From Nocardia nova SH22a (lineage in GTDB: Bacteria > Actinomycetota > Actinomycetes > Mycobacteriales > Mycobacteriaceae), in assembly GCF_000523235.1 (NCBI RefSeq), contig NZ_CP006850.1:4960001-5024000 (forward strand): a DNA stretch of 64,000 nt, in the 5' to 3' direction. This document shows positions 1 to 64,000 of this stretch, piece after piece (position 1 is the stretch's first letter; each line of letters starts with the position of its first letter). Below the pieces are notes generated by a model. That model was given only the letters and a program-made list of their open reading frames with translations. It was not told where the DNA came from and ran no database searches. The translations under genes and the position numbers were made by a program.

Positions 1-979
1 CCGGCTTCTCGGCGCCCAGCAGCCGGGCCGAGCGCACGATGCGGCGCAGCAGCCGCCGCAGCACGTAGCCGCGGCCGTCGTTGCCGGGGTTGACGCCGTC
101 GGCGATCAGCATCGCCGAGGTGCGGGCGTGGTCGGCGATGACGCGGAAGCGGACGTCGTCGGCGTGCTCGACGCCGTAGCTCTTGCCGGTCAGCTCCTCG
201 GCCTTGCCGATGATGGGGCGCAGCAGATCGGTCTCGTAGACGTTGTCCACGCCCTGCAGCAGCATCGCGACCCGCTCGACGCCCATCCCGGTGTCGATGT
301 TCTTCTTGGGCAGCGAGCCGACCGGCGGGAACCCCTGCTTCGGGCTCTGCTCACCGCGAATGTCCTGCATGAACACGAGATTCCAGATCTCGAGGTAGCG
401 GTCCTCGTCGGCGACCGGACCGCCCTCGGCGCCGTATTCGGGGCCGCGGTCGTAGTAGATCTCCGAACACGGACCGCCGGGACCGGGGACACCCATGTCC
501 CAGTAGTTGTCCTTGCCGTCGCGGAACTGGATGCGCTCGGAGGGGATTCCGGCGACACGATGCCAGATTTCGGCGGCCTCCGGATCGCTCTCGTAGGCGG
601 TGACCCAGATGCGCTCCGGATCGAATCCGAATCCGCCGTCCTCCTGAGACCTGCTGATCAGCTCCCAGGCGAAGGTGATCGCACCTTCCTTGAAGTAGTC
701 ACCGAAGGAGAAGTTCCCGGCCATCTGGAAGAACGTGTTGTGCCGGGTGGTGACGCCCACCTCTTCGATATCGCCGGTGCGCACGCACTTCTGCACGCTG
801 GTCGCGCGCGCGAACGGCGGCGCCTCCTGGCCCAGGAAATACGGCTTGAACTGAACCATGCCCGCATTCACGAAGAGCAGGTTCGGGTCCGGCAGGATCA
901 GCGAGGCACTGGGTACCTCGGTGTGGCCGGCACGGACGAAATGGTCCAGGAATCGCCGTCGGATCTCGTGGGTCTGCAC
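1..979 (-). CDS. alaS: Alanyl-tRNA synthetase, N-terminal part (cut by window start)
   Basis: Charges tRNA-Ala with alanine in the cytoplasm. Reverse translation from a GTG at 979 gives [14 protein letters not shown], the usual start of bacterial AlaRS. The class II catalytic core follows: [10 protein letters not shown] near residue 20, [19 protein letters not shown] (motif 2 region) near residue 80, [19 protein letters not shown] near 160, and the motif 3 region [19 protein letters not shown] near 240. About 326 codons are present; the tRNA-recognition, editing and C-Ala domains lie beyond base 1. The start sits 37 bases downstream of the stop of rarA on the same strand, an arrangement kept in mycobacteria. 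The family call is secure; nothing can be said about the missing part. Confidence 0.97.
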
Positions 980-1015
980 AGATATCCAGCCTACCGGGCG
1001 GTGTCCATCCGGTTT

Positions 1016-2386
1016 TCAGCGGTCGGGCGCCCCCGCGCGTCCGCGAACGATGCGGCGCAGTTTGGTCACCCGCGGACCGACCTCGCGCTCGTAACCGTGG
1101 TCGGTCGGGGCGTAGTAATCGGCGCCGATCAGTTCGTCGGGCGGGTACTGCTGGGCGAGCACACCGTCGGGGTGGTCGTGCGGATACCGGTACCCCTGCG
1201 CGTTGCCGAGGGCGGCCGCGCCCGCGTAGTGCCCGTCACGCAGATGGGGCGGCACCGCACCGGCCTTACCCGCCGAGATGTCCGACAGCGCGGCGCCGAC
1301 CGCGGCGGCGACGGCACCGGATTTGGGCGCGGTGGCGATATGGATGGTGGCGTGGGCGAGGGCCAGCTGCGCTTCCGGCATCCCGACCAGCTGCACCACC
1401 TGTGCGGCCGCGACGGCGGTCTGCAGTGCGGTCGGATCCGCCATGCCGACGTCCTCGGAGGCCTGGATCATCAACCGCCGCGCGATGAAACGCGGATCCT
1501 CCCCCGCGCTGATCATCCGCGCCAGATAGTGCAGGGCCGCATCGACATCGGAGCCGCGCAGCGATTTGATGAAGGCGCTGATCACGTCGTAGTGCTGATC
1601 CCCGGCGCGGTCGTACCGCACGGCCGCACGATCCACGCTCGCCTCGACCAGGTCCACGTCCACGGTGCCGTCGAGCGAGGATTCCGCGGACGCCTCGAGC
1701 GCGGTGAGCGATCGGCGCGCGTCCCCACCGGCGATGCGCACGATGTGATCCAGAGCCGCTTCGCTGACGGTGTACTGCCCGCCCAGTCCGCGCTCGTCGA
1801 CGATGGCCCGGCGCAGCACCTCGCGAATATCGTTGTCCGACAACGACTTCAACTGCAGGACCAGGGACCGCGACAACAGCGGCGACACCACCGAGAACGA
1901 GGGGTTCTCGGTGGTCGCGCCGACCAGCAGCACCACCCGGTTCTCCACCGCGGCCAGCAGGGCGTCCTGCTGGGTCTTGGAGAACCGGTGCACCTCGTCG
2001 ATGAACAGCACGGTCTGCTCTCCCGCAAGCAGCCGGCGCCGGGCCAGATCGATGACCGCGCGTACCTCCTTGACCCCCGCCGAGAGCGCCGACAACGCCT
2101 CGAATCGACGGCCGGTGGCCGTGGAGATGAGTGCGGCCAGGGTCGTCTTACCGGTGCCCGGCGGCCCGTAGAGCAGCACCGACGCCGCACCGGACCCGTC
2201 GATCAGCCGCCGCAGCGGTGACCCGGGCCCGAGCAGATGTTGCTGGCCGACCACCTCGTCCAGATTCGCCGGGCGCATCCGCACCGCCAGCGGCGACATC
2301 CGGCCCACCGGCGGCAGTGCCGACGATCCGCCCGGCATCTCCCCCGGCGATTCCACCTCCGGCGCCTCGAACAACCCTTCGCTCAC
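1016..2386 (-). CDS. rarA: Replication-associated recombination protein A (RarA/MgsA), AAA+ ATPase
   Basis: 456-residue AAA+ ATPase of the RarA/MgsA/Mgs1 family, which acts at stalled replication forks together with SSB. The Walker A motif GPPGTGKT is at about residues 74-81, Walker B LFIDEVH at 127-133 and the sensor 1 region [11 protein letters not shown] follows; the C-terminal tetramerisation part ([25 protein letters not shown]) is complete. The frame stays open to 2602, but the extra 72 residues overlap the TetR gene and read like frame-shifted sequence; I chose GTG at 2386 ([10 protein letters not shown]) as the start. It lies directly upstream of alaS on the same strand. Sometimes mis-annotated as a RuvB-like helicase; the true ruvB is at 55600-56715. 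Confidence 0.95.
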
Positions 2387-2438
2387 GCCCTCGACCGTAC
2401 CCACCACCTCCGACAGCGCCGATGTCCACCGGCGCGGC

Positions 2439-3014
2439 TCAGGGACGCAGGATCCGCGCGGCCTGCTCGTCGATCGCGGCGCGCAGTTCGGCATCGCCGA
2501 GATCCTGCAGTCCCGCGGCACTGCGCAGGAACGGTTCGAGCAGTTGCCACCCCATCGCGAAGGCCGCCAGATGCGCCACCGCCAGTCCCGCGGCCCGATC
2601 ACTGCCCAGTTCGGGACGGATACGCTCGATCATCAGCGCCATCACCGGAAACCGTTCCTGCAGTTCACCGACCGGATAGCCGTCCAGAATGCAGCGCGCC
2701 AGCACCGTGAGATGACGGCGCAGCTCCGGATCGTCGGTGGTGAGCCGCCCGGACTCGGCCAGGGCGCCGGACCGGTCGCCCAGGAATTTGAGCACGGCGC
2801 CGACCAGCCGATCCTTCGCCCCGAAGTGCCGGAAGACGAGGCCGTGATTGACCCCGGCCCGCTCGGCGATGTCACGGACGGAGGTCGCGGCCGGACCGCG
2901 TTCGGCGAACAGATCCGCGGCGGCCTCCATCACCGCGGCCACGACCTCGTCGCGGCCGGTCGGAGCCGCGCCGGAATCCGCGCGGACCGGCGACGATGGC
3001 GGGCGATCGGACAT
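2439..3014 (-). CDS. TetR-family transcriptional regulator
   Basis: 191 residues. The N-terminal helix-turn-helix spans about residues 24-70 ([20 protein letters not shown], then [18 protein letters not shown]), typical of TetR repressors; the remainder is a helical ligand-binding domain whose ligand cannot be predicted. It is divergent from the TauD-type dioxygenase at 3079 with only 64 bases between the starts, and that gap holds a perfect 18-base palindrome. The likely role, inferred, is a self-regulated local repressor of the dioxygenase gene that is relieved by its substrate or a related compound. Confidence 0.9.
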
Positions 3015-3037
3015 CGGACTACAGTAACCGAGTGTGC

Positions 3038-3055
3038 TGTAGTCACTTGACTACA
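3038..3055. promoter_or_regulatory. Perfect 18-base palindrome, probable TetR operator
   Basis: TGTAGTCA-CT-TGACTACA reads as its own reverse complement in both 8-base arms. A second partial inverted copy (ACTACAG at 3018-3024 with CTGTAGT at 3037-3043) overlaps it. It sits between the divergent TetR gene (start 3014) and dioxygenase gene (start 3079), where a TetR dimer could repress both promoters. Binding is inferred from position and symmetry only. Confidence 0.75.
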
Positions 3056-3078
3056 CCCGAGCCGATCGAGGAGACATC

Positions 3079-4029
3079 GTGCCGAACACCCCCACCGCAC
3101 AATCCACGTCCTACGGCGTGAGCTCATTCCAGCTGCCGGGTTATCCCCTGATCGCGGGCCCGTTCACACATCTGGTCGCCGAACGCGACCGGCTGGCCGC
3201 GCTGCGCTGGCAGCATTTCGACGTCCGCCGGGTGGGCGTCACCCTCGGCGCCCAGATCGACGGTGTCGACCTGACCCGCGATCAGCCCGCCGAGGTGATC
3301 GCCGAACTGCGCCGGGCGCTGCACGAGTACAAGGTGATCTTCTTCCGCGACCAGCCCCTCACCGCGGCGCAGCACGTCACCTTCGCCGCGCGTTTCGGGA
3401 CCCTGGAGGTGCATCCGTTCATCCCGTCCAATACCGAACAGCCCGAACTCGTCCGATTCGAGAAGACGCCGACGGTCGCGGGTGTGGAGAACATCTGGCA
3501 CCACGACGTGACCTGGCGGCCGCGGCCGTCGATGGGCGCGATCCTGCACGCGGTCGCGGTGCCGGAATTCGGTGGCGACACCCTGTTCTCGGACATGTAC
3601 GCCGCCTACGAGGCCCTCGATGCCGAAACCCGCACGCGCATAGACGATCTCACCGCCACCCACGACTACACCCGGGCCTTCGGCCGCGGGCAGTCACCCG
3701 AGGTGCGGGAGCGGATGCGGGCCCAGCATCCGGCGGTCAGCCATCCCGTGGTGTGCACCCACGAGGCCACCGGGCGCAGGCACCTGTACGTCAACCGGAT
3801 CTTCGTCGACCACATCGACGGGCTCAGTGCGGCCGACAGCCACGACCTGCTCGACCGGCTGTGCCGACAGGCCGACTACCCGGAACATCAGGTCCGGCTG
3901 CACTGGGAGCCCGACACCGTCGCCTTCTGGGACAACCGCGCGGTCCAGCACTACGCGGCCAGCGACTACTGGCCGCAGGCCCGCGTCATGGAACGCGCCT
4001 CCATCGTCGGAAACCGCCCGGCGCGCTGA
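3079..4029 (+). CDS. TauD/TfdA-family Fe(II)/2-oxoglutarate dioxygenase
   Basis: 316 residues, close to the usual 280-320 of the family. These enzymes hydroxylate a small substrate (taurine, alkyl sulfates, aryloxyacetates and others) with O2 and 2-oxoglutarate. The iron-binding triad is visible: HHDVTW with His141 and Asp143, and distal His291 in WDNRAVQHYA; the 2-oxoglutarate-binding arginine is probably Arg302 or Arg306. The N terminus carries the family patterns GAQIDGVDL and KVIFFRDQPL. GTG at 3079 is preceded by GAGGAG at suitable spacing. Divergent from a TetR regulator, which suggests induction by an organic substrate; the substrate itself cannot be read from the sequence. A second paralogue is at 60961. 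Confidence 0.9.
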   Translation: MPNTPTAQSTSYGVSSFQLPGYPLIAGPFTHLVAERDRLAALRWQHFDVRRVGVTLGAQIDGVDLTRDQPAEVIAELRRALHEYKVIFFRDQPLTAAQHVTFAARFGTLEVHPFIPSNTEQPELVRFEKTPTVAGVENIWHHDVTWRPRPSMGAILHAVAVPEFGGDTLFSDMYAAYEALDAETRTRIDDLTATHDYTRAFGRGQSPEVRERMRAQHPAVSHPVVCTHEATGRRHLYVNRIFVDHIDGLSAADSHDLLDRLCRQADYPEHQVRLHWEPDTVAFWDNRAVQHYAASDYWPQARVMERASIVGNRPAR

Positions 4030-4033
4030 CCGG

Positions 4034-5203
4034 TCAGCCCTCCCAGAGCTCCTCGAGGGTCGCGGAGACATGCTCGGCGAAATCGCCGAGTGTGTCGTCG
4101 CCGGTGCAGCGCGCGTCCTCGGCGAGCGCGGCCCAGCGGTTGATCAGCGCGGCCGACCGCGGCACCGACAGCCCGTGTTCGCGCGCGGCGGCGATGCGGC
4201 TGTGGTCGGCGGGCAGGAACCAGTACGTGGTCAGCCACACCCAGATCAGCCGGGCCTCGAGAATGCGCTCGGCGAGCAGATCGTCGTCGGCGAGCGCGGG
4301 CCACACGCCCACGACCTCCGAGCGCCACGCCTCGACCATCTGCTGCGCTCGCTCGCGCGACAACTCGAAATCGCACAGGCAGCCGGGGAACGACACCAGC
4401 GCGTACGCGATATCGAGCGTGGCGTCGCGGAAACCGCCCCACTCGTAGTCCAGGAAGCGTGCGCCCTCGTCGTTGAGGATCACATTGTCGGGACACAGAT
4501 CCGACGGGCTGAACGCGCGGAACCGGCCTCCGGCGAACAGACGGTTGCCGCGCACGATCCGTTCGGCGATCTCCCCCGGCACTTCGATGCCGACCTCGCG
4601 CGCGAGCATGCCGGGAACCTCACCGACGGAGGCCTCGGCCTGCTGCGCGATACCGTCGACCCGGCGGCCGACATCGGCACGACGCAGCAGCGCCACGAAA
4701 TCGGCCTCCCGGCCGACGGTGGCCGCGTGCATGCGTCCCAGCGCCTGCGCGAACGCCATCTGGGCGTTGCGTGTCGCCGGTTCGGCGCCCGATTGCAGGA
4801 CCGACGTCAGCGACATGTTCTCGCCCAGATCGCTGAGAATGAGCAGCCGATCCGGCAGGCTGTGCGCGAGCAGATACGCCCCGGGGCGGTGCTCACTGCT
4901 CAGCGCGGTGGTGAACTGGTAGGACACGGCCTCGCGCAGGAATGCCGAGTCGATACTCGCCACACCGGGCGCCAAGCCGCCGATACGCCGCTCCTGCGCG
5001 GCGCCGCGGACCTGCTTGACGATCAAGGTGCGAGGAAGTGAGAAGGAATTCTCCGCTACGCGGACGCGCAGCACCGTCGTCCTGCCACTACCGCTGAGTT
5101 CGATCGGATCGCTCAGCTTCACCGCAGCACCCATGCGCTTCGTGAGCAACTGTTGTGCCGCGGACACGACTTCGGCGGCGCGTTCGGCCAATAGTGCGGT
5201 CAT
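4034..5203 (-). CDS. Aminoglycoside-phosphotransferase-like (kinase-fold) protein with altered catalytic loop
   Basis: About 389 residues with the order of an APH/choline-kinase fold: nucleotide-binding N lobe (LSGSGRTTVLRVRV, then TLIVKQVRG), a hinge, the catalytic loop FSPSDLCPDNVI with Asp235, and the metal-binding FLDYEWGG with Asp252. The usual HGDxxxxN loop is changed: the His-Gly pair before the catalytic Asp is replaced by Pro-Ser, while Asp and Asn stay. Such enzymes phosphorylate alcohols on small molecules; no substrate is implied. The frame is open to 5431; I prefer ATG at 5203 because the extra stretch has poor GC bias at third positions, but ATG at 5314 or 5323 remains possible. 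It converges with the dioxygenase gene, four bases apart. Confidence 0.75.
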   Translation of the reverse strand: MTALLAERAAEVVSAAQQLLTKRMGAAVKLSDPIELSGSGRTTVLRVRVAENSFSLPRTLIVKQVRGAAQERRIGGLAPGVASIDSAFLREAVSYQFTTALSSEHRPGAYLLAHSLPDRLLILSDLGENMSLTSVLQSGAEPATRNAQMAFAQALGRMHAATVGREADFVALLRRADVGRRVDGIAQQAEASVGEVPGMLAREVGIEVPGEIAERIVRGNRLFAGGRFRAFSPSDLCPDNVILNDEGARFLDYEWGGFRDATLDIAYALVSFPGCLCDFELSRERAQQMVEAWRSEVVGVWPALADDDLLAERILEARLIWVWLTTYWFLPADHSRIAAAREHGLSVPRSAALINRWAALAEDARCTGDDTLGDFAEHVSATLEELWEG

Positions 5204-5461
5204 CGCCAACCAAGTTACTCGCTCCAGGTCACTTTCAGCGAGCGGTTCGGCAACCTTTCGCGCGTCGCCCGGCGTGTCCGGGCGATGCGGCCACGACCCG
5301 GACACGATGCTCATTACTCTCATCGTCGGCAGATCCGCGTCCGGCCCCGGCACCGCGCGTACCCCGGCCGTCCGCTTGACACGCCCGGCCCGGTCCGGTT
5401 GTGTCGAAAGCTCAACTGCTGTGTGCCGCACCAGAACCCAGGTGACTCGAAAGGTCCGACG

Positions 5462-6541
5462 ATGACCGACTCCCCGCAGTCCGGCCCCGGCGACACCGGC
5501 GAAGGCGGTGAACGGCGCCCGGAGAGCCGGTCCGCCGCCACATCCGGCGCGGCCCCGCCACCCCCGGGCCCACCGGCCGGCCCTGTTCCGCCGGTCGCCC
5601 CGCCCGTATCGCAGCAGGTCCCGGGACCGAGCTACGGCCCGCCCGGCAGTGTGCCGCCGGGCGCGTACCCGTCACCGCAGGGTGCGTATCCCCCGGCACC
5701 GGGCGTGAATCCGCCTCAGCAAAGCGCGTATCCGCCACAGCAGGGTGCGTATCCGCCACAGCAAGGTGCGTATCCCGCGCAGCAGCATGCCTATGCACCG
5801 CAGCAGGGCGGGTATCCCCCGCAACAAGGCGGATATCCGCCGCCGGACGGCGGCTGGGACGCGCAGAACGGTGGAATGCCGCCCGAAGGCGCGCCCGGCT
5901 ACGACGCCGCCGCGGCCTATGCCCCGCCGGGGCTCGAGGTGGGCCGGGCGCTCGGTTTCGCGTGGGATCGCTTCCGCGCCAACTTCATTCCGTGGATCGC
6001 GATCACTCTCCTCGGCTTCGTCGCCTACCTCGTGGTGACCGTCGTGGTCAACGTCACCCACGTGAACTCGCTGCTGCCGCTGCTGCTGATCGCTCTGATC
6101 GCCGCACTGGCGGTGTGGCTGCTGCAGGCGGCGATGATTCGCGGGGCCCTGTACGAAACCGACGGCACCCCACCCGATTTCCAGTCGTTCTTCACCTTCG
6201 TCAACGCCGCCAACGTGGTGATCACCGCGCTGCTGGTGTTCGTGGCGGCGTGTGTCGGCGCGGCGCTGTGCGTACTACCGGCGATCGTCATCGGCTATCT
6301 GTGCATGTTCTCGCTGCACTTCGTGATCGATCAGGACCTCGATCCGTTCACCGCCATCAAATCCAGTGTGCAGCTGGTGGTCTCGAATTTCGTACCGACA
6401 CTGCTGCTGGCGCTGGCGGTCGTCGCGATGACACTGGTCGGCACCCTGCTGTGCGGAATCGGACTACTGATCGCCGGGCCCCTGGCCGCCATGGCGGTGA
6501 CCTACTCCTACCGCGTGCTCACCGGCGGGCTCATCGCCTGA
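5462..6541 (+). CDS. Proline-rich N-terminal, multi-pass membrane protein
   Basis: 359 residues. Residues 1-155 are Pro/Gln/Gly/Tyr-rich, with heptad-like repeats of the type YPPQQGA and no fold expected. From LEVGRALGFAWDRFRANF onward there are about five or six hydrophobic segments, including WIAITLLGFVAYLVVTVVV and LLPLLLIALIAALAVWLLQ. This layout matches the 'proline and glycine rich transmembrane protein' that follows the rarA homologue in mycobacteria (Rv2560, from memory). Function unknown; the tail could be a cytoplasmic adhesive region binding SH3- or WW-like or wall partners. ATG at 5462 has AAAGG just upstream; an open frame from 5285 lacks coding signal. Confidence 0.85.
   Translation: MTDSPQSGPGDTGEGGERRPESRSAATSGAAPPPPGPPAGPVPPVAPPVSQQVPGPSYGPPGSVPPGAYPSPQGAYPPAPGVNPPQQSAYPPQQGAYPPQQGAYPAQQHAYAPQQGGYPPQQGGYPPPDGGWDAQNGGMPPEGAPGYDAAAAYAPPGLEVGRALGFAWDRFRANFIPWIAITLLGFVAYLVVTVVVNVTHVNSLLPLLLIALIAALAVWLLQAAMIRGALYETDGTPPDFQSFFTFVNAANVVITALLVFVAACVGAALCVLPAIVIGYLCMFSLHFVIDQDLDPFTAIKSSVQLVVSNFVPTLLLALAVVAMTLVGTLLCGIGLLIAGPLAAMAVTYSYRVLTGGLIA
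5685..5850 (+). repeat. In-frame 21-base tandem repeats encoding YPPQQGA-type heptads
   Basis: Roughly seven to eight imperfect copies of a 21-base unit (core gcgtatccgccacagcag) encode the repeated Tyr-Pro-Pro-Gln-Gln-Gly units of the proline-rich membrane protein. Copies diverge mainly at third positions, so the protein repeat appears conserved by selection; copy number may vary between strains. Confidence 0.8.
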
Positions 6542-6553
6542 TCCACGGCCCGT

Positions 6554-7528
6554 TCACTCCGGTTCGCCGAACCACCAGCGTGACAACCGATTCGACGTGG
6601 ATCCCCGGCGCGTTCGCAGGACGCGATCGTGCCGGGGCCGCAGACTCAGCACGATGACGCCCGCGACGATGATGCCGATCATGTTCACGCCCAGCTGACC
6701 GATCGACATGAGTGCCTTGTGCCATTCGCCGACCGTCGCGGCCACCGCGGCGAAGCCCGCCGCCGGAATCGTCGTCACCGAGATGAAGACGCCCACCAGT
6801 GCCGCCGACTTCGCGGTGATCAGCGACACCATTCCCGCCGCACCCGCCAGCAACGCCACGACCAGCGAGAACGGGCCCACCTCGTAGATGAAGTCCACAT
6901 TGTGGATCGAGTGGATGCTGTCGACGGTGATCCAGCCGAGTTCTTCCCACAGCAGTGAGGCCAGGGTCGCGATCGCCATCGCGACCGGAAATCCGATCAG
7001 CAGTGCCAGCATCGAGCGCCGGGCGAGTCGAAAGTTCCTGCGCACCAACGCGACCGAGATCGCGGCGAGGGGCCCGAACTCCGGGCCGACCACCATCGCG
7101 CCGACGACCGTGACCGGCGAATCGGTCGCCACACCGACCACGGCGAGCAGGCACGCGATGGTGATGAACGCCAGGAAGACCGGATTCAGCGTCGATTCCT
7201 CGTGGGTCTGGGCGAGCAGTTCCTCCCAGACCACGGCATCCGAGGGATCGCCGGGCGCCGCCTCGACCGCACGGTCGGCCGGTGCGGACAGCACGGTCTC
7301 CACCGGCGACAGCATCACCGCGCCGTAGTCGGGAATCCCGAGACCGCGCAGCGCCGCGAGGATACTGTTGGCCGATTCGCGGGCGATATCGGCCTGCACC
7401 AGGTCACCGGACGGTTCCACCGCCGCACCGCGCTGCACGGTGATCAGGGCCGCCCCGGGATCGGAGCGCAGCGCGGTGACCGCGGCATCGGTCGATTCCG
7501 GTGGGCAGACCACCCGCAGGTGTAGCAA
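6554..7528 (-). CDS. DUF389-family membrane protein
   Basis: 324 residues. After an N-terminal ferredoxin-like soluble domain (LLHLRVVCPPESTDAAVTAL) come about six membrane segments including the family-typical VGAMVVGPEFGPLAAIS and KSAALVGVFISVTTIPAAG. DUF389 (TIGR00341/TIGR00271-like) proteins are of unknown function. Start choice: many DUF389 proteins begin MLHLRV, and a TTG at 7528 gives exactly that with AGGGGA five bases upstream; the longer GTG at 7561 has no ribosome site and lies inside an inverted repeat. It sits directly downstream of nothing on its strand except aspS, 88 bases away, in the order also seen in mycobacteria (Rv2571c, then aspS). It converges with the Pro-rich membrane protein. 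Confidence 0.85.
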   Translation of the reverse strand: MLHLRVVCPPESTDAAVTALRSDPGAALITVQRGAAVEPSGDLVQADIARESANSILAALRGLGIPDYGAVMLSPVETVLSAPADRAVEAAPGDPSDAVVWEELLAQTHEESTLNPVFLAFITIACLLAVVGVATDSPVTVVGAMVVGPEFGPLAAISVALVRRNFRLARRSMLALLIGFPVAMAIATLASLLWEELGWITVDSIHSIHNVDFIYEVGPFSLVVALLAGAAGMVSLITAKSAALVGVFISVTTIPAAGFAAVAATVGEWHKALMSIGQLGVNMIGIIVAGVIVLSLRPRHDRVLRTRRGSTSNRLSRWWFGEPE

Positions 7529-7545
7529 CCCGGTCCCCTGTCGTC

Positions 7546-7583
7546 GCTGATCGTCCGGCACCGAGCGGTACCGGACGATCAGC
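7546..7583 (-). promoter_or_regulatory. 13-base inverted repeat upstream of the DUF389 gene
   Basis: GCTGATCGTCCGG at 7546-7558 and its exact reverse complement at 7571-7583 are separated by 12 bases. It lies just upstream of the preferred TTG start and downstream of the aspS stop. It could be an RNA hairpin ending aspS transcripts, a repressor site, or a leader structure; the absence of a T-run argues against a classic terminator. Confidence 0.55.
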
Positions 7584-7616
7584 AGACTAACGGGCGGCGT
7601 TCACCGCGACGGCATT

Positions 7617-9407
7617 TCAGGCGCGTGCCGGAACCGGCTTGCCGTTCTCGTCGAGCACCACATCCAGGCCCGCTTCCTTGCGCTGCTGCGCGGTGATCGG
7701 GGCGGGCGCCTCGGTGAGCGGGTCCACGCCGCCACCGGACTTCGGGAAGGCGATGACCTCACGGATCGACTCCACCCCGGCCAGCAACGCGGTGATGCGG
7801 TCCCAGCCGAAGGCGATTCCGCCGTGCGGCGGGGCGCCGAAGGCGAAGGCGTCCAACAGGAATCCGAACTTCTCCTGCGCCTCGTCGTGGCTGATGCCCA
7901 TCACCTCGAACACCCGCTCCTGCACGTCGCGGCGGTGGATGCGGATACTGCCGCCACCGATCTCGTTGCCGTTGCACACGATGTCGTAGGCGTAGGCCAG
8001 CGCCGATCCCGGATCGGTGTCGAAGGTGTCCATCGACTCCGGCTTGGGCGAGGTGAACGCGTGATGCACCGCGGTCCACGCCGAATGCCCCAGGGCCACA
8101 TCGCCACTGGCGGTCGCCTCGGCCGCGGGCTCGAACATCGGCGCGTCGACGATCCACACGAACGCCCAGGAGTTCTCGTCGATCAGGCCGCACTTGCGCG
8201 CGATCTCACCGCGCGCGGCGCCAAGCAGCGCCCGGCTCGACTTCTGCTCACCGGCGCCGAAGAAGACGCAGTCACCGGGCTTCGCCCCCACGTGCGCGGC
8301 CAGACCGTCGCGCTCGGCCTCGGACAGGTTCTTGGCGACCGGGCCGCCGAGCGTGCCGTCCTCGTTGACCAGGATGTAGGCCAGACCCTTCGAGCCGCGC
8401 TGCTTGGCCCATTCCTGCCAGGCGTCGAGCTGGCGCCGCGGCTGGCTCGCACCGCCGGGCATGACGACCGCGCCGACGTACGGGGCCTGGAACACCCGGA
8501 ACGGGGTGTCGGAGAAGTACTCCGCGCACTCGGTGATCTCGACGTCGAAGCGCAGGTCCGGCTTGTCGCTGCCGTAGCGGCGCATGGACTCGGCGTAGGT
8601 CATGTGCGGAATCGGCGTGGGAATCTCGTAGCCGATCAGCTTCCACAGCGCCACCAGGACGTCCTCGGCCAGCAGGATCACATCCTCCTGGGTCACGAAG
8701 CTCATCTCGACGTCGAGCTGGGTGAACTCGGGCTGGCGGTCGGCGCGGAAGTCCTCGTCGCGGTAGCAGCGCGCGATCTGGTAGTAGCGCTCCACCCCCG
8801 ACACCATCAGCAGCTGCTTGAACAGCTGCGGGCTCTGCGGCAGCGCGTAGAACTTGCCGGGCTGCAACCGGGCGGGCACCAGGAAGTCGCGGGCGCCCTC
8901 CGGCGTCGACCTGGTCATGGTCGGCGTCTCCACCTCGACGAACGCGTGCTGATCGAGGACATCGCGAGCGGCGGCGTTGACCTTGGACCGCAGCCGGATG
9001 GCATGGGCGGGGCCCTCCCGGCGCAGATCCAGGTAGCGGTACTTCAGCCGCGCTTCCTCACCCGGGGTCTCGTCGAGCTGGAACGGCAGCGGCGCGGCCT
9101 CGTTGAGCACCTCGAGTTCGGTGACGTTCACCTCGATCGCACCGGACGGCAGGTTCGGGTTCTCACTTCCGTCCGGGCGGGCCTCGACCACACCGGTGAC
9201 CCGCACGCAGTACTCCGCGCGCAGCTTGTGCGCCTGTTCGGCCGGTACGCCCTCGCGGAACACGACCTGAGCGATCCCCGACGCATCGCGCAGATCGATG
9301 AAGATCACGCCACCGTGGTCTCGCCGCCGGGCCACCCAGCCGGTGAGGGTGACGGTCAGACCGGCGTGCTCGCTTCGCAGCGAACCAGCCAAGTGGGTGC
9401 GCAGCAC
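7617..9407 (-). CDS. aspS: Aspartyl-tRNA synthetase
   Basis: 596 residues, the normal length for a bacterial-type AspRS with the GAD insertion. It attaches Asp to tRNA-Asp (and in organisms lacking AsnRS also to tRNA-Asn). The anticodon-binding OB domain opens [18 protein letters not shown] and contains [18 protein letters not shown]; class II motif 2 lies at [20 protein letters not shown] and motif 3 at [10 protein letters not shown] near the C terminus. GTG at 9407 was chosen because GAAAGGA precedes it and homologues begin VLR(S/T)H; the frame remains open to 9587 without further coding signal. Followed by the DUF389 membrane protein gene. Confidence 0.97.
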
Positions 9408-9768
9408 GGGATTCCTTTCGACGACACGGGCCACCCGGTACGGAACGACCTGGTGCGGCCCCCATGGTAGTAACAGCCGTTCTCTGGACGGAAACCGATA
9501 TCCGCCCCGCCTCGTCCCGTCGAGAGCCCCCTGATTCGGTGCCGAATGCCGAGGATGCGACATCTCGGCCGGAAAACGTCGCTGCACGCCGCAGACACCG
9601 AACCTTCGACACCGGCCTCGTCAGAAGGCTGAACGACCACCGTCCTCGCTCGAATCCCACCCCCGCCGCACCCCCGGTAAAACGAAAGCCGAAATCTCGG
9701 GTCTTGTTGTCCCCCAAGACAACCGGTACGCTCGGCAGCGCGTGATCGACACGTATGGGAGGGGTTCT
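9408..9768. other. Intergenic region between divergent aspS and a small membrane-protein gene
   Basis: 361 bases with no convincing gene; open frames here are extensions or antisense of neighbours. It must hold the aspS promoter and that of the plus-strand gene at 9769. The only clear structure is a nested inverted repeat at 9701-9723. Confidence 0.6.
9701..9723 (+). promoter_or_regulatory. Nested inverted repeats, possible operator
   Basis: GTCTTG (9701-9706) pairs with CAAGAC (9715-9720), and GTTGTC (9706-9711) pairs with GACAAC (9718-9723). The overlapping palindromes lie 45 bases before the ATG at 9769, a normal place for a repressor or activator site. No regulator is evident nearby. Confidence 0.4.
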
Positions 9769-10083
9769 ATGACATTCGATCCGAACATGCCGCTGGATCC
9801 GTGTAATGTATCGACACCGGGGCATACTTCACCGCCTTGCCCACCGGATCCGCCGCCACCACCCAACCACCTGCTGTCGATGGATCACGGCTCCCTCTAC
9901 GGCACCATGGCGGCCCACGCGTCGGCGGCGTGGTCCACAGCCGGGCTGGTACTCACCGGTGCCTACTTTGCCTATGCCTACCGGCGAAGCCTCGGCCGAC
10001 TGGTGTCGTCGCCGCTGATGGCGCGCTTCGCCACGAAGAGCGTCTACGACGATCTCCCCGCAGAGCCGGATCGACCGGGGTAG
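9769..10083 (+). CDS. Small single-pass membrane protein, unknown function
   Basis: 104 residues. The N-terminal third is acidic/proline-rich (CPPDPPPPPNHLLSMDHG), followed by one hydrophobic helix, AAWSTAGLVLTGAYFAYAYR, and a short basic C-terminal tail. ATG at 9769 has GGGAGGGG directly upstream, which decides it over the GTG at 9742. It is followed by a large hairpin at 10099-10149, so it appears to be a one-gene unit. I do not recognise a family. Confidence 0.65.
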   Translation: MTFDPNMPLDPCNVSTPGHTSPPCPPDPPPPPNHLLSMDHGSLYGTMAAHASAAWSTAGLVLTGAYFAYAYRRSLGRLVSSPLMARFATKSVYDDLPAEPDRPG

Positions 10084-10098
10084 CCGCCGTCTTGTTGC

Positions 10099-10149
10099 AC
10101 GGCCGTGGGCAGGTTCCGAGTCATCGATTCGGAACCGGCCCACGGCCGT
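10099..10149 (+). terminator. Large hairpin after the small membrane-protein gene
   Basis: ACGGCCGTGGGC, one unpaired A, GGTTCCGA, a 9-base loop (10120-10128), then TCGGAACC, G, GCCCACGGCCGT: a 20-pair stem with a single mismatch, 15 bases past the stop. No T-run follows, as is common for actinobacterial terminators. Confidence 0.65.
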
Positions 10150-10266
10150 TCCGGACACGAACACTTCCCTGTGCGCGGCCGGTCGGTACTCGTGTCAAGC
10201 TGTACCGGTTGTTCCGGCGTCGAGCGATCCGGGCAATGCCGATCGAATGCACAGGAGAGCAGCGCG

Positions 10267-11175
10267 ATGACCTTCAACGAAGGTATGGACATCGACCCCG
10301 ACCGCGTTTCGACCAGCGGCGGTATGGGCCCGAAAATGGCCATAGGTGGCGGGGGCGGGTTGATCGTACTGGTCCTCGCCCTGCTGTTCGGGGTCAATCC
10401 CGGCAATGTGCTCGGCGCTCTGGGTAACGGCGATCACGGATCACAGAGTGGCGGCGTCGACACGTCGGTGTGCAAAACGAACGGTGACGCCAATCGATAC
10501 GCCCAATGCCGCGTCATCCTCACCGCGCAGAGTCTCGACGGCGTGTGGGGCGGCGTCCTACCCGCCCAGACCCGAGTCAAGTACCGGACCCCGCAGGTTC
10601 ATCTGTTCGTCGGATCGGTCAACACCCGATGTGGCGGCGCGACCAGCGCGGTCGGCCCGTTCTATTGCCCGGCCGATCAGACCGCCTATTTCGATACCGG
10701 ATTCTTCCAGGAGCTACGGGACAAATTCGGGGCGCACGGGGGGCCGCTGGCCGAGGAATACGTCGTCGCACATGAGGTCGGCCACCACATCCAGAACCTC
10801 CTCGGTGATTCCGGTCGAGCACAGCGAGATCCGAAGGGGCCACAATCGGGCTCGGTCCGGCTCGAGCTACAAGCGGACTGCTACGCGGGCATCTGGGCGA
10901 ACTCCGCAGCCAGGACACCGGCGCCCGGAGGCTCACAACCTCTGTTGAAACCGCTGTCCGACAACGATGTCCAGGATGCGCTGTCGGCCGCCTCGGCAGT
11001 CGGTGACGACCGGATCCAGAAGGCGTCGACCGGCCGGGTGAATCCGGAGGGGTGGACGCACGGATCGTCGGCGGAACGGCAGAAGTGGTTCCTCGCCGGG
11101 TACCGCACCGGGCAGGTCAAGGCGTGCGACACGTTCAATGCCACGGATCTGGACAATCCCGGCGCATTGCGCTGA
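10267..11175 (+). CDS. Neutral zinc metallopeptidase (YpfJ-type), membrane-anchored
   Basis: 302 residues. A cytosolic tail of about 25 residues is followed by a Gly-rich hydrophobic anchor (residues 25-45, GGGGGLIVLVLALLFG) and an exported catalytic domain. The zinc motif HEVGH is at residues 169-173, preceded by PFYCPADQTAYFDTGFF, a hallmark of the family, with LQADCYAG later supplying a likely third ligand. Three or more cysteines may form disulfides. Its place three genes after aspS matches the mycobacterial order (Rv2575, from memory). Substrate unknown. ATG at 10267 has GGAGAG upstream; the longer frame from 10105 runs through the hairpin and is unlikely. Confidence 0.88.
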   Translation: MTFNEGMDIDPDRVSTSGGMGPKMAIGGGGGLIVLVLALLFGVNPGNVLGALGNGDHGSQSGGVDTSVCKTNGDANRYAQCRVILTAQSLDGVWGGVLPAQTRVKYRTPQVHLFVGSVNTRCGGATSAVGPFYCPADQTAYFDTGFFQELRDKFGAHGGPLAEEYVVAHEVGHHIQNLLGDSGRAQRDPKGPQSGSVRLELQADCYAGIWANSAARTPAPGGSQPLLKPLSDNDVQDALSAASAVGDDRIQKASTGRVNPEGWTHGSSAERQKWFLAGYRTGQVKACDTFNATDLDNPGALR

Positions 11176-11333
11176 CGGACGGGGCTCGGCTGCCGATGCG
11201 ATCCCATTGCGCGGCAACCCCGCTCACCTGTCCGGTGCACGACCTCGGGCCGCGGGGCCGACATAATCGCGAATACCGGAACACACGACAACGGTCGGCG
11301 GCGGATGCCGTGACACGTGGACGGAGGACTGGA

Positions 11334-11879
11334 GTGAACGGCATGATGCGATCCGAGGACAGGAAGGGGCGTGTCCGGGGTGTGCGCAGCGGGGTCGTGG
11401 CGACCATCGCCGCGCTGACCGTCTTCGGCGGTGCGGTGACCGCGGCGGCCGACGACACCCCGGCCCTGTCGGTGGCGCTGACCACGATTCCCGGTGGTGA
11501 GCAGGCCGGTGCCACACCGGCGCCGACACTGCTCGTCTACTCCGACGGGCATGCGGTGTACAGCGCCGACGCGGCCGATCCGAAGCGGCCGAAGGACGCT
11601 GAACCGAAACAGCGCGAAGGGAAGGTGTCCCTGGACGTCGTGCATTCCGTCGCGGCGGACGCGAAGAAACTCGGCGACGCCGATCTCGGGATGCCGAAGG
11701 ACGGAAACGGCGGATCCACGCTGCTGGACTTCCTCGGCGACACCCCCGATCAGGATGTCCATCTGGTGGTGTACTCCCCCGGCGGCTCGGACGGTCTCAC
11801 CGATGCGCAGAAGGACGGCCGCAAGCGCTTCACCGATCTGAGCAAGAAGCTGACCGACGCGTTCAAGGCCGACAAATGA
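11334..11879 (+). CDS. Secreted protein of unknown function
   Basis: 181 residues. A signal peptide is evident: basic start (RSEDRKGRVRGVR), hydrophobic core VVATIAALTVFGGAVTAA and a cleavage-like AAADD. The mature part is charged and soluble (TLLVYSDGHAVYSADAADPK, LDFLGDTPDQDVHLVVYSPG). No catalytic motif or known domain was recognised. GTG at 11334 has GGAGGA eight bases upstream, and an ATG four codons later is the alternative. It follows the zinc protease on the same strand after about 160 bases, so may be separately transcribed. Confidence 0.75.
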   Translation: MNGMMRSEDRKGRVRGVRSGVVATIAALTVFGGAVTAAADDTPALSVALTTIPGGEQAGATPAPTLLVYSDGHAVYSADAADPKRPKDAEPKQREGKVSLDVVHSVAADAKKLGDADLGMPKDGNGGSTLLDFLGDTPDQDVHLVVYSPGGSDGLTDAQKDGRKRFTDLSKKLTDAFKADK

Positions 11880-11903
11880 CCCGGTGACCCGAGCGTCGAT
11901 CGC

Positions 11904-12983
11904 TCAGCCGACGGTCCAGGTCTCCTTGCCGTTCAGCAACTCCTGCAGGGAACCGGCCGCAACCGGTTTACGCTCGCACGCCGCCTCGGTCTGCGCTCGT
12001 ACGCCGTCGTCGTAGGTGGGGCGGGTGACATCGCGGAAGATGCCGACCGGGACATAGGACAGATCCTGAGATGTCAACCGCGACAAGGCGTACGCGTACT
12101 CGGATTGCTCGCAGTGCGCGTCGTGCACCACGATGTCGGTCTCCGCGACCTCGGCGGCGGGCACGACCTCCAGCCCGAATCCGTTGCGCACCACCGCGAA
12201 TTCGCCGTCGGTGCCGAACCGGATCGGCTCGCCGTGCCGCAGCGGGATCAGGTGGGACTGCGCGTTGTCCCGGCGCAGCGCGTCGAACGAACCGTCGTTG
12301 AAGATCGGGCAGTCCTGCAGGATCTCCACGAAGGAGGTCCCGCGATGTTCGGCCGCCGCGCGCAGCACCTCGGTGAGCCCGGCCCGGTCCGAATCCAGGG
12401 CGCGGGCGGCGAAACTCGCCTCGGCGCCGAGTGCCACCGACAGGGTGTTGAACGGATGGTCCACCGAGCCGAGCGGGGTGGACTTGGTGACCTTGCCCAG
12501 TTCGGAGGTCGGCGAGTACTGGCCCTTGGTCAGGCCGTAGATCCGGTTGTTGAACAACAGGATCGTCATGTTCACATTGCGGCGCAGCGCGTGGATGAGG
12601 TGGTTGCCACCGATCGAGAGCGCGTCGCCGTCGCCGGTGACCACCCACACCGACAGATCCGGCCGGGTCACCGCCAGCCCGGTGGCGATGGCGGGTGCGC
12701 GGCCGTGGATGGAGTGGATGCCGTAGGCGTCCAGGTAATACGGGAACCGGCTCGAGCAGCCGATTCCGGAGACGAACATCAGGTTCTCGCGGCGCAGCCC
12801 GAGTTCGGCGAGGAATCCGCGCACGGTCGCGAGGATGACATAGTCACCGCATCCCGGGCACCAGCGCACCTCCTGGTCGGAGGTGAAATCTTTGACCTTC
12901 TGCGGCCCGTCGGCGGCGGGCACCCCGGACACTCCGGTGAGGCCGAGATCGATTCCGGCGAGCGAGGTTTCGACAATGGTCAT
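11904..12983 (-). CDS. korB: 2-oxoglutarate (2-oxoacid):ferredoxin oxidoreductase, beta subunit
   Basis: 359 residues. The beta subunit binds thiamine diphosphate and an iron-sulfur cluster: WCPGCGDY (Cys pair) near residue 41, SGIGCSSRFP near 70 and the ThDP/Mg motif GDGDALSIGGNH near 118-129, with NN further on (ILLFNNRIYGLTKGQYSPTS). With KorA it converts 2-oxoglutarate plus CoA to succinyl-CoA, reducing ferredoxin, a CO2-releasing TCA step used in mycobacteria alongside the dehydrogenase complex. ATG at 12983 overlaps the korA stop by four bases (ATGA), so the pair is translationally coupled. Other 2-oxoacids cannot be excluded. Confidence 0.94.
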   Translation of the reverse strand: MTIVETSLAGIDLGLTGVSGVPAADGPQKVKDFTSDQEVRWCPGCGDYVILATVRGFLAELGLRRENLMFVSGIGCSSRFPYYLDAYGIHSIHGRAPAIATGLAVTRPDLSVWVVTGDGDALSIGGNHLIHALRRNVNMTILLFNNRIYGLTKGQYSPTSELGKVTKSTPLGSVDHPFNTLSVALGAEASFAARALDSDRAGLTEVLRAAAEHRGTSFVEILQDCPIFNDGSFDALRRDNAQSHLIPLRHGEPIRFGTDGEFAVVRNGFGLEVVPAAEVAETDIVVHDAHCEQSEYAYALSRLTSQDLSYVPVGIFRDVTRPTYDDGVRAQTEAACERKPVAAGSLQELLNGKETWTVG

Positions 12984-14920
12984 CGGTGTCCCCCTGTGGT
13001 CCGGTAGGTCGCCCGGGCGCGGGCGTCGAACGCCTTGTTCTGTTCCAGTTCCGCGATGGAACCGTCGAGTGCCGCATCGATCACGCCGACCAGTTCCTGC
13101 GCCGAGAACGCCGTACCGGCGACCTTCGTCCACGGCCGCACATCGACGAGATATTTCGCGCGAAGCAGCGTGGCCAGCTGGCCGCCGTTCATCTCCGGCG
13201 CCACCACAGTGGGGTAGCGGCGCAGCACGTCGCCGGTATTCGCGGGCAGCGGATTGAGATGGCGCAGATGGGCCTGGGCCACCGGAACCCCCCGGCGCCG
13301 GGCCCGGCGGCAGGCCTCACCGATCGGGCCGTAGGAACTACCCCAGCCGATCAGCAGCAGTTCGGCCTCGCCGCTGGGATCGTCGACCTCGAGGTCGGGC
13401 ACCGTGATGCCGTCGATCTTGGCCTGGCGCAGGCGCACCATCAGTTCGTGATTGGCCGGATCGTAGGAGATGTTGCCGCTGCCGTCGGCCTTCTCCAGGC
13501 CACCGATGCGGTGGGCCAGACCGGGAGTGCCCGGGCGCGCCAGCGGGCGCGCGAGGGTCTCCGGATCGCGGGCGTAGGGCTGGAATGAACCCGCCGGGTC
13601 ACCGCCGGGTTCGAATGCCGGATCGATGGGCGCCAGATCCGAGACTCGCGGAATCGACCAGGGCTCCGAACCATTGGCGATCGCGCCGTCGGACAGCAGC
13701 AGCACCGGGGTGCGGTAGGTGAGCGCGATGCGCGCCGCCTCGACGGCGGCAGCGAAACAGTCCGCGGGCGATCGCGGTGCGACCACGGCGACCGGCGACT
13801 CCCCGTTGCGGCCGTACAGCGCCTGGAGCAGATCGGCCTGTTCGGTCTTGGTGGGCAGCCCGGTCGAGGGACCACCGCGTTGGACATCGATGATCAGCAG
13901 CGGCAGTTCGGTCATCACCGCCAGTCCGATGGTCTCGCTCTTGAGCGCCAGACCGGGACCGGACGTGCTGGTGACCCCCAGCGCACCGCCGATCGAAGCA
14001 CCCAGCGCCGCACCGATTCCCGCGATCTCGTCCTCGGCCTGGAACGTGGTGACGTCGAAGTTCTTGTGCTTGCTGAGTTCGTGCAGGATGTCGGAGGCCG
14101 GGGTGATCGGGTACGTCCCGAGGAACACCGGCAGTCCGGACAGCCGACCGGCGGCCACCACGCCGTAGGCGAGCGCGGTGTTGCCGGTGATCTGGCGGTA
14201 GGTGCCCGGCGGCAGCGCCGCGGGCGCGACTTCGTATGTGGTGGCGAAGGATTCGGTGGTTTCGCCGTAGTTCCAGCCCGCCCGGAAGGCCAGCACATTG
14301 GCCTCGCCGATCTCCGGGGTCGCGGCGAACTTCTCGCGCATGAATATCTCGGTGCCGCCGATCGGCCGTCCGTACATCCACGACAGCAGCCCGAGAGCGA
14401 ACATGTTCTTCGCGCGCTGGCCGTCCTTCTTGCCGACTCCGGCCGGTTCGGTGGCCGCCAGTGTCAGCGATGTCATCGGCACCCGGTGGACCACGAAATC
14501 GCCGAGGCTGTCGTCGGTGAGCGGATCGCTGTCGTAGCCGACCTTCGCCAGCGTGCGTTTGGTGAACTCGTCGGTGTTGACGATGACCGTCGCGCCCCGG
14601 GCGAGATCCTCGAGATTCGCCTTCAGCGCCGCCGGATTCATCGCGACCAGGACATCGGGCTGATCGCCCGCGGTGAGGATGTCGTAGTCGGCGATCTGGA
14701 TCTGGAACGACGACACCCCGGGGAGGGTGCCCTGGGGTGCTCGGATCTCGGCCGGAAAATTCGGCTGGGTGGCGAGGTCGTTGCCGAATGCGGCCGCCTC
14801 GTGGGTGAATCGGTCGCCGGTCAGCTGCATACCGTCGCCGGAGTCACCGGCGAATCGGATGACGACCTTCTCCAGTTTTTCACTGCCGGTGGGGCCGTCA
14901 ACGCCCTGGTTCGACACCAT
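12980..14920 (-). CDS. korA: 2-oxoglutarate (2-oxoacid):ferredoxin oxidoreductase, fused gamma/alpha subunit
   Basis: 646 residues. The N-terminal third is the gamma domain (VVIRFAGDSGDGMQLTGDRF), the rest is the alpha pyrimidine-binding domain (GTYPITPASDILHELSKHKN, TSTSGPGLALKSETIGLAVM) and a C-terminal domain. The gamma-alpha fusion with a separate beta is the usual actinobacterial arrangement. ATG at 14920 has GAGGAAG about 14 bases upstream; another ATG closer to it is out of frame. It forms a two-gene operon with korB. The radical SAM gene upstream on the same strand is 171 bases away. Confidence 0.94.
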   Translation of the reverse strand: MVSNQGVDGPTGSEKLEKVVIRFAGDSGDGMQLTGDRFTHEAAAFGNDLATQPNFPAEIRAPQGTLPGVSSFQIQIADYDILTAGDQPDVLVAMNPAALKANLEDLARGATVIVNTDEFTKRTLAKVGYDSDPLTDDSLGDFVVHRVPMTSLTLAATEPAGVGKKDGQRAKNMFALGLLSWMYGRPIGGTEIFMREKFAATPEIGEANVLAFRAGWNYGETTESFATTYEVAPAALPPGTYRQITGNTALAYGVVAAGRLSGLPVFLGTYPITPASDILHELSKHKNFDVTTFQAEDEIAGIGAALGASIGGALGVTSTSGPGLALKSETIGLAVMTELPLLIIDVQRGGPSTGLPTKTEQADLLQALYGRNGESPVAVVAPRSPADCFAAAVEAARIALTYRTPVLLLSDGAIANGSEPWSIPRVSDLAPIDPAFEPGGDPAGSFQPYARDPETLARPLARPGTPGLAHRIGGLEKADGSGNISYDPANHELMVRLRQAKIDGITVPDLEVDDPSGEAELLLIGWGSSYGPIGEACRRARRRGVPVAQAHLRHLNPLPANTGDVLRRYPTVVAPEMNGGQLATLLRAKYLVDVRPWTKVAGTAFSAQELVGVIDAALDGSIAELEQNKAFDARARATYRTTGGHR

Positions 14921-15069
14921 GCGCCTGCATCACTTCCTCGTAGGGATGAGAGCTACCACACGCCAAGTTACTCCGCGACCCGCCTGGAATCCGTGGAACG
15001 AAAAACCCGGCGAGTATGCGGTACAACGAGATTCGGCCGCGAACGGCCGGGCCCGCAGGCCCAGGAAAT

Positions 15070-15086
15070 CCGCCGGTGTCCGGCGG
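15070..15086 (-). terminator. Hairpin after the radical SAM gene
   Basis: CCGCCGG-TGT-CCGGCGG, a seven-pair GC stem six bases past the radical SAM stop on the minus strand. Two further GC hairpins follow within 40 bases (CGGCCG-CGAA-CGGCCG and GGGCCC-GCA-GGCCC), consistent with a termination zone before korA. Confidence 0.5.
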
Positions 15087-15091
15087 GTCGA

Positions 15092-16120
15092 TCACCCGAA
15101 CAGCGCCAACTGCGGTTCGGGCCCAACTGTCTGCGAGCCGACGACCGGTCGCCCGCCCCGGCCGGGTCCGTCCCGGTCCCGGTCGAGCCGGTGGCGGGCC
15201 AGCAGCGGTTCGACCCGCTCCCGCAACCACGCAGAGTACTCCGGTGTGACGTACGCCCCACGACCGTACAACCGGCGATACCGCCCCAGCAGCTCCGGGT
15301 GATGTTCGGCCAGCCACTGCAGGAACCAGCCCCGGGTGCTGCCCCGCAGATGCATGGGCAGGACCGTGGCGCGGACGCCACCGGCGCCCGCGATCGCGCC
15401 GAGCAGGGCGTCCAGATGTGCGGTTGCGTCGGTCAGGTACGGGATGACCGGCGCCACCATCACATTCACCGCGAATCCCGCGTCGGCCAGGACACGGACC
15501 AGATCGAGCCGGGCGCGGGGTCCCGGTGTTCCCGGCTCGATCGCGCGGTGCAGGGTGTCGTCGATCGTCGCCAGCGACACGGCGAGATTCACCGGGACGG
15601 CCCGCGCCGACCGCACGAGCAGCGGCAGATCGCGGCGCAGCAGGGTGCCTTTGGTGAGGATCGAGAACGGGGTACCGGATTCGGTGAGGGCGCCGATGAC
15701 GCCGGGCATGAGCCGATAGCGGCCCTCGGCCCGCTGATAGGGATCGGTATTGGTGCCCAGCGCCACCGGATCACCCCGCCAGGACGGCCGTCGCAGCTCC
15801 TGCCGCAGCACCGCCGCCACATTCGTCTTGACCACGATCTGGGTGTCGAAATCGCGCCCGGCGTCCAGGTCCAGATATTCGTGGGTGGGCCGGGCGAAGC
15901 AGTACCGGCAGGCATGTGAGCACCCGCGCATCGGATTGATCGTCCACTCGAACGGCACCGCGGAGCCGCGGGACACCCTGTTCAGCGCGCTCTTGCAGAG
16001 CACTTCGTGAAAGGTCACGCCCTCGAACTCGGGCGTCTGCACGCTGCGGACGAACCCGGCGCGCTCCATCCCCGGGAGCGCACCGTCCTCGGCCGCCGGA
16101 TCCTGCTTCTGCCATCGCAC
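15092..16120 (-). CDS. Rv2578c-type radical SAM protein (no intein)
   Basis: 342 residues. The 4Fe-4S/SAM motif is CSHACRYC with Cys67, Cys71 and Cys74, preceded by PFEWTINPMRG, typical of the SplB-like Rv2578c family. A TIM-barrel-like core follows (ALGTNTDPYQRAEGRYRLMP, SILTKGTLLRRDLPLL, APVIPYLTD). Some mycobacterial members carry an intein; here the sequence around the cysteines is uninterrupted. The reaction is not established; relation to spore-photoproduct lyase suggests a nucleic-acid or repair role, but that is inference. It stands between korAB and the SDR gene, as near Rv2578c in mycobacteria. Confidence 0.88.
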   Translation of the reverse strand: MRWQKQDPAAEDGALPGMERAGFVRSVQTPEFEGVTFHEVLCKSALNRVSRGSAVPFEWTINPMRGCSHACRYCFARPTHEYLDLDAGRDFDTQIVVKTNVAAVLRQELRRPSWRGDPVALGTNTDPYQRAEGRYRLMPGVIGALTESGTPFSILTKGTLLRRDLPLLVRSARAVPVNLAVSLATIDDTLHRAIEPGTPGPRARLDLVRVLADAGFAVNVMVAPVIPYLTDATAHLDALLGAIAGAGGVRATVLPMHLRGSTRGWFLQWLAEHHPELLGRYRRLYGRGAYVTPEYSAWLRERVEPLLARHRLDRDRDGPGRGGRPVVGSQTVGPEPQLALFG

Positions 16121-16180
16121 GAATCAAGTCGAACATCCGTTCGAATCGATGTCAAGGACCGGCGGCCGTCCGCACCCCGT

Positions 16181-17173
16181 TCAGGCCATACCGGCGAAGA
16201 CCGAGCCGACCGGCTCACCCTTGTAGAACGCGACCAGATCCCGGACGGTCTCCTCGGTCGGCCGCGGCCGGTAGCCGAGTTCGGTCCGCGCCTTGGTCCC
16301 GTCGATCTCCGGAGCGGACAGCAATGCGCCCATCGCCGCACGCGACACACGATCGCTGCCCAGCATCTTCCCGATCGGCTCGAGTACCGGCAGCGCACCC
16401 GAGATGACCTTGGCCGGGATCGCGAACCGCGGCCCGCGCTTGCCGTTGACCTCGGCGGCCAGCTGCGTGACCTCGAGCATCGACACCATCGCGCCCGCCA
16501 GCAGGTAGTTCTCACCGGTGCGGCCGTTCTCCCCGGCGAGGATCAGCCCGGTGGCCACATCACGCACGTCGACCAGGTCGAATCCGCCGCCGATCATCAC
16601 CGGCACCCGGCCGCGCGCGGCATCCCACAGCGTGGTGTTGATCCGGGAATCGGAGTGGTCGACCGGGCCGTAGACGCCGGTCGGATTGCAGATCACCGCG
16701 TCCAGGCCCTGCTCGATCACGGCCCGCAGTTCGACCTCGCCCTGGAATTTGGAGCGGTCATAGACCGGCAGCGACGGATCGATCGAGCGCGGCGCGTTCT
16801 CGTCGATGCGGCCGCCGCAGCTGTACTGGTTGAACGCGTGGATCGAGCTGGCGTGCACCATCCGCCGCGCACCCACGGCGAGTGCGGCCTCGGCGACGAC
16901 CCGCACTCCCTGCGTATTGACCCGCCAGGCCAGGTCGTTGCGCTGCGCGAGGGTGATGACGGCGACGAGGTGGTAGACGACCTCGGCGCCCGCCAGTGCC
17001 GAACGCATCGACGCCGGATCGAGGACATCGCCGTTGACCCAGGTCACGGCGGGATCCGTCGCGCCCGACGGCCGAACCCGGTCGATCGCGGTCACCTCGT
17101 GACCGCGCTCCACCAGCTGGTGGAGCAGATTCGTGCCAAGGAAGCCGGCTGCGCCGGTGACTGCGACCTTCAT
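16181..17173 (-). CDS. NAD-dependent epimerase/dehydratase, 3-beta-hydroxysteroid-dehydrogenase-like
   Basis: 330-residue extended SDR. The nucleotide motif GAAGFLG spans residues 7-13, DVLDPASM follows, the catalytic serine region is HASSIHAFNQ (about 108-117) and the catalytic pair is Tyr138/Lys142 in YDRSK. Resemblance to hydroxysteroid dehydrogenases and dihydroflavonol-reductase-like enzymes is general; substrate is not certain. Two perfect matches to the KstR consensus lie immediately upstream (17186-17216), pointing to sterol or related lipid metabolism. ATG at 17173 is the natural start. Confidence 0.88.
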   Translation of the reverse strand: MKVAVTGAAGFLGTNLLHQLVERGHEVTAIDRVRPSGATDPAVTWVNGDVLDPASMRSALAGAEVVYHLVAVITLAQRNDLAWRVNTQGVRVVAEAALAVGARRMVHASSIHAFNQYSCGGRIDENAPRSIDPSLPVYDRSKFQGEVELRAVIEQGLDAVICNPTGVYGPVDHSDSRINTTLWDAARGRVPVMIGGGFDLVDVRDVATGLILAGENGRTGENYLLAGAMVSMLEVTQLAAEVNGKRGPRFAIPAKVISGALPVLEPIGKMLGSDRVSRAAMGALLSAPEIDGTKARTELGYRPRPTEETVRDLVAFYKGEPVGSVFAGMA

Positions 17174-17185
17174 GCGACGAGAATA

Positions 17186-17199
17186 TAGAACTCGTTCTA
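17186..17199 (-). promoter_or_regulatory. KstR-type operator, site A
   Basis: TAGAACTCGTTCTA, a palindrome matching every fixed position of the published KstR consensus TNNAACNNGTTNNA (cholesterol-catabolism repressor of mycobacteria and rhodococci). It is 13 bases upstream of the SDR start codon. Confidence 0.7.
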
Positions 17200-17202
17200 A
17201 TT

Positions 17203-17216
17203 TGCAACAAGTTCTA
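17203..17216 (-). promoter_or_regulatory. KstR-type operator, site B
   Basis: TGCAACAAGTTCTA also fits TNNAACNNGTTNNA at all fixed positions and lies 17 bases (center to center) from site A. Two adjacent matches in one promoter make a chance match less likely. It could also influence the plus-strand gene at 17343. Confidence 0.65.
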
Positions 17217-17342
17217 GTTCAGCGGACTCGAACGAGGTCGCCCACGTCGGTTATATTGAGGCACAGCCCAGCGCCCGGTCGCCCGGTCGCGAGGACTGTT
17301 CGACGTTGACGAGAAGTTGACCACGATTGGGGGGCAGACTCG

Positions 17343-17669
17343 ATGGCCATTGATCTCACCGCGGAAGGCGGTGCGATTCACGCGTTCGGAACCGCACAGA
17401 AGGGGATCGCGACCGAAATAGCCGGAGCGGCCGATATGGACACCACATCGCACGTCGCCGCGATGACCCCGGTGTTCGGGCTCATCGGCGCCGACTACCT
17501 CGCGATGTTCGCCGCCGCCCAGGTCCTGCACTGCAACGACGTCAACGATCTGTCGGCGAAATGCAATCACCTGGGCGAGTCGGCCTTCGGCACGATGGCG
17601 CTCATGAGCGATTCCGAGGACGCCGCCACCAGCGCCCTCGGCGCCATCGGCAACGGGATCGGGGGCTGA
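17343..17669 (+). CDS. ESX/type VII secretion-target-like protein (EspC-like)
   Basis: 108 residues, helical and Ala/Met-rich, without signal peptide or membrane helix: MAIDLTAEGGAIHAFGTAQK, then IAGAADMDTTSHVAAMTPVFG. Length and pattern are like DUF2580/EspC-type ESX-secretion-associated proteins of mycolata, which pair with a larger partner encoded next door. ATG at 17343 has GGGGGGCAG upstream. The partner gene starts three bases after its stop. The family call rests on pattern, not on a search. Confidence 0.6.
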   Translation: MAIDLTAEGGAIHAFGTAQKGIATEIAGAADMDTTSHVAAMTPVFGLIGADYLAMFAAAQVLHCNDVNDLSAKCNHLGESAFGTMALMSDSEDAATSALGAIGNGIGG

Positions 17670-17672
17670 TCG

Positions 17673-19325
17673 GTGCACACCATCGGCTCCGGTACCGACA
17701 GCGGCGTCATCGCCGCCCCGGCCGCACCGGCCGCCCCCGCGGCGCCCTCCTCACCGGTCGCTCCCGCGGCGCCCGCCACTCCCGCGCCGGACGCGACACT
17801 GGCCTCCGCGGCACAGCAGGGCCCCATGACCGATATCCCGCTCCCCCAGCTGCCGCCGGACACCGAACCGGCCCAGGCACCCGCGTTCACCACGTCGCGG
17901 AAGGAATTCGACGACGACGGCGCACACAGCGGACTCGGCGCACCCCATATGCCGGGGGCCGGGCCGGGCGCGCCCGGCGACGCACATTCCAGCGTGCTCG
18001 GTGATGCGATCTCGCCGTTGGTCGGTGCCGGTCACGACGCGATCGGCCAGGCCTCCGGCGTCCTCGGCGGCATCCCGGGCGCGCAGGACGTCCTCGACGG
18101 CGCCGACGCCGCGCTGTGGCAGGCGCCCGCCGCACTCGGCGGCGCACCGGGCGCGGTCCAGCAGGCCGCCGCGGCACTGCCCGCGGATCTCCCGGCCATG
18201 CCCGCCGATCCGGTCGCGGCATTGATGAGCGGTGTGGCGCTCCCGGCGCTCCCGGGTGTCGACGCGCTGTTCAAACCGTTCCTCGACCTGCTGTCCAGTT
18301 TCGGCACCGGCGTGATGGGCTCGCTCAATCCGGCCGATCTGCTCAACCAGTCCTCCGAGGTCATCCAGAGCGCCATGCAGGTCGGCATGGGTGCGATGAA
18401 GTCGGTCGGGCAGGTGTGGCAGGGCAAGTCCGCCGACAGCGCGCAGACCGCCGGGCAGCAGGCCCAGGCGCAGGGTGAGGACGCCAGTCAGCGCGGATTC
18501 GACATCTCCAAGCTCACCGACGAGGCGGCCGCGGTGGTACAGCGCGGCAATGTCCAGCTCACCGAGGTGGCACAGTCGTTCGCCACCCAGGCCTCGGCAC
18601 TGGCGCCGGTCGTGCTGACCCCGCCCGGGCAGGCAATCCTGATCTCCACCGCCACCGAACACCTCGGCCAGGCCGTCACCATCGTCAATGCCACCCGCGG
18701 CGAACTGGGCGGCTACACCGGTCAGTTGTCCGCGGTCGTCCAGCAGCTCGTGGGCGCCAACGGGCCCGAGGCCGCGAATGTCGCACAGTCGGTCGCCCAG
18801 AACGTGGGCCAGCCGATCATGGAGCAGGCACAGGGCCTGCTCTCCGGCGGCGACACCTCGGCATCCGGTCTCGGCGATCTCGGCACCGGCCTGGGCGGCT
18901 CCGGCGCCGCCACGCACGCGAGTTCCTTCGGCGGCAACGGCGCCCACCCGGGCTCGATGGGTGGCGGGCTCGGCGGCGGCCTCAGCGGTCTGACGGGAGG
19001 CGGCAATTCCGCGACCCCCGCGCCGGGAGCAGGCTCGGCGGTTCCCGGGGCCCGCCCCGGCGCCATACCCGGGCTTCCGTTCGGTCCGGGGATGCCCGGC
19101 ACGCCGGGGCAGGGCACTCCGGGATCGGGCTTCATGGGCGGGGGCACGCCCGCGTCGGCGGCGCGCGGAAACAACGAGGACGAACGCGCCCGCACGGTCC
19201 AGAATTACCAGAGCCCCACCGGCAGCTCCGATCTGACCGGACCGCTCGGTGAGACCACACCCGATGTCATCGGACAGGTCCACTCCGACGAGATCATCAG
19301 CGAATACGAGAACGACCAGCTCTGA
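17673..19325 (+). CDS. Large Ala/Gly/Pro-rich ESX-associated protein, putative type VII secretion substrate
   Basis: 550 residues, very rich in Ala, Gly and Pro. Residues 1-110 are disordered; 110-220 have amphipathic Ala-rich helices; a WXG-like helical hairpin lies near 230-370 (VWQGKSADSAQTAGQQAQAQ), and the last 170 residues are Gly-rich with an acidic tail ending HSDEIISEYENDQL. YxxxE-like signals occur near the C terminus (EYEND). This resembles EspB/PPE-like partners of small EspC-type proteins. GTG at 17673 is three bases from the previous stop, so the two are co-translated. Destination (wall or medium) is inferred. Confidence 0.6.
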   Translation: MHTIGSGTDSGVIAAPAAPAAPAAPSSPVAPAAPATPAPDATLASAAQQGPMTDIPLPQLPPDTEPAQAPAFTTSRKEFDDDGAHSGLGAPHMPGAGPGAPGDAHSSVLGDAISPLVGAGHDAIGQASGVLGGIPGAQDVLDGADAALWQAPAALGGAPGAVQQAAAALPADLPAMPADPVAALMSGVALPALPGVDALFKPFLDLLSSFGTGVMGSLNPADLLNQSSEVIQSAMQVGMGAMKSVGQVWQGKSADSAQTAGQQAQAQGEDASQRGFDISKLTDEAAAVVQRGNVQLTEVAQSFATQASALAPVVLTPPGQAILISTATEHLGQAVTIVNATRGELGGYTGQLSAVVQQLVGANGPEAANVAQSVAQNVGQPIMEQAQGLLSGGDTSASGLGDLGTGLGGSGAATHASSFGGNGAHPGSMGGGLGGGLSGLTGGGNSATPAPGAGSAVPGARPGAIPGLPFGPGMPGTPGQGTPGSGFMGGGTPASAARGNNEDERARTVQNYQSPTGSSDLTGPLGETTPDVIGQVHSDEIISEYENDQL

Positions 19326-19348
19326 CGCCCCATCGGCTCGGCAGCGCC

Positions 19349-19377
19349 GTGGCCCGGACCCTCGCGGTCCGGGCCAC
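19349..19377 (+). terminator. Intrinsic-type hairpin ending the ESX-like operon
   Basis: GTGGCCCGGACC-CTCGC-GGTCCGGGCCAC: a perfect 12-pair stem with a 5-base loop, 23 bases after the stop at 19325. It separates the operon from the KstR-boxed oxidoreductase promoter. Confidence 0.85.
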
Positions 19378-19421
19378 ACTGCGTTCCGCGTTGGCCACAG
19401 CACTCGATCGGTCCAGAATAT

Positions 19422-19435
19422 TAGAACAGGTTCAT
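19422..19435 (+). promoter_or_regulatory. Imperfect KstR-type half of a site
   Basis: TAGAACAGGTTCAT matches the KstR consensus at all fixed positions but the last. It is 114 bases before the LLM oxidoreductase start, upstream of the stronger palindrome at 19498-19515. Confidence 0.4.
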
Positions 19436-19497
19436 TGCACAAATCGGCGTCCGATCGCCGGACAACCCACCGCCTATGCGGCTAGGATCGCCGAAAC

Positions 19498-19515
19498 ACT
19501 AGAATCTGTTCTAGT
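19498..19515 (+). promoter_or_regulatory. KstR-like palindrome before the LLM oxidoreductase
   Basis: ACTAGAATCTGTTCTAGT: seven-base arms ACTAGAA/TTCTAGT are exact inverted repeats. The core differs from TNNAACNNGTTNNA at one fixed base. It lies 34 bases before the ATG at 19549, and resembles the two boxes at 17186-17216. Confidence 0.6.
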
Positions 19516-19548
19516 TTCATATCGGAGCAACACCCGAGAGGACCACCG

Positions 19549-20418
19549 ATGCGTTTCACCTACGCGGAGGCCATGACGGATCCGGCGCACTATGTACCGC
19601 TGGCACAGGCCGCAGAGGCCGCCGGGTTCCACAGTATGTCGATCGCCGACAGCGTCGCCTATCCCGCGGAATCGGATTCCACCTACCCCTACACCCCGGA
19701 CGGTTCCCGGGAATTCCTCGACGGCAAGCCGTTCATCGAGGCGTTCATTCTGTCCGCCGCACTCGCCGCCGTGACCACCACCCTGCGCTTCACCCCCTTC
19801 GTGGTGAAACTGCCCATCCGCCCGCCGGTGCTGGTGGCCAAGCAGGCGGCGTCGCTGGCCTATCTCAGCGGTAACCGATTCTCCCTCGGCGTGGGCATCA
19901 GCCCGTGGCCCGAGGACTTCGAGATCATGGGCGTGCCGTTCGAGCGGCGGGGTAAGCGCATGGACGAGTGCATCGAGATCGTCCGCGGCCTGTCGCGCGG
20001 TGAGTACTTCGAGTACCACGGCGAGTTCTACGACGTCCAGAAGATCAAGATCACGCCGGGCGCGACCGAGCACCTGCCCATCCTGGTCGGCGGGCACAGC
20101 GATGCCGCGCTGCGCCGCGCCGTGCGCCTGTGCGACGGCTGGATGCACGCCGGTGGCGATCCGGAGGAACTGGACCGGATGCTGGCCCGGCTGAACGAAC
20201 TACGCGCCGAACGCGATTCGACCACACCGTTCGAGATCCACGCGGCCTCCATGGACGCCTACACCACCGACGGCATCAAGCGGCTCGAGGACAAGGGCGT
20301 CACCGATGTGATCGTCGGCTTCCGCTACCCGTACGTCGCCGGTGACGACACCGAACCGCTGGCGGACAAGATCGCCCACCTGGAGCGGTACGCGGAATCG
20401 GTGATCTCGAAGGTCTGA
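19549..20418 (+). CDS. LLM-class F420-dependent oxidoreductase
   Basis: 289 residues of the luciferase-like (LLM) TIM-barrel family. Visible hallmarks: MRFTYAEAMTDPAHYVPLA at the N terminus, TPFVVKLPIRPPVLVAKQAA, GRFSLGVG-like GNRFSLGVGISPWPEDF, and LPILVGGHSDAALRRAVRLC with DGWMHAG. Actinobacterial members mostly use F420 and act on lipids, sterols or natural products; the substrate is unknown. GAGAGGA precedes the ATG. The KstR-like palindrome in its promoter suggests a link to sterol or related catabolism together with the SDR gene at 16181. Confidence 0.85.
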   Translation: MRFTYAEAMTDPAHYVPLAQAAEAAGFHSMSIADSVAYPAESDSTYPYTPDGSREFLDGKPFIEAFILSAALAAVTTTLRFTPFVVKLPIRPPVLVAKQAASLAYLSGNRFSLGVGISPWPEDFEIMGVPFERRGKRMDECIEIVRGLSRGEYFEYHGEFYDVQKIKITPGATEHLPILVGGHSDAALRRAVRLCDGWMHAGGDPEELDRMLARLNELRAERDSTTPFEIHAASMDAYTTDGIKRLEDKGVTDVIVGFRYPYVAGDDTEPLADKIAHLERYAESVISKV

Positions 20419-20434
20419 CCGCGCCGAGGCCGGT

Positions 20435-21442
20435 TCAGCCGCGCTTGGCGAAGCCGAGATCGATCACCGCATCGCGCTCGGCCGCCAGCTCGGCGACGCT
20501 GAGATCGATGCGCTCCCGCGAGAATTCGTCGATCTCCAGCCCGGGCACGATGCGGTACTCCCCGTCCGCGCAGGTCACGGGGAACGAGCTGATCAGTCCC
20601 TCCGGCACACCGTAGGAGCCGTCCGACGGCACCGCCATCGACACCCAGTCACCGGCGGCGGTGCCGCGCACCCAGTCGTGGATGTGATCGATGGCCGCGC
20701 TCGCGGCGCTCGCCGCCGAGGACGCGCCGCGCGCGGCGATGATGGCGGTGCCGCGCTGCTGCACGGTCGGCACGAAACTGTCCCGCACCCAGGCCGGATC
20801 GCCGATCACTTCGGCCGCCGGCCTGCCGTCGATCAGGGCATGGCCGATATCCGGATACTGTGTGGCGGAATGGTTGCCCCACACCGTCATTCGCGTGACG
20901 GAAGCGGCCGGAGCGCCGGTGCGCCCCGCCAGCTGGGCAATCGCGCGGTTGTGATCCAGCCTGGTCAGGGCGGTGAAACGCGAGGCGGGCACATCGGGCG
21001 CGTTGCTCATCGCGATGAAGGCGTTGGTATTGGCCGGATTGCCGACCACCAGCACCTTCACGTCCGCGGCGGCACTGGCGCTCAGGGCCGCGCCCTGATC
21101 GGTGAAGATGGGCCCGTTGGCAGCCAGCAGATCGGACCGTTCCATTCCCGCGGTCCGCGGCCGGGCGCCCACCAGGATCGCGATCGACGCGCCGTCGAAC
21201 CCCACCCAGGGATCATCACTGATATCGATCGACTCCAGCAGCGGGAAGGCCCCGTCCTCGAGCTCCATCGCCACACCCTCGACGGCGCCGACCGCCGCCG
21301 GGATCTCGAGCAATCGCAGCCGCACGGGCGTATCCGGTCCGAGCATGGCGCCCGACGCGATGCGGAACAGCAACCCGTAGGCGATCTGTCCGGCTGCCCC
21401 GGTGACTGTGACGGTCACCGGCGTGCGAACGGCATTGCTCAC
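20435..21442 (-). CDS. mdh: Malate dehydrogenase (NAD)
   Basis: 335 residues, a group 2 (cytosolic-type) malate dehydrogenase that interconverts malate and oxaloacetate. The NAD motif GAAGQIAY begins at residue 15; substrate arginines lie in [11 protein letters not shown] (about 93-102) and RLDHNR (161-166); the catalytic His191 is in [15 protein letters not shown] at 21442 has AAGGAG six bases upstream. The start region carries a 10-base direct repeat (tcgtgagcaa twice, 17 bases apart) of unclear meaning. It converges with the LLM oxidoreductase. Confidence 0.95.
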
Positions 21443-21613
21443 GACAACTCCTTGCTCACGAGAACTCGACGGTCGGCTACGGTCACCACCCTAACGACCC
21501 TCACCGCCCGCATCGCACCACCGTGAGCAACCAGACAGCCCCGCCTCATCCGTACCGCGCCGCAACCGATTTCGTGACCGTCCCCCTGCGAGCACGGTCG
21601 TCCATCGACGGGA

Positions 21614-21644
21614 AAAGGGCGCCACCCGCCGGGTGGCGCCCTTT
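21614..21644 (-). terminator. Perfect 14-pair terminator hairpin
   Basis: AAAGGGCGCCACCC-GCC-GGGTGGCGCCCTTT, ending in a short T-run in either direction. It lies ten bases past the stop of the small secreted peptide gene on the minus strand. Confidence 0.88.
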
Positions 21645-21653
21645 CTCATTCGT

Positions 21654-21821
21654 TCAGAGGCAAAGCGCGACACTGCCGAAGCTGACGCATACCGAGACGG
21701 ATCCGACCTGTGTGGCGGTCGGAGCGGTCGTCGCCGCGGAGGCGACGGGGGCGGCGATGGCACCGAGGGCCACCGTGATCGCAGCGGCCGCTGCCGCTCT
21801 GCGGAATGTGGTTCTGTGCAT
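21654..21821 (-). CDS. Small secreted peptide precursor (55 residues)
   Basis: Overlooked in ordinary annotation because of its length. ATG at 21821 has GAAGGAGA at ideal spacing. The product opens MHRTTFRRAAAAAAITVALG, a textbook signal peptide with cleavage expected after VASA or SAA near residues 28-30, leaving about 25 residues ending VSVCVSFGSVALCL. The two cysteines could form a small loop. It has its own strong terminator at 21614-21644, which supports a real, separately expressed gene. Function unknown; a wall peptide or signalling peptide is possible. Confidence 0.75.
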   Translation of the reverse strand: MHRTTFRRAAAAAAITVALGAIAAPVASAATTAPTATQVGSVSVCVSFGSVALCL

Positions 21822-21854
21822 GGCCTCTCCTTCGTTGAGCCAATTCCTTCATCA

Positions 21855-21872
21855 GACTTGCGAGACTTGCGA
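21855..21872. repeat. Nine-base tandem duplication
   Basis: AGACTTGCG occurs twice head to tail, 34 to 51 bases upstream of the secreted peptide start, so within its likely promoter. It could be a small regulatory direct repeat or slippage. Confidence 0.5.
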
Positions 21873-22085
21873 TTCTCAGTGTTCGCTGTGACCCGCTAAA
21901 TTTCCAGACCCGAAACCGTCAAGCCACGATGGAGCTGAATATCATTGTGGTCACAGCGCCGTCCGGGTATCGCACACACCGAACGAAATGGTGAACTGAG
22001 AGGTTGCCCGCCTGGGGAAACGGCGGCCGATCCACACGGCGACAGCGGCTCGCGGCCGTTACCGCTCGGTGATCGCCCGGTCGGC

Positions 22086-22736
22086 TCAGGGTTCGATATC
22101 GCGGCTCAGATCGGCGATGTCACCGTCGCTGAGCAGTACCGGCTGCACGATATCGCGCGCCCGCACCAGTTGCACCGCCCGATACAGCGGCCGTTCCTCC
22201 AGTCCCGCATCGCGCGCCTCGGCCCGCAACTGCCCGACCAGCAGACCGGACAACGCCAGCGCGGCGGCCAGCTGCACGGCCGACAGCGCGTCGGCCAATT
22301 TGCGCAAGCCGAGAATATGCAGCTCACGCCCGCTACCGGCATCGGTGTACATGGCCAGCGGCACGGTCTGCGTCCGCCCGCCCGCGGTGATACGCAGGAC
22401 GATCCGGCTCAAACGACCGGGAAAGACCAGCATCTCCACCCCGGAGGCGCCCGCGATGTCCAACCGCCGGCGCCGCAGCGCGGTGCGTGCCTCGATGACG
22501 GTTCCCGCCAGCCAGATGCGCCGCCGCCGCATCGCGAGCGCGTACCCCGCGGTCGGCAGGCCCAGCACACATCCGGCCACCACACCGACCGGCCAGCTCA
22601 CCACCACCCCGGCCACCACGCCGACGCCCGCGCCCACACCGATCGCGGCCAGCGCGAGACGGCGCAGCATCGGTGCGTACATTTCCGGGGCGATCAGGTC
22701 CAGCCCGACCCGTTGCGGCGCCGCGGCGTCGTTCAC
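22086..22736 (-). CDS. Membrane protein with PH-like domain, unknown function
   Basis: About 216 residues. A hydrophobic pair of segments (LALAAIGVGAGVGVVAGVVV, then VGVVAGCVLGLPTAGYALAM) follows a short N terminus; the rest is soluble beta-rich sequence (GTVIEARTALRRRRLDIAGA, VPLAMYTDAGSGRELHILGL) and a C-terminal helical part. No certain family. GTG at 22736 is the preferred start; a GTG near 22784 is an alternative and neither has a strong ribosome site. The frame runs open into hisS antisense-free sequence but is not a fusion. It is 74 bases downstream of hisS on the same strand and probably shares its transcript. Confidence 0.7.
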   Translation of the reverse strand: MNDAAAPQRVGLDLIAPEMYAPMLRRLALAAIGVGAGVGVVAGVVVSWPVGVVAGCVLGLPTAGYALAMRRRRIWLAGTVIEARTALRRRRLDIAGASGVEMLVFPGRLSRIVLRITAGGRTQTVPLAMYTDAGSGRELHILGLRKLADALSAVQLAAALALSGLLVGQLRAEARDAGLEERPLYRAVQLVRARDIVQPVLLSDGDIADLSRDIEP

Positions 22737-22810
22737 GCCCGCGCTCGATCGCCGTGGGCCGCGACGGAATCCGATGTGCGGCACGGTATTCGAGTCATGA
22801 CCGAACCGTA

Positions 22811-24088
22811 CTACCGCCGGGCCGCCAGTGCCGCCGCGACCTCGGCGGCCACCTCCGACAGCGCGATCTGGCGCTGATCGCCGGTACCGAGATCCTTCAG
22901 GCCGATCTGCTCGTCGGCCAGATCCCGGTCGCCGAGCACCAGCGCGAACGCCGCACCGGAACGATCGGCCGCCTTCATCGCGCCCTTCACACCCCGGCCG
23001 CCGTAGGCCAGATCCACCCGGATCCCGGCCGCGCGCAGCTCGGCCGCGACCACGACCAGCCGCGCCATGGCGGCCTCGCCCAGCGGCACCCCGAAGACGT
23101 CGACCCGTGCGGTCTCCCCCGCGGCGACCCCCTCTGCCTGCAACGCCAGCAGGGTGCGGTCGACGCCGAGGCCGAAGCCGATCCCCGACAGCGGCTGCCC
23201 GCCCAGTTCGGCCATCAGTCCGTCGTAGCGGCCGCCGCCGCCGATCCCGGACTGCGAGCCCAGGCCGTCGTGCACGAATTCGAAGGTGGTCTTGGTGTAG
23301 TAGTCCAGACCGCGCACCATGCGCGGATTCACCACATAGGGCACGCCCAGCGCGTCCAGGTGGCCGAGCACCTGCTCGAAGTGCGCCTTCGCCGAATCCG
23401 ACAGGTGATCGAGCATCAGCGGGGCATCGGCGGTGAGCGTGCGGACCTCCTCGCGCTTGTCGTCGAGCACGCGCAGCGGGTTGATCTCGGCGCGCCGGCG
23501 GGTGGGCTCGTCCAGCGGCAATCCGAACAGGAACTCCTGCAACAGCTCCCGGTACTGCGGCCGGCAGGTCTCGTCGCCGAGTGAGGTGATCTCCAGGCGG
23601 AATCCCGTCAGGCCGAGTGAACGGAAGCCCGCGTCGGCGATGGCGATCACCTCGGCGTCCAGCGCCGGATCGTCGACACCGATCGCCTCGACGCCCACCT
23701 GCTGCAACTGGCGGTAGCGCCCGGCCTGCGGCCGTTCGTAACGGAAGAAGGGACCGGCGTAGCACAGCTTCACCGGCAGCTGCCCGCGATCGAGACCGTG
23801 CTCGATCACCGCGCGCATCACCCCGGCGGTGCCCTCCGGGCGCAGGGTCACACTGCGTTCGCCTCGATCGGCGAAGGTGTACATCTCCTTGGTGACCACA
23901 TCGGTCGACTCGCCGACGCCGCGCGCGAACAGCGCCGTGTCCTCGAACACCGGCAGCTCCACATGTCCGTATCCGGCCAGTCGTGCGGCCCGTACGAGGC
24001 CGTCGCGCACGGCGACGAACTCCGCGGAGGCGGGCGGGACGTAATCCGGAATCCCTTTCGGGGCGGTGAAGCTGCTGGTCTTGGTCAC
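22811..24088 (-). CDS. hisS: Histidyl-tRNA synthetase
   Basis: 425 residues. Attaches His to tRNA-His. Class II motifs: GIPDYVPP at the start, [20 protein letters not shown] (motif 2, near residue 110-129), the His-specific RGLDYYTKT near 255 and [10 protein letters not shown] (motif 3), followed by the anticodon-binding alpha/beta domain ([20 protein letters not shown]). The start is GTG at 24088 ([12 protein letters not shown]), which matches mycobacterial HisRS; GGGGGAAA is about 12 bases upstream. Divergent from the cyclophilin at 24253, as in mycobacteria, although the glyoxalase-II-type gene remembered between them there is missing here. Confidence 0.97.
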
Positions 24089-24252
24089 AATGGACCAGTT
24101 TCCCCCACCCGGCCTCGGCAAGTCCAACCGGTTTGCCCACCACCCGGCGGAGCTGGGCAATTGTACGGGCGATGCCGGGATCCTGGCTGTCGTCTCAGGA
24201 ACTGATGGCACACTCTTAGGCCGATACGCAACCGACACGGGAGGACCGGGTA

Positions 24253-25119
24253 GTGCCGACCAACGAACAGCGACGAGCAGCGGCCAAACGCAAGCTGGAG
24301 CGCCGACTGGCCCGACAGGCCGAACGGGAGCGCAAGCGCAAGCAGCTGACCATCGCGGGCTCGGTCCTCGGCGTGGTCGTGGTCATCGCGGCCGGCGTCG
24401 GGATCTACTACCTCACGCGCGGCGACGACAGCGACAACACCGCGGCCGCGAAGACCGATGCCTCCCTGTCGTCCACGCCGCAGGCCGCACCGCCGCCCGC
24501 CGCCGCGCCGAAGGCCGCGACGGTGAGCTGCGCCTACAACGACGCGGGCCAGGCCGCGAAACCGGCGCACAAGCCGGAACAGACCGAGGTCTCCACCGCC
24601 GATTCGCCGAAGGCCACGATCAAGACGGAACACGGCGAGATCGGAATCTCGCTCAACGCCGGTGAATCCCCCTGCACCGTCAACAGTTTCGCCAGCCTGG
24701 CGCAGCAGCAGTTCTTCGACGGCACCCCGTGCCACCGGCTCACCACCGGCGAGGGCCTGAAGGTGCTGCAGTGCGGTGATCCGACCGGCCACGGCGACGG
24801 CGGGCCGGGATATGCCTTCGCCAACGAATATCCGACCGATCAATTCCCCCCGGGCGATCCGACCGCCGCCAGCACGCCCGTGCAGTACAAGCGCGGTGTG
24901 GTCGCGATGGCGAATGCCGGGCCCAACACCAACGGCAGCCAGTTCTTCCTGGTCTACGGGGACTCGCAGCTGCCGCCGCAGTACACGATCTTCGGCACGA
25001 TCGACGACGCCGGACTGCAGACACTGGACGCGATCGCCAAGGACGGCCTGCAGAACCCGGCGGCCGGTGACGGCCCGCCGAAGTCGCCGGTGACCCTGCA
25101 GTCGGTCCAGGTGAGCTGA
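24253..25119 (+). CDS. ppiB: Membrane-anchored cyclophilin-type peptidyl-prolyl isomerase
   Basis: 288 residues. A basic coiled-coil start ([20 protein letters not shown]), one membrane helix ([20 protein letters not shown], residues 32-51), an Ala/Pro linker, then a cyclophilin domain from about 115 ([48 protein letters not shown]). The isomerase domain is extracytoplasmic and probably assists folding of exported proteins. The family-typical pattern NTNGSQFF is intact. GTG at 24253 has GGGAGGA upstream. Beyond this gene the mycobacterial order breaks: relA follows only after the 17 kb secretion locus. Confidence 0.92.
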
Positions 25120-25350
25120 GTTGCGCGCGGGAAGTAAGGCTGCCCTGCTCCCACACTGGTAATCTCATGACACGGACTGCGGCGCGGGTATCGGCCGCCC
25201 CGGCCGGGCGGCGTTCGCGCGGCGCGGCCGGTGTCCACGTTGTGCAGGAAGGTGGGGCTCCGCCGGGCGGAACAGTCCTTCGTGTGGCGGAGTCCGATAC
25301 GAAGCACCACAATCGTCCACAGTGATCACTGCAGCATCGGGGAGCAGGCA

Positions 25351-25908
25351 ATGGCCGAGGAAGTCGATGACATCGGGCGCGAGACAGCGGCTTTGATGAG
25401 GCAGATGTTGCAGCTCGCGACGCTCGTCGCGCTGCGCACCCGCGAACGTGGTCAGCGCGAGGCCGAGGCGCGCGTCAAGGTCACCCAGGAGCGGGTCAAG
25501 GAGACGCGCGAGCGGATGCTGCGCGAGGCCCGCGAGGCCAAGTCCAAGGATCCGCGCAACCTGGAACTGGCCCGGATGCTCGAGCGCCCGAACCTGGAAC
25601 GCGGTATCTCGTTGGACCGCTTCGAGAATTCCGCGCTCACGCGCGGTGCGCGCACCACCGACAGGCCCAAATCACGTGACCGGGAACTGAGCCGCTACGA
25701 CTCGCCCGAACGCCGTCAGGCCCTCGCCGCCCATCTGTCCCGGGTGGGGGTCGCCCCCGAATTCGCCGCCGTGCGCATGCTCATGGACGTCAGCCAGGCG
25801 CAGCCACCGCAGGCGGCCGTGCGCACCCGTCCGGAGGAGCCGCCGCGGGTCACCCGCGCGCGCGAACACGAGGAGCGTATCCGCGAGCGTGAACGCACCC
25901 GGCGCTGA
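25351..25908 (+). CDS. Charged coiled-coil protein, unknown function
   Basis: 185 residues, extremely rich in Arg and Glu. A long predicted coiled coil covers about residues 8-75 (REAEARVKVTQERVKETRER), then a middle part (RFENSALTRGARTTDRPKSR) and a C-terminal Arg/Glu tail (REHEERIRERERTRR). ATG at 25351 has GGGGAG six bases upstream; a start at 25231 lacks support. It points toward and ends head-on against the secretion operon with a shared terminator, so it may be its first plus-strand partner. No family recognised. Confidence 0.7.
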   Translation: MAEEVDDIGRETAALMRQMLQLATLVALRTRERGQREAEARVKVTQERVKETRERMLREAREAKSKDPRNLELARMLERPNLERGISLDRFENSALTRGARTTDRPKSRDRELSRYDSPERRQALAAHLSRVGVAPEFAAVRMLMDVSQAQPPQAAVRTRPEEPPRVTRAREHEERIRERERTRR

Positions 25909-25920
25909 TCGAGCCCGTTG

Positions 25921-25962
25921 ACGACTGTGCCGCCGCCCCGAAAGGGACGGCGGCACAGTCGT
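25921..25962. terminator. Bidirectional terminator between convergent genes
   Basis: ACGACTGTGCCGCCG (25921-25935), mismatch C, CCC, GAAA loop, GGG, A, CGGCGGCACAGTCGT (48-62): 15+3 pairs with one mismatch, followed by TTT. It lies between the plus-strand coiled-coil gene (ends 25908) and the minus-strand operon (ends 25974) and can serve both. Confidence 0.9.
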
Positions 25963-25973
25963 TTCGGCGAGTG

Positions 25974-26363
25974 TCAGCTCTTCTTGGGATCGGCCGGGCT
26001 CGGTTCACCGAACATGCCCTGCTGCGGCGGGGTCAGCGGCAGCGGGCTGAGCATGTCCTTGTGCCCGTTGCGGACGCTGCAGTATTTGAACGGCCCGCGC
26101 GGATCGAACAACCGCGTCATGTGCGGATCGGCGTGATCGAGGAACCACACGCTCATTCCGGTCTGCGCGTCCTGGCGCAGGTACTCCCAGGCACGCCACA
26201 GCGCTTCCAGCCGCATGGCGGCCTCGGCGTGTTTCCACCACTCCGGACACCACACCGTATCGGTGAGATCGGTGACCTGGCGCCGGTAGACGAGACTCAG
26301 ATAGTTCTCGACGAACTCGACGACATTCGAGTAGATCATGTCCTGGGGCTGCTGATCGGTCAC
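25974..26363 (-). CDS. DUF4913-family protein
   Basis: 129 residues, soluble. The pattern WCPEWWKHAEAAMRLEALWR followed by AWEYLRQDAQTGMSVWFLDH and ADPHMTRLFDPRGPFKYCS is that of DUF4913 proteins, which I associate with actinobacterial conjugative or secretion clusters. Its GTG start overlaps the stop of the coupling ATPase gene by four bases, making it the last gene of the operon and a likely cytoplasmic partner of that ATPase, perhaps an adaptor for substrates. The role is inferred from position. Confidence 0.75.
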   Translation of the reverse strand: MTDQQPQDMIYSNVVEFVENYLSLVYRRQVTDLTDTVWCPEWWKHAEAAMRLEALWRAWEYLRQDAQTGMSVWFLDHADPHMTRLFDPRGPFKYCSVRNGHKDMLSPLPLTPPQQGMFGEPSPADPKKS

Positions 26364-28195
26364 AGCGGGCGAACCTCCTCGGGCTGTCCGTAGGTCGTCG
26401 GCGGCTGCCCGGGCTCCGAGCCGCCGTCGATCACGCTGCGCTCGTCGACCAGATCACCGATCGTGGTGCGGCGCTGCGGATCATGACGTTCGATGGACTT
26501 GCGCACCTCGGCAGCGTACTCCCCTTCCCACCACGGCACGGTGCGCACCAGCGTCGCCGGGGAGCCCGAGGAGAACACCACCGCCCGGCCGCGCGGCAGG
26601 GTCGCGAGCGCGTTCGCATTGAGGGTGCGCGAGGAACCCAGCGACCGCGAATAGCTCTTGCCGCCCTTGGATTCCGAGACCGACGAGGAGATCGCGTCGT
26701 AATCCCCGATGGCCTCGGAGCGGGCCGCGAGGAACCCCATATCGTCGACACCCGGCCCGAGAACCTTGATATTGGCCGCCGCCCACAGCGCGTCCATCCC
26801 GGCCGGACCCCAGCAGCGCGCACCCTGTGCCCAGGACTGCAGCACGGTCATCACCACGATGCCGCGGGATCCGAAGTGGCTGTACTGCTTCGGCAGATCC
26901 TTCCACCGCACAATGTTCGCGGCCTCGTCCAGCACCGCGAGCAGCGGGATGTCGAGCCGACCCATGTGCTGATGGGTGGCCTTGCGCATCGCCACATCCA
27001 TGACGGCCTCGGTCAGGGCGCTGACCAGCGGACCGGCCGAGCCACGCCCCTCCAGCGAGAGGCAATAGAGCGTCGAATTGCGGTCCAGGAAATCCCATTC
27101 GTCGAACTGGTAGCCATCGCCGATCGGCGTCACCCACTGATGCACGTTGGACAGCTTCAGGCACCGCACCATCTTCTTCGCGGTGCCGAAGACGCCGTCG
27201 CGCGTACGTTCTCCGGTGTTGTACTGCTGTGCCAGACCGGATGCCACGAGGTGGTGGCTCGCCGCGCGCAGCAACTCGACCGGCTCGGGATTACCCGGAT
27301 TGGTGACCCATTCCCACACCTGCGTGATCGGTCGGCTGGCCACGGCGGCAGCGAGAAACAGACCGGCCAGCAGATCCTCGGCCTCGGGATCGAAGTAGCT
27401 GTCCGGGGTGCCGTCACCACCGTCGTCCGCGTCGGCGAAGTGGCCCGCGAGCCGGGCGGCCCGCATCTCACACCCCTCCTGCCGGGCATCCACCCAGGCC
27501 AGCGGATCCCAGTACCAGCCCGCGTGCGTCTCCCCCGCCACGCCCTGCGGATCGAAGACGAACGTCCGTGATCCCTTGCCCTCGCGCACATCCCGGGTCG
27601 CGTCGACGACATCGCGCTTGTTGGAGGTGACCAGGACCGGCCCCACCGCCGACAGGATCGCGGGGATCACCCGGGAGGTGGTCTTGCCCTGGCGCGGGCC
27701 CCAGATGTCGAGGTGCAGATCCTCGTACGAGCCGAACAGCATCGCCCCGTCGGCCACGCCGACACCGATCGGCACGCCGGGGGAATCCTCGTAGCCGAGC
27801 CGCACCCCGAGTTGCTTGGCCTTCGCCCGCACCCCGGCCTCGGTCAGGGCCGCGATCGCGCCGCCCGATCCCATGTACTGGGCCTTGTCGTCGACGGGCA
27901 GTTTGCCCCGGCCACGACGTTTCTTCAGCTCACGGCGCACCATCACGACGGCGATCACGACCGCCACGACGAGCAGCACGATCACGGTCGACGGGCCCGG
28001 CCAATGCAGTTGCCCGCGGGCGATCTTCGCGATACAGGCCACCGGATTGATCGGAATGTCCTGCGGCGCGCCCGACAGCTTGTTACCGAGATGCAGTGCG
28101 ACCCACAGGGTTCCGACCACCGCGAAACCGATGTAGATCATGTACAGGGTGAGGTCTGGTCCCGGATCGGCCGGGTCCTTCACCTTCTTCGCCAT
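26360..28195 (-). CDS. VirD4/TraG-type type IV secretion coupling ATPase
   Basis: 611 residues. Two N-terminal membrane helices (LTLYMIYIGFAVVGTLWVAL and VIVLLVVAVVIAVVMV) precede a cytoplasmic P-loop domain: Walker A GPRQGKTT with Lys171 and Walker B LLAVLDEA with Asp423. TraG/VirD4 proteins recruit DNA or protein substrates to a type IV secretion channel. An AGGAGG ribosome site precedes the ATG. It sits in a cluster with VirB4-, VirB6- and VirB8-like genes, but no relaxase is seen in the window, so protein substrates are worth considering. Confidence 0.88.
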   Translation of the reverse strand: MAKKVKDPADPGPDLTLYMIYIGFAVVGTLWVALHLGNKLSGAPQDIPINPVACIAKIARGQLHWPGPSTVIVLLVVAVVIAVVMVRRELKKRRGRGKLPVDDKAQYMGSGGAIAALTEAGVRAKAKQLGVRLGYEDSPGVPIGVGVADGAMLFGSYEDLHLDIWGPRQGKTTSRVIPAILSAVGPVLVTSNKRDVVDATRDVREGKGSRTFVFDPQGVAGETHAGWYWDPLAWVDARQEGCEMRAARLAGHFADADDGGDGTPDSYFDPEAEDLLAGLFLAAAVASRPITQVWEWVTNPGNPEPVELLRAASHHLVASGLAQQYNTGERTRDGVFGTAKKMVRCLKLSNVHQWVTPIGDGYQFDEWDFLDRNSTLYCLSLEGRGSAGPLVSALTEAVMDVAMRKATHQHMGRLDIPLLAVLDEAANIVRWKDLPKQYSHFGSRGIVVMTVLQSWAQGARCWGPAGMDALWAAANIKVLGPGVDDMGFLAARSEAIGDYDAISSSVSESKGGKSYSRSLGSSRTLNANALATLPRGRAVVFSSGSPATLVRTVPWWEGEYAAEVRKSIERHDPQRRTTIGDLVDERSVIDGGSEPGQPPTTYGQPEEVRPL

Positions 28196-28231
28196 CTCGC
28201 CTCCTGAGGTGACCGGGTATGTGCGTGCCGC

Positions 28232-28897
28232 TCAACGGAATCCGTCGAGCCGCCAGCCGTCGGGGGTGTGGACGACGGTGGCGATCACCGTCGAGGGTGG
28301 CAGGGTGTCGCGGGCGCCGTCCGGGTGGACCGCGGTCTGCTCGATACCGATCTTGAACTGCCGATGATCGGGATCGGTTGTGGTGGGCGCCGATTCGCCG
28401 GAGGCGAAGGCGAACGCCTCCACCCGCACCCCGGCGCGGCCCCATTCCCCCCACTGCAGAGACGGATTGGGCGTCGCGCCGTCCGCCGGGGTGTCGAGGG
28501 TGTGGAGCAGGCTGGGGCCCAGCCACTTCCGCGCCCGCGCCAGCGAGGCCCCTTGTGATTCGGAAGCCGGATACCAGGTGAATATCTCCCGCAGCGCGGC
28601 GACCGCAACCCCGTCCGGTGTGCCGGGATCGGGTGCGGGCGCGGCCTCCAGCTGCCGCGGCGTCGAGGGCACGGGGGTGGTGCCGGACCCATCGCCCCTG
28701 CTCGCGCAGGCACCGGTCAGCAATGCGACGCTCACCACCAGTATCACCACCAGGTTCGCGTAGACGGTCCGTGCCGTGGGTCGGCGGCCCGGCTCCCGGG
28801 ATGCCGGGCACTGTCTCCAGGTTATCCGCCCGGCGACCCGCGCGGTTGCTCCCGGCGCCCCGGTCGTCTCCGCGTGTCCCGAATGTGGTGACCTCAC
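28232..28897 (-). CDS. Putative lipoprotein of the secretion locus
   Basis: 221 residues. A long basic N terminus leads to a hydrophobic helix and lipobox-like LLTGACASRG (the -3 position is Thr, so slightly atypical). The exported part (REIFTWYPASESQGASLARA, ARKWLGPSLLHTLDTPA, VIATVVHTPDGWRLDGF) has the NTF2-like pattern often seen in secretion-associated lipoproteins. GTG at 28897 overlaps the stop of the wall hydrolase gene by four bases. Role inferred: a wall-side component of the machine, possibly VirB7- or VirB8-like. Confidence 0.7.
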   Translation of the reverse strand: MRSPHSGHAETTGAPGATARVAGRITWRQCPASREPGRRPTARTVYANLVVILVVSVALLTGACASRGDGSGTTPVPSTPRQLEAAPAPDPGTPDGVAVAALREIFTWYPASESQGASLARARKWLGPSLLHTLDTPADGATPNPSLQWGEWGRAGVRVEAFAFASGESAPTTTDPDHRQFKIGIEQTAVHPDGARDTLPPSTVIATVVHTPDGWRLDGFR

Positions 28898-30582
28898 AAC
28901 ACCCTCCGTAACCGCGCGTCGCCGGGAACCGGGGCCTCGCTGACACCCGAGGGGTCGGCGGCCCGGATCATCCGGCCGTTTCCGGCGTAGATGCCGACCT
29001 CCGCCGGGCCGCGCAGGCCGAATCGCGAGAACACCAGATCGCCCGGCGCGGCACTGCGGATCGGGACCTCGGCGCCCGCCTCCCATTGCTGCTCGGCGGT
29101 CTGCGGCAGGATCTTGGCCCCCGAGGAGGCGGCGAACACCGCCGCCGAGGTCAGCCCCGGGCCGTCGAGGCCGCCGCCGGTCGGGCCCTGCGGTCCGCCA
29201 CCGCCCCACACATACGGTGTGCCCATCCACTGCTGCGCCGCCGCGAGAATGTCCGCACCGGACGAGCCGTGCCCCGGTTCGAACCGGCCGACCGATCCGG
29301 GCGCGCGGTACTGCGCCTCCATCGCCAGAATGTTCGTGACGTACGGCCGGGTCTCGGAGTAGTGGGCGGGAACCTGGTTGGGCATACCGCCGGACGCCAG
29401 CACCGCCCCCTCACCGGCGTTGTAGGCGGCCAGCGCCAGCGGCACCACGTCGCCGTGCACCCTGCCCTCCCCGATCCAGCGTTCGACCTGGTGCGCGATC
29501 GAGCACATGTAGCGGCCCTGGGCGATGATCGCGTCACCGTCGTCCCACAGACTCGCCTGGCCGTTGCCGTCGGCGTCGAGCAGATAGGGTCTGCCGTCGT
29601 CGGGATCGGCGGCATGGGCGGTACTGGGCAGGAACTGGGCCAGACCCTGCGCACCCGCGGGCGAGGTGAGCCCCCGCCGGAAACCGGATTCCTGACGGCC
29701 CTGCGCCGCCAGTATCGACGGACTGATCTCCGGGCACAGCGAACCCGCACGGCGATACCAGATCTCGAGTTCGGGCGGCACCTTCCCGTCGGCGAGCGCA
29801 CCACCCGCGGTGCCGAATCCGCGGCTGCACAACGGATTCCGCGAATACGGCGACGCGCCACCGGCATTCGGCGTCACGGCGCCGTCGAGCCAGGGCAGCG
29901 GATCGATCTGGTGGCCGCCGGTGAGACGCCCGCCGGGCACGATCTCGAAATGCAGGTGCGGGCCGGTGGATTCGCCGGCGGATCCGACCGTGCCGACCTG
30001 CTGCCCCGCCCGGACGCGCTGACCCACCCGGACCAGCACGCCGCTGGACCACTCGTGGCCGTAGACCGCGGAGAAGGGGCGTCCGTTGACATCGACCGAG
30101 TCGATGACGATCCAGTTGCCGAATCCCGATGCGGGCCCGGCCGCGACGACCACACCGTCGGCGACCGCGAATTCCGGGGTGCCGTCCGGTGCGGCCAGGT
30201 CGACGCCCAGATGGGTGCCGTCGCGGGCGCCGAACGGATCGCTGACGGTGAACGATCCGGCGGGCAGCGGCCAGGTCCGGCGGATCGGCGCGACTCCCGC
30301 GGCCAGCGACGGGGCACCGGTCACGCCCGGATTCGTTCCGGCGGCGGGGATGTCGGCCGCGCTCGGGGTCGGCGACGGTTCACCCGGCGGCACCGTAGCG
30401 GCCGATGTCGCCGATGCCCCGGCCGCCCACGGCGCATCGGAGGTGTCGGGCAGTTCCGGCACGGGAGCGGTCGGCTCGTCCGCGCAGGAATCCTCCGACG
30501 ACGGCAGCACGATCACCACCACCAGCGTGATCAGGGACAGGACACCGCCGAGGACCAGGGCGGTGACGGTTTTCGCGTTCAC
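28894..30582 (-). CDS. Three-domain wall hydrolase: M23 peptidase, lytic transglycosylase, degenerate NlpC/P60
   Basis: 562 residues with one N-terminal membrane helix (residues 5-27). Residues about 115-232: M23/LytM endopeptidase with all zinc ligands (His124, Asp128, His209, His211 in THLGVD and PHLHFE). Residues about 280-425: SLT transglycosylase with catalytic Glu298 (QESGF) and SPAGAQGLAQFLP plus AYNAG. Residues about 443-562: NlpC/P60 fold, but the catalytic Cys is Gly474 (LDGPGLTS in place of DCSGL) and the usual His is Glu528 (PAEVGIYAGNG), so this module should be inactive and may bind wall. Such enzymes open peptidoglycan for a secretion channel. Overlaps the lipoprotein gene by four bases. 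Confidence 0.88.
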   Translation of the reverse strand: MNAKTVTALVLGGVLSLITLVVVIVLPSSEDSCADEPTAPVPELPDTSDAPWAAGASATSAATVPPGEPSPTPSAADIPAAGTNPGVTGAPSLAAGVAPIRRTWPLPAGSFTVSDPFGARDGTHLGVDLAAPDGTPEFAVADGVVVAAGPASGFGNWIVIDSVDVNGRPFSAVYGHEWSSGVLVRVGQRVRAGQQVGTVGSAGESTGPHLHFEIVPGGRLTGGHQIDPLPWLDGAVTPNAGGASPYSRNPLCSRGFGTAGGALADGKVPPELEIWYRRAGSLCPEISPSILAAQGRQESGFRRGLTSPAGAQGLAQFLPSTAHAADPDDGRPYLLDADGNGQASLWDDGDAIIAQGRYMCSIAHQVERWIGEGRVHGDVVPLALAAYNAGEGAVLASGGMPNQVPAHYSETRPYVTNILAMEAQYRAPGSVGRFEPGHGSSGADILAAAQQWMGTPYVWGGGGPQGPTGGGLDGPGLTSAAVFAASSGAKILPQTAEQQWEAGAEVPIRSAAPGDLVFSRFGLRGPAEVGIYAGNGRMIRAADPSGVSEAPVPGDARLRRVL

Positions 30583-30592
30583 CGCGCATCCG

Positions 30593-30901
30593 TCATGTCG
30601 CGCGGCGGGTTTCGTTCAGCGTTTCCACCAGCGTCCGGTTCATCTCCGCGGCGGCGGCCAGCTGCTGTTGCAGCAGCGCCACCTTCCGGCGCAGCGCCAC
30701 CGCGTCCATCCGCTCGAGGCTCGGTCCTTCCGCCGCTCGCACCCAGTTGCGCACCGAATTGGTGTGCACGCCGATCTGTTCGGCGACCACCCGGCATGCC
30801 TCCGACTCGCTCCGCAATTTGTCGGTCAGTGCGATGACCTGCTCCACCGCTGCCTCCCGCACCTGCGGAGACACTCGGCGGTATGACCGGTGCGGCATCA
30901 C
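30593..30901 (-). CDS. IS3-OrfA-like helix-turn-helix protein embedded in the operon
   Basis: 102 residues. Residues about 10-58 carry the IS3-family OrfA-type HTH (REAAVEQVIALTDKLRSESE, then IGVHTNSVRNWVRAAEG), followed by a leucine-zipper segment (MDAVALRRKVALLQQQLAAA). No OrfB transposase, terminal inverted repeats or target duplications are seen, and the start (GTG at 30901 or ATG at 30898) overlaps the stop of the VirB4 gene. It therefore looks like a domesticated DNA-binding protein translated with the secretion genes; it could be a regulator or a DNA-targeting subunit. Confidence 0.7.
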   Translation of the reverse strand: MMPHRSYRRVSPQVREAAVEQVIALTDKLRSESEACRVVAEQIGVHTNSVRNWVRAAEGPSLERMDAVALRRKVALLQQQLAAAAEMNRTLVETLNETRRAT

Positions 30902-33900
30902 GCGGCACTCCCCTCGTCGCCCCGGCGGGCCGTGGATTCGGTGAATTCGCTGAAGCGCTGGTTGGTTTCGTGAATTCCGCTCTCCTTCTCCGATGCGGTG
31001 AATTCCATATGGAACGGAATGCCGGGGCGGCGATCCTCACCGATCTTGAGCAGGAATTTTCCGGTGCCGGGCGCGGGGGGCCGGGCCTGGCCGGGTTTGA
31101 GCGCCTCACCGGTCAGCGCCTGCGGCGCCGACCAGCTGGTCACCATCTCCTCCTCCGCCGAGGTGAACGGGATGGTGGAATCCAGACGGCTGATCTCCTC
31201 GGGCGGCAGCGCGCCGAAGATCTTGGCACGGGCGCGTTCCAGGAAGCCGAGCGCCTTGGCGATCGCGGCCTCCGAGCCGAGCGATTGCAGGTCCTTGATG
31301 GTGTGGCTGATCATGATCAGCGAGGTGGCCATACCGCGCTGCAGACGGGTCAGTTCGTCCACCCGGTCGACCATGAAATCGCCCAGGCCCAGCACCTGCC
31401 ACAACTCGTCCATGACGACCTGGAAGTACCGCTGCGGGCCCAGTTTCCCGTCCGCGAGGACATGCGCGGCCTCGACCGAGGCGAATCCGTCGGCCCAGCA
31501 GGCCAGCATGACGGCGGCCTTGAGTTTCTTGTCACCGGACGGGATATGGGAGACGTCGATGCAGACCGCCACCGAGGACGTGTCGATCGGTGTCGTGGTC
31601 TGCCCGTTGAACACCGCGCCGAACGGCCCTTGGGTCAGTGCCCGCAGCGAACGACGCAGCCCCTTGGTGGCCTCGTGGTATTCGTCGGTGTTGTCGGCAC
31701 CGGCGTCGAGCATCAGCTCCTGGCCACCGGCGATGACGACCTCGAGCAGATCCTCCATGATGGGCGGGGATTCGGGTGCGAAGCCGCTGCCCTCGCGGTA
31801 GAGGATGCGCAGTGCCGTGGAGATCAGCGTCTCCTCGTAGTCGCGCACCCGGGCGCCGCGCACCAGTTCCACCAGACCGGCGATCAGGGTGACCTGCCGG
31901 GCCCGCAATTCCTGGGTCACCTGCAACTGCAGTGCAGGCAGCTCGGCCAGCTGCGGCACGATCGAGCCGAGGACGCCACCGGCGAGCGGATTGAGTTTGC
32001 CGTGTCCGTACCCCAGATCGATGACCTGACCGCCGACCATCTCGACCATCTTGCGATAGTCCGGTTTCACATCCGCCAGGATCAGCGGGGTGATGCCCTG
32101 TGCGACACCGCCCAGCACGATGCGGCGCACGAGCGAGGACTTGCCGAAACCGTTGAGCCCCAGGACGAACAGGCTCGGCGCGGTGATGAAACTGCCGCGC
32201 ATGAACCAGTTCATCGGATCGAAGCAGACCGGCGCGCCGGTGTGCAGATGCGAACCCAGCGGTGTGCCGATCAGGGGGGCGCCGGCGCCGACCGACCACG
32301 GCCACAGCCCCGCGACCTGTGCGGTGGTGGCGCGGTATTCGACCGGGCGTCCGACGACGTTCATGCGTCCGCCGCCCGCTCCGATGTATCCGCGATCGGT
32401 CAATTGCGCGGTGCCGCGGTCGAATCCGTCCTCCACGACCGATTCGATGCGCGCGGCGGCGTTGACGCGGCGCAGATCGTCGGTGCGGATCCGGAACGCC
32501 GCCCACGCGGCCCGCAATCCGGCGCCCTCGCGGGCCACCGCCTCCAGCCGTGCCCGCTCACGGTCGCTCAGGAGTGGGGGACCCTGATTCTTCTTCTTGG
32601 CGGGCCGGGTCCGGCGATCCGGTCCTGGCGCCGCGGCACTGCCCGAAATCTGTTCGTAGGACGGTAGTTTCGAACCGTTGCGATCACGCAGTCCGCGGTC
32701 GCCGCGGCCACGGCGGGACGCACCGGCGCCGCGCCGGTCCGTCGAACGCGCGGTACCGTTGTCGTATCCCGTGTCGCGCCGGGATCCGCGCTCGTAGTTT
32801 CCGTTCACGTCGCGCGCCCGTCGGGTCCGGGGCGGCAGCTGATCGAATCCGGCGGGCAAATCGGAGTGCTGAGGCGTGCCATTCGCATACGAGTTCTCTC
32901 GGTCCTCGGGCCGTGGACCGGCCCCACCCGCGCGGCGGCGCTTACGGCCGCTCTCCGGGATGTCCTGCGCCCCTGTGGCATCGTGCGAGCGGTCGCCAGC
33001 CGGTGCGAACCATTCGTCGATGTCGTCGGCGGGGGGTGTGCCGGTGTTCCCGGCGCCTGCGGGCGCCGCGTGGCGCTCCTGCTCGGAGGTCTCGTCGGCC
33101 CGGACATCCCCCGGGCCCGCCTCGGGACTGCCGGTCACATCCGGCATCCGCGCATCGAACGAGTCGGCGTACGGCGCGCCCGGACCACCGATGGCATCGG
33201 CCGCCGACGTTCGCCCACTGTCCCCGGTTACCGCCTCGTCACTACTTCCGGACACACCGGTGATCGCCGAATCACGCTGGTTCCCAACAGATTCTCGTCC
33301 GGCGGGCTCCCCCGTTCCCGCAGACCCGACCGTTCCGCCGGACTCGACCGTTCCGGCGGATGCGGCCGTTCCAGCCGAGGCGGCCGGACCGGCGGGATCT
33401 GCCGGACCAGCGGACTCTGCCAGACCGGCGGATCGGACCGGCCCGGCGGATGCAGCCGGTTCGGTAGATGCGGCTGGTCCAGTAGATGCGGCCGGTTCTG
33501 CGGATGCGGCCCGTCCGGCGGCCTCGTCGGAAGACCTGCCCTCCCGTCGCTGCACGGCGCGATCGGCACCACGAGTACCGCCACCCGCCTCGATGTCTTC
33601 CCCCGCGGCCGAGGACCGGCCGCGCACAGGATGTTCGGGCGAGTCATCGTGGCTCGAATCCGCCTGTACCGCTCGACTTTCCCGTACCGCGCGACTGTCC
33701 TGCGCTGCGTGCCTTTCACGGGCCGCGCGCGCGGTTCGCCCGGACCTCTCGCCCGAATCCGCATCCGCCCGAGCCCGCGCGCCGCGGACCTCGCGTTCCG
33801 GACCGCCGCGCTCGGAAACGCCGCGCTCCGGAACCCCTCGCTCGGGAACACCCTGCCCGGAATCCGACGAACGCTGTGCCGCATTGACTTCCGCGGCGGT

Positions 33901-34332
33901 GCGCCCGGGACGGGTATCCCCTACCTCGAGTTCGGGTAGCGATCGCCGCCGCGCGCCACGCGACTCGGTGGCGCCGGTGTCGTAGTGGTCACCACGCGGG
34001 CGGCGGCCCCGGGCCTCCTGCTCCGGTGCGGGTTCGGCGTCGCGCCGTGCCCGGGTTCCGGATGCCGGATCCGCGTCGCGACGGCCCCGGCCTCGGTCCT
34101 CGTGCCGGGTGCGCCGACGGATCGGCCGCAGCGGCACGTCGTCCCAATCGGCAGGTGCGCCACCGTGTTCCGAGCCGGGCAGACCGGGCGCGTACGCCTC
34201 GGCGCCCCACTCGTCGTCGCGGATCCGCCCGCGCCGCCCGGCCGGGATCGGATTCTCCGGATCCACCACCCGCTCGCTGTAGCGCGGCGGCTCGCCGCGG
34301 TAACGGACCGGTGGTTCCTGGTCACCTGCCAT
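30898..34332 (-). CDS. VirB4-type type IV secretion ATPase with long disordered N-terminal extension
   Basis: 1144 residues, against roughly 450-800 usual for VirB4. Residues 1 to about 560 are Arg/Glu/Ala/Gly-rich, disordered and repetitive (hexapeptide repeats near 270-345). The ATPase part has Walker A LGLNGFGKSSL with Lys731 and Walker B VVMDELW with Asp975; SHTIKDLQSLGSEAA and RPGIPFHMEFT follow. VirB4 proteins power substrate transport and pilus or channel assembly at the inner membrane. It starts six bases after the SCO6880-type gene. The extension may be a docking or wall-side tethering tail. Confidence 0.85.
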   Translation of the reverse strand: MAGDQEPPVRYRGEPPRYSERVVDPENPIPAGRRGRIRDDEWGAEAYAPGLPGSEHGGAPADWDDVPLRPIRRRTRHEDRGRGRRDADPASGTRARRDAEPAPEQEARGRRPRGDHYDTGATESRGARRRSLPELEVGDTRPGRTAAEVNAAQRSSDSGQGVPERGVPERGVSERGGPEREVRGARARADADSGERSGRTARAARERHAAQDSRAVRESRAVQADSSHDDSPEHPVRGRSSAAGEDIEAGGGTRGADRAVQRREGRSSDEAAGRAASAEPAASTGPAASTEPAASAGPVRSAGLAESAGPADPAGPAASAGTAASAGTVESGGTVGSAGTGEPAGRESVGNQRDSAITGVSGSSDEAVTGDSGRTSAADAIGGPGAPYADSFDARMPDVTGSPEAGPGDVRADETSEQERHAAPAGAGNTGTPPADDIDEWFAPAGDRSHDATGAQDIPESGRKRRRAGGAGPRPEDRENSYANGTPQHSDLPAGFDQLPPRTRRARDVNGNYERGSRRDTGYDNGTARSTDRRGAGASRRGRGDRGLRDRNGSKLPSYEQISGSAAAPGPDRRTRPAKKKNQGPPLLSDRERARLEAVAREGAGLRAAWAAFRIRTDDLRRVNAAARIESVVEDGFDRGTAQLTDRGYIGAGGGRMNVVGRPVEYRATTAQVAGLWPWSVGAGAPLIGTPLGSHLHTGAPVCFDPMNWFMRGSFITAPSLFVLGLNGFGKSSLVRRIVLGGVAQGITPLILADVKPDYRKMVEMVGGQVIDLGYGHGKLNPLAGGVLGSIVPQLAELPALQLQVTQELRARQVTLIAGLVELVRGARVRDYEETLISTALRILYREGSGFAPESPPIMEDLLEVVIAGGQELMLDAGADNTDEYHEATKGLRRSLRALTQGPFGAVFNGQTTTPIDTSSVAVCIDVSHIPSGDKKLKAAVMLACWADGFASVEAAHVLADGKLGPQRYFQVVMDELWQVLGLGDFMVDRVDELTRLQRGMATSLIMISHTIKDLQSLGSEAAIAKALGFLERARAKIFGALPPEEISRLDSTIPFTSAEEEMVTSWSAPQALTGEALKPGQARPPAPGTGKFLLKIGEDRRPGIPFHMEFTASEKESGIHETNQRFSEFTESTARRGDEGSAA
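33304..33520 (-). repeat. 18-base tandem repeats coding hexapeptides in the VirB4 N terminus
   Basis: About twelve imperfect 18-base units (for example ccggcggatgcggccgtt) encode hexapeptides of the form xSAGxx (ASAGTA, ESGGTV, RSAGLA, ESAGPA). Copies diverge mostly at wobble positions; the array sits within the predicted disordered region. Length variation between strains is plausible. Confidence 0.75.
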
Positions 34333-34338
34333 CTACGC

Positions 34339-35829
34339 TCACCCCGCCAATGCCTTGGGAATACTCGCGTGTTCCGGCAGGATCACCCCGCAGCCGAGCG
34401 AGGCCGCGAAGGCCGCGGCCTGGTAGCGGTAACACCGCCGGATCTTCAACCGGGCCTGTGTGGACAGGTCACGGGTTATCGCCTCGATGCGCGGCAGATC
34501 GCCGCGCAGGGGTTCGGTGATGGTCACCAGCGCACCGAACCTGGTCACGCCGTGTCCGCGGGCCTGCTCCTCGCGCGCCTGCTGGGTGGCGCCCACCCGC
34601 AGGGTCGCCGAGGCGGACACCACGCCGCGCTCACTCTGCTGCGCGACCAGTGCGTTCTTGTAGTCGTCGTCGACGATTTCGGCGGCGTCGGCGGCCGAAT
34701 GCGGCCGGTAGACGATGGCGATCCGCTTGCGCGGCACCTCCGGATTCGGCGCCAGCAGCCGCTGCAGGACACGCTCGTCCACCGCGCCCTCGGGGGCCGC
34801 GTCCATCTCCCAGGTGACCGACCGGCCGCCGTCGTGGATGAACTGATCCCAGCGTTCCTCGTGCGAGATCGGCCCGGCGTCGGCCCACTCCAGGCCGTGC
34901 CCGCCCGCCTCGCCCGCGGCCACCTCGAGATCGGCCTGGGCGGCCGGGTCGTAGCTGCGCCGGATGAAGGAGATCACCTCGTCGGCCGACATCGGCTGTG
35001 CCCGCACCCCGGCCTCGGCCAGCGCCGCGCAGATGCCCGGCAGCCGACGGCCGATCTCGACGGCCTCCTCGGCCGGATTCTTCCGGCGCTCGGCGGTCGT
35101 GGCCTTGAAGGTGATCGCCACCCGCGGCAGCAATTGCACGCGCTCCTGGGGCAGTTCGGTCGCCAGTTCGTACATCACCTGCTGGGCAAGCGCGGGTGAT
35201 TCCGGCCGGGTGATCGTGGAAACCTCGGTGAGCAAACGGTTTCCGGTCTCGGGCACGGTGTCGATCACCGGGACCACGGCGATGATGTCGGAGGTCTGGC
35301 CGAGCGAGGCCAGGAAGGTGCCCCAGGCCGATACCCACCGGTCGATCACGGGCTGATCGACCGCCTCGTGTCCCTGCGGCCAGGCCCGCAACACCACGGT
35401 GTACTGCGCGAACTGGGGCAGATGGATCATGCCGAAGCTGTACCCGCCCGCGTCGATGCCCTCGTAGAGACGTGAGGGCGCCATCAGCCCGGGCAGACGC
35501 GCGACGCCGCCGGGAATGCGGGAGAACCGGCCGCCGCGATAGACGTGCTCGCCTTTGCTGCGGCCGCGCAACCAGTGGAACATCATCAATCCCGTCTCGT
35601 AACCGGAGCGGCCCCCCGTCCGCCACACCAGTGGAACCATCACGACCACGCCGATGATCGCGATGAACAGTGCCGGTTTGGGCCCGGCGACCAGGGCTGT
35701 CAGCAGCGCGGTGATGACGACCACGAAGCCGAGCACCGTCTCCCCCCAGCGCAGTCCGAAAAGTCCTGCGCTGCGGGGCTTCTGCCACAGCCCGTACGAG
35801 CGGTGCTCGTAGGATTCCGTCGACGTCAT
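34339..35829 (-). CDS. SCO6880-family membrane-associated secretion protein
   Basis: 496 residues from ATG at 35829. The N terminus has two or three membrane helices (ETVLGFVVVITALLTALVAG, ALFIAIIGVVVMVPLVW), and the rest is a large soluble domain (GVARLPGLMAPSRLYEGIDA, LRAWPQGHEAVDQPVIDRWV, ALVTITEPLRGDLPRIEAI). SCO6880-type proteins accompany VirB4-, TrbL- and TraG-like genes in actinobacterial integrative elements, perhaps combining VirB3 and PrgI-like roles. The start overlaps the VirB6-like stop by four bases (ATGA). Biochemical role unknown. Confidence 0.82.
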   Translation of the reverse strand: MTSTESYEHRSYGLWQKPRSAGLFGLRWGETVLGFVVVITALLTALVAGPKPALFIAIIGVVVMVPLVWRTGGRSGYETGLMMFHWLRGRSKGEHVYRGGRFSRIPGGVARLPGLMAPSRLYEGIDAGGYSFGMIHLPQFAQYTVVLRAWPQGHEAVDQPVIDRWVSAWGTFLASLGQTSDIIAVVPVIDTVPETGNRLLTEVSTITRPESPALAQQVMYELATELPQERVQLLPRVAITFKATTAERRKNPAEEAVEIGRRLPGICAALAEAGVRAQPMSADEVISFIRRSYDPAAQADLEVAAGEAGGHGLEWADAGPISHEERWDQFIHDGGRSVTWEMDAAPEGAVDERVLQRLLAPNPEVPRKRIAIVYRPHSAADAAEIVDDDYKNALVAQQSERGVVSASATLRVGATQQAREEQARGHGVTRFGALVTITEPLRGDLPRIEAITRDLSTQARLKIRRCYRYQAAAFAASLGCGVILPEHASIPKALAG

Positions 35830-37304
35830 CGTGGAATGGTGCTCCTGCCGAGGTCGGGTGCGCGGTTGGCCCACCGGTCACCGGCGATGTCTCCCGCCGC
35901 GTCCTCCGCGCGGTTGAGATGCGCGCCCGCGGCTCGGGCCGTGGCGATATTGTTCATGGCCCGCGAGGCGGTCGAGGACGCCGGGGCCGAACCGCCGGGC
36001 GCCCGCGGCGCGGCCGGTGCCTGTTGTGCGTTACCACCGCCGCCCGGTGGTCTCGGCCCGCGTGGCGGGACAGGCCGTGGGCTGCCGCCGCGGCCTGCGC
36101 CGCCCGGCGGTCGCGGCCCGCGGCCCCGGCCCACATACCCCGGCGCGCCGGATGCCGCCTGACCGCGCACGCCGACCGCCTTGGTGCCGACCGCGCCGAG
36201 CGCCGCCGCACCCAGCAGCACCGCACCGGTGGCGGCCAGACCGGAACCACCGCTGCCGACGAAGGCCACCGCCGGGTGGACCAGGCGCATCAGCGCGGGC
36301 AGGACGAAGGCCACACTGCACAGCAGCACGATCGAGACGAGCATGCGCTGTGCCTGATCCGAATTCGGCAGTCCCGAGGTCGGCGTGCCCTCGTTGGTGT
36401 CACCCGCGGTCACGAAGGCGATCATGTAGACGATCGCGGCCACCGGTTTCCACAGCATGAAGGCGATGATCCAGCCGATCAGCTTCGGATACGCCTGTCT
36501 GCCGGTACTGGTCCCGGACGCGGCCGCCGCCAGTGGTAGCACGCCCGCCGCCACGACCAGCATGCCCTGCCGGACGATGGCCAGCACGATCTGCGCCAGG
36601 GCCCCCAGCAGGCCGACGATCGCGATGATCAGCACCAGGCCGGGCGAAAACGCCTGCAGCTTGGAGGTTTTCACCATCAACTCGGCGAGACTGCGGGCAT
36701 TGCCGTGGGTGGCGTCCTCGATCACCCACTGCGAGAAGCGATCCGAGGCCTGCGTGCCCGCCACGATCACCGCGCCCAGCATCCAGGAACTGAACACCAC
36801 CCTGGCGAACATCCGGAACGACTCGGCGGCCTCGCTCAGTGCCGCACCACGTCTGGCCTCGGCCAATCTGGCGCCGGACAGGATCACCGACACGATCAGC
36901 AACAGGATCTGCGCCTGATAGGTGTAGTCGTTGATGCGCTGGAACAGCTCGCCGCCGTTGCTGATCCGCTCGTTGGGCACCTTCATCCAGAAGGTCAGCG
37001 CGAGGATCAGCGCCTGCCCGAGGCCGTTCATCAGCGAGTCGACCACCTTGCCGAAGGTGGAGTCCCAGGCCTTGTCCTTGACCGCGTTCGCCGCGTCCGG
37101 CGGGTGGGTCGCCGCGTTACCGGCCTTGCAGGCCGCGGAGGCCGCATCGCCGAGTGTCACCCCGGGCAGGCCCAGGCCGTCGAGATCGTCGTGGATCTCG
37201 TTGCAGGTCTGATCGAATCCGTAGGTCTGACCGTAGGCCACCGTCGGCGTGGCGATCATGACGGTGAACACGACCGCGAGAATCGTGACGATGCGCCTCA
37301 GCAT
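35826..37304 (-). CDS. VirB6/TrbL-like polytopic channel protein
   Basis: 492 residues. Signal-like first helix (MLRRIVTILAVVFTVMIATP), an extracytoplasmic cysteine-containing loop (FDQTCNEI...ASAACKAG), then about seven or eight membrane segments (LILALTFWMKV, LVLIIAIVGLLGALAQIVLA, IVLLCSVAFVLPALM, GAVLLGAAALGAVGTKA) and a Pro/Gly/Arg-rich disordered C-terminal tail of roughly 90 residues. This layout is like TrbL/VirB6 of type IV systems, which form the inner-membrane pore. ATG at 37304 is served by GAGGAG; GTG at 37313 is alternative. Confidence 0.8.
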   Translation of the reverse strand: MLRRIVTILAVVFTVMIATPTVAYGQTYGFDQTCNEIHDDLDGLGLPGVTLGDAASAACKAGNAATHPPDAANAVKDKAWDSTFGKVVDSLMNGLGQALILALTFWMKVPNERISNGGELFQRINDYTYQAQILLLIVSVILSGARLAEARRGAALSEAAESFRMFARVVFSSWMLGAVIVAGTQASDRFSQWVIEDATHGNARSLAELMVKTSKLQAFSPGLVLIIAIVGLLGALAQIVLAIVRQGMLVVAAGVLPLAAAASGTSTGRQAYPKLIGWIIAFMLWKPVAAIVYMIAFVTAGDTNEGTPTSGLPNSDQAQRMLVSIVLLCSVAFVLPALMRLVHPAVAFVGSGGSGLAATGAVLLGAAALGAVGTKAVGVRGQAASGAPGYVGRGRGPRPPGGAGRGGSPRPVPPRGPRPPGGGGNAQQAPAAPRAPGGSAPASSTASRAMNNIATARAAGAHLNRAEDAAGDIAGDRWANRAPDLGRSTIPR

Positions 37305-37354
37305 GAGATTCACTCCTCGATGCGTCGCAGGGAATCGATCCGGAACCGCTGTGC

Positions 37355-38197
37355 TCACCATTTCGTCCACCCCTGCAACGTGTCGACGTATTCGCTCTGA
37401 GCCGCACGGGCCTCGGTCGGCTTCAGCCGCCAGTCCCCGTTGTCCCAGACCATGATCAAGCGGATCGCCGCCCACACCTGTTTGCCGTCGTTGACCGGAC
37501 CGCGCGCGGCCAGGCGCACGATCGCCATGTCGTCGGCGTAGTTCTCGATCTGGAACGCGTCCGGCGCGACCAGATATCTCGTGATCCGTTCCGGCTGCTG
37601 CTCGGGCAGTTTGCCGGAGCCGCGGGCCTTGTCGTAGGCCGCGATCTGCTGGGCCGAGACCCGCACCTGCCGGACGTAGAGATCGCGGTCACCCGGACGC
37701 GCGTTGAGCCGGTAGGTGATCTGCGCCGCCGCCAATGCCGCCCCCTGCGGTGTGTGGGAGTACCCGACGGCCAGCCCGCTGTCGTCGATGCGGGTGGGGC
37801 CGTCGCTGGTGGAGAACGGCACCGAGGCGCCGAAGACCCGCTGCCAGCCCTTCGGTTCGGTGGTGCCGGCAGGCGCCGCGGTGAGCCAGTCCGAATCCGA
37901 CGGACCGTGCTCCTGCGACGAGTTCTGCGGAAGTGGCTGTCCCGCAGGATTGTTCGGAATATCGACCCGGCGCCCGAACAGATCCGTATCGGGTGCGGCG
38001 AATCCGGTCGCACCCGAACCCGCCGCCGGTGAGGGCGCCGAATCCGCGTGCCGGGCACCGGGTGGGGACGTGGGCGTGGACGTGTCACGGCCGACGTACA
38101 TGAAGATGCCGACGATCACGATCAGGGCGATGACCGCGGCGGAGGCGATGACACCGAAGGAGACACTGCGTTCACCGGTGTCGCTCTTGTCGCTCAC
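37355..38197 (-). CDS. VirB8-like anchored component (single N-terminal helix)
   Basis: 280 residues. A short cytoplasmic start and one membrane helix (SFGVIASAAVIALIVIVGIF, residues 13-32) are followed by a Pro/Ser-rich linker and an exported domain (GLAVGYSHTPQGAALAAAQI, YVRQVRVSAQQIAAYDKA, MVWDNGDWRLKPTEA) with an NTF2-like look. Topology and place next to VirB6-like and small membrane proteins fit VirB8/TrbF, which scaffolds the channel. GTG at 38197 has a perfect GGAGGTGAGGC leader. Confidence 0.72.
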   Translation of the reverse strand: MSDKSDTGERSVSFGVIASAAVIALIVIVGIFMYVGRDTSTPTSPPGARHADSAPSPAAGSGATGFAAPDTDLFGRRVDIPNNPAGQPLPQNSSQEHGPSDSDWLTAAPAGTTEPKGWQRVFGASVPFSTSDGPTRIDDSGLAVGYSHTPQGAALAAAQITYRLNARPGDRDLYVRQVRVSAQQIAAYDKARGSGKLPEQQPERITRYLVAPDAFQIENYADDMAIVRLAARGPVNDGKQVWAAIRLIMVWDNGDWRLKPTEARAAQSEYVDTLQGWTKW

Positions 38198-38271
38198 GCC
38201 TCACCTCCGATCGTCGAATATCGTTGCCGCCGTTCATGTTGTCGGCTCACACAGCTGAGTACTGTCAAGGG

Positions 38272-38532
38272 TCACGCAGGCAGGAAGGTCAATGCGATCG
38301 CGCTCGCCGAACTGGCGACGATCGCGCCGATCAGGCTCATCACGATGCCGTGGGAGGCATCGTTGACGGCCATGTCGTCGCGCATCGCCGACCACAGCCG
38401 GCCCGCGGAGACGATCATCCAGGCCAGGCACAGCAACAGCACGCACCACAGTAACCAGTTGATCAGCTGCATGATCGGTTGGATCACGTCCGCGGGCATC
38501 TGCTTGTAGGCCAGCACGATCGCGGTACCCAT
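38272..38532 (-). CDS. Tiny two-helix membrane protein
   Basis: 86 residues, two hydrophobic helices (IQPIMQLINWLLWCVLLLCL, MSLIGAIVASSASAIALTFL) joined by a short charged loop. Its ATG at 38532 overlaps the stop of the next upstream gene by one base (TGATG). Pilin-sized genes in this position of type IV loci are often VirB2- or VirB3-like, but no diagnostic motif is present. Confidence 0.65.
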   Translation of the reverse strand: MGTAIVLAYKQMPADVIQPIMQLINWLLWCVLLLCLAWMIVSAGRLWSAMRDDMAVNDASHGIVMSLIGAIVASSASAIALTFLPA

Positions 38533-38828
38533 CACGATCCGATGACGGCGTTCATGATCGTGCCCGCACTGGTCGCGACGATGCCGCCGATCATGGCGCC
38601 CGCCACCATCTTCGGCGACTCCAGGCCACCGCCGGTCCACTTCTCCCAGGCGAAGCGGCCACCGGCGTACGTGATGCCCAGGATGCCCGACAGCAGGACG
38701 AACCACGTGAAGTAGCGGACCAGTTTCATCAACTTGTCGGCGGCCGGCGGTGTCTCGGGAGTCGGGTTCCCGACCTGAGCGAGAACAGCGCCGTACGTCT
38801 CGTGTACAGCGGCCAGGATGGTACTCAT
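38532..38828 (-). CDS. Tiny two-helix membrane protein, pilin-like candidate
   Basis: 98 residues. An exported N-terminal stretch (VHETYGAVLAQVGNPTPETP) and two helices (YFTWFVLLSGILGITYAGGRF, MVAGAMIGGIVATSAGTIM) match the size and layout of VirB2/TrbC-type subunits or DUF6112-like proteins from actinobacterial elements. ATG at 38828 has GAAGGA upstream. It is coupled to the gene at 38272 by a one-base overlap. Confidence 0.68.
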   Translation of the reverse strand: MSTILAAVHETYGAVLAQVGNPTPETPPAADKLMKLVRYFTWFVLLSGILGITYAGGRFAWEKWTGGGLESPKMVAGAMIGGIVATSAGTIMNAVIGS

Positions 38829-38907
38829 CGAGCGTCCTTCTCAATAGGTGATCGGAATACAAAGCCGGGTACCAGGGGTACACCGTCGGATAGAACTGCC
38901 GGTGCGG

Positions 38908-39558
38908 TCATCGTCGCTCCCCGTCATCGGGCTGCGAACCACCACCGACCGTCTCCCGCACCAGGTCGACGATGCTCATGCCCAGTGCATCCACCTCGTG
39001 CGGAACCTCTTGCAGCGGATCGAGTTTGCGCTTGCGCTGCTGCGGCGGCGGGTCACCGGGTGACCACACCGGCAGCTGGTCGGGTTCGACCAGCGTCCAT
39101 TCCTCGATCCAGGGCAACTGCCACACCTGTCCGGCCAGCGCGCCGACCACATCGCGATAGCGGCGGATCTCGGCGGGGATCCGGCCCGGCCGCACGGCCA
39201 CGGTGACCAGGCCCAGCACCTCGCTCGGGCCCGCCAGCCCGGCACGGTGCTGGCGCAGCAGATCATGGGCGCGGGTCAGCCCGGAGATGGTCTCCCGCGC
39301 GACCAGCACCACGAAAGGCGATTCCCGTTCGAACACACCGGGCCAGCGCCGGTGCGAATCCGCCGCAGGCGCAAGCACATGCGCGAGGGTACTGGCTCCC
39401 GCGCCGCCGTGCACCCCCAGCAACCACACCAGCGGCGCCCGTCCGGCGCCGGGAACCGGCCGGTCCCAGATGAGGGCACGACGGGACTCCGGCGGGGCGA
39501 CAACGCCTGCCGCTGGCGGGTTTTCGGATGGACGAGGTTCCTTCATGGCCGCCGTCAT
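38908..39558 (-). CDS. ParA/CpaE-like ATPase-fold protein lacking the Walker A lysine
   Basis: 216 residues. A disordered start leads to a P-loop-like LLGVHGGAGASTLAHVLA at about 47-64, in which the GKT lysine position is Ala55; CpaE/TadZ-type relatives show similar GGxGxST loops. The rest resembles MinD/ParA-like Rossmann strands (VLVARETISGLTRAHDLLRQ, VLGLVTVAVRPGRIPAEIRR). DUF6668 is a possible family. ATG at 39558 overlaps the stop of its upstream ParA-like neighbour by four bases. Such proteins often position secretion systems at the membrane. Confidence 0.7.
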   Translation of the reverse strand: MTAAMKEPRPSENPPAAGVVAPPESRRALIWDRPVPGAGRAPLVWLLGVHGGAGASTLAHVLAPAADSHRRWPGVFERESPFVVLVARETISGLTRAHDLLRQHRAGLAGPSEVLGLVTVAVRPGRIPAEIRRYRDVVGALAGQVWQLPWIEEWTLVEPDQLPVWSPGDPPPQQRKRKLDPLQEVPHEVDALGMSIVDLVRETVGGGSQPDDGERR

Positions 39559-40427
39559 GATGCCATCCCCGTGAGCAGCTGCCGGTACGCCCTCTGGGTT
39601 TCGGCGTCGAGTGCGTTGTGGCGCACCAGTTCTCCGCGCGCGAGCTGCGGATCGTAAGGGATCTCGCGGATGTCGCGCACCCACCCGGTGAGGTGTTCGC
39701 GCAGGTGATCGGCGACCCGGGAATCGTTGCCCGGCAACTGATGTGAAACCACGATGGTGGTGTCACCGACGATCCCGCCACCCTGCCCCTCGGCATGGCC
39801 GCCGAATTCGTCGTCGAGCAACTCCAGGGTCACCCGCAAACGATTGGCAGCGTCGGCGCGCGCCGGAATCGCCAGTACCAGAGCCACTTCGGCGTCCTCG
39901 AGCAGCGGCCGCAACTGCCGTGCGGAGATCGGGTTGCCACCGTCGTACACGGGCGTGAAGCCCGCCTCCGTCACCGCGCGGGCCACCGTCAGATAGGTGG
40001 CGCGGCGACGCAGCGGCGACGCGTCACGCCACAGCAGCCCGATTCCCGAACTCGCGCGCGACAGGCACTCCTTCAGCGGTGCGGGTTCGTCGTCGCCGCG
40101 ACCGTACAGCCACTGCTGCAGGCTGATCGGGCTCAGATGTTCGTCGGCGCCCCGCAGGGCCAGATCGCTGCCCGCGACGGTGGCGTCGACCGCCACGGCG
40201 GCGGTCTGCGCCGCCAGCTCACCCGCGAGTCCCAGTGCGGTCGTGGTCGTTCCGGCGCCACCGCAACCACCCACGACCAGAATCGGGCGCGGCGCCGTAC
40301 CACCCTCGCCGTCGCCCCGCCGTCCCTTGCGCAACCGGACAACCGGCGCCCGTCCACGCGGTCGCGAGCCCTCCGGAACGTCCGCGGTGGACGTCTCGTC
40401 GAGCCATCGGCTCCAGTCCTGTCCCAT
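39555..40427 (-). CDS. ParA/MinD-like ATPase-fold protein, noncanonical P-loop
   Basis: 290 residues. A basic N-terminal stretch leads to VVGGCGGAGTTTTALGLAG at residues 51-69, a ParA-like loop in which Thr60 stands where KGGxGKT has lysine. Further strands: DATVAGSDLALRGADEHLS and LVLAIPARADAANRLRV, with IVVSHQLPG and ELVRHNALDAETQRAYRQL at the end. Likely works with its overlapped neighbour at 38908. Whether it binds ATP needs testing; a localisation factor for the secretion system is the best guess. Confidence 0.75.
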   Translation of the reverse strand: MGQDWSRWLDETSTADVPEGSRPRGRAPVVRLRKGRRGDGEGGTAPRPILVVGGCGGAGTTTTALGLAGELAAQTAAVAVDATVAGSDLALRGADEHLSPISLQQWLYGRGDDEPAPLKECLSRASSGIGLLWRDASPLRRRATYLTVARAVTEAGFTPVYDGGNPISARQLRPLLEDAEVALVLAIPARADAANRLRVTLELLDDEFGGHAEGQGGGIVGDTTIVVSHQLPGNDSRVADHLREHLTGWVRDIREIPYDPQLARGELVRHNALDAETQRAYRQLLTGMAS

Positions 40428-40442
40428 CTCTCAGCTCTCCTC

Positions 40443-41594
40443 TTACCCGGCCGCGATGCCCGTGATCAGGGTCCGGCCACCGACCACCGCCGTGGTCACC
40501 AACTGCTTGTCGTAGGTGGCGGGGGCCGTGCCCGGCCGCCGTTCGGTCACCTCCACCGAATACCGGTTGTCGTCCAGTGTGACCACCCGCACGCAATAAC
40601 CGGTGCCCGGCGGCACCGACTCGATACCGCGCTGGATCACCGCGGCGGGCGACACCGTCGCGTCTGGCGCCACCACCTCGAGTGCCCGCGTCGCGGAGCG
40701 TTCGACGTAGAAGGCGTGCTGGAACCACATGATCGCGTCCGGCCCGGACATCGTGCCGCCGGTGTCCGCACCGCGCATCACCCGGGCGGAGCGTTCGGTC
40801 GGGCACTCCGCCGACACGTCGCGCGCCACACCGGAACCGGAATGGAAGGACGAGGTCAGTCCCAGCATGGGCGGGTCGTCGGCGCTGATCGGCGCGACCG
40901 GCACCCGGGCCGTCGACTGTTTCACGGTGCCACCGGATCGCAGCAGATACAACGCGAATCCGCCCGCGATCGCCAGCAACAGGACGGCTATCACCAGGAC
41001 CACGGTGACCCGCAACGGACTCGGCCGGACGTAATCGCGCAGCGCGGGCGAGGCCGCGCCGGGGGCCCGCCGGACCACCCGCCCCGACCCCTCGTCACCG
41101 GTGTCGTCGAGGCCGCCGCGCGACGGCAGGATCCACTCGGTGCCGTCCGAATCGTCCGCGTAGTCCCCGTTCTCGTAGTCCTCGTCGCCGCCGTCGCCCC
41201 CCGCGGCGGCGTGGGATTCCTCCGCATCGTCGCCGGTGGCGCGGATCGAGCGCGGGCGACGACGGCCACGGGCGCGGGCGTCGTCGTAGTCCTGGGGCAG
41301 CCGGACGACCTCACCCTCGCGGGGCGGATAGTCGTCGTCGGGGCCGGGGGCGTGATCGCCGACCCAGTCCGACCAGCCGCCGACGAATTCGGCGCGCCCG
41401 GTGGCGGGTCCGTCGGCGAACGGGATGTCGAAGGGTTCGGGTTCGGTGTCGCGGATGTAGTGCGGATAGCGCGCTGCCCCAGGCTCGGACTCGTCGTCGA
41501 CGGCATCGGACTCGCCGGGATCGGATACGGGCACGGCGTGTTCGGGTTCCAGCGCCGGGAACCACCGTTGCACTTCTTTGTACGGCTTCAACAT
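40443..41594 (-). CDS. Single-pass secretion-locus protein with acidic cytoplasmic tail
   Basis: 383 residues. Residues 1-190 are acidic, disordered and cytoplasmic (DAVDDESEPGAARYPHYIRD, GDDAEESHAAAGGDGGDED); one helix follows (RVTVVLVIAVLLLAIAGGFA), and an exported domain with GSGVARDVSAECPTERSARV, YVERSATRALEVVAPDATVS and YCVRVVTLDDNRYSVEVTE. This resembles other VirB8-like/NTF2-like anchored components. It starts after GATGAGGGA and ends 16 bases before the ParA-like gene. No family assigned with certainty. Confidence 0.7.
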   Translation of the reverse strand: MLKPYKEVQRWFPALEPEHAVPVSDPGESDAVDDESEPGAARYPHYIRDTEPEPFDIPFADGPATGRAEFVGGWSDWVGDHAPGPDDDYPPREGEVVRLPQDYDDARARGRRRPRSIRATGDDAEESHAAAGGDGGDEDYENGDYADDSDGTEWILPSRGGLDDTGDEGSGRVVRRAPGAASPALRDYVRPSPLRVTVVLVIAVLLLAIAGGFALYLLRSGGTVKQSTARVPVAPISADDPPMLGLTSSFHSGSGVARDVSAECPTERSARVMRGADTGGTMSGPDAIMWFQHAFYVERSATRALEVVAPDATVSPAAVIQRGIESVPPGTGYCVRVVTLDDNRYSVEVTERRPGTAPATYDKQLVTTAVVGGRTLITGIAAG

Positions 41595-41651
41595 TCCCTC
41601 ATCCCCGCGGAGCCGGGCACGTCGTGCAGCATCGTCGGACCCTCTCGGCGA

Positions 41652-41981
41652 TCAGTTCGTGGAGAACGGGTAGTTGTTGTCAGCGGTACCACCATGGGAC
41701 AGCACCGACGGCACACCACCGGGTGCGGCGTCACCGAGGCCCTTCCCGAACGGAAATTGTCCCGTACCCGACGAATTCGACGAACTCGACGCGCCGCACG
41801 GCGCCTCCGAGATTCCCGCCGCGAACCATTCACGCAGGTCGAGGGCCATGGCGAGCGGTTCGGCACCGGCCGGATGAGAGGCCGGGAGGGATGCCGGAAC
41901 GGATGCGGATGCACGAAATCCCCGGCGGAGATGCGTAGCGACCGGTACGGTCGCTGCCGAGCACGTCAGCACGGTCAGCAT
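41652..41981 (-). CDS. Small secreted protein, first gene of the secretion operon
   Basis: 109 residues. The N terminus (MLTVLTCSAATVPVATHLRR) is signal-like though short; the mature part is Ser/Ala/Gly-rich (WFAAGISEAPCGASSSSNSS, GTGQFPFGKGLGDAAPGGVP). ATG at 41981 has AAGGGGG upstream. Two cysteines (Cys7 within the signal region and one in the mature part) do not suggest a lipobox with confidence. Position at the head of the operon makes it a candidate exported substrate, but nothing in the sequence proves that. Confidence 0.6.
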   Translation of the reverse strand: MLTVLTCSAATVPVATHLRRGFRASASVPASLPASHPAGAEPLAMALDLREWFAAGISEAPCGASSSSNSSGTGQFPFGKGLGDAAPGGVPSVLSHGGTADNNYPFSTN

Positions 41982-42506
41982 GATCTGACCCCCTTAACCC
42001 GCTGTCTGCAACAGTTCTGAGGGTCGAATACCGCTACGACCCGTCCGGCGATCGTCATGTGGATTCGAGTCGTCGCCGACACTGCGCGAGCCCCGAAACG
42101 CAATAAACCGTAACAGAATCCGGCCCCGAGCGCAGGCCCCCCTCGGTCGCCGGACACACCGGCACGAACGTTCCTACCTGCGAGAAGGATTCGGGCGAGG
42201 CGGACCGACCGGCCGGGACGATTCCGGCGGCCTACCGATGGCAACCACATGGCGAACGAGCAGATCGACCGCCCCCGAACACAACTCGCGCCGCACGTCC
42301 CGCTGCGCGCGAAATATGTTGCCGAACAATTGCTATCGCATTTCCGACGTACCGGATCAATGGGAACCGCGTGCTGAAGACGCTTCCGGCACCGTTCGCC
42401 GGGCCTGCGCTGTCACCACTCGGGGCGACCACCACCTCCCGGCGCCCGGCCCGCGCACACCGGTCCCGCCTCCATCTCGTACCCACGCGAACGGCAGACT
42501 GATCGG
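41982..42506. other. Intergenic region heading the secretion operon and the DMT-type gene
   Basis: 525 bases without a convincing gene. It must hold the minus-strand promoter of the 15-kb operon and the plus-strand promoter of the gene at 42507. Relatively AT-rich patches occur at 42100-42120 and 42310-42360. An open frame at 42238-42510 (GTGA overlap with the next gene) has no ribosome site and atypical codon choice. Confidence 0.55.
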
Positions 42507-43385
42507 GTGAGCAACTTTCCCGTCGCCGCCGTCGTCTGCGCATTCGTCGGCGCCGTCCTGTTCGCCGTCTCGGCGGTCGCACAGCAGCGCGCCGCCGCCG
42601 ACGTGCCCGCGGGCGACGCACTCGTCGCCCAATTGATCCGGAATCCGCGGTGGTGGGCGGGCATCATCGGCGACGCCGGAGGATTCGGATTCCAGGTCGC
42701 CGCACTGGCATTGGGATCGGTCCTGATCGTGCAGCCCATCCTGGTGACCGCGCTGGTCTTCGCGCTCCCGCTCGCCGCCCACTACAGCCGTCGCCCGGTC
42801 ACTCCGGTGATGTGGGCGCATGCCGTCGCCCTGTCGGTCGCGCTGGCCTGTTTCCTGATCGTCGGGGATCCCAGCGAGGGCATTTCCGACGCACCCTGGA
42901 GCGAGTGGATGTGGCCGATGATCCTGGTCCTCGGGCTGGTCGTGGCCGCGATCGGCGTGGCCGCCGTCATCCGGGTGACCGGCGTGCAGGCATTGTTGCT
43001 CGGCTCGGCGGCGGGACTGCTGTTCGGTGTCGCCTCCGCGCTCACCCAGCACGTCGTGGAGCTGTTCGGCGACGGTATAGGCGCGGTCCTGGGCAGTTGG
43101 CAGCCCTACACGATGGTCGCCGCGGGCATGATCGGGCTCTATCTGCAACAGCGTGGCTACCAGATCGGAGCGCTGTCGGCGTCCCTGCCCGCGTTCACCG
43201 TCGCCGAGCCGCTCGGCGCCGCCTTCCTGGGACTCACCGTGCTCGACGAGCGGTTGCGCACCGGCCCGGTGGGCACCGTCGTCGTGCTCGTATCGGTGCT
43301 GGTGATGTGTGTGGCCGCGGTACGGCTCTCGCGGGCGCAGGCCGAACTGCCCCCGGCGGATCAGGCCGCCGAGGTCACCCGGTAG
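42507..43385 (+). CDS. DMT-superfamily (EamA-like) membrane protein
   Basis: 292 residues with about nine hydrophobic helices, among them [20 protein letters not shown] and [20 protein letters not shown]; the second half repeats the pattern ([40 protein letters not shown]). This is the drug/metabolite-transporter layout of inner-membrane permeases; the substrate is unknown. GTG at 42507 gives MSNFPVAA. Its 3' end overlaps the relA 3' end by 25 bases on the opposite strand. Confidence 0.82.
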
Positions 43386-45814
43386 ACGTCGTACACACCC
43401 TCCACATTGCGGACCACGTTCAGCAGGTGACCCAGATGTTTCGGATCGCCCATCTCGAAGGTGAACTTGCTGATCGCCACCCGGTCACCCGAGGTGGTCA
43501 CGGCGGCGGACAGTATGTTGACCTTCTCGTCGGCCAGCACCTTCGTCACATCCGACAGCAGCCGCGTGCGATCGAGCGCCTCGATCTGGATGGCCACCAG
43601 GAACACCGACGACGGCGACGGCGCCCACCTGACCTCGATGATCCGTTCCTGTTGTGCGCGTAGCGAATCCGCGTTCGTGCAGTCGGTGCGGTGCACGCTC
43701 ACGGCACCGCCGCGGGTGACGAAACCCATGATCTCGTCGCCGGGCACCGGTGTACAACATTTCGCCAGCTTCGCCACCGTGCCCGGAGCGCCCGGGATCT
43801 CCACCCCGGCATCGCCGATGGTGCGCTGGCGAGCGGGCAGGGTCGACGGCGTACTGCGTTCGGCCAGTTCGTTTTCCACGTCGCCGACGCCGCCGAGCTG
43901 CGCCATCAGGCGCTGCACGACGTGATGCGCCGACACCTGGTTCTCACCGACCGCGGCGTACAACGCGGAGATGTCGGCGTAGTGCAGTTCGTGCGCCAGC
44001 GCCGACATCGCGTCGACACTCATCAGCCGCTGCAACGGCAGGCCCGAGCGCCGGACCTCCTTGGAGATCTGCTCCTTACCGGCCTCGAGGGCCTCCTCGC
44101 GGCGCTCCTTGGCGAACCACTGCCGGATCTTGGCCTTGGCCCGCGGCGAGACCACGAAGTTCTGCCAGTCCCGGCTGGGCCCGGCATTCTGCGCCTTCGA
44201 GGTGAAGATCTCGACGACCTCACCGTTTTCCAGCTGCCGCTCCAGCGCCACCAGCCGCCCGTTGACCCGGGCGCCGATACAACGGTGACCGACCTCGGTG
44301 TGCACCGCGTACGCGAAATCGACCGGTGTCGACTCCTGCGGCAGCGTGATCACATCGCCCTTCGGCGTGAAGACGAAGATCTCCGGCGATTTCAGGTCGA
44401 AACGCAGCGACTCCAGGAACTCGGCCGGATCCGCCGCCTCCCGCTGCCAGTCCAGCAGCTGGCGCATCCAGGCCATGTCGTCGACCTCGGCGGCGTCACC
44501 GGAGTGCTTGCCCCTGGTCTCCTTGTAGCGCCAGTGCGCCGCGATGCCGAACTCGGCGGTGCGGTGCATGTCCTGGGTGCGGATCTGCACCTCGAGCGGT
44601 TTACCGTCCGGCCCCACGACCGTGGTGTGCAACGACTGGTAGACGCCGTAGCGCGGCTGGGCGATGTAGTCCTTGAATCGTCCCGCCATGGGCTGCCACA
44701 GCGAATGCACCACACCGACCGCGGCGTAGCAGTCACGCACCTCGTCGCACAGAATCCGGATACCGACCAGGTCGTGGATGTCGTCGAAGTCCTTACCCTT
44801 GACGATCATCTTCTGATAGATCGACCAGTAGTGCTTCGGGCGACCCTCCACGATCGCGTTGATCCGGCTGGCGGCGAGGGTGTTCACGATCTCCGCCCGC
44901 ACCCGCGCCAGATAGGTATCGCGCGAGGGCGCCCGGTCGGCCACCAGGCGCACGATCTCGTCGTACTTCTTGGGATGCAGGATCGCGAACGCCAGGTCCT
45001 CGAGTTCCCACTTCACCGTGGCCATGCCGAGCCGGTGTGCCAGCGGCGCAATGACTTCCAGCGTCTCGCGAGCCTTCTTCGCCTGCTTCTCCGGCGGCAG
45101 GAAGCGCATCGTGCGCATATTGTGCAAACGGTCGGCGACCTTGATCACCAGCACCCGCGGATCACGCGCCATCGCGATGATCATCTTGCGGATGGTCTCG
45201 GCCTCCGCCGCCGCACCGAGATTGACCTTGTCCAGTTTGGTGACGCCGTCGACCAGATGCGCGACCTCGGGACCGAAGTCCGCGGTCAGCTCGTCCAGCG
45301 AATAGCCGGTGTCCTCCACGGTGTCGTGCAGCAGCGCGGCGACCAGCGTGGTGGTGTCCATGCCCAGCTCGGCCAGGATATTGGCCACCGCCAGCGGATG
45401 GGTGATGTACGGATCGCCCGACTTGCGGAACTGGTGGGAGTGCTTCTCGTCGGCCACATCGAAGGCACGCTGCAACAGCTGCAGATTCGCCTTCGGATAC
45501 AGCTCCCGGTGCACCGTCGCCAGCGGCTCCAGCACCGGCTTGACCGCGGCGATACCGCGCTGCCCCGTCATCCGGCGGGCCAGCCGGGCCCGCACCCGGC
45601 GCGATGCGGAACTGGGCACCGCCGCCTGCGTTCCGGGCTGCCGCATCGGCATGTTCCGCGGTGAGGGCGTCTCCTGGCCGTTCTGCCCGCCCGATTCGGA
45701 CGCGGCGGGCTTCGGCGCGGACTCGGCGGGCGGAGTCGTCGAGCCGGAAGCCGGCGCGGCATCACTGCCCTCCGCCGAATTCCCGGCATTCGCCTTCTCC
45801 AGATGCTGAGTCAT
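43361..45814 (-). CDS. relA: Bifunctional (p)ppGpp synthetase/hydrolase RelA/SpoT-type (Rel)
   Basis: 817 residues. Makes and degrades the alarmone (p)ppGpp in starvation. N-terminal extension of about 100 disordered residues; HD hydrolase domain with HDTVED at 163-168; synthetase domain including [20 protein letters not shown]; then TGS ([20 protein letters not shown]) and a C-terminal ACT-type domain ([20 protein letters not shown]). Actinobacteria normally have this single long Rel enzyme. In M. tuberculosis it directly follows the ppiase, which is displaced by the secretion locus here. It is co-oriented with apt. Confidence 0.95.
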
Positions 45815-45918
45815 GCCACCACCTCTCGCGCCTCGATCCGAAACACCCTAGCCGACTGATTCAACAGCCCAGAACTCCCACTTTATGCCCTATCTTCGAC
45901 CTCCGCGCCAGCCGCGGT

Positions 45919-46362
45919 TCAGTTGATCCGGAAGACGGGAAAACCGGGGGCGATGGCGGCCAACTCGGCGTCGGTGGCGTCCTTCGTGACCCCCTCGAAG
46001 AACTTGCCGACCTCCCAGCCCCACTTCTGCAGATACAGGCGCAGCACCGGAACCTTGTCGGCATCGGCCACCTCCGTCACCGTGAACACCTCGGTCCGGC
46101 GCCCCAGCCGCAACTCTCCGCCACCGGCGACGCGGATATTGCGAACCCACTGGGTACGGCCCCGCGGAGCGACCAGGTATCGGGTTCCGTCCACGTCGTT
46201 CAGGACGTTCACCATCGTGGTCCGCCATTCTCCGGAGCTGCGACCCCGCACCGCCAGCAGCCGGGACCCCATCACGCCGATGCCCCATTTCGGCAGTGCG
46301 TTGAACATCCGGTTCATGATCGGGTCGATACCGGTGGGCGCGATATACCGGGTGGCATTCAT
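45919..46362 (-). CDS. Deazaflavin (F420)-dependent nitroreductase-family protein (Ddn-like)
   Basis: 147 residues, the size of the split-barrel Ddn/FGD-type oxidoreductases of mycolata. Sequence shows the usual signs: GSRLLAVRGRSSGEWRTTMV, VDGTRYLVAPRGRTQWVRNI and RVAGGGELRLGRRTEVF. Such proteins reduce quinones, lipid-soluble toxins and nitro compounds with F420H2. GAGGAG precedes the ATG. The upstream region holds a pair of near-identical 11-base elements (46382 and 46435). Substrate unknown. Confidence 0.85.
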   Translation of the reverse strand: MNATRYIAPTGIDPIMNRMFNALPKWGIGVMGSRLLAVRGRSSGEWRTTMVNVLNDVDGTRYLVAPRGRTQWVRNIRVAGGGELRLGRRTEVFTVTEVADADKVPVLRLYLQKWGWEVGKFFEGVTKDATDAELAAIAPGFPVFRIN

Positions 46363-46381
46363 GACTACTCCTCGCTTTTGT

Positions 46382-46445
46382 GAGCGCTGCTCTCTCTACG
46401 AAAAGATCATGCCGCCTCGTCACTCCTATGTCAAGAGCAGTGCTC
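46382..46445. promoter_or_regulatory. Paired GAGC-type elements between divergent genes
   Basis: GAGCGCTGCTC at 46382-46392 and GAGCAGTGCTC at 46435-46445 are inverse-orientation copies differing by one base; the second has perfect five-base arms. They flank a likely promoter between the Ddn-like gene (start 46362) and the small membrane protein (46519) and could bind a TetR-type regulator, common next to such reductases. Confidence 0.5.
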
Positions 46446-46518
46446 GCAGTTGTCGGACTCCAGCCCCCTGGACACAATCGAGCCGCGTACGACGCCGTCA
46501 AACGGGTATTCGAGCCAT

Positions 46519-46821
46519 ATGTACAGATATAGAACGCACCGGACACCCCGAACGGGTGGACCGGCAGCGATTGTCCAGACGGTCGGCGGCGTCCTCGCGC
46601 TGATCGAAGTCGTCTACATCCTGCTGCAGATCTTCGACGCCAACCAGACCAATCGGTTCTTCACCTTCGTCAAGGGCCTCGCCGAACCGCTGGCTTTGTT
46701 CTTCCCGGGGCTGTTCACCACCGGCTCCCGTGATTGGGACATCATCGTGAATTACGGTCTGGCAGCCGTGTTCTGGCTGGTGGTGGCCGGAATCGTCGCA
46801 CGCTTGCTGTCCCGGCTGTGA
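46519..46821 (+). CDS. Small two- or three-helix membrane protein
   Basis: 100 residues from ATG at 46519. Hydrophobic segments: GPAAIVQTVGGVLALIEVVY, LAEPLALFFPGLFTTG and YGLAAVFWLVVAGIVARLL. YggT-like layout but too short for a firm call. The start lacks a clear ribosome site; GTG at 46450 (MSDSSPLDTI) is the alternative. Divergent from the Ddn-like gene. Confidence 0.65.
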   Translation: MYRYRTHRTPRTGGPAAIVQTVGGVLALIEVVYILLQIFDANQTNRFFTFVKGLAEPLALFFPGLFTTGSRDWDIIVNYGLAAVFWLVVAGIVARLLSRL

Positions 46822-46834
46822 CCGCGCCGCGCGA

Positions 46835-47305
46835 CTAACCGCGGGCCGCGTGCTCGTGCGGGGTGAGGAATTCCATGCGGTGATGGTGCAGGAATTCGAA
46901 GGCCGGGGCCCAGTGCCCGGTGAAGACGTCCTCACTCTTGCCCACCACGTGCTGGGAGGCCGGTCCCGTGCGGGGATCCTCACAGACCACATGAGCGTTG
47001 TGGCGACCCGATTCCACCGGTCCGGTGTCGAGTTCCACCGATCCGTCGACGCCGACCGGCCGCCAGGGCATGTCGATCCCGGGTGCGGTGATCCGGCAGA
47101 CCTGGCCCGCACTCTCCCCCGTCACATGGGCGGTCACGGTGCTCCCGCCGCGAAGCGCCACCGAAGGGGTGGCCGCGGCGGTCGCGGCGCCGACGACGAA
47201 GACCACACCGACAGCACCGGCCAGTGCCGCACCGATACGGGTACGTCGGCTCCGGCTCTTCGATCCCCCCGCGGCGCCGCCACGTTGCCTGCCGTCTTCG
47301 CTCAT
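46835..47305 (-). CDS. Secreted or membrane-anchored protein, unknown function
   Basis: 156 residues from ATG at 47305 (MSEDGRQRGG). A basic stretch precedes one hydrophobic segment (GAALAGAVGVVFVVGAATAA), then an exported beta-rich domain (VALRGGSTVTAHVTGESAGQ, VCRITAPGIDMPWRP) with a cysteine pair, ending in a His-rich stretch (HHHRMEFLTPHEH). Conserved immunoglobulin-like layout is possible, but no family is named. It lies just downstream of apt on the minus strand. Confidence 0.7.
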   Translation of the reverse strand: MSEDGRQRGGAAGGSKSRSRRTRIGAALAGAVGVVFVVGAATAAATPSVALRGGSTVTAHVTGESAGQVCRITAPGIDMPWRPVGVDGSVELDTGPVESGRHNAHVVCEDPRTGPASQHVVGKSEDVFTGHWAPAFEFLHHHRMEFLTPHEHAARG

Positions 47306-47388
47306 GCCCCTCGTCCGCTCGTCCGGGCCCCCTTGCCGCACGTCAGCATAACGATCCCGGCCAGCGGCCCACAACCGGGACACACGGG

Positions 47389-47961
47389 TTACACCTGCAC
47401 GATCGAGGTGAGCGGATAGTCGCCCTGCAGGGCCCGCCCGCCCAACTCACCGATCTCCAGGACGACGGCCGACGCGACCACATGCGCCCCGGCCGAGCGG
47501 AACAGCTCCGCGGCGGCGGCCAGGGTGCCGCCGGTGGCGAGGACGTCGTCCAGCAGCAGCACCTTGCGGTCGGTGAGGTCGACGCCGTCGGCCGGGATTT
47601 CCAGTGCGGCCGAACCGTATTCGAGGGTGTACTCCCGTGACAGCACCGGCGGCGGCAGTTTGCCGCCCTTGCGGACCGCCACCACGCCGGTGCCCAGCTG
47701 CGCCGCCACACCGGCGCCGAGCAGGAAACCGCGCGCGTCCACTCCGGCCACCAGATCGGCCTCCGGGGCGCACGCGGCGAGAAAATCGATCACCGCGTGG
47801 AAACCCTCGGCGTCGGCGAACACCGGGGTCAGATCCGCGAAACGCACACCGGGGGTGGGGAAGTCGTCGTGCCAGCGAGTCAGCCGCGCTACCACCTCGG
47901 CGGTACGTGCGACCTTCTCCTCCGCGGTCTCCGACGATTCCACCATCGTGTGCTTACTCAT
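47389..47961 (-). CDS. apt: Adenine phosphoribosyltransferase
   Basis: 190 residues. Salvages adenine to AMP using PRPP. The PRPP-binding pattern VLLLDDVLATGGTLAAA is at about 134-150; GVRFADLTPVFADAEGFHAV and GVDARGFLLGAGVAAQLG are typical. Gene order relA, apt, binding lipoprotein is the same as in mycobacteria. An alternative start five codons later (MVESSE) is possible. Confidence 0.95.
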   Translation of the reverse strand: MSKHTMVESSETAEEKVARTAEVVARLTRWHDDFPTPGVRFADLTPVFADAEGFHAVIDFLAACAPEADLVAGVDARGFLLGAGVAAQLGTGVVAVRKGGKLPPPVLSREYTLEYGSAALEIPADGVDLTDRKVLLLDDVLATGGTLAAAAELFRSAGAHVVASAVVLEIGELGGRALQGDYPLTSIVQV

Positions 47962-47994
47962 ACACCCACTCCCTCATCCCGCGCCCGGAGGCGC

Positions 47995-49731
47995 TCACCG
48001 CCGCAACAACCAGCGGTCCATATTCCAGCCCGCACCGGCCGCGGTGGGGCTCGCGACCCCGTTCTCCAGCCCCTTGCCGAACGCGATGGTCCGGGGTGTG
48101 TTGAACAGCGGGATCGACGGCATCTCGTTCCACAGCAGATTCTCGGCCTCGGTGTCGAGAGTCAACACCGAGGTCGAATTGTCGTCCGCCGCAAGCTGAT
48201 CCGCGATCGCATCGTAACGCCCGTTACCGAAATGACCGAAATTCACGCCCTGACCGGTGCGCAGCGCCGCGGTCGCCTCGATTCCGGTCAGCGATCCGGC
48301 CGGGCCCACCGCGGCCGCCGTACCACCCAGAACGGCGTCCACCTTTCCGGCGCCCAGCGCGGCCGGATCGAAATCGGGTGCGCCGGCGTCGACGACCGTC
48401 ACGCCCGCGGCCTTGCACGCGTCCGCGATCATCGCCACCGTCCGGGCCCGGCGATCGTCGGGCGCCCGGTAACCGATGCGCACCGTGGGATTCGGCGCGC
48501 CCGCGGCGGCCAGTGCCTGCCGCGCGCCCGGCGCGTCACCGGTGCGGTACTTGTCGGCCGGGCCCGTGATCGCCGGGTAGTACACCGAATCCGCCTGTAC
48601 CGTCCGCGAATTCAACGGTCCGGAACCCAGGCCGGATTTGCTGTCGATTCCCGGATGGCCGAGGGTGTCGAACAGCGCCTGCCGGGGAACGCACAGCGCG
48701 AAGGCGCGCCGCGCATCCGCCGAGCCGAAGACTCCCGCCGTGGACAGCACCAGCTGCTCGGCGCCGCGGCCGGGCTGCTGATTCACCACGAAACCGCCCA
48801 GGCCCAGGTCCTTCACCGAGCCCGCGCCGATGTCGACGACCTCGACCGAGTTGTCGGAGACCTTCTTCTTCAGATCGGCGTTCTTGGGCCACACCACGAT
48901 TCGCGGCGTCGCGGGCTTGTTGCCCCACCACTTGTCGTTCTTGACCAGCACGAGACCGTCACCGTCGCTGTAGGACTCGACGCGATAGGGCCCCGAGGAC
49001 GGCAGCAGATCGGCGTTCAGATCGCCGGACTTCAGGTTCCAGCCGGTGTTCCAGAACTGGGCCAGCCGATCCAGTGCGGCCTGATCACCGGACTGGACCG
49101 CCGCGACCACATTCGGCACGCCCGCGGCCTTGGCCGCGACGTGGGACGGCATGAGATCACCGGCGGTGAACAGGGACTTCCAGTTCAGCACGTGGTGATC
49201 GGGACGGAACACGACCGTCGCGTCCTTGGATCCCGGCTGGCACTCGACGTGTTCGATATCGGAGTATCCGGCGGTGGAGGCCGCGTCGAACAGCGGCACC
49301 GGTCCGCCCGGTCCGGGTTTGGTGAATCGGCCACTGCGCGCGGCCCATTCGAGTACCAGATCGTCACAGGACGTGGGCACTCCGTCGGAGTACACGGCGT
49401 CGCGGTTGAGCCGGTAGCGGATGGTCTGAGCTTCCCCGGCCACCTCGTTGGCGGTGCCGACATCGGTGTCGGAGACCTGCTGGCCGTCCGGACCGGTGTA
49501 GAAGAACCCGGTCAGCACGCGGGAGAACAGGGCCGCCGAACCGCTCGCGACTCCGGCCGCCGTCCCGCCGTTGTAGGTCACCGGCACCGCGTCCACGGCG
49601 TAGCCGATGGAGGGCACCTGATTCTTGCTTCCGCACCCCGCGATCACGCCGGTGAGCAGTGCACCGGTCGCGATCACGCCGAACGTCCGCCGTAACGAGC
49701 GCCGCACCCGATCCGACCCCCTTCGCCTCAT
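47995..49731 (-). CDS. ABC-transporter-type (oligopeptide-like) substrate-binding lipoprotein
   Basis: 578 residues. A lipobox VIAGCGS (Cys33) follows the signal helix, and the mature sequence (DAVPVTYNGGTAAGVASGSA, LPSSGPYRVESYSDGDGLVL) is that of SBP_bac_5 family-5 binding proteins. In M. tuberculosis the equivalent gene Rv2585c lies in the same place, next to secF; no permease or ATPase genes are near, so the binding role is not proven. Its ATG overlaps the secF stop by one base (TGATG), so it belongs to the secDF operon. Confidence 0.9.
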   Translation of the reverse strand: MRRRGSDRVRRSLRRTFGVIATGALLTGVIAGCGSKNQVPSIGYAVDAVPVTYNGGTAAGVASGSAALFSRVLTGFFYTGPDGQQVSDTDVGTANEVAGEAQTIRYRLNRDAVYSDGVPTSCDDLVLEWAARSGRFTKPGPGGPVPLFDAASTAGYSDIEHVECQPGSKDATVVFRPDHHVLNWKSLFTAGDLMPSHVAAKAAGVPNVVAAVQSGDQAALDRLAQFWNTGWNLKSGDLNADLLPSSGPYRVESYSDGDGLVLVKNDKWWGNKPATPRIVVWPKNADLKKKVSDNSVEVVDIGAGSVKDLGLGGFVVNQQPGRGAEQLVLSTAGVFGSADARRAFALCVPRQALFDTLGHPGIDSKSGLGSGPLNSRTVQADSVYYPAITGPADKYRTGDAPGARQALAAAGAPNPTVRIGYRAPDDRRARTVAMIADACKAAGVTVVDAGAPDFDPAALGAGKVDAVLGGTAAAVGPAGSLTGIEATAALRTGQGVNFGHFGNGRYDAIADQLAADDNSTSVLTLDTEAENLLWNEMPSIPLFNTPRTIAFGKGLENGVASPTAAGAGWNMDRWLLRR

Positions 49732-50933
49732 CAGTGGCTTCTCTTGTGCCGCTTCCCGGTGGGTCTGGCTCCGGGTCTCGGTGCGGCGGAACCGTTTCCG
49801 CGTGTCCTGCTCCCGGCCGCAGGGCCGGAGGAGCGCCTGCCGGCGGTCTCCGCACCGCGCCCGGTGTCGGTGCCCGCCCGCTTGGCGAGCACCTTGCGGG
49901 TGTGCCCGGCGACCGGACCGAACCGCTCCTTGATCGACACCAGCAGCGGCACCGCGAAGAAGATCGACGAGTAGGCGCCGACGATCATGCCGACCAGCTG
50001 CACCAGCGCCAGGTCCTTCAGGGTGCCGACGCCCAGCAGCCAGACCGCGATGACCAGCATGCCGATGATCGGCAGAATACCGATCACGGTGGTGTTGATC
50101 GAGCGCATCAAGGTCTGATTCGCGGCCAGATTCGCCTGTTCACCGTAGGTGCGGCGGGTCAGGTGGAGCACACCGCGGGTGTTCTCCTCGACCTTGTCGA
50201 ACACCACGACGTTGTCGTAGAGCACATAGCCGAGGATGGTCAGCAGGCCGATCACCGCCGCGGGCGTCACCTCGAAACCGACGATCGAATAGATGCCGGC
50301 GGTGACGATCAGGTTGAAGAACAGCGAGGCGATGGCCGCGAACGACATGTCGCGTTCGAATCGGATCGCGATGTAGATCATCGTCAGCAGCACGAACACC
50401 ACCAGCGCGATGATCGCCTTGCGGGTGATCTGCCCGCCCCAGGTCTCGCTGATCTCCGCGACGCTGATCGCGTTGCGGCTCACCGTCCCGGTGGAGTCCT
50501 TCGGGTGGTAGGCGTCGAACAGCGCCGAGGCGACCTTCTCCTGCTGATCGGCATCCAGTGTGTCGGAACGGATTTCGTACGACGCCGCGGATCCGGAGCC
50601 GACCTTCTGCACGGTCACCGGATCGTGGCCCAGCGCCTGGTTGTAGGTCTGCTCCACCTTGGAGGTGGACATGTCACCGGTGGCCGGGACCTGGATGCGG
50701 GTACCACCGGCGAAATCGATGCCGAGGGTGAATCCACGCAGCGCGATACTCAGAATCGCGATCAGCACGAGCACCGCGGCGATGCCGTAGTACATCTTGC
50801 GGCGGCCGACGATCTGGAAACCGCCGGTTCCGGTGTAGAGACGCTCGAAGAATCCGTGCCGCGGCGCGTCCGCGGTGGGTTCCGGCTCGTCCACGACTGG
50901 TTCCTCCAACACCTGGCTGCGATTGTCGCTCAT
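49731..50933 (-). CDS. secF: Protein-export membrane protein SecF
   Basis: 400 residues. Partners with SecD to use the proton gradient for Sec translocation. N-terminal helix with [20 protein letters not shown] (the D1-type motif), then a periplasmic domain and five further helices ([40 protein letters not shown] with the conserved Asp-Asn). C-terminal Arg/Gly-rich tail is longer than usual. The start overlaps the secD stop by four bases. Confidence 0.96.
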
Positions 50934-52705
50934 CGTGTCCCCGTCCCTACCGGCGTGCCGCTCGCCGCCTTGCGTTCGCGGGCGATCTGCTGCACCGCGC
51001 CCAGGCCGTTGACCGAGGGCTTGGCCCAGAACGGCGAGCGGGAGGCGAGCATCATCAGCGGCGAGGTGACCAGATAGAGCACGATCACGTCGAGCACCGT
51101 GGTCAGACCGAGGGTGAAGGCGAAGCCCTTCACCTGCCCGGCGGCCAGGATGTAGAGCACCACCGACGCGATCAGACTGACGGTCTTACCGGACAGGTTG
51201 GTGCGCTGGGCGCGCGCCCAGCCGCGTGGTACGGCGGACCGGAAACTTCGGCCCTCGCGCATCTCGTCCTTGATGCGTTCGAAGAACACGACGAACGAGT
51301 CGGCGGTCATACCGATACCGATGATCAGACCCGCGATACCGGCCAGGTCCAGGGTGAAGTTGATCCATCTGCCGAGCAGCACGATGATGCCGTACACCGC
51401 GACACCCGAGGCCACCAGCGAGAATCCGGCCAGGAAGCCGAGCATCCGATAGTAGAGCAGGCAGTACAGCAGCACCGCGATCAAGCCGATCGCGCCGGCG
51501 ATCAGACCGGCCTGCAGTGAGGCCAGGCCCAGTGTCGCCGACACCGTCTCGGCTTCGGAGGTCGCGAACGACAGCGGCAGCGATCCGTACTTCAGCTGGT
51601 TGGCGAGTTCCTTGGCGGTGGACGAATTGAACTGACCGGAGATCTGGGTGTTACCGCCCAGCTGCGGTCCCTCGTTCACCACCGGTGCGCTGACGACCCG
51701 CGAGTCCAGCGTGAAGGCGACCTGCTTGTGCAGGTACTCCTGGGTGAGCTTGGCCCACGCGTCACCGTTCTTGAAGGTCAGGTCGACCACCCATTGCGAC
51801 TGCTGGGTCAGCGAGGCGCTCGCGTCCTTGATGTCCTGGCCGTCGATGCGGCTCTTGTCCAGGATGAGCACCTGGGTGCCATCGGTGGAGCAGGTCACCA
51901 GGGGCAGATTCGGATCGTCGTTACCGGCCAGCGGATCGGGCTTGCTGCAGTCCATCGTCTGCATGGCCTGCACCAGGACATTCTGATCGGTGCTCTGCCG
52001 CAGCGCCTTGGCCTCGGCGATCTGCTGTTTGGTGTCCGCTCCCGAACCGGGCGTCGGCTGACCGGGCGCCGGTGTCGGCTCCTGGGTGGTCGGCACCTGC
52101 GCGGGCGCCGGGAAGACCCGGTTCTGCGCGGTCTCGCCCGACGGTGACTCGGTGGCCGGAGCCTGCTGCGCGGGTGCGGATTCGGCCGAGGTCGGCGCGG
52201 CCGGTTGCTGTTGCGCGCCCGAGGGCTCACCCGGCGTCTCGGCGCCCGGGACCGGCTGGCCCGGGACTTCCGCACCGGGCTGGCCGGGCTGTTCCGGCTG
52301 CTGCTCGACGCCGCCGCCGGGCTTGGCCTGGCCGGAGGTCAGCACCGGGCGGATGTAGAGCTTGGCGGTGGTGGCCAGTGCCTTGGCCTGCTGCCCGTCC
52401 TCACCCGGAACCGTGATCACCAGGTTGCTGCCGTCGATGACCACCTCGGAACCGGCGACACCGAGGCCGTTGACCCGCGATTCGATGATCTGCTGGGCCT
52501 GCTGGAGGCTGTCCTTGCTCGGCTTGCTGCCGTCGGGCGTGCGCGCGGTCAGCGTGACGCGGGTACCGCCCTGCAGGTCGATGCCCAGCTTCGGTTCCGG
52601 CGACTTGTCACCGGTGAAGAACACCAGCGCGTAGATCACCGCGAGCAGTAAGGCGTAGACGCCCAGCAATCGCAGCGGATGCCCCGTTCCCTTGGAAGGT
52701 GGCAC
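50930..52705 (-). CDS. secD: Protein-export membrane protein SecD
   Basis: 591 residues. N-terminal helix with [20 protein letters not shown], a large P1 periplasmic domain with an inserted Pro/Gln/Ala-rich segment (residues about 130-225, poorly ordered), then the second-half membrane region ([40 protein letters not shown]) characteristic of SecD/SecF. The inserted low-complexity stretch is common in actinobacterial SecD. Operon: yajC, secD, secF, lipoprotein. Confidence 0.96.
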
Positions 52706-52827
52706 AGTACATATCTCCTAGACGGTGAGGGTGACGGCCGGAAGGACGGCGTGGCACGCACGGGCCTGCCCGGGCACGCCGCACCGCCGTCGCGGCGCAC
52801 GGGTGCGCGGCAACGGCGGGAAACGAT

Positions 52828-53256
52828 TCAGTCTTTGCGCAGACGGGCGGCGGTGTCCTCGACGGACTCCTCGGCCAGGGCCGACCCGTTGGTGGACGGC
52901 GCGCCGTTGGTGGCCGGAGTTCCCGCGGCTTCGGCGTCCGTGGCGGCGGAGTCGGAGACCTCGGCGGTCTCGGAGTCCGCGGCGTCGGCGGAACCGTCGG
53001 TGCTGGGGCGCACATCGCGGATGGCGGCGCGCAGCCAGGTGGTCACCACATCCTCGGCGATCTCCAGATCGACGCTTTCGTCGTCGAGATCCACCACCGT
53101 GCCGTACAGGCCGGAGGTGGTCGTCACCTGATCACCGACCTTCACGCTCTCCTGCATATCGGCAACCTTCTGCGCTTCGCGCTTCTGGCGGCGGACACCG
53201 AGAAACATCGGCACGAGCAGAACTACCAGTAGCAGCGGAAACAGCAGGTTTGCCAT
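52828..53256 (-). CDS. yajC: Preprotein translocase subunit YajC
   Basis: 142 residues from ATG at 53256 (MANLLFPLLLVVLLVPMFLG). One N-terminal helix, then the SH3-like cytoplasmic domain VADMQESVKVGDQVTTTSGL and YGTVVDLDDESVDLEIAED; the C-terminal third is Asp/Ala/Ser-rich and disordered. Accessory to SecDF. Earlier in-frame starts (to 53301) lack support. Upstream of secD by 122 bases. Confidence 0.93.
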   Translation of the reverse strand: MANLLFPLLLVVLLVPMFLGVRRQKREAQKVADMQESVKVGDQVTTTSGLYGTVVDLDDESVDLEIAEDVVTTWLRAAIRDVRPSTDGSADAADSETAEVSDSAATDAEAAGTPATNGAPSTNGSALAEESVEDTAARLRKD

Positions 53257-53393
53257 CGTCGTAGTCGGTCCTAGGTTGGGGGTGGAGTGGGATGTACCCA
53301 CACAGTCTGCCAGCTACCCGGAATATCGCCACACCCGCGGTCCGCGCGGCGGGGCGTGCCGTTCCCGGCGAACCCCGCCACACGCTGGTGAAA

Positions 53394-54887
53394 TCAGGCC
53401 GCGGGCACGCCGTAGACATAATCGTCGAGCGGGAAATTCACAGCTTCGCGGTGGGTCGTGACGGTGCTGTTGGGCCGGAGCAACGCCGCCTCACCGTGCT
53501 GATTGAAGTAGTAACTGCGCGCGGTCGAGCAGTCACCGGCGTAGAAGACCGAGGAGCCGAGCTTCTCGGTGACCCGGTCGAGGAAGCGGTCGTTGGCCTC
53601 GGCACGAACCTCGAAGACCTGCTCACCGCGCCGCCGCGCCTCCCGCAGCAGCCGATCCATGTGTTTCATCTGCGCCTCGATGGTGGTGAAGTAGGACAGC
53701 CCACTGTAGGAGTAGGGGCTGTTGAGGCTCAGGAAATTCGGGAACTTCGGCACCGTGATGCCCTCGTACGCCTGGAAACGGTTGTCGCGCCAGTACTTTC
53801 CGAGATTGATCCCGTCGCGGCCGATGATCTCGATCGCCGGGAAGTTGACGTCCCACAGATTGAATCCGGTCGCCAGGATCAGGGTGTCGATCTCGGTCTT
53901 GTGCCCGTCGGCGGTGACGATGCCGTCGGCCTCCACCCGCTCGATCGAGTTGGTCTCCAGACGGACGTTCGGCCGGTTGAACGTCTTGAAGTAGGTGTTG
54001 GAGAACGTCGGCCGCTTACAGCCGAAGTCGTAGTGCGGCGTCAGCTCGGCCCGGACCTCCGGATCGCGCACCTGCGCGCGCAGATGGGCCTTGGCCAGCA
54101 GGGCCGCGCCCTGATTGCCGAACCGGGCCTGCTTGTAGTGCAGCACTCCGGACACCATCAGCAGTTCCAGTGCCGCGGTGTTCACCAGCCGCGCAGCCTT
54201 CTGGGTGAGCGGCAGCTTCTCGAACATCTGCTGCACGGCGGCCGGGATGGGAGTGTCGACCTTCGGGACCACCCAGATCGGGGTGCGCTGGAAGACGGTC
54301 AGTTCGGCGACCTTCTTCGCCGCCTCGGGAACCAGCTGGACCGCGGTGGCGCCGGTGCCGATGATCGCCGCGCGGCGTCCGGTCAGGTCGAAATCGTCCT
54401 CCCACGCGGTGGTGTGCAGGATCTTGCCCGCGAAGTCGTCGATGCCCGGGAACGGCGGGGTGTAGGGCTGGGACAGGAATCCGGTGGCGGTGAGCAGATA
54501 GCGCGCCGTGAGCGTCTCCCCGCCCTCGACCGACACCACCCAGTGCCGCTGGTCGGCGTCCCAGCGCGCGCCGCCGACGACCTGACCGAACCGCATCCGG
54601 CGGCGCAGATCGTATTTCGTGGCGATGTGCTCGGCGTACTTCTTCAGTTCGCCGCCCGGCGCGAACAGCCGCGACCAGTGCGGATTGGGCTCGAATGAAT
54701 AGGAGTAGGTGACCGACGCGATGTCGACCGCCAGACCCGGGTAGTGGTTGACGTGCCAGGTCCCGCCCAGATCGTCCTCGCGCTCGAGGATGACGAAATT
54801 GCTCAGGCCGAGACGGTCCAGCTGAATTCCGGCCCCCATACCGCCGAATCCCGCGCCGACCACCACGGCGTCGTATCGAGGTGCCAC
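53394..54887 (-). CDS. Baeyer-Villiger-type FAD/NADPH flavoprotein monooxygenase
   Basis: 497 residues from GTG at 54887, which has AGGAGG at perfect spacing. FAD motif GAGFGGMG (residues 11-18), GGTWHVNHYPGLAVDI, the BVMO fingerprint form FAGKILHTTAWE (FxGxxxHxxxW) near 165, and second nucleotide motif IGTGATAVQLV near 185; SYYFNQHGEAALLRPN is near the end. Substrates are ketones or lipids; the family includes steroid and fatty-acid acting enzymes in actinobacteria. Divergent TetR gene at 54966 with nested palindromes between suggests induction by substrate. Confidence 0.88.
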   Translation of the reverse strand: MAPRYDAVVVGAGFGGMGAGIQLDRLGLSNFVILEREDDLGGTWHVNHYPGLAVDIASVTYSYSFEPNPHWSRLFAPGGELKKYAEHIATKYDLRRRMRFGQVVGGARWDADQRHWVVSVEGGETLTARYLLTATGFLSQPYTPPFPGIDDFAGKILHTTAWEDDFDLTGRRAAIIGTGATAVQLVPEAAKKVAELTVFQRTPIWVVPKVDTPIPAAVQQMFEKLPLTQKAARLVNTAALELLMVSGVLHYKQARFGNQGAALLAKAHLRAQVRDPEVRAELTPHYDFGCKRPTFSNTYFKTFNRPNVRLETNSIERVEADGIVTADGHKTEIDTLILATGFNLWDVNFPAIEIIGRDGINLGKYWRDNRFQAYEGITVPKFPNFLSLNSPYSYSGLSYFTTIEAQMKHMDRLLREARRRGEQVFEVRAEANDRFLDRVTEKLGSSVFYAGDCSTARSYYFNQHGEAALLRPNSTVTTHREAVNFPLDDYVYGVPAA

Positions 54888-54914
54888 GCCGAACCTCCTG
54901 TTACTTCCCATAAC

Positions 54915-54957
54915 TGATACGGAATGACACATCATTCCGTTTCGGAACACCGTATCA
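54915..54957. promoter_or_regulatory. Nested palindromes, probable TetR operator for monooxygenase
   Basis: Outer arms TGATACGG (54915-54922) and CCGTATCA (54950-54957), inner perfect palindrome CGGAATGA-CACA-TCATTCCG (54920-54939). The array lies between the monooxygenase (start 54887) and TetR gene (start 54966), ideal for a self-regulated divergent switch. Confidence 0.75.
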
Positions 54958-54965
54958 TCGGGCTC

Positions 54966-55592
54966 GTGCCGCAGCCATCCACTCATGCCGAACGCCGCAA
55001 GGCCGAACTCCGCCGCCAGATCATCGACACCGCGTTCGCCTGTTTCGCCGAGAAGGGCTATCACGCGACCGGGATCGCGGACATCGCGACGGAACTCGGC
55101 ATCGGGCACGGCACCTTCTACCGGTACTTCGAGAACAAGCGCGACATCATCGACCATGTCATCGATGATCTGGCCGCCCGCATCATCGAGGCGCTTGGCA
55201 CCGAGAACGCGCCCGACGCGGCGTCCTCACTGGAGGAGTACCGGCATCAGCTCGACCGGATCGGCATCGCGCTGCACCGGATCTTCCTGGAGGATCGCCG
55301 GGTCGCCCAGCTGCTGCTGTTCCAGGCCACCGGCATCGACACCGAGTTGACGACGCGGCTCTACGGTCTGCTCGACACCGCCGACGCGCTCACCTCCGGA
55401 TATCTCGAACACGGGGTGGAACAGGGTTATCTGCGCGCCGATCTGGACACGGTCGCCACCGCCAAGGCGGTGACCGGAATGCTGCTGGCCGCGATCCTGC
55501 ACGGGCTGCGCGATCCCGATCCCGAGGCCACCGACGCTCTCGCCCGCGCCATCCCCCGGCTGCTGATCGACGGCGTGCGGGCCCCGGCCTGA
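54966..55592 (+). CDS. TetR-family transcriptional regulator of the monooxygenase
   Basis: 208 residues. HTH near residues 13-58 (ELRRQIIDTAFACFAEKGYH, ATGIADIATELGIGHGTFYR, YFENKRDIIDHV); the rest is a helical ligand-binding domain. The frame is open from 54924, but that start would lie inside the operator; GTG at 54966 (VPQPSTHAERRKA) is preferred. Controls, by inference, the divergent monooxygenase. Confidence 0.85.
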   Translation: MPQPSTHAERRKAELRRQIIDTAFACFAEKGYHATGIADIATELGIGHGTFYRYFENKRDIIDHVIDDLAARIIEALGTENAPDAASSLEEYRHQLDRIGIALHRIFLEDRRVAQLLLFQATGIDTELTTRLYGLLDTADALTSGYLEHGVEQGYLRADLDTVATAKAVTGMLLAAILHGLRDPDPEATDALARAIPRLLIDGVRAPA

Positions 55593-55599
55593 GCGGCGG

Positions 55600-56715
55600 T
55601 CAGTCGAACAGATCGAGGGTGGGCTCGGATTCGCGGCCGCGGACCTCGATCGACCCGAAGACCAGATCCGGCGGCGGCACCAGGCCCAGATGCTCCCAGG
55701 CCGCCGCGGTGGCGACCCGGCCGCGCGGAGTCCGTGCCACCATTCCGGCGCGCACCAGGAACGGCTCGCACACCTCTTCCACGGTGGCGGCCTCCTCCCC
55801 CACGGCGACGGCCAGTGTCGACACCCCGACCGGGCCGCCGCCGAAGCTGCGGACCAGCGCGCCGAGCACGGCACGGTCCAGGCGGTCCAGCCCGAGTGCG
55901 TCGACGTCGTAGACCGCCAGCGCGGCCCGGGCGATATCGCGGGTCACGAGCCCGTCGGCGCGCACCTCGGCGTAATCGCGCACGCGGCGCAGCAACCGGT
56001 TGGCGATGCGTGGCGTCCCGCGGGAGCGACCGGCGATCTCCGCGGCCGCATCGATGTCGATCCGCACGCCCAGGATCGCGGCGGAACGCAGCAGGATGCG
56101 CCGCAATTCCTCGGGCTCGTAGAAGTCCATGTGCCCGGTGAAGCCGAAACGGTCGCGCAGCGGTCCGGTCAGCGCGCCGGATCGGGTGGTCGCGCCGACC
56201 AGAGTGAACGGCGCGATCTCCAGCGGAATCGAGGTGGCGCCGGGGCCCTTGCCGACCACGACGTCGACCCGGAAGTCCTCCATCGCCAGATACAGCATCT
56301 CCTCGGCCGGGCGGGCCATGCGGTGGATCTCGTCGATGAACAGCACATCGCCCTCGACGAGATTGCTCAGCATGGCGGCCAGATCGCCCGCGCGTTCCAG
56401 GGCGGGGCCGGAGGTGATGCGCAGGGCGGTGCCCAGTTCGGCGGCGATGATCATCGCCATGCTGGTCTTGCCCAGGCCGGGCGGACCGGAGAGCAGGACG
56501 TGGTCGGGGGTGCCGCCGCGCTGGGTGGCGCCGCGCAGGACCAGGGCCAGCTGTTCGCGCACGCGCGGCTGGCCGATGAAATCGTCGAGGGACTTCGGGC
56601 GCAGACCGGCCTCGATGTCACCGTCGGATTTCAGATAGTTCGCGGTGACGGCAGACTCGTCCTCGGATGGTGTTGTGCCGTCGGGGAATTCGGCCTCGTC
56701 GTCCATCGGCGTCAC
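55600..56715 (-). CDS. ruvB: Holliday junction branch-migration helicase RuvB
   Basis: 371 residues, AAA+ motor of RuvAB. Walker [13 protein letters not shown] near residues 84-95, Walker [10 protein letters not shown] near 134-142, then [19 protein letters not shown] and [20 protein letters not shown] with the arginine finger region; C-terminal winged helix ([17 protein letters not shown]). It overlaps the ruvA stop by four bases. Confidence 0.97.
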
Positions 56716-57317
56716 CGATTCCGGCCGAGGATCGCCAGCGCGGCGCGCAGGGCGCGCGAGGTGTCGAGATCGGGCTGTTCGGCCAGGACGCCGTCGACCG
56801 CGGGTTCGGCCTGCTTGACCGGAAAGCCGAGACCGGTCAGCGCCTCCACGACCTGATCACGCACCGGCGTGATCACCGGCGCCGGGCCCGCGCCCGGCGG
56901 ACCGGACTGCACCGGAACCAGATCCACCTTGTCGCGCAACTCCACGACCATGCGCTCGGCACCGCGCTTACCGATACCGGGCACCCTGGTCAGGGCGGCG
57001 ACATTGCTCTCCGCCAAGGCTTTTCGCAGCGCCTCGGGTTCCAGGACCGCCAGCACCGCCATCGCCAGACGGGGGCCCACACCGGAGACGGTCTGCAGCA
57101 GGCCGAACAGATCGCGGGCCTCGGTGTCGGCGAAACCGAAGAGCGTCATGGAATCCTCGCGCACGATCATCGCCGTGTAGAGGCGCGCGTCCTCACCGCG
57201 CGTGAGCCCCGCCAGGGTGGCCGGAGTCGCGTTGAGCCGGTACCCGACTCCCGCGGCCTCCAGCACCACGTGGTCGAGCCCGATCTCGAGGACCTCTCCG
57301 CGTACCGACGCGATCAC
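56712..57317 (-). CDS. ruvA: Holliday junction DNA-binding protein RuvA
   Basis: 201 residues. Domain I ([20 protein letters not shown]), two helix-hairpin-helix repeats ([40 protein letters not shown]) and a short domain III. Tetramer that loads RuvB. Overlaps both neighbours by four bases. Confidence 0.97.
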
Positions 57318-57883
57318 CCGGACACCGCCTTCCGTTGCTGGGCAAGCTTTTCGGCGTATCTGCGGCGCGCCTGCTCGGCCTGGGCCTCCGCCTTCGCCAT
57401 CCGCTCCAGCATCGGCGCCCGCCAGCAGTGGCAGATCGCCAGCGCCAGTGCGTCGGCCGCATCGGCCGGTTTCGGCGCCGTCTGCAAGCCTAGGATGCGG
57501 GTCACCATCGCGGTCACCTGAGCCTTGCCCGCGGAGCCGTTACCGGTCACCGCGGCCTTGACCTGGCTCGGCGTGTGGAAGGCGACGGGAATGCCGCGCC
57601 GCGCCGCCGCCAGCGCGATCACCCCGCCCGCCTGCGCGGTGCCCATCGCGGTACGCACATTGTGCTGGGCGAAGACCCGCTCGATCGCGACCGCCTCGGG
57701 GCGGTGGGTGTCCATCCAGTACTCGGCGGCATCGGCCACACCGAGCAGGCGCTGCGCGAGATCCATATCGGCGGGGGTCCGCACCACGTCCACGTCCAGT
57801 GCGGTGACCTGCCGGCCCAATCCGCCCTCGACGAGGCTCAACCCGCACCGGGTGAGCCCGGGGTCGACGCCCATCACCCGCAC
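57314..57883 (-). CDS. ruvC: Crossover junction endodeoxyribonuclease RuvC
   Basis: 189 residues. Resolves Holliday junctions. Catalytic acid pattern: Asp in [14 protein letters not shown], Glu in [20 protein letters not shown], and the Asp pair in [13 protein letters not shown]. First gene of the ruvCAB operon, read from GTG at 57883 behind an SOS-type box at 57905-57920. A start at the following ATG (MGVDPG) is possible. Confidence 0.96.
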
Positions 57884-57904
57884 GACAACGCACCCTCCCG
57901 GTCG

Positions 57905-57920
57905 ACGAACAATTGTTCGA
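57905..57920 (-). promoter_or_regulatory. LexA (SOS) box upstream of ruvC
   Basis: On the minus strand TCGAACAATTGTTCGT matches the actinobacterial LexA consensus TCGAAC-N4-GTTCGA at all but the last base, with a perfect 14-base core palindrome (CGAACAATTGTTCG). It lies 22-37 bases upstream of the ruvC start, where LexA would block the promoter. Damage-induced ruvCAB is established in related bacteria. Confidence 0.85.
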
Positions 57921-57967
57921 AGTCTAACCGAGAGGGCCGCCGCGACCGGCCACCGACATGCGGGAGA

Positions 57968-58486
57968 TCAGACGACGGCGGCTTCGAAGGCCCGGCGGGC
58001 CGCGGTGCCGAACAGGACGAAACGAATCTCGCGCACGTCGGTCGCGGTGGCCCGCACGGTGTCGACCGCGATGTGGGCGCCGTCGTCGATCGGCCAGCCG
58101 TAGATTCCGGTGGAGATGGCGGGGAAGGCCACGGTGCGGGCGCCCACCTCGTCGGCCACCCGCAGCGATTCGCGATAGCAGGAGGCGAGCAGGCCGGAGC
58201 GGTCGTGCGCGGCCGACCAGACCGGGCCGACGGTGTGGATCACCCACTGCGCCGCGAGATCTCCGGCGGTGGTGGCGACCGCCTGCCCGGTGGGCAGCCC
58301 CTCGGGCAGGGTCGTCGCGCGCAATTCGCGGCACGCCTCGAGGATCGCGGGCCCGCCACGCCGATGGATCGCGCCGTCGACCCCGCCGCCGCCCAGTAGC
58401 CGGGTGTTGGCGGCGTTGACTATCGCATCGACGTTCTGTTCGGTGATGTCACCGCGGATCAGCACGAGTTCGGGCACGGAAGACAT
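57968..58486 (-). CDS. Macro-domain ADP-ribose hydrolase
   Basis: 172 residues, one macro domain: LIRGDITEQNVDAIVNAANT, LLGGGGVDGAIHRRGGPAIL, then TVAFPAISTGIYGWPIDDGA. These residues line ADP-ribose in MacroD-type enzymes that remove ADP-ribose or hydrolyse O-acetyl-ADP-ribose. Stand-alone gene, divergent from the membrane esterase. The ATG at 58486 has no strong ribosome site in the visible leader. Confidence 0.9.
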   Translation of the reverse strand: MSSVPELVLIRGDITEQNVDAIVNAANTRLLGGGGVDGAIHRRGGPAILEACRELRATTLPEGLPTGQAVATTAGDLAAQWVIHTVGPVWSAAHDRSGLLASCYRESLRVADEVGARTVAFPAISTGIYGWPIDDGAHIAVDTVRATATDVREIRFVLFGTAARRAFEAAVV

Positions 58487-58659
58487 TGTGCCGCGCGCAC
58501 TCCGACGCCACCGGGAGATGCGACATCGGTTGCCGGGCCCGGCACCGAATGGTCACCGGGGCGCACACCGCCGTTCATCATGCCTGCACCGGACTCAGCG
58601 GAAGTTCACAGCGTTCCTCGAGGTACGCCGTCGACAATTGCGCCGTGTTCACCGCGCCC

Positions 58660-60138
58660 ATGGATGTGCCGACGCCCGCGCCGACCACCCCCGTGCCGAC
58701 ACCGGCCACCGCGGTGGCCCCGCCTCCGCCGCCACGACTACCCTCGGCGAAACTCAACCCGTACAACGGTTTTCATCACGGAACGTCTCTGCTGCACGGC
58801 TGGTTGCCGTTGACCATCGAGATCGTCGCGGCCGTGCTGCTCATCGTGGCGCTGGTGCGGCTGACCCGCGGATGGTGGCTGATCCGGGTGCCGATCTGCC
58901 TGGCGCTCGGTGTGATCGCCGCGTTCGTGGCGCGCACCGTCATGAACAACGAGGGACTGGCCTCGGATCCGGCCCCGGTCACCCTGTGGATCTGCGTGGG
59001 CGCCACGGTCGGCGCGCTCGCCCTGGTCGTCGCGGGCTGGCCGGGCGCGCGCTGGTGGCAGCGGACCGCCGCGGTGATCGCGGTGCCGTTCGCGCTGGCC
59101 AGCACCGCGGTCGTGCTCAATCAGTGGGTGGGCTACTACCCGAGTGTGCAGTCGGCGTGGAGTGCGCTCACGGCGGGGCCGCTACCGCATCAGACCGATA
59201 TGGACGCCCTCGCCGGAATGCGCGGAACCCACCCCGCCGACGGCGTGATCGTGCCGATCGACACCGGTGACGACGCCAGCGGATTCAAACACCGCACCGA
59301 ATACGTCTATCTCCCACCAGCCTGGTTCGCCGGGCCCACCCCGCCCGCCCTGCCCGCGGTGATGATGATCGGCGGCGAATTCAACACCCCCGCCGACTGG
59401 GTGCGCAGCGGCCAGATCATGCCCGCGGTCGACAAGTTCACCGCCGCGGGCAACGGCACCGCCCCCATCCTGGTGTTCGTCGATTCCTCGGGCAGCTTCA
59501 ACAACGACACCGAATGTGTGAACGGCCCGCGCGGCGCCGCGGCCGACCACCTCACCAAGGACGTCGTGCCGTACGTGGAATCGAAGTTCGGCGTCCCCGC
59601 CGATCCGGCGAAATGGGCCGTGGTCGGCTGGTCGATGGGCGGCACCTGCGCCACCGACCTCACCGTGATGCATCCGGATCTGTTCCACACCTTCGTCGAC
59701 ATCGCGGGCGATCTCGGCCCCACCGCCGGGACCAAGGCGCAGACCGTCTCCCGGCTCTACGGCGGTGACGCCACCGCCTACGACCGCTTCGACCCGCTCA
59801 CCGTGATGGCCGCGCACGGACCGTATTCCGGGGTCGCGGGACTGTTCGACGACCTCACCCCGCCGCACCGGCCCGGTAACGGCAAGGGCGGCAACCACTT
59901 CCACCTGCCCGTGGTGGACGAGAACCGGATCGGGGTCGGCGGGCAGGACGGTGTCATGGACACCGGTGAGGTGGGCGCGGCGGAGAAACTGTGCGAGCAG
60001 GGCCGTGCCGACGGGATCGACTGCACCATCCACACCACCCAGGGCGGGCACACCTGGCAGTTCGCGGCGGCGGCGTTCACCTCGTCCCTGCCGTGGGTGT
60101 CCGCGCGGCTGGGATTGCCCGTTCCCGCCTCGGCCTGA
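58660..60138 (+). CDS. Membrane-anchored alpha/beta-hydrolase (esterase/mycolyltransferase-like)
   Basis: About 492 residues. A short Pro-rich start, then three or four hydrophobic helices (LTIEIVAAVLLIVALVRLTR, TLWICVGATVGALALVVAG) and a large exported catalytic domain: GWSMGG with nucleophile Ser325, typical of Ag85/esterase-D-like hydrolases, and a likely catalytic His at GGHTWQFAA. A role in mycolate, lipid or polymer ester chemistry at the wall is plausible but not shown. Start uncertain: ATG 58660, GTG 58645 or GTG 58666. Confidence 0.78.
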   Translation: MDVPTPAPTTPVPTPATAVAPPPPPRLPSAKLNPYNGFHHGTSLLHGWLPLTIEIVAAVLLIVALVRLTRGWWLIRVPICLALGVIAAFVARTVMNNEGLASDPAPVTLWICVGATVGALALVVAGWPGARWWQRTAAVIAVPFALASTAVVLNQWVGYYPSVQSAWSALTAGPLPHQTDMDALAGMRGTHPADGVIVPIDTGDDASGFKHRTEYVYLPPAWFAGPTPPALPAVMMIGGEFNTPADWVRSGQIMPAVDKFTAAGNGTAPILVFVDSSGSFNNDTECVNGPRGAAADHLTKDVVPYVESKFGVPADPAKWAVVGWSMGGTCATDLTVMHPDLFHTFVDIAGDLGPTAGTKAQTVSRLYGGDATAYDRFDPLTVMAAHGPYSGVAGLFDDLTPPHRPGNGKGGNHFHLPVVDENRIGVGGQDGVMDTGEVGAAEKLCEQGRADGIDCTIHTTQGGHTWQFAAAAFTSSLPWVSARLGLPVPASA

Positions 60139-60271
60139 AGGAATCGCTTCGTTGAAATCAGCACCGCGAAAAGGGTTGTCGTCGGTCGAGGGCCGGAATA
60201 TCACGTATCCAGGTCCCGGCGAGCCGCCGGCCGGCGGCTGGTAGCCCGGGGCATGGTGAAGGCGGTGACAG

Positions 60272-60835
60272 ATGACGGCACTCTCATTCGACTCGGGGTC
60301 CGTTCCGGAGCCCACGCGCGCCGGTGCGCAATCGATCGACCGCGCGCTGGCCGTACTCGACTGCTTCGCGGCCACGTCCGGACTGAGCGTCACCGCCGCC
60401 GCACAACGGCTCGGCCTGCCGGTCAGCACCACACATCGCATCGTGCAGTCGCTGGTCCGGGGCGGTCTGCTCGAACGTGAGGGGCGCTCGGGGCGCTACT
60501 GCCATCGCCAGTTACCCGCGCCGCGCCAGGCGATCGGGGCGAGCGCCGCGGGTCGGGTGATGCTGGCATTCACCCGGCTCGACCTCGCCGCGGCCCGCGA
60601 CGACGTGTCGGGCGCCGCGCTGGACGATGTGCGGCGCCGAGGATACGCACGGGTCGTGACCGGCGACGACACACTCGCCGTCGCGGTTCCGATCCCATCC
60701 GCCGATCACGGCCGCCCGGGCGCGCTGACCGTACAGGCGTCGGTCCGGCGGATGAGCAATCGGCAAATCCACAGGATGGTGCCGTTGATGCATCGGACGG
60801 CGACATTGATCGGACATGCCAACCGGAAAGGCTGA
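60272..60835 (+). CDS. IclR-type regulator with shortened ligand domain
   Basis: 187 residues instead of about 250. The N-terminal winged HTH is intact (RALAVLDCFAATSGLSVTAA, AAQRLGLPVSTTHRIVQSLV); then the usual first half of the effector domain is missing, and sequence resumes at LPAPRQAIGASAAGRVMLAF, which matches the family's PLHASAAGKALLAF position. The C terminus (HGRPGALTVQASVRRMSNRQ) is present. ATG at 60272 has a GGTGACAG leader. It lies 125 bases before the TauD-type gene on the same strand, and may regulate it. Confidence 0.75.
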   Translation: MTALSFDSGSVPEPTRAGAQSIDRALAVLDCFAATSGLSVTAAAQRLGLPVSTTHRIVQSLVRGGLLEREGRSGRYCHRQLPAPRQAIGASAAGRVMLAFTRLDLAAARDDVSGAALDDVRRRGYARVVTGDDTLAVAVPIPSADHGRPGALTVQASVRRMSNRQIHRMVPLMHRTATLIGHANRKG

Positions 60836-60960
60836 ATACCAGGGAAAAACTCCGAGTGAGCATTTCCCGCATCATGAAAACACCATTGTCCGGTCCCCGG
60901 ATTCGGCTCCATGATCGGTCCGATCGATTCACGCGAGCACCGAACTTCCTGGGAGAAGCC

Positions 60961-61905
60961 ATGACTCAGACCACTGCCGCGCCGGCACCCCCGGCATCCG
61001 CGATCGACGTCCGCCCGGTCGCCGGCCACATCGGTGCCGAGATCCACGGGCTCGACCTGCGGGAGCAACTGGACCCCGAATCCGTGCGGACCGTGCGCGC
61101 GGCGCTGCTGCGCCACAAGGTCGTATTCTTCCGCGATCAGCACATCGGGCACGCCGAGCAGGTGACGTTCTCCAAACTCTTCGGTGATGTCACCCCCTCA
61201 CATCCCTACGACGACGAGGCGCCCGAAGGGTTTCCCCAGATCCTCGCCGTGGACAGCCGCAAGTACGAAAAGCGTTTCGGCCGTAGGAAGTACAGCTACG
61301 ACAACAAGTGGCACACCGACGTCACCGCACTGATCAATCCCCCCGCCGCGACGATTCTGCGCGCGCACATCGTGCCCGGAGAGGGTGGAGACACGCAGTG
61401 GACCAACCTCGTCACCGCGTACGAGAACCTGCCCGCCTCGCTCAAATCCCTCGCCGACGGGTTGCGCGCCGAGCACCGTTTCGGCGGGCGGCACCCCCAG
61501 TGGGCTTCGGACAGCAGCTATGCGAAGAAGACCCAAGACAACCCCCTGGTCACCGAGCACCCGGTGGTTCGTGTGCACCCGGAGACCGGTGAGCGCGCGC
61601 TGTTCGTCACACCGGGTTTCACCAGCCGCATCCTCGGCGTCTCACCCAGCCAGAGCGACCGGTTGCTCGAGTTGTTCTTCGAGGAGGTCACCGACCCGTC
61701 GCACACCGTCCGGTTCCGGTGGCTTCCGGGCAGCATCGCCTTCTGGGACAACCGCGCGACAGCGCATCTGGCCCCCTCCGACCTCGACCACCTCGATGTC
61801 ACCCGGGTCCTGTACCGCACCACACTCGAAGGCGATGTGCCGGTGGGCGTCGACGGCCGACCCTCCACCTCGATCGCCGGATCCGCCTTCCACGGCGAGA
61901 AGTGA
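60961..61905 (+). CDS. TauD/TfdA-family Fe(II)/2-oxoglutarate dioxygenase (second copy)
   Basis: 314 residues. Iron triad His118/Asp120 in KWHTDVTA and distal His269 in WDNRATAHLA; Arg282 or Arg286 probably binds 2-oxoglutarate. N-terminal GAEIHGLDL and KVVFFRDQHI are standard. ATG at 60961 has TGGGAGAAG upstream. Downstream of an IclR-type regulator; converges with an enolase gene. Paralogue of 3079 but clearly different in sequence, so not a recent duplication. Confidence 0.9.
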   Translation: MTQTTAAPAPPASAIDVRPVAGHIGAEIHGLDLREQLDPESVRTVRAALLRHKVVFFRDQHIGHAEQVTFSKLFGDVTPSHPYDDEAPEGFPQILAVDSRKYEKRFGRRKYSYDNKWHTDVTALINPPAATILRAHIVPGEGGDTQWTNLVTAYENLPASLKSLADGLRAEHRFGGRHPQWASDSSYAKKTQDNPLVTEHPVVRVHPETGERALFVTPGFTSRILGVSPSQSDRLLELFFEEVTDPSHTVRFRWLPGSIAFWDNRATAHLAPSDLDHLDVTRVLYRTTLEGDVPVGVDGRPSTSIAGSAFHGEK

Positions 61906-61911
61906 TCCCGC

Positions 61912-61955
61912 CCTCGGCGCCGGCATCGAGCACCCGCCCGGAGTCGGCGCCGAGG
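61912..61955. terminator. Hairpin between convergent TauD-type and enolase genes
   Basis: CCTCGGCGCCG (61912-61922) and CGGCGCCGAGG (61945-61955) are exact inverted repeats around a 22-base loop, 7 bases after the dioxygenase stop. Probably a shared terminator. Confidence 0.65.
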
Positions 61956-62028
61956 GGACACGGATCGGCACGTCGCCGTCGATCCGGTCGTCAGCGAGCG
62001 TCCCGGATCCGCCGAAGTCCCGGTCCGG

Positions 62029-63330
62029 CTACGGCCGCCGCGTCCGGGCCGAGGCACCGGCAAGGGTCGAGGCGCCGGCGTACCGTGCCTGGGCGCCGAG
62101 CTCGGCTTCGATGCGCAGAAGCTGGTTGTACTTGCCCGTGCGGTCCGACCGCGACAGCGAGCCTGTTTTGATCTGGCCGGACCCGAGGGCGACGGCGAGA
62201 TCGGCGATGCTGGTGTCCTCGGTCTCTCCTGACCGATGCGACACGATCACGCTGTATCCGCCCCGCCGGGCGATGTCGGCGGTATCGAAAGTCTCGGTGA
62301 GCGTTCCGATCTGGTTGATCTTCAGCAAGACCGAGTTGCCGATTCCGGCACGCATGCCCGCTGCCAGCAGGGTGGGATTGGTACAGAAGACGTCGTCGCC
62401 GACAAGTTGACTGCGCCCGGCGACGGCCGTGGTGAATCGTGTCCAGCCGCGGTGGTCGTCCTGGGCCATGGGGTCTTCGATGGAAACGATCGGATAGGCA
62501 TCGAGCAACCGCAGCAGATATTCGATGTGCTGATCGACGGTTCGGATGGTTCCGTCCGCACGGTAATGGTAGGCGCCGTCGAAATAGAACTCCGAAGCCG
62601 CGATGTCGAGCAGGACGGCGACGTCCTCGCCGAACCGGTAGCCGGCTGTGCCGACGGCCGCGCCGATGTGGTCCAGGACCTGTTCGGCCGAGTACAGGTT
62701 GGGAGCGAAGCCTCCCTCATCACCTACGCTGGTGTTTTCACCCGCGGCCGCGAGGGCGGCTTTGAGCGTGTGAAACACTTCGGCGCCGATCCGCACCGCG
62801 TCCGCGAAGGTCTCGGCCGCGACGGGAGCGATCATGAATTCCTGGAAATCGAGCGGATTGTCCGCGTGGGCTCCCCCGTTGACGATGTTGAACATCGGCA
62901 ATGGCAGCAGCCGGGCGCAGGCTCCGCCGAGATAGCGATAGAGCGGGAGGTGGTGGGCCGCCGCGGCGGCCTTGGCCACCGCCAGCGAGACCCCGAGGGT
63001 GGCGTTGGCACCCAATCGCGCCTTGGTCGCGGTGCCGTCCGCGCCGATCATCGCTTGATCGATCGCCGCCTGATCTTCGGCATCCATTCCGACCACGACC
63101 GCCGCGATCTCGGTGTCGACGTGCGAGACCGCGGTGCGGACGCCGCGGCCGTGGAACCGTGACCGATCCTCGTCGCGCAGTTCGACCGCTTCCCGAGTGC
63201 CGGTCGACGCGCCCGAGGGGACACTCGCCCTGCCGACCGATCCGTCCTCCAGTTCTACGGTGACTTCCACGGTGGGATTGCCTCTGCTGTCGAGGATTTC
63301 GTGACCCACCACATTCCGAATTCGTGTCAT
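62029..63330 (-). CDS. eno: Enolase (2-phosphoglycerate hydratase), possibly an extra copy
   Basis: 433 residues, full length. All catalytic and metal residues are present: His156, Glu164, Glu205 (GDEGGF), Asp242, Glu285 (SIEDP), Asp312 (GDDVF), Lys337 ([13 protein letters not shown]), His365, Arg366, Ser367 (SHRSGE) and Lys388. The C-terminal region [20 protein letters not shown] differs from the usual APARSDRVAKYNQLLR. The context (TauD-type dioxygenase, LysR) is not the common housekeeping eno neighbourhood with divIC-like genes, so it may be a paralogue. ATG at 63330 has GGAAAGGGA. Confidence 0.92.
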
Positions 63331-63418
63331 CGAGCGTCCCTTTCCTGCACCGGACCAGGTGCGGTCAACAGTGTGTTCCGGGCGAGCGCGCCTGCGGTAG
63401 AAGGAGTTCGATCGGATG

Positions 63419-63439
63419 CCCATAAGGTTGGCTTATGGG
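63419..63439. promoter_or_regulatory. 21-base palindrome overlapping the LysR start
   Basis: CCCATAAG (63419-63426), spacer GTTGG, CTTATGGG (63432-63439): eight-base perfect arms, core ATAAG-N5-CTTAT. It overlaps the ATG of the LysR gene (63435) and lies 89 bases from the enolase start, a likely LysR box for autoregulation and divergent control. Confidence 0.7.
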
Positions 63440-64000
63440 TTTGTCGCCGAGGGTCACCGATCTGGGGTCGTTCGAATTGCTGGCCACCATCGCGGCAACC
63501 GGCAGCATCGGCGCGTGCGCCCGGCACCACGGGCTGTCGCAGCCGGCGGTCAGCACACGCATCCGAAATCTGGAGCAGCGCCTCGGACTGCGACTGCTGG
63601 ACCGTCACCCCCGCGGGGCCTCCGTCACCGCGACCGGGCAGATGGTGCTGCGATGGGCACGGCCCGCACTGGACGCCGCCGCGAGTCTCGACCAATCGCT
63701 GAACAGGTTGACCGGCCCCACACCCGCTCATCTGACCCTCGCGGCGAGCACCACCATCGCCGAATTCTTTCTGCCGACCTGGTTCACCACACTGCGAAAC
63801 CGGTTGCCGGGCACCAACATCAGTGTGCTGTGCCATAACAGCGCCGATTCCGTCGCGCTGATCCGCCGCGGCGGCGCCGAACTGGGATTCGCGGAGGCCG
63901 GCCATATTCCGGCCGAACTGGACCATTGTCCGGTGGTGCGTGATCGGCTGGCCGTCGTGGTCGCTCCCGATCACCCCTGGGCGCTTCGCGAAGAGATCAC
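63435..64000 (+). CDS. LysR-family transcriptional regulator (cut by window end)
   Basis: About 188 residues present. N-terminal HTH: LGSFELLATIAATGSIGACA and RHHGLSQPAVSTRIRNLEQR, followed by LGLRLLDRHPRGASVTATGQ and the first part of the effector domain (LTLAASTTIAEFFLPTWFTT). The C-terminal part is outside the window. ATG at 63435 is the first in-frame start after a stop at 63423. Divergent from the enolase gene and likely binds the palindrome on its own start. Confidence 0.9.
   Translation, partial: MGLSPRVTDLGSFELLATIAATGSIGACARHHGLSQPAVSTRIRNLEQRLGLRLLDRHPRGASVTATGQMVLRWARPALDAAASLDQSLNRLTGPTPAHLTLAASTTIAEFFLPTWFTTLRNRLPGTNISVLCHNSADSVALIRRGGAELGFAEAGHIPAELDHCPVVRDRLAVVVAPDHPWALREEI

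Follow-up and report, generated by a model that had tools for sequence, protein, structure and literature searches.

A chromosomal type IV secretion locus related to plasmid conjugation modules and fixed between relA and ppi in Nocardia: a possible mating channel used in trans

Introduction

Proteins of the SCO6880/CmdC family occur together with a VirB4-like partner in the Streptomyces gene sets cmdABCDEF (SCO4126-4131), SCO6871-6884 and SLP2.19-23 (PMC2782261), to which the Nocardia locus analysed here is likened by description. According to the accessible text of that paper, SCO6880 resembles CmdC, deletion of cmdA-F causes segregation and sporulation defects, and the transfer of an SLP2-derived plasmid was not significantly changed by this deletion, though related SLP2 genes are needed for transfer. 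Null mutants of SCO6878 or SCO6881 are reported there, as unpublished data of its authors, to show no sporulation or pigment phenotype. The cmd cluster is chromosomal like the Nocardia locus, but has six genes, among which the same text describes neither VirD4 nor a wall hydrolase, and its phenotype is developmental.

Actinobacterial T4SS-type ICEs likewise carry VirB4-/VirD4-like genes on the chromosome, but are defined, in the accessible part of their description (PMC3218068), by an integrase and a relaxase, neither of which was found at the Nocardia locus. Linear Mycobacterium avium plasmids are described as encoding T7/T4SS in which no relaxase was found (PMC12803027). As far as this account goes, the mycobacterial hybrids share with the Nocardia locus a relative of VirB4, one of VirB8 (here a candidate) and the missing relaxase; they are, however, plasmid-borne and have ESX genes, whereas the Nocardia locus is chromosomal and has no ESX gene among the module ORFs.

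Rhodococcal and nocardial circular plasmids, namely pKNR of Rhodococcus opacus B4, pR09C01 of Rhodococcus erythropolis and a plasmid of Nocardia sp. NBC_01327, carry the genes that they share with the locus in the same order, with the ParA-like ones at one end and VirD4-DUF4913 at the other. Identity between plasmid and chromosomal SCO6880 proteins is 51-62% in the best 40 records. Virulence plasmids of Rhodococcus equi, which are said in the accessible text of one study to be regained by conjugation (PMC6852188), match at about 51%. A fixed T4SS of Nocardia, or the use of one by plasmids, was not found in the open-access literature searched.

Results and discussion

Organisation of the locus

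The window (the whole 64-kb stretch of the Nocardia nova SH22a genome that was analysed) contains the following genes in and around the locus:

43361-45814, minus strand: relA, chromosomal flank upstream (Pfam HD_4, RelA_SpoT, TGS, ACT)
41652-41981, minus strand: small ORF of 109 aa on the upstream side of the operon; homologues at 26/80 Nocardia loci
40443-41594, minus strand: single-TM protein of 383 aa; homologues in 5/6 plasmid modules (24-43% identity)
39555-40427, minus strand: ParA/MinD-like ATPase; weak ParA-like match, P-loop GGCGGAGTT
38908-39582 (38908-39684 in the domain search), minus strand: DUF6668-like second P-loop protein (26.0 bits, cut-off 27)
38532-38828, minus strand: membrane protein of 98 aa, a pilin-like candidate judged by its size and position
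38272-38532, minus strand: 86-aa membrane protein, VirB2/pilin candidate by weak PF18895 and NF045849 matches and hydrophobic segments
37355-38197, minus strand: VirB8-like candidate, single-TM, by its TM segment and plasmid homology
35826-37361, minus strand: VirB6-like polytopic membrane protein by weak TraG_N match, hydrophobic segments and plasmid homologues
34339-35829 (34339-35874 in the domain search), minus strand: SCO6880 family protein (NF042935, 559 bits, cut-off 60)
30898-34332, minus strand: VirB4-type ATPase (motor domain), ORF of 1144 aa (NF045975, 2e-15, 55.7 bits)
30593-30901, minus strand: IS3 OrfA-like helix-turn-helix protein of 102 aa (PF01527, 26.6 bits, cut-off 24.1)
28894-30582, minus strand: wall hydrolase with M23, SLT and NlpC/P60 domain matches
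28232-28774, minus strand: lipoprotein-like protein
26360-28195, minus strand: VirD4-type coupling protein (PF02534, 3e-23; PF12696, 3e-28)
25974-26363, minus strand: DUF4913 protein (PF16259, 3e-41), adjoining VirD4 here and on plasmids
25351-25908, plus strand: basic protein of 185 aa, pI 11, convergent with the operon; plasmid relatives
24253-25119, plus strand: peptidyl-prolyl isomerase gene (ppi), the other chromosomal flank, by weak PpiA model match (7e-6) and synteny
22811-24238, minus strand: hisS, past the ppi flank (TIGR00442)

The matches of VirD4, the hydrolase, SCO6880 and the VirB4-type ATPase confirm the T4SS-like gene set recognised in the preliminary description. Its VirD4 and VirB4 labels stand, while the VirB6-like label is based on a weak match and hydrophobic segments and the VirB8-like label on one TM segment and plasmid homology. 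Beyond the extent given there (25974-41981), the plus-strand gene at 25351-25908 also belongs to the module.

The score of the VirB4-type ATPase lies far below the cut-off of its model (590 bits). The match covers residues 673-1049 and thus places the motor domain in the C-terminal half, while the N-terminal stretch is of low complexity and variable length, the ORF measuring 656-1202 aa across Nocardia loci. The SCO6880 protein has a hydrophobic N-terminus, VirB3-like by position, and a VirB4 N-terminal domain. Together with the 1144-aa ORF it makes up one, split VirB4, which provides a structural reading for a family that NCBIfam names by locus number. The motifs GLNGFGKS and VVMDE of the motor are kept in 75/75 Nocardia ORFs, and VirD4 has the Walker A motif GPRQGK[ST] and the Walker B pattern DEA in 72/72. 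Both ATPases therefore have the intact nucleotide-binding motifs of a mating-channel T4SS. The P-loop of the ParA/MinD-like ATPase is present in 54/54 Nocardia ORFs, and four plasmid homologues of the DUF6668-like protein (51-56% identity) are annotated as DUF6668. A second VirB4-like gene of the genome lies in a different gene setting and was set aside.

Among the membrane proteins, the VirB6-like protein has a TraG_N match of 0.035, seven hydrophobic segments and plasmid homologues at 34-52% identity. The VirB8-like candidate has one TM segment; a VirB8 fold was dropped because the structure model is too poor (pLDDT 42), and sequence searches of the PDB with three profiles gave no useful match. 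At 34 of the other Nocardia loci (54 in all) it is accompanied by a second, adjacent relative of about 210 aa, which is absent at the SH22a locus. The 86-aa protein has two hydrophobic segments and matches PF18895 (0.13) and NF045849 (0.17), both weakly, and the 98-aa protein has homologues in all six plasmid modules (43-68% identity). So does the helix-turn-helix protein in the 6/6 modules compared; the dN/dS of its gene is 0-0.11. In the NlpC/P60 domain of the wall hydrolase, Gly or Ala replaces the catalytic Cys, which is present in three plasmid proteins, and the hydrolase is absent in 8 of the 50 Nocardia loci that span the module.

A single FtsK-like translocase in place of VirB4 and VirD4, as in TraB/FtsK-type conjugation, is not what this locus encodes. 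Nor did the scanned module ORFs yield any Pfam match to type VII EccB/C/D or WXG100, apart from a weak EccE match of SCO6880 (0.016). These domain searches bear out the earlier view that the locus differs from TraB-type and type VII systems.

Mobility and inheritance

The relaxase families PF08751, PF03432 and PF03389, the three searched, gave no match in the whole SH22a genome, and the relaxase in cis expected of self-transmissible conjugation was not found at the locus. Queries with plasmid relaxase, MobC, MobF and one plasmid integrase had no match in 83 loci, and no integrase was found among the part of the window's ORFs that was scanned with Pfam. The window contains no tRNA. The longest direct repeat shared by 24001-26500 and 41001-46000 measures 15 nt, and none of at least 12 nt connects 24901-26000 with 41501-43500. 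The G + C content of the module is 0.696, compared to 0.682 in the rest of the window. Its dinucleotide distance (24.6) is the highest of five stretches compared, the four partly overlapping controls ranging from 14.2 to 21.0; nevertheless, a recent arrival is not supported by composition.

All 38 loci showing both flanks are colinear, and all 13 core genes are present in 50/50 loci spanning the module. The high-score SCO6880 class was found in 127 of 150 Nocardia genomes. The other 23 seemed to lack the locus in this search, which scored nine candidates per genome, but this was rejected: 21 of them carry T4SS genes right behind relA, mostly on contigs ending inside those genes, which brings the count to 148/150. 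As for the last two, one contig is too short (G087) and the other genome has no T4SS genes within 4.1 kb (G069). Outside Nocardia, the relA slot holds a T4SS in one of 30 genomes of the family, whereas in 29/30 no T4SS gene separates relA from ppi. The 23 slot copies in the tree form one clade (support 99/99), and SCO6880 distances track those of relA (r 0.90), indicating co-divergence. The dN/dS of SCO6880 is 0.01-0.03 and that of module genes 0-0.35; in one genome SCO6880 lies in two frames.

The locus is thus inherited vertically under purifying selection, and its position is most simply explained by a single fixation event between relA and ppi, in an ancestor that Nocardia shares with one sister genus. 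The same site throughout the genus, the lack of a T4SS there in 29 of 30 other genomes of the family, the monophyly of the sampled copies, co-divergence with relA and low dN/dS uphold the preliminary description in calling the locus long resident and not an ICE. An ICE was rejected on account of the missing relaxase, the lack of att repeats and the lack of variable presence; at the relA site, neither a nearby relaxase or integrase in relatives nor strain-variable presence with att repeats was seen (83 loci, 148/150 genomes).

Relationship to plasmids

Plasmid conjugation modules have the shared genes in the same order as the chromosomal locus, as expected of a mating-channel T4SS of the nocardial plasmid type; the plasmids carry additional genes, and a transposon interrupts one of them. 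Behind the shared genes, 5/6 modules examined have a relaxase, no more than 8 kb away from the DUF4913 gene. The chromosomal locus differs in having no relaxase or MobC, in its single chromosomal site, and in its relaxosome-side gene (25351-25908), which is shorter than the plasmid copies and convergent.

This convergent gene was located in 72 of 80 loci, in convergent orientation in all 72, and 64 of the 72 tails contain the pattern ER.R or ERR. It was at first taken for a gene restricted to Nocardia, since among 120 matches listed of 175 all labels but one (Streptomyces gardneri) were Nocardia; the query was a 187-aa stretch that was extended at the N-terminus and lacked the C-terminal tail. 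This proved wrong, as plasmid relatives exist that adjoin a relaxase or lie behind VirD4-DUF4913, in two Arthrobacter plasmids directly after the relaxase. On a Nocardia plasmid, the N-terminal part of the plasmid relative is contained in a toprim protein. An apparent fusion to a relaxase (H62) was rejected, the match being in another frame and extending beyond the relaxase end. Judged by its plasmid relatives, the product of 25351-25908 is probably a relaxosome-side protein, and since these are genes of plasmid relaxosome neighbourhoods, its tail may reflect DNA binding.

Six Nocardia plasmids (29-69 kb) were read, two of them to 96% and 99.6% of their length, from 12 listed of 23 Nocardia records matching the coupling protein. 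All six have relaxase, VirD4 and DUF4913 and no channel gene at E 1e-3, and PLSDB types all of them as non-mobilizable. With the window's own queries, 6/6 control plasmids of other genera (29-48 kb) matched SCO6880 at E 1e-73 or lower and VirB4 at 1e-47 or lower. Channel-bearing Nocardia plasmids also exist, as 16 plasmid records match SCO6880, compared to the 23 matching the coupling protein; NZ_CP089213, among the 12 but outside the six read, carries SCO6880. The coupling proteins of the channel-less plasmids group beside chromosomal VirD4 with support 94/89, a join under the strict mark, and form a single T4CP clade, hence the six are not independent cases. In plain similarity, VirD4 of the window is no closer to the channel-less plasmids (433-532 bits) than to the controls (445-464 bits) or to the conjugative plasmids of R. 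erythropolis and R. opacus (47-50%).

Proposed function and alternatives

On comparative evidence we tentatively propose, at a probability that we put just short of even, that the locus is a fixed conjugation-type T4SS serving as a resident mating channel on which mobilisable plasmids draw in trans. Going by gene content, a T4SS of conjugation type, belonging to the nocardial/rhodococcal plasmid class, would have become fixed between relA and ppi without relaxase and MobC, while the channel genes, VirD4, DUF4913 and the putative relaxosome-side protein were kept. Assembly would proceed as in conjugation: the wall hydrolase, in many relatives with a cutinase, would open the envelope, SCO6880 and the VirB4 motor would power a channel of VirB6, VirB8 and pilin, and VirD4-DUF4913 would hand in the substrate. 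The most likely substrate would be relaxosomes formed by other elements, chiefly by channel-less Nocardia plasmids with relaxase, VirD4 and DUF4913 of the same family. It is possible, if rather doubtful, that the genus made a conjugation channel chromosomal while a plasmid family shed its channel but retained DUF4913, the coupling protein and the relaxase, so that every compatible plasmid is served by the host's channel. With a channel public in this way, plasmids typed as non-mobilizable in PLSDB could pass between Nocardia strains with no need of a conjugative helper.

For the channel-less plasmids, which bring their own VirD4 and DUF4913, the chromosomal copies would be spare. Moreover, of 35 genomes for which one SCO6880 match was reported, 16, SH22a included, have no relaxase of PF08751, PF03432 or PF03389, so the locus cannot owe its integrity in these to a same-cell relaxase of those families. 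Long-term selection hints at an advantage for the host beyond what help to plasmids alone would account for, and a further benefit, for instance the exchange of chromosomal DNA, is likely.

The preliminary description had favoured secretion of proteins or a wall function over DNA movement. In its secretory form, the relaxase would have been lost and the machine kept for delivering proteins, recruited by VirD4-DUF4913, to other cells or the outside; the Arg-rich-tailed protein could then be substrate or adaptor. Vertical fixation, purifying selection and the 16 genomes without the three relaxase families fit such a host function, as does the wide retention of the convergent gene and its tail, and protein-delivering T4SSs are said, in the accessible text of one source, to have diversified from conjugation (PMC12857230). 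However, the ORFs scanned showed no effector or secretion-signal family that is known, nothing specific supports secretion, and the plasmid relatives of the convergent protein offer DNA binding as another reading of its tail. The preference for proteins over DNA is not borne out: the retained coupling protein, DUF4913 and relaxosome-side gene, together with the six channel-less plasmids, whose relaxase and coupling genes belong to the same family, speak no less for a transfer of DNA in trans. We consider protein secretion unlikely; were it true, it would be a genus-wide route not described in the literature searched.

A T4SS-like complex acting in chromosome segregation or hyphal septation within the same mycelium, as suggested by the CmdC likeness, the developmental cmd phenotype and the equally chromosomal, fixed position, is improbable: the Nocardia locus matches plasmid modules gene for gene, it includes the VirD4, DUF4913 and hydrolase genes not described for cmd in the accessible text (PMC2782261), and the SCO6878 and SCO6881 mutants reported there had neither a sporulation nor a pigment phenotype.

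A dormant or degraded ICE or plasmid remnant would agree with the missing relaxase, MobC and att repeats, the lost NlpC/P60 Cys, the hydrolase-free loci and the one SCO6880 gene in two frames, but is largely refuted and highly improbable given the low dN/dS of the module genes, the Walker motifs kept in all ORFs examined and the complete core in every locus spanning the module.

Gene content and genomic position

The window covers bases 4,960,001-5,024,000 of its source genome, which consists of a single contig of 8,348,532 bases. Tightly packed minus-strand genes fill the interval between relA and the gene for a peptidyl-prolyl isomerase (ppi). The features referred to by position are the following.

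24253-25119, ppi, one flank of the gene set, beside hisS
25351-25908, plus strand, convergent gene for a basic protein of 185 amino acids
28894-30582, minus strand, M23/SLT/NlpC wall hydrolase
30593-30901, minus strand, IS3 OrfA-like HTH protein
43361-45814, minus strand, relA, the other flank

Gene-by-gene annotation bore out the list of type IV secretion system (T4SS) genes in the preliminary description. The set begins with a single-TM protein, a ParA-like ATPase, a DUF6668-like protein and two small membrane proteins, the second of which is weakly pilin-like. It continues with a VirB8-like candidate, a VirB6-like protein, SCO6880, the VirB4 motor and the HTH protein, and ends with the hydrolase, a lipoprotein-like protein, VirD4 and DUF4913. 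The convergent gene is a further member. ATPase motifs at the locus are intact.

Distribution within and outside the genus

The T4SS locus is fixed in the genus Nocardia, at one site. A scan with SCO6880 found 113 relatives, of which 80 contigs were kept, all labelled Nocardia; the nearest (97-98%) belong to N. africana, Nocardia sp. BSTN01, N. aobensis, N. mikamii, N. kruczakiae and N. nova. relA was in view on 43 of the 80 contigs, ppi on 67 and both on 38. Synteny between ppi and relA, singled out for comparison in the preliminary description, held throughout, the interval being colinear in all 38 contigs showing both flanks. The 13 core genes were complete in 50/50 contigs spanning the module.

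A high-score SCO6880 (≥ 555 bits) was present in 127 of 150 Nocardia genomes, its position not being verified genome by genome. For the remaining 23, relA was located and the sequence behind it retrieved, which revealed T4SS genes in 21 (in one of them, G072, SCO6880 is split over two frames); one contig was too short and one had no T4SS genes in the 4.1 kb behind relA. In many Nocardia assemblies (loci L024, L026, L028, L030, L033, L042 and others), the contig breaks immediately upstream of SCO6880, close to where the VirB6 gene has its low-complexity end, and because of these breaks the locus seems absent from draft genomes.

Among 30 genomes of other genera of the same family, T4SS genes occupied the interval only in G187, a member of a different genus; the other 29 had relA and ppi but none of the T4SS genes in the interval, though other genes may lie there. 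Six of seven genomes from other families lacked T4SS genes in the interval, and the seventh contig was too short.

Phylogeny and selection

In a SCO6880 tree of 39 rows, the 23 copies from the relA-ppi interval (drawn from the 80 loci, with G072 and G187 added) formed one clade (99/99) beside Nocardia plasmid copies. Over 31 loci, distances correlated with those of relA at r = 0.90 for SCO6880, 0.85 for ParA, 0.78 for VirD4, 0.62 for ppi and 0.61 for the convergent gene, and 0 of 499 permutations gave values as high. The genes are under selection: median dN/dS within the compared clades (up to five) was 0.01-0.03 for SCO6880, 0.05-0.13 for VirD4 and 0.06-0.25 for VirB4. For the single-TM protein it reached up to 0.35, and for relA it was 0-0.04.

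Related modules on plasmids

SCO6880 matched 455 plasmid records by tblastn, 16 of them from Nocardia; the best 40 came from Rhodococcus, Nocardia and Prescottella (51-62% identity). Six plasmid modules were examined. The order of shared genes is conserved, with extra genes interspersed and the cutinase gene varying in position. In five of the six, a relaxase lies at most 8 kb from the DUF4913 gene (MOBP with MobC in three, MobF in the other two). The sixth, on NBC_01377 plasmid 1 (L116, NZ_CP109567.1), is interrupted by a TnsA/TniQ-type insertion that separates VirB4 from the HTH and hydrolase genes, with no relaxase or VirD4 in view. According to a review (PMC6852188), the circular plasmids of rhodococci that share this backbone, pKNR included, carry a T4SS together with a MOBf relaxase, and R. 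equi reacquires its plasmid through conjugation; for pKNR, however, the plasmid record has MOBP.

No relaxase was found in cis on the chromosome, where searches with the plasmid relaxase, MobC, MobF and integrase matched none of 83 loci. By gene content, the chromosomal locus is a plasmid module minus the relaxase. The cutinase is also chromosomal in 32 of the 43 Nocardia loci with that stretch in view; at its position the window carries a DMT-family transporter gene, as found in 11/43.

Nocardia plasmids lacking channel genes

When the coupling protein encoded on a 39-kb Nocardia plasmid served as query, 732 plasmid records matched, 23 of them from Nocardia. Twelve of these 23 were among the best 60, and six of the twelve were read.

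Nocardia plasmids read
NBC_01388 plasmid, 39 kb, read
N. farcinica HB204 plasmid, 29 kb, read
N. salmonicida plasmid, 49 kb, read
PE-7 plasmid, 69 kb, read in two pieces
NBC_01377 plasmid 3, 50,000 of 50,215 bases read
N. sputorum plasmid, 50,000 of 51,855 bases read

All six carry the half complementary to the chromosomal locus, namely VirD4, DUF4913 and at least one relaxase. Chromosomal and plasmid queries detected no channel genes on any of them at E 1e-3, the best stray match (0.02) covering 75 residues of VirB4 on PE-7. The unread six comprise four N. farcinica plasmids (two of 41 kb, two of 87 kb) and two from N. asteroides, one of the latter (NZ_CP089213) having SCO6880. As a size control, six of seven listed non-Nocardia plasmids below 48 kb were used (Miniimonas, Mycetocola, Pseudarthrobacter and three Arthrobacter); all six had SCO6880 and VirB4, and five had VirB6 and DUF6668.

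The coupling proteins of the six Nocardia plasmids cluster in a single clade adjacent to that of chromosomal VirD4 (94/89). On average they are about 50% identical to chromosomal VirD4, compared with 42% for five conjugative plasmids. Two distant rows depress the latter mean, however, and the R. erythropolis and R. opacus proteins reach 47-50% to the window's VirD4. The convergent gene occurs on contigs of 8.9 Mb (P0047) and 7.6 Mb (P0094) of the hosts NBC_01388 and N. sputorum IFM12275, which were tied to the plasmids by shared strain name.

Possible functions

Components of T4SSs, modules on plasmids and in-trans mobilisation are already known. In the open-access literature, we found no genus-fixed, relaxase-less conjugation channel accompanied by plasmids bearing the other half. 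We infer that the chromosomal channel and the relaxase/VirD4/DUF4913 half on the plasmids would operate jointly.

Relaxases were surveyed in 35 genomes, each having a single reported SCO6880 match that belonged to the high-score class. TrwC (PF08751) was found in 18, Relaxase (PF03432) in seven and MobA_MobL (PF03389) in none; all three families were absent from 16, including the window's genome and three more single-contig genomes (G127, G128, G132). Protein secretion by the T4SS fits those 16 genomes better than plasmid transfer and explains genus-wide fixation equally well, but nothing at the locus indicates a protein substrate, and we consider this function rather unlikely. A developmental role by analogy with the Streptomyces cmd cluster, where according to PMC2782261 a relative on the chromosome can function in development without substituting for plasmid transfer genes, seems more doubtful still.

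Some MobF genes are isolated. In six genomes chosen among those with TrwC hits, no relative of the window's VirB4, VirD4 or SCO6880 was found within about 20 kb on either side, and Pfam searches of nine ORFs near TrwC genes in two of these detected no coupling protein.

The convergent gene

The product of 25351-25908 has a pI of 11; the gene was found in 72 of 80 loci, always in convergent orientation (72/72). The protein aligns with the ends of R. erythropolis and R. opacus plasmid proteins (BLAST from one Nocardia relative: E 1e-13 and 2e-8, respectively; hhalign against the R. erythropolis protein: 96%). In Rhodococcus, the relative lies directly or two genes behind VirD4-DUF4913. On two Arthrobacter plasmids it immediately follows the MobC-relaxase pair, and on a third the match starts within the end of the relaxase gene in a different frame. 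The N-terminal part of the plasmid relative aligns inside a toprim protein of a Nocardia plasmid (hhalign 96.7%), whose gene stands behind VirD4-DUF4913. The relaxosome side has not been wholly lost from the chromosomal locus.

Wall hydrolase, HTH gene and a second VirB4-like gene

In its NlpC/P60 domain, the hydrolase reads DGPG or DAPG in 65/65 Nocardia ORFs at the place where DCSG stands in three homologues from Rhodococcus plasmids; the motif was not matched in three further plasmid homologues. M23 motifs are preserved in the Nocardia hydrolases. Judged from these residues, the NlpC/P60 domain possibly binds the wall instead of cutting it. Eight of the 50 module-spanning loci (L032, L038, L039, L041, L046, L048, L051, L052) lack the hydrolase with all 13 core genes present and represent natural deletions.

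The HTH gene is under strong selection within the operon and also occurs in plasmid modules; its product is labelled 'transposase' in two plasmid records. Elsewhere in the window's own genome (G000:C1, approximately 1,783,900-1,805,000; loci L209 and L210), another VirB4-like ATPase, of the TcpF/AAA_10 type, is encoded next to NlpC/P60, DUF4226, PPE/EspB-like and EspC-like genes.
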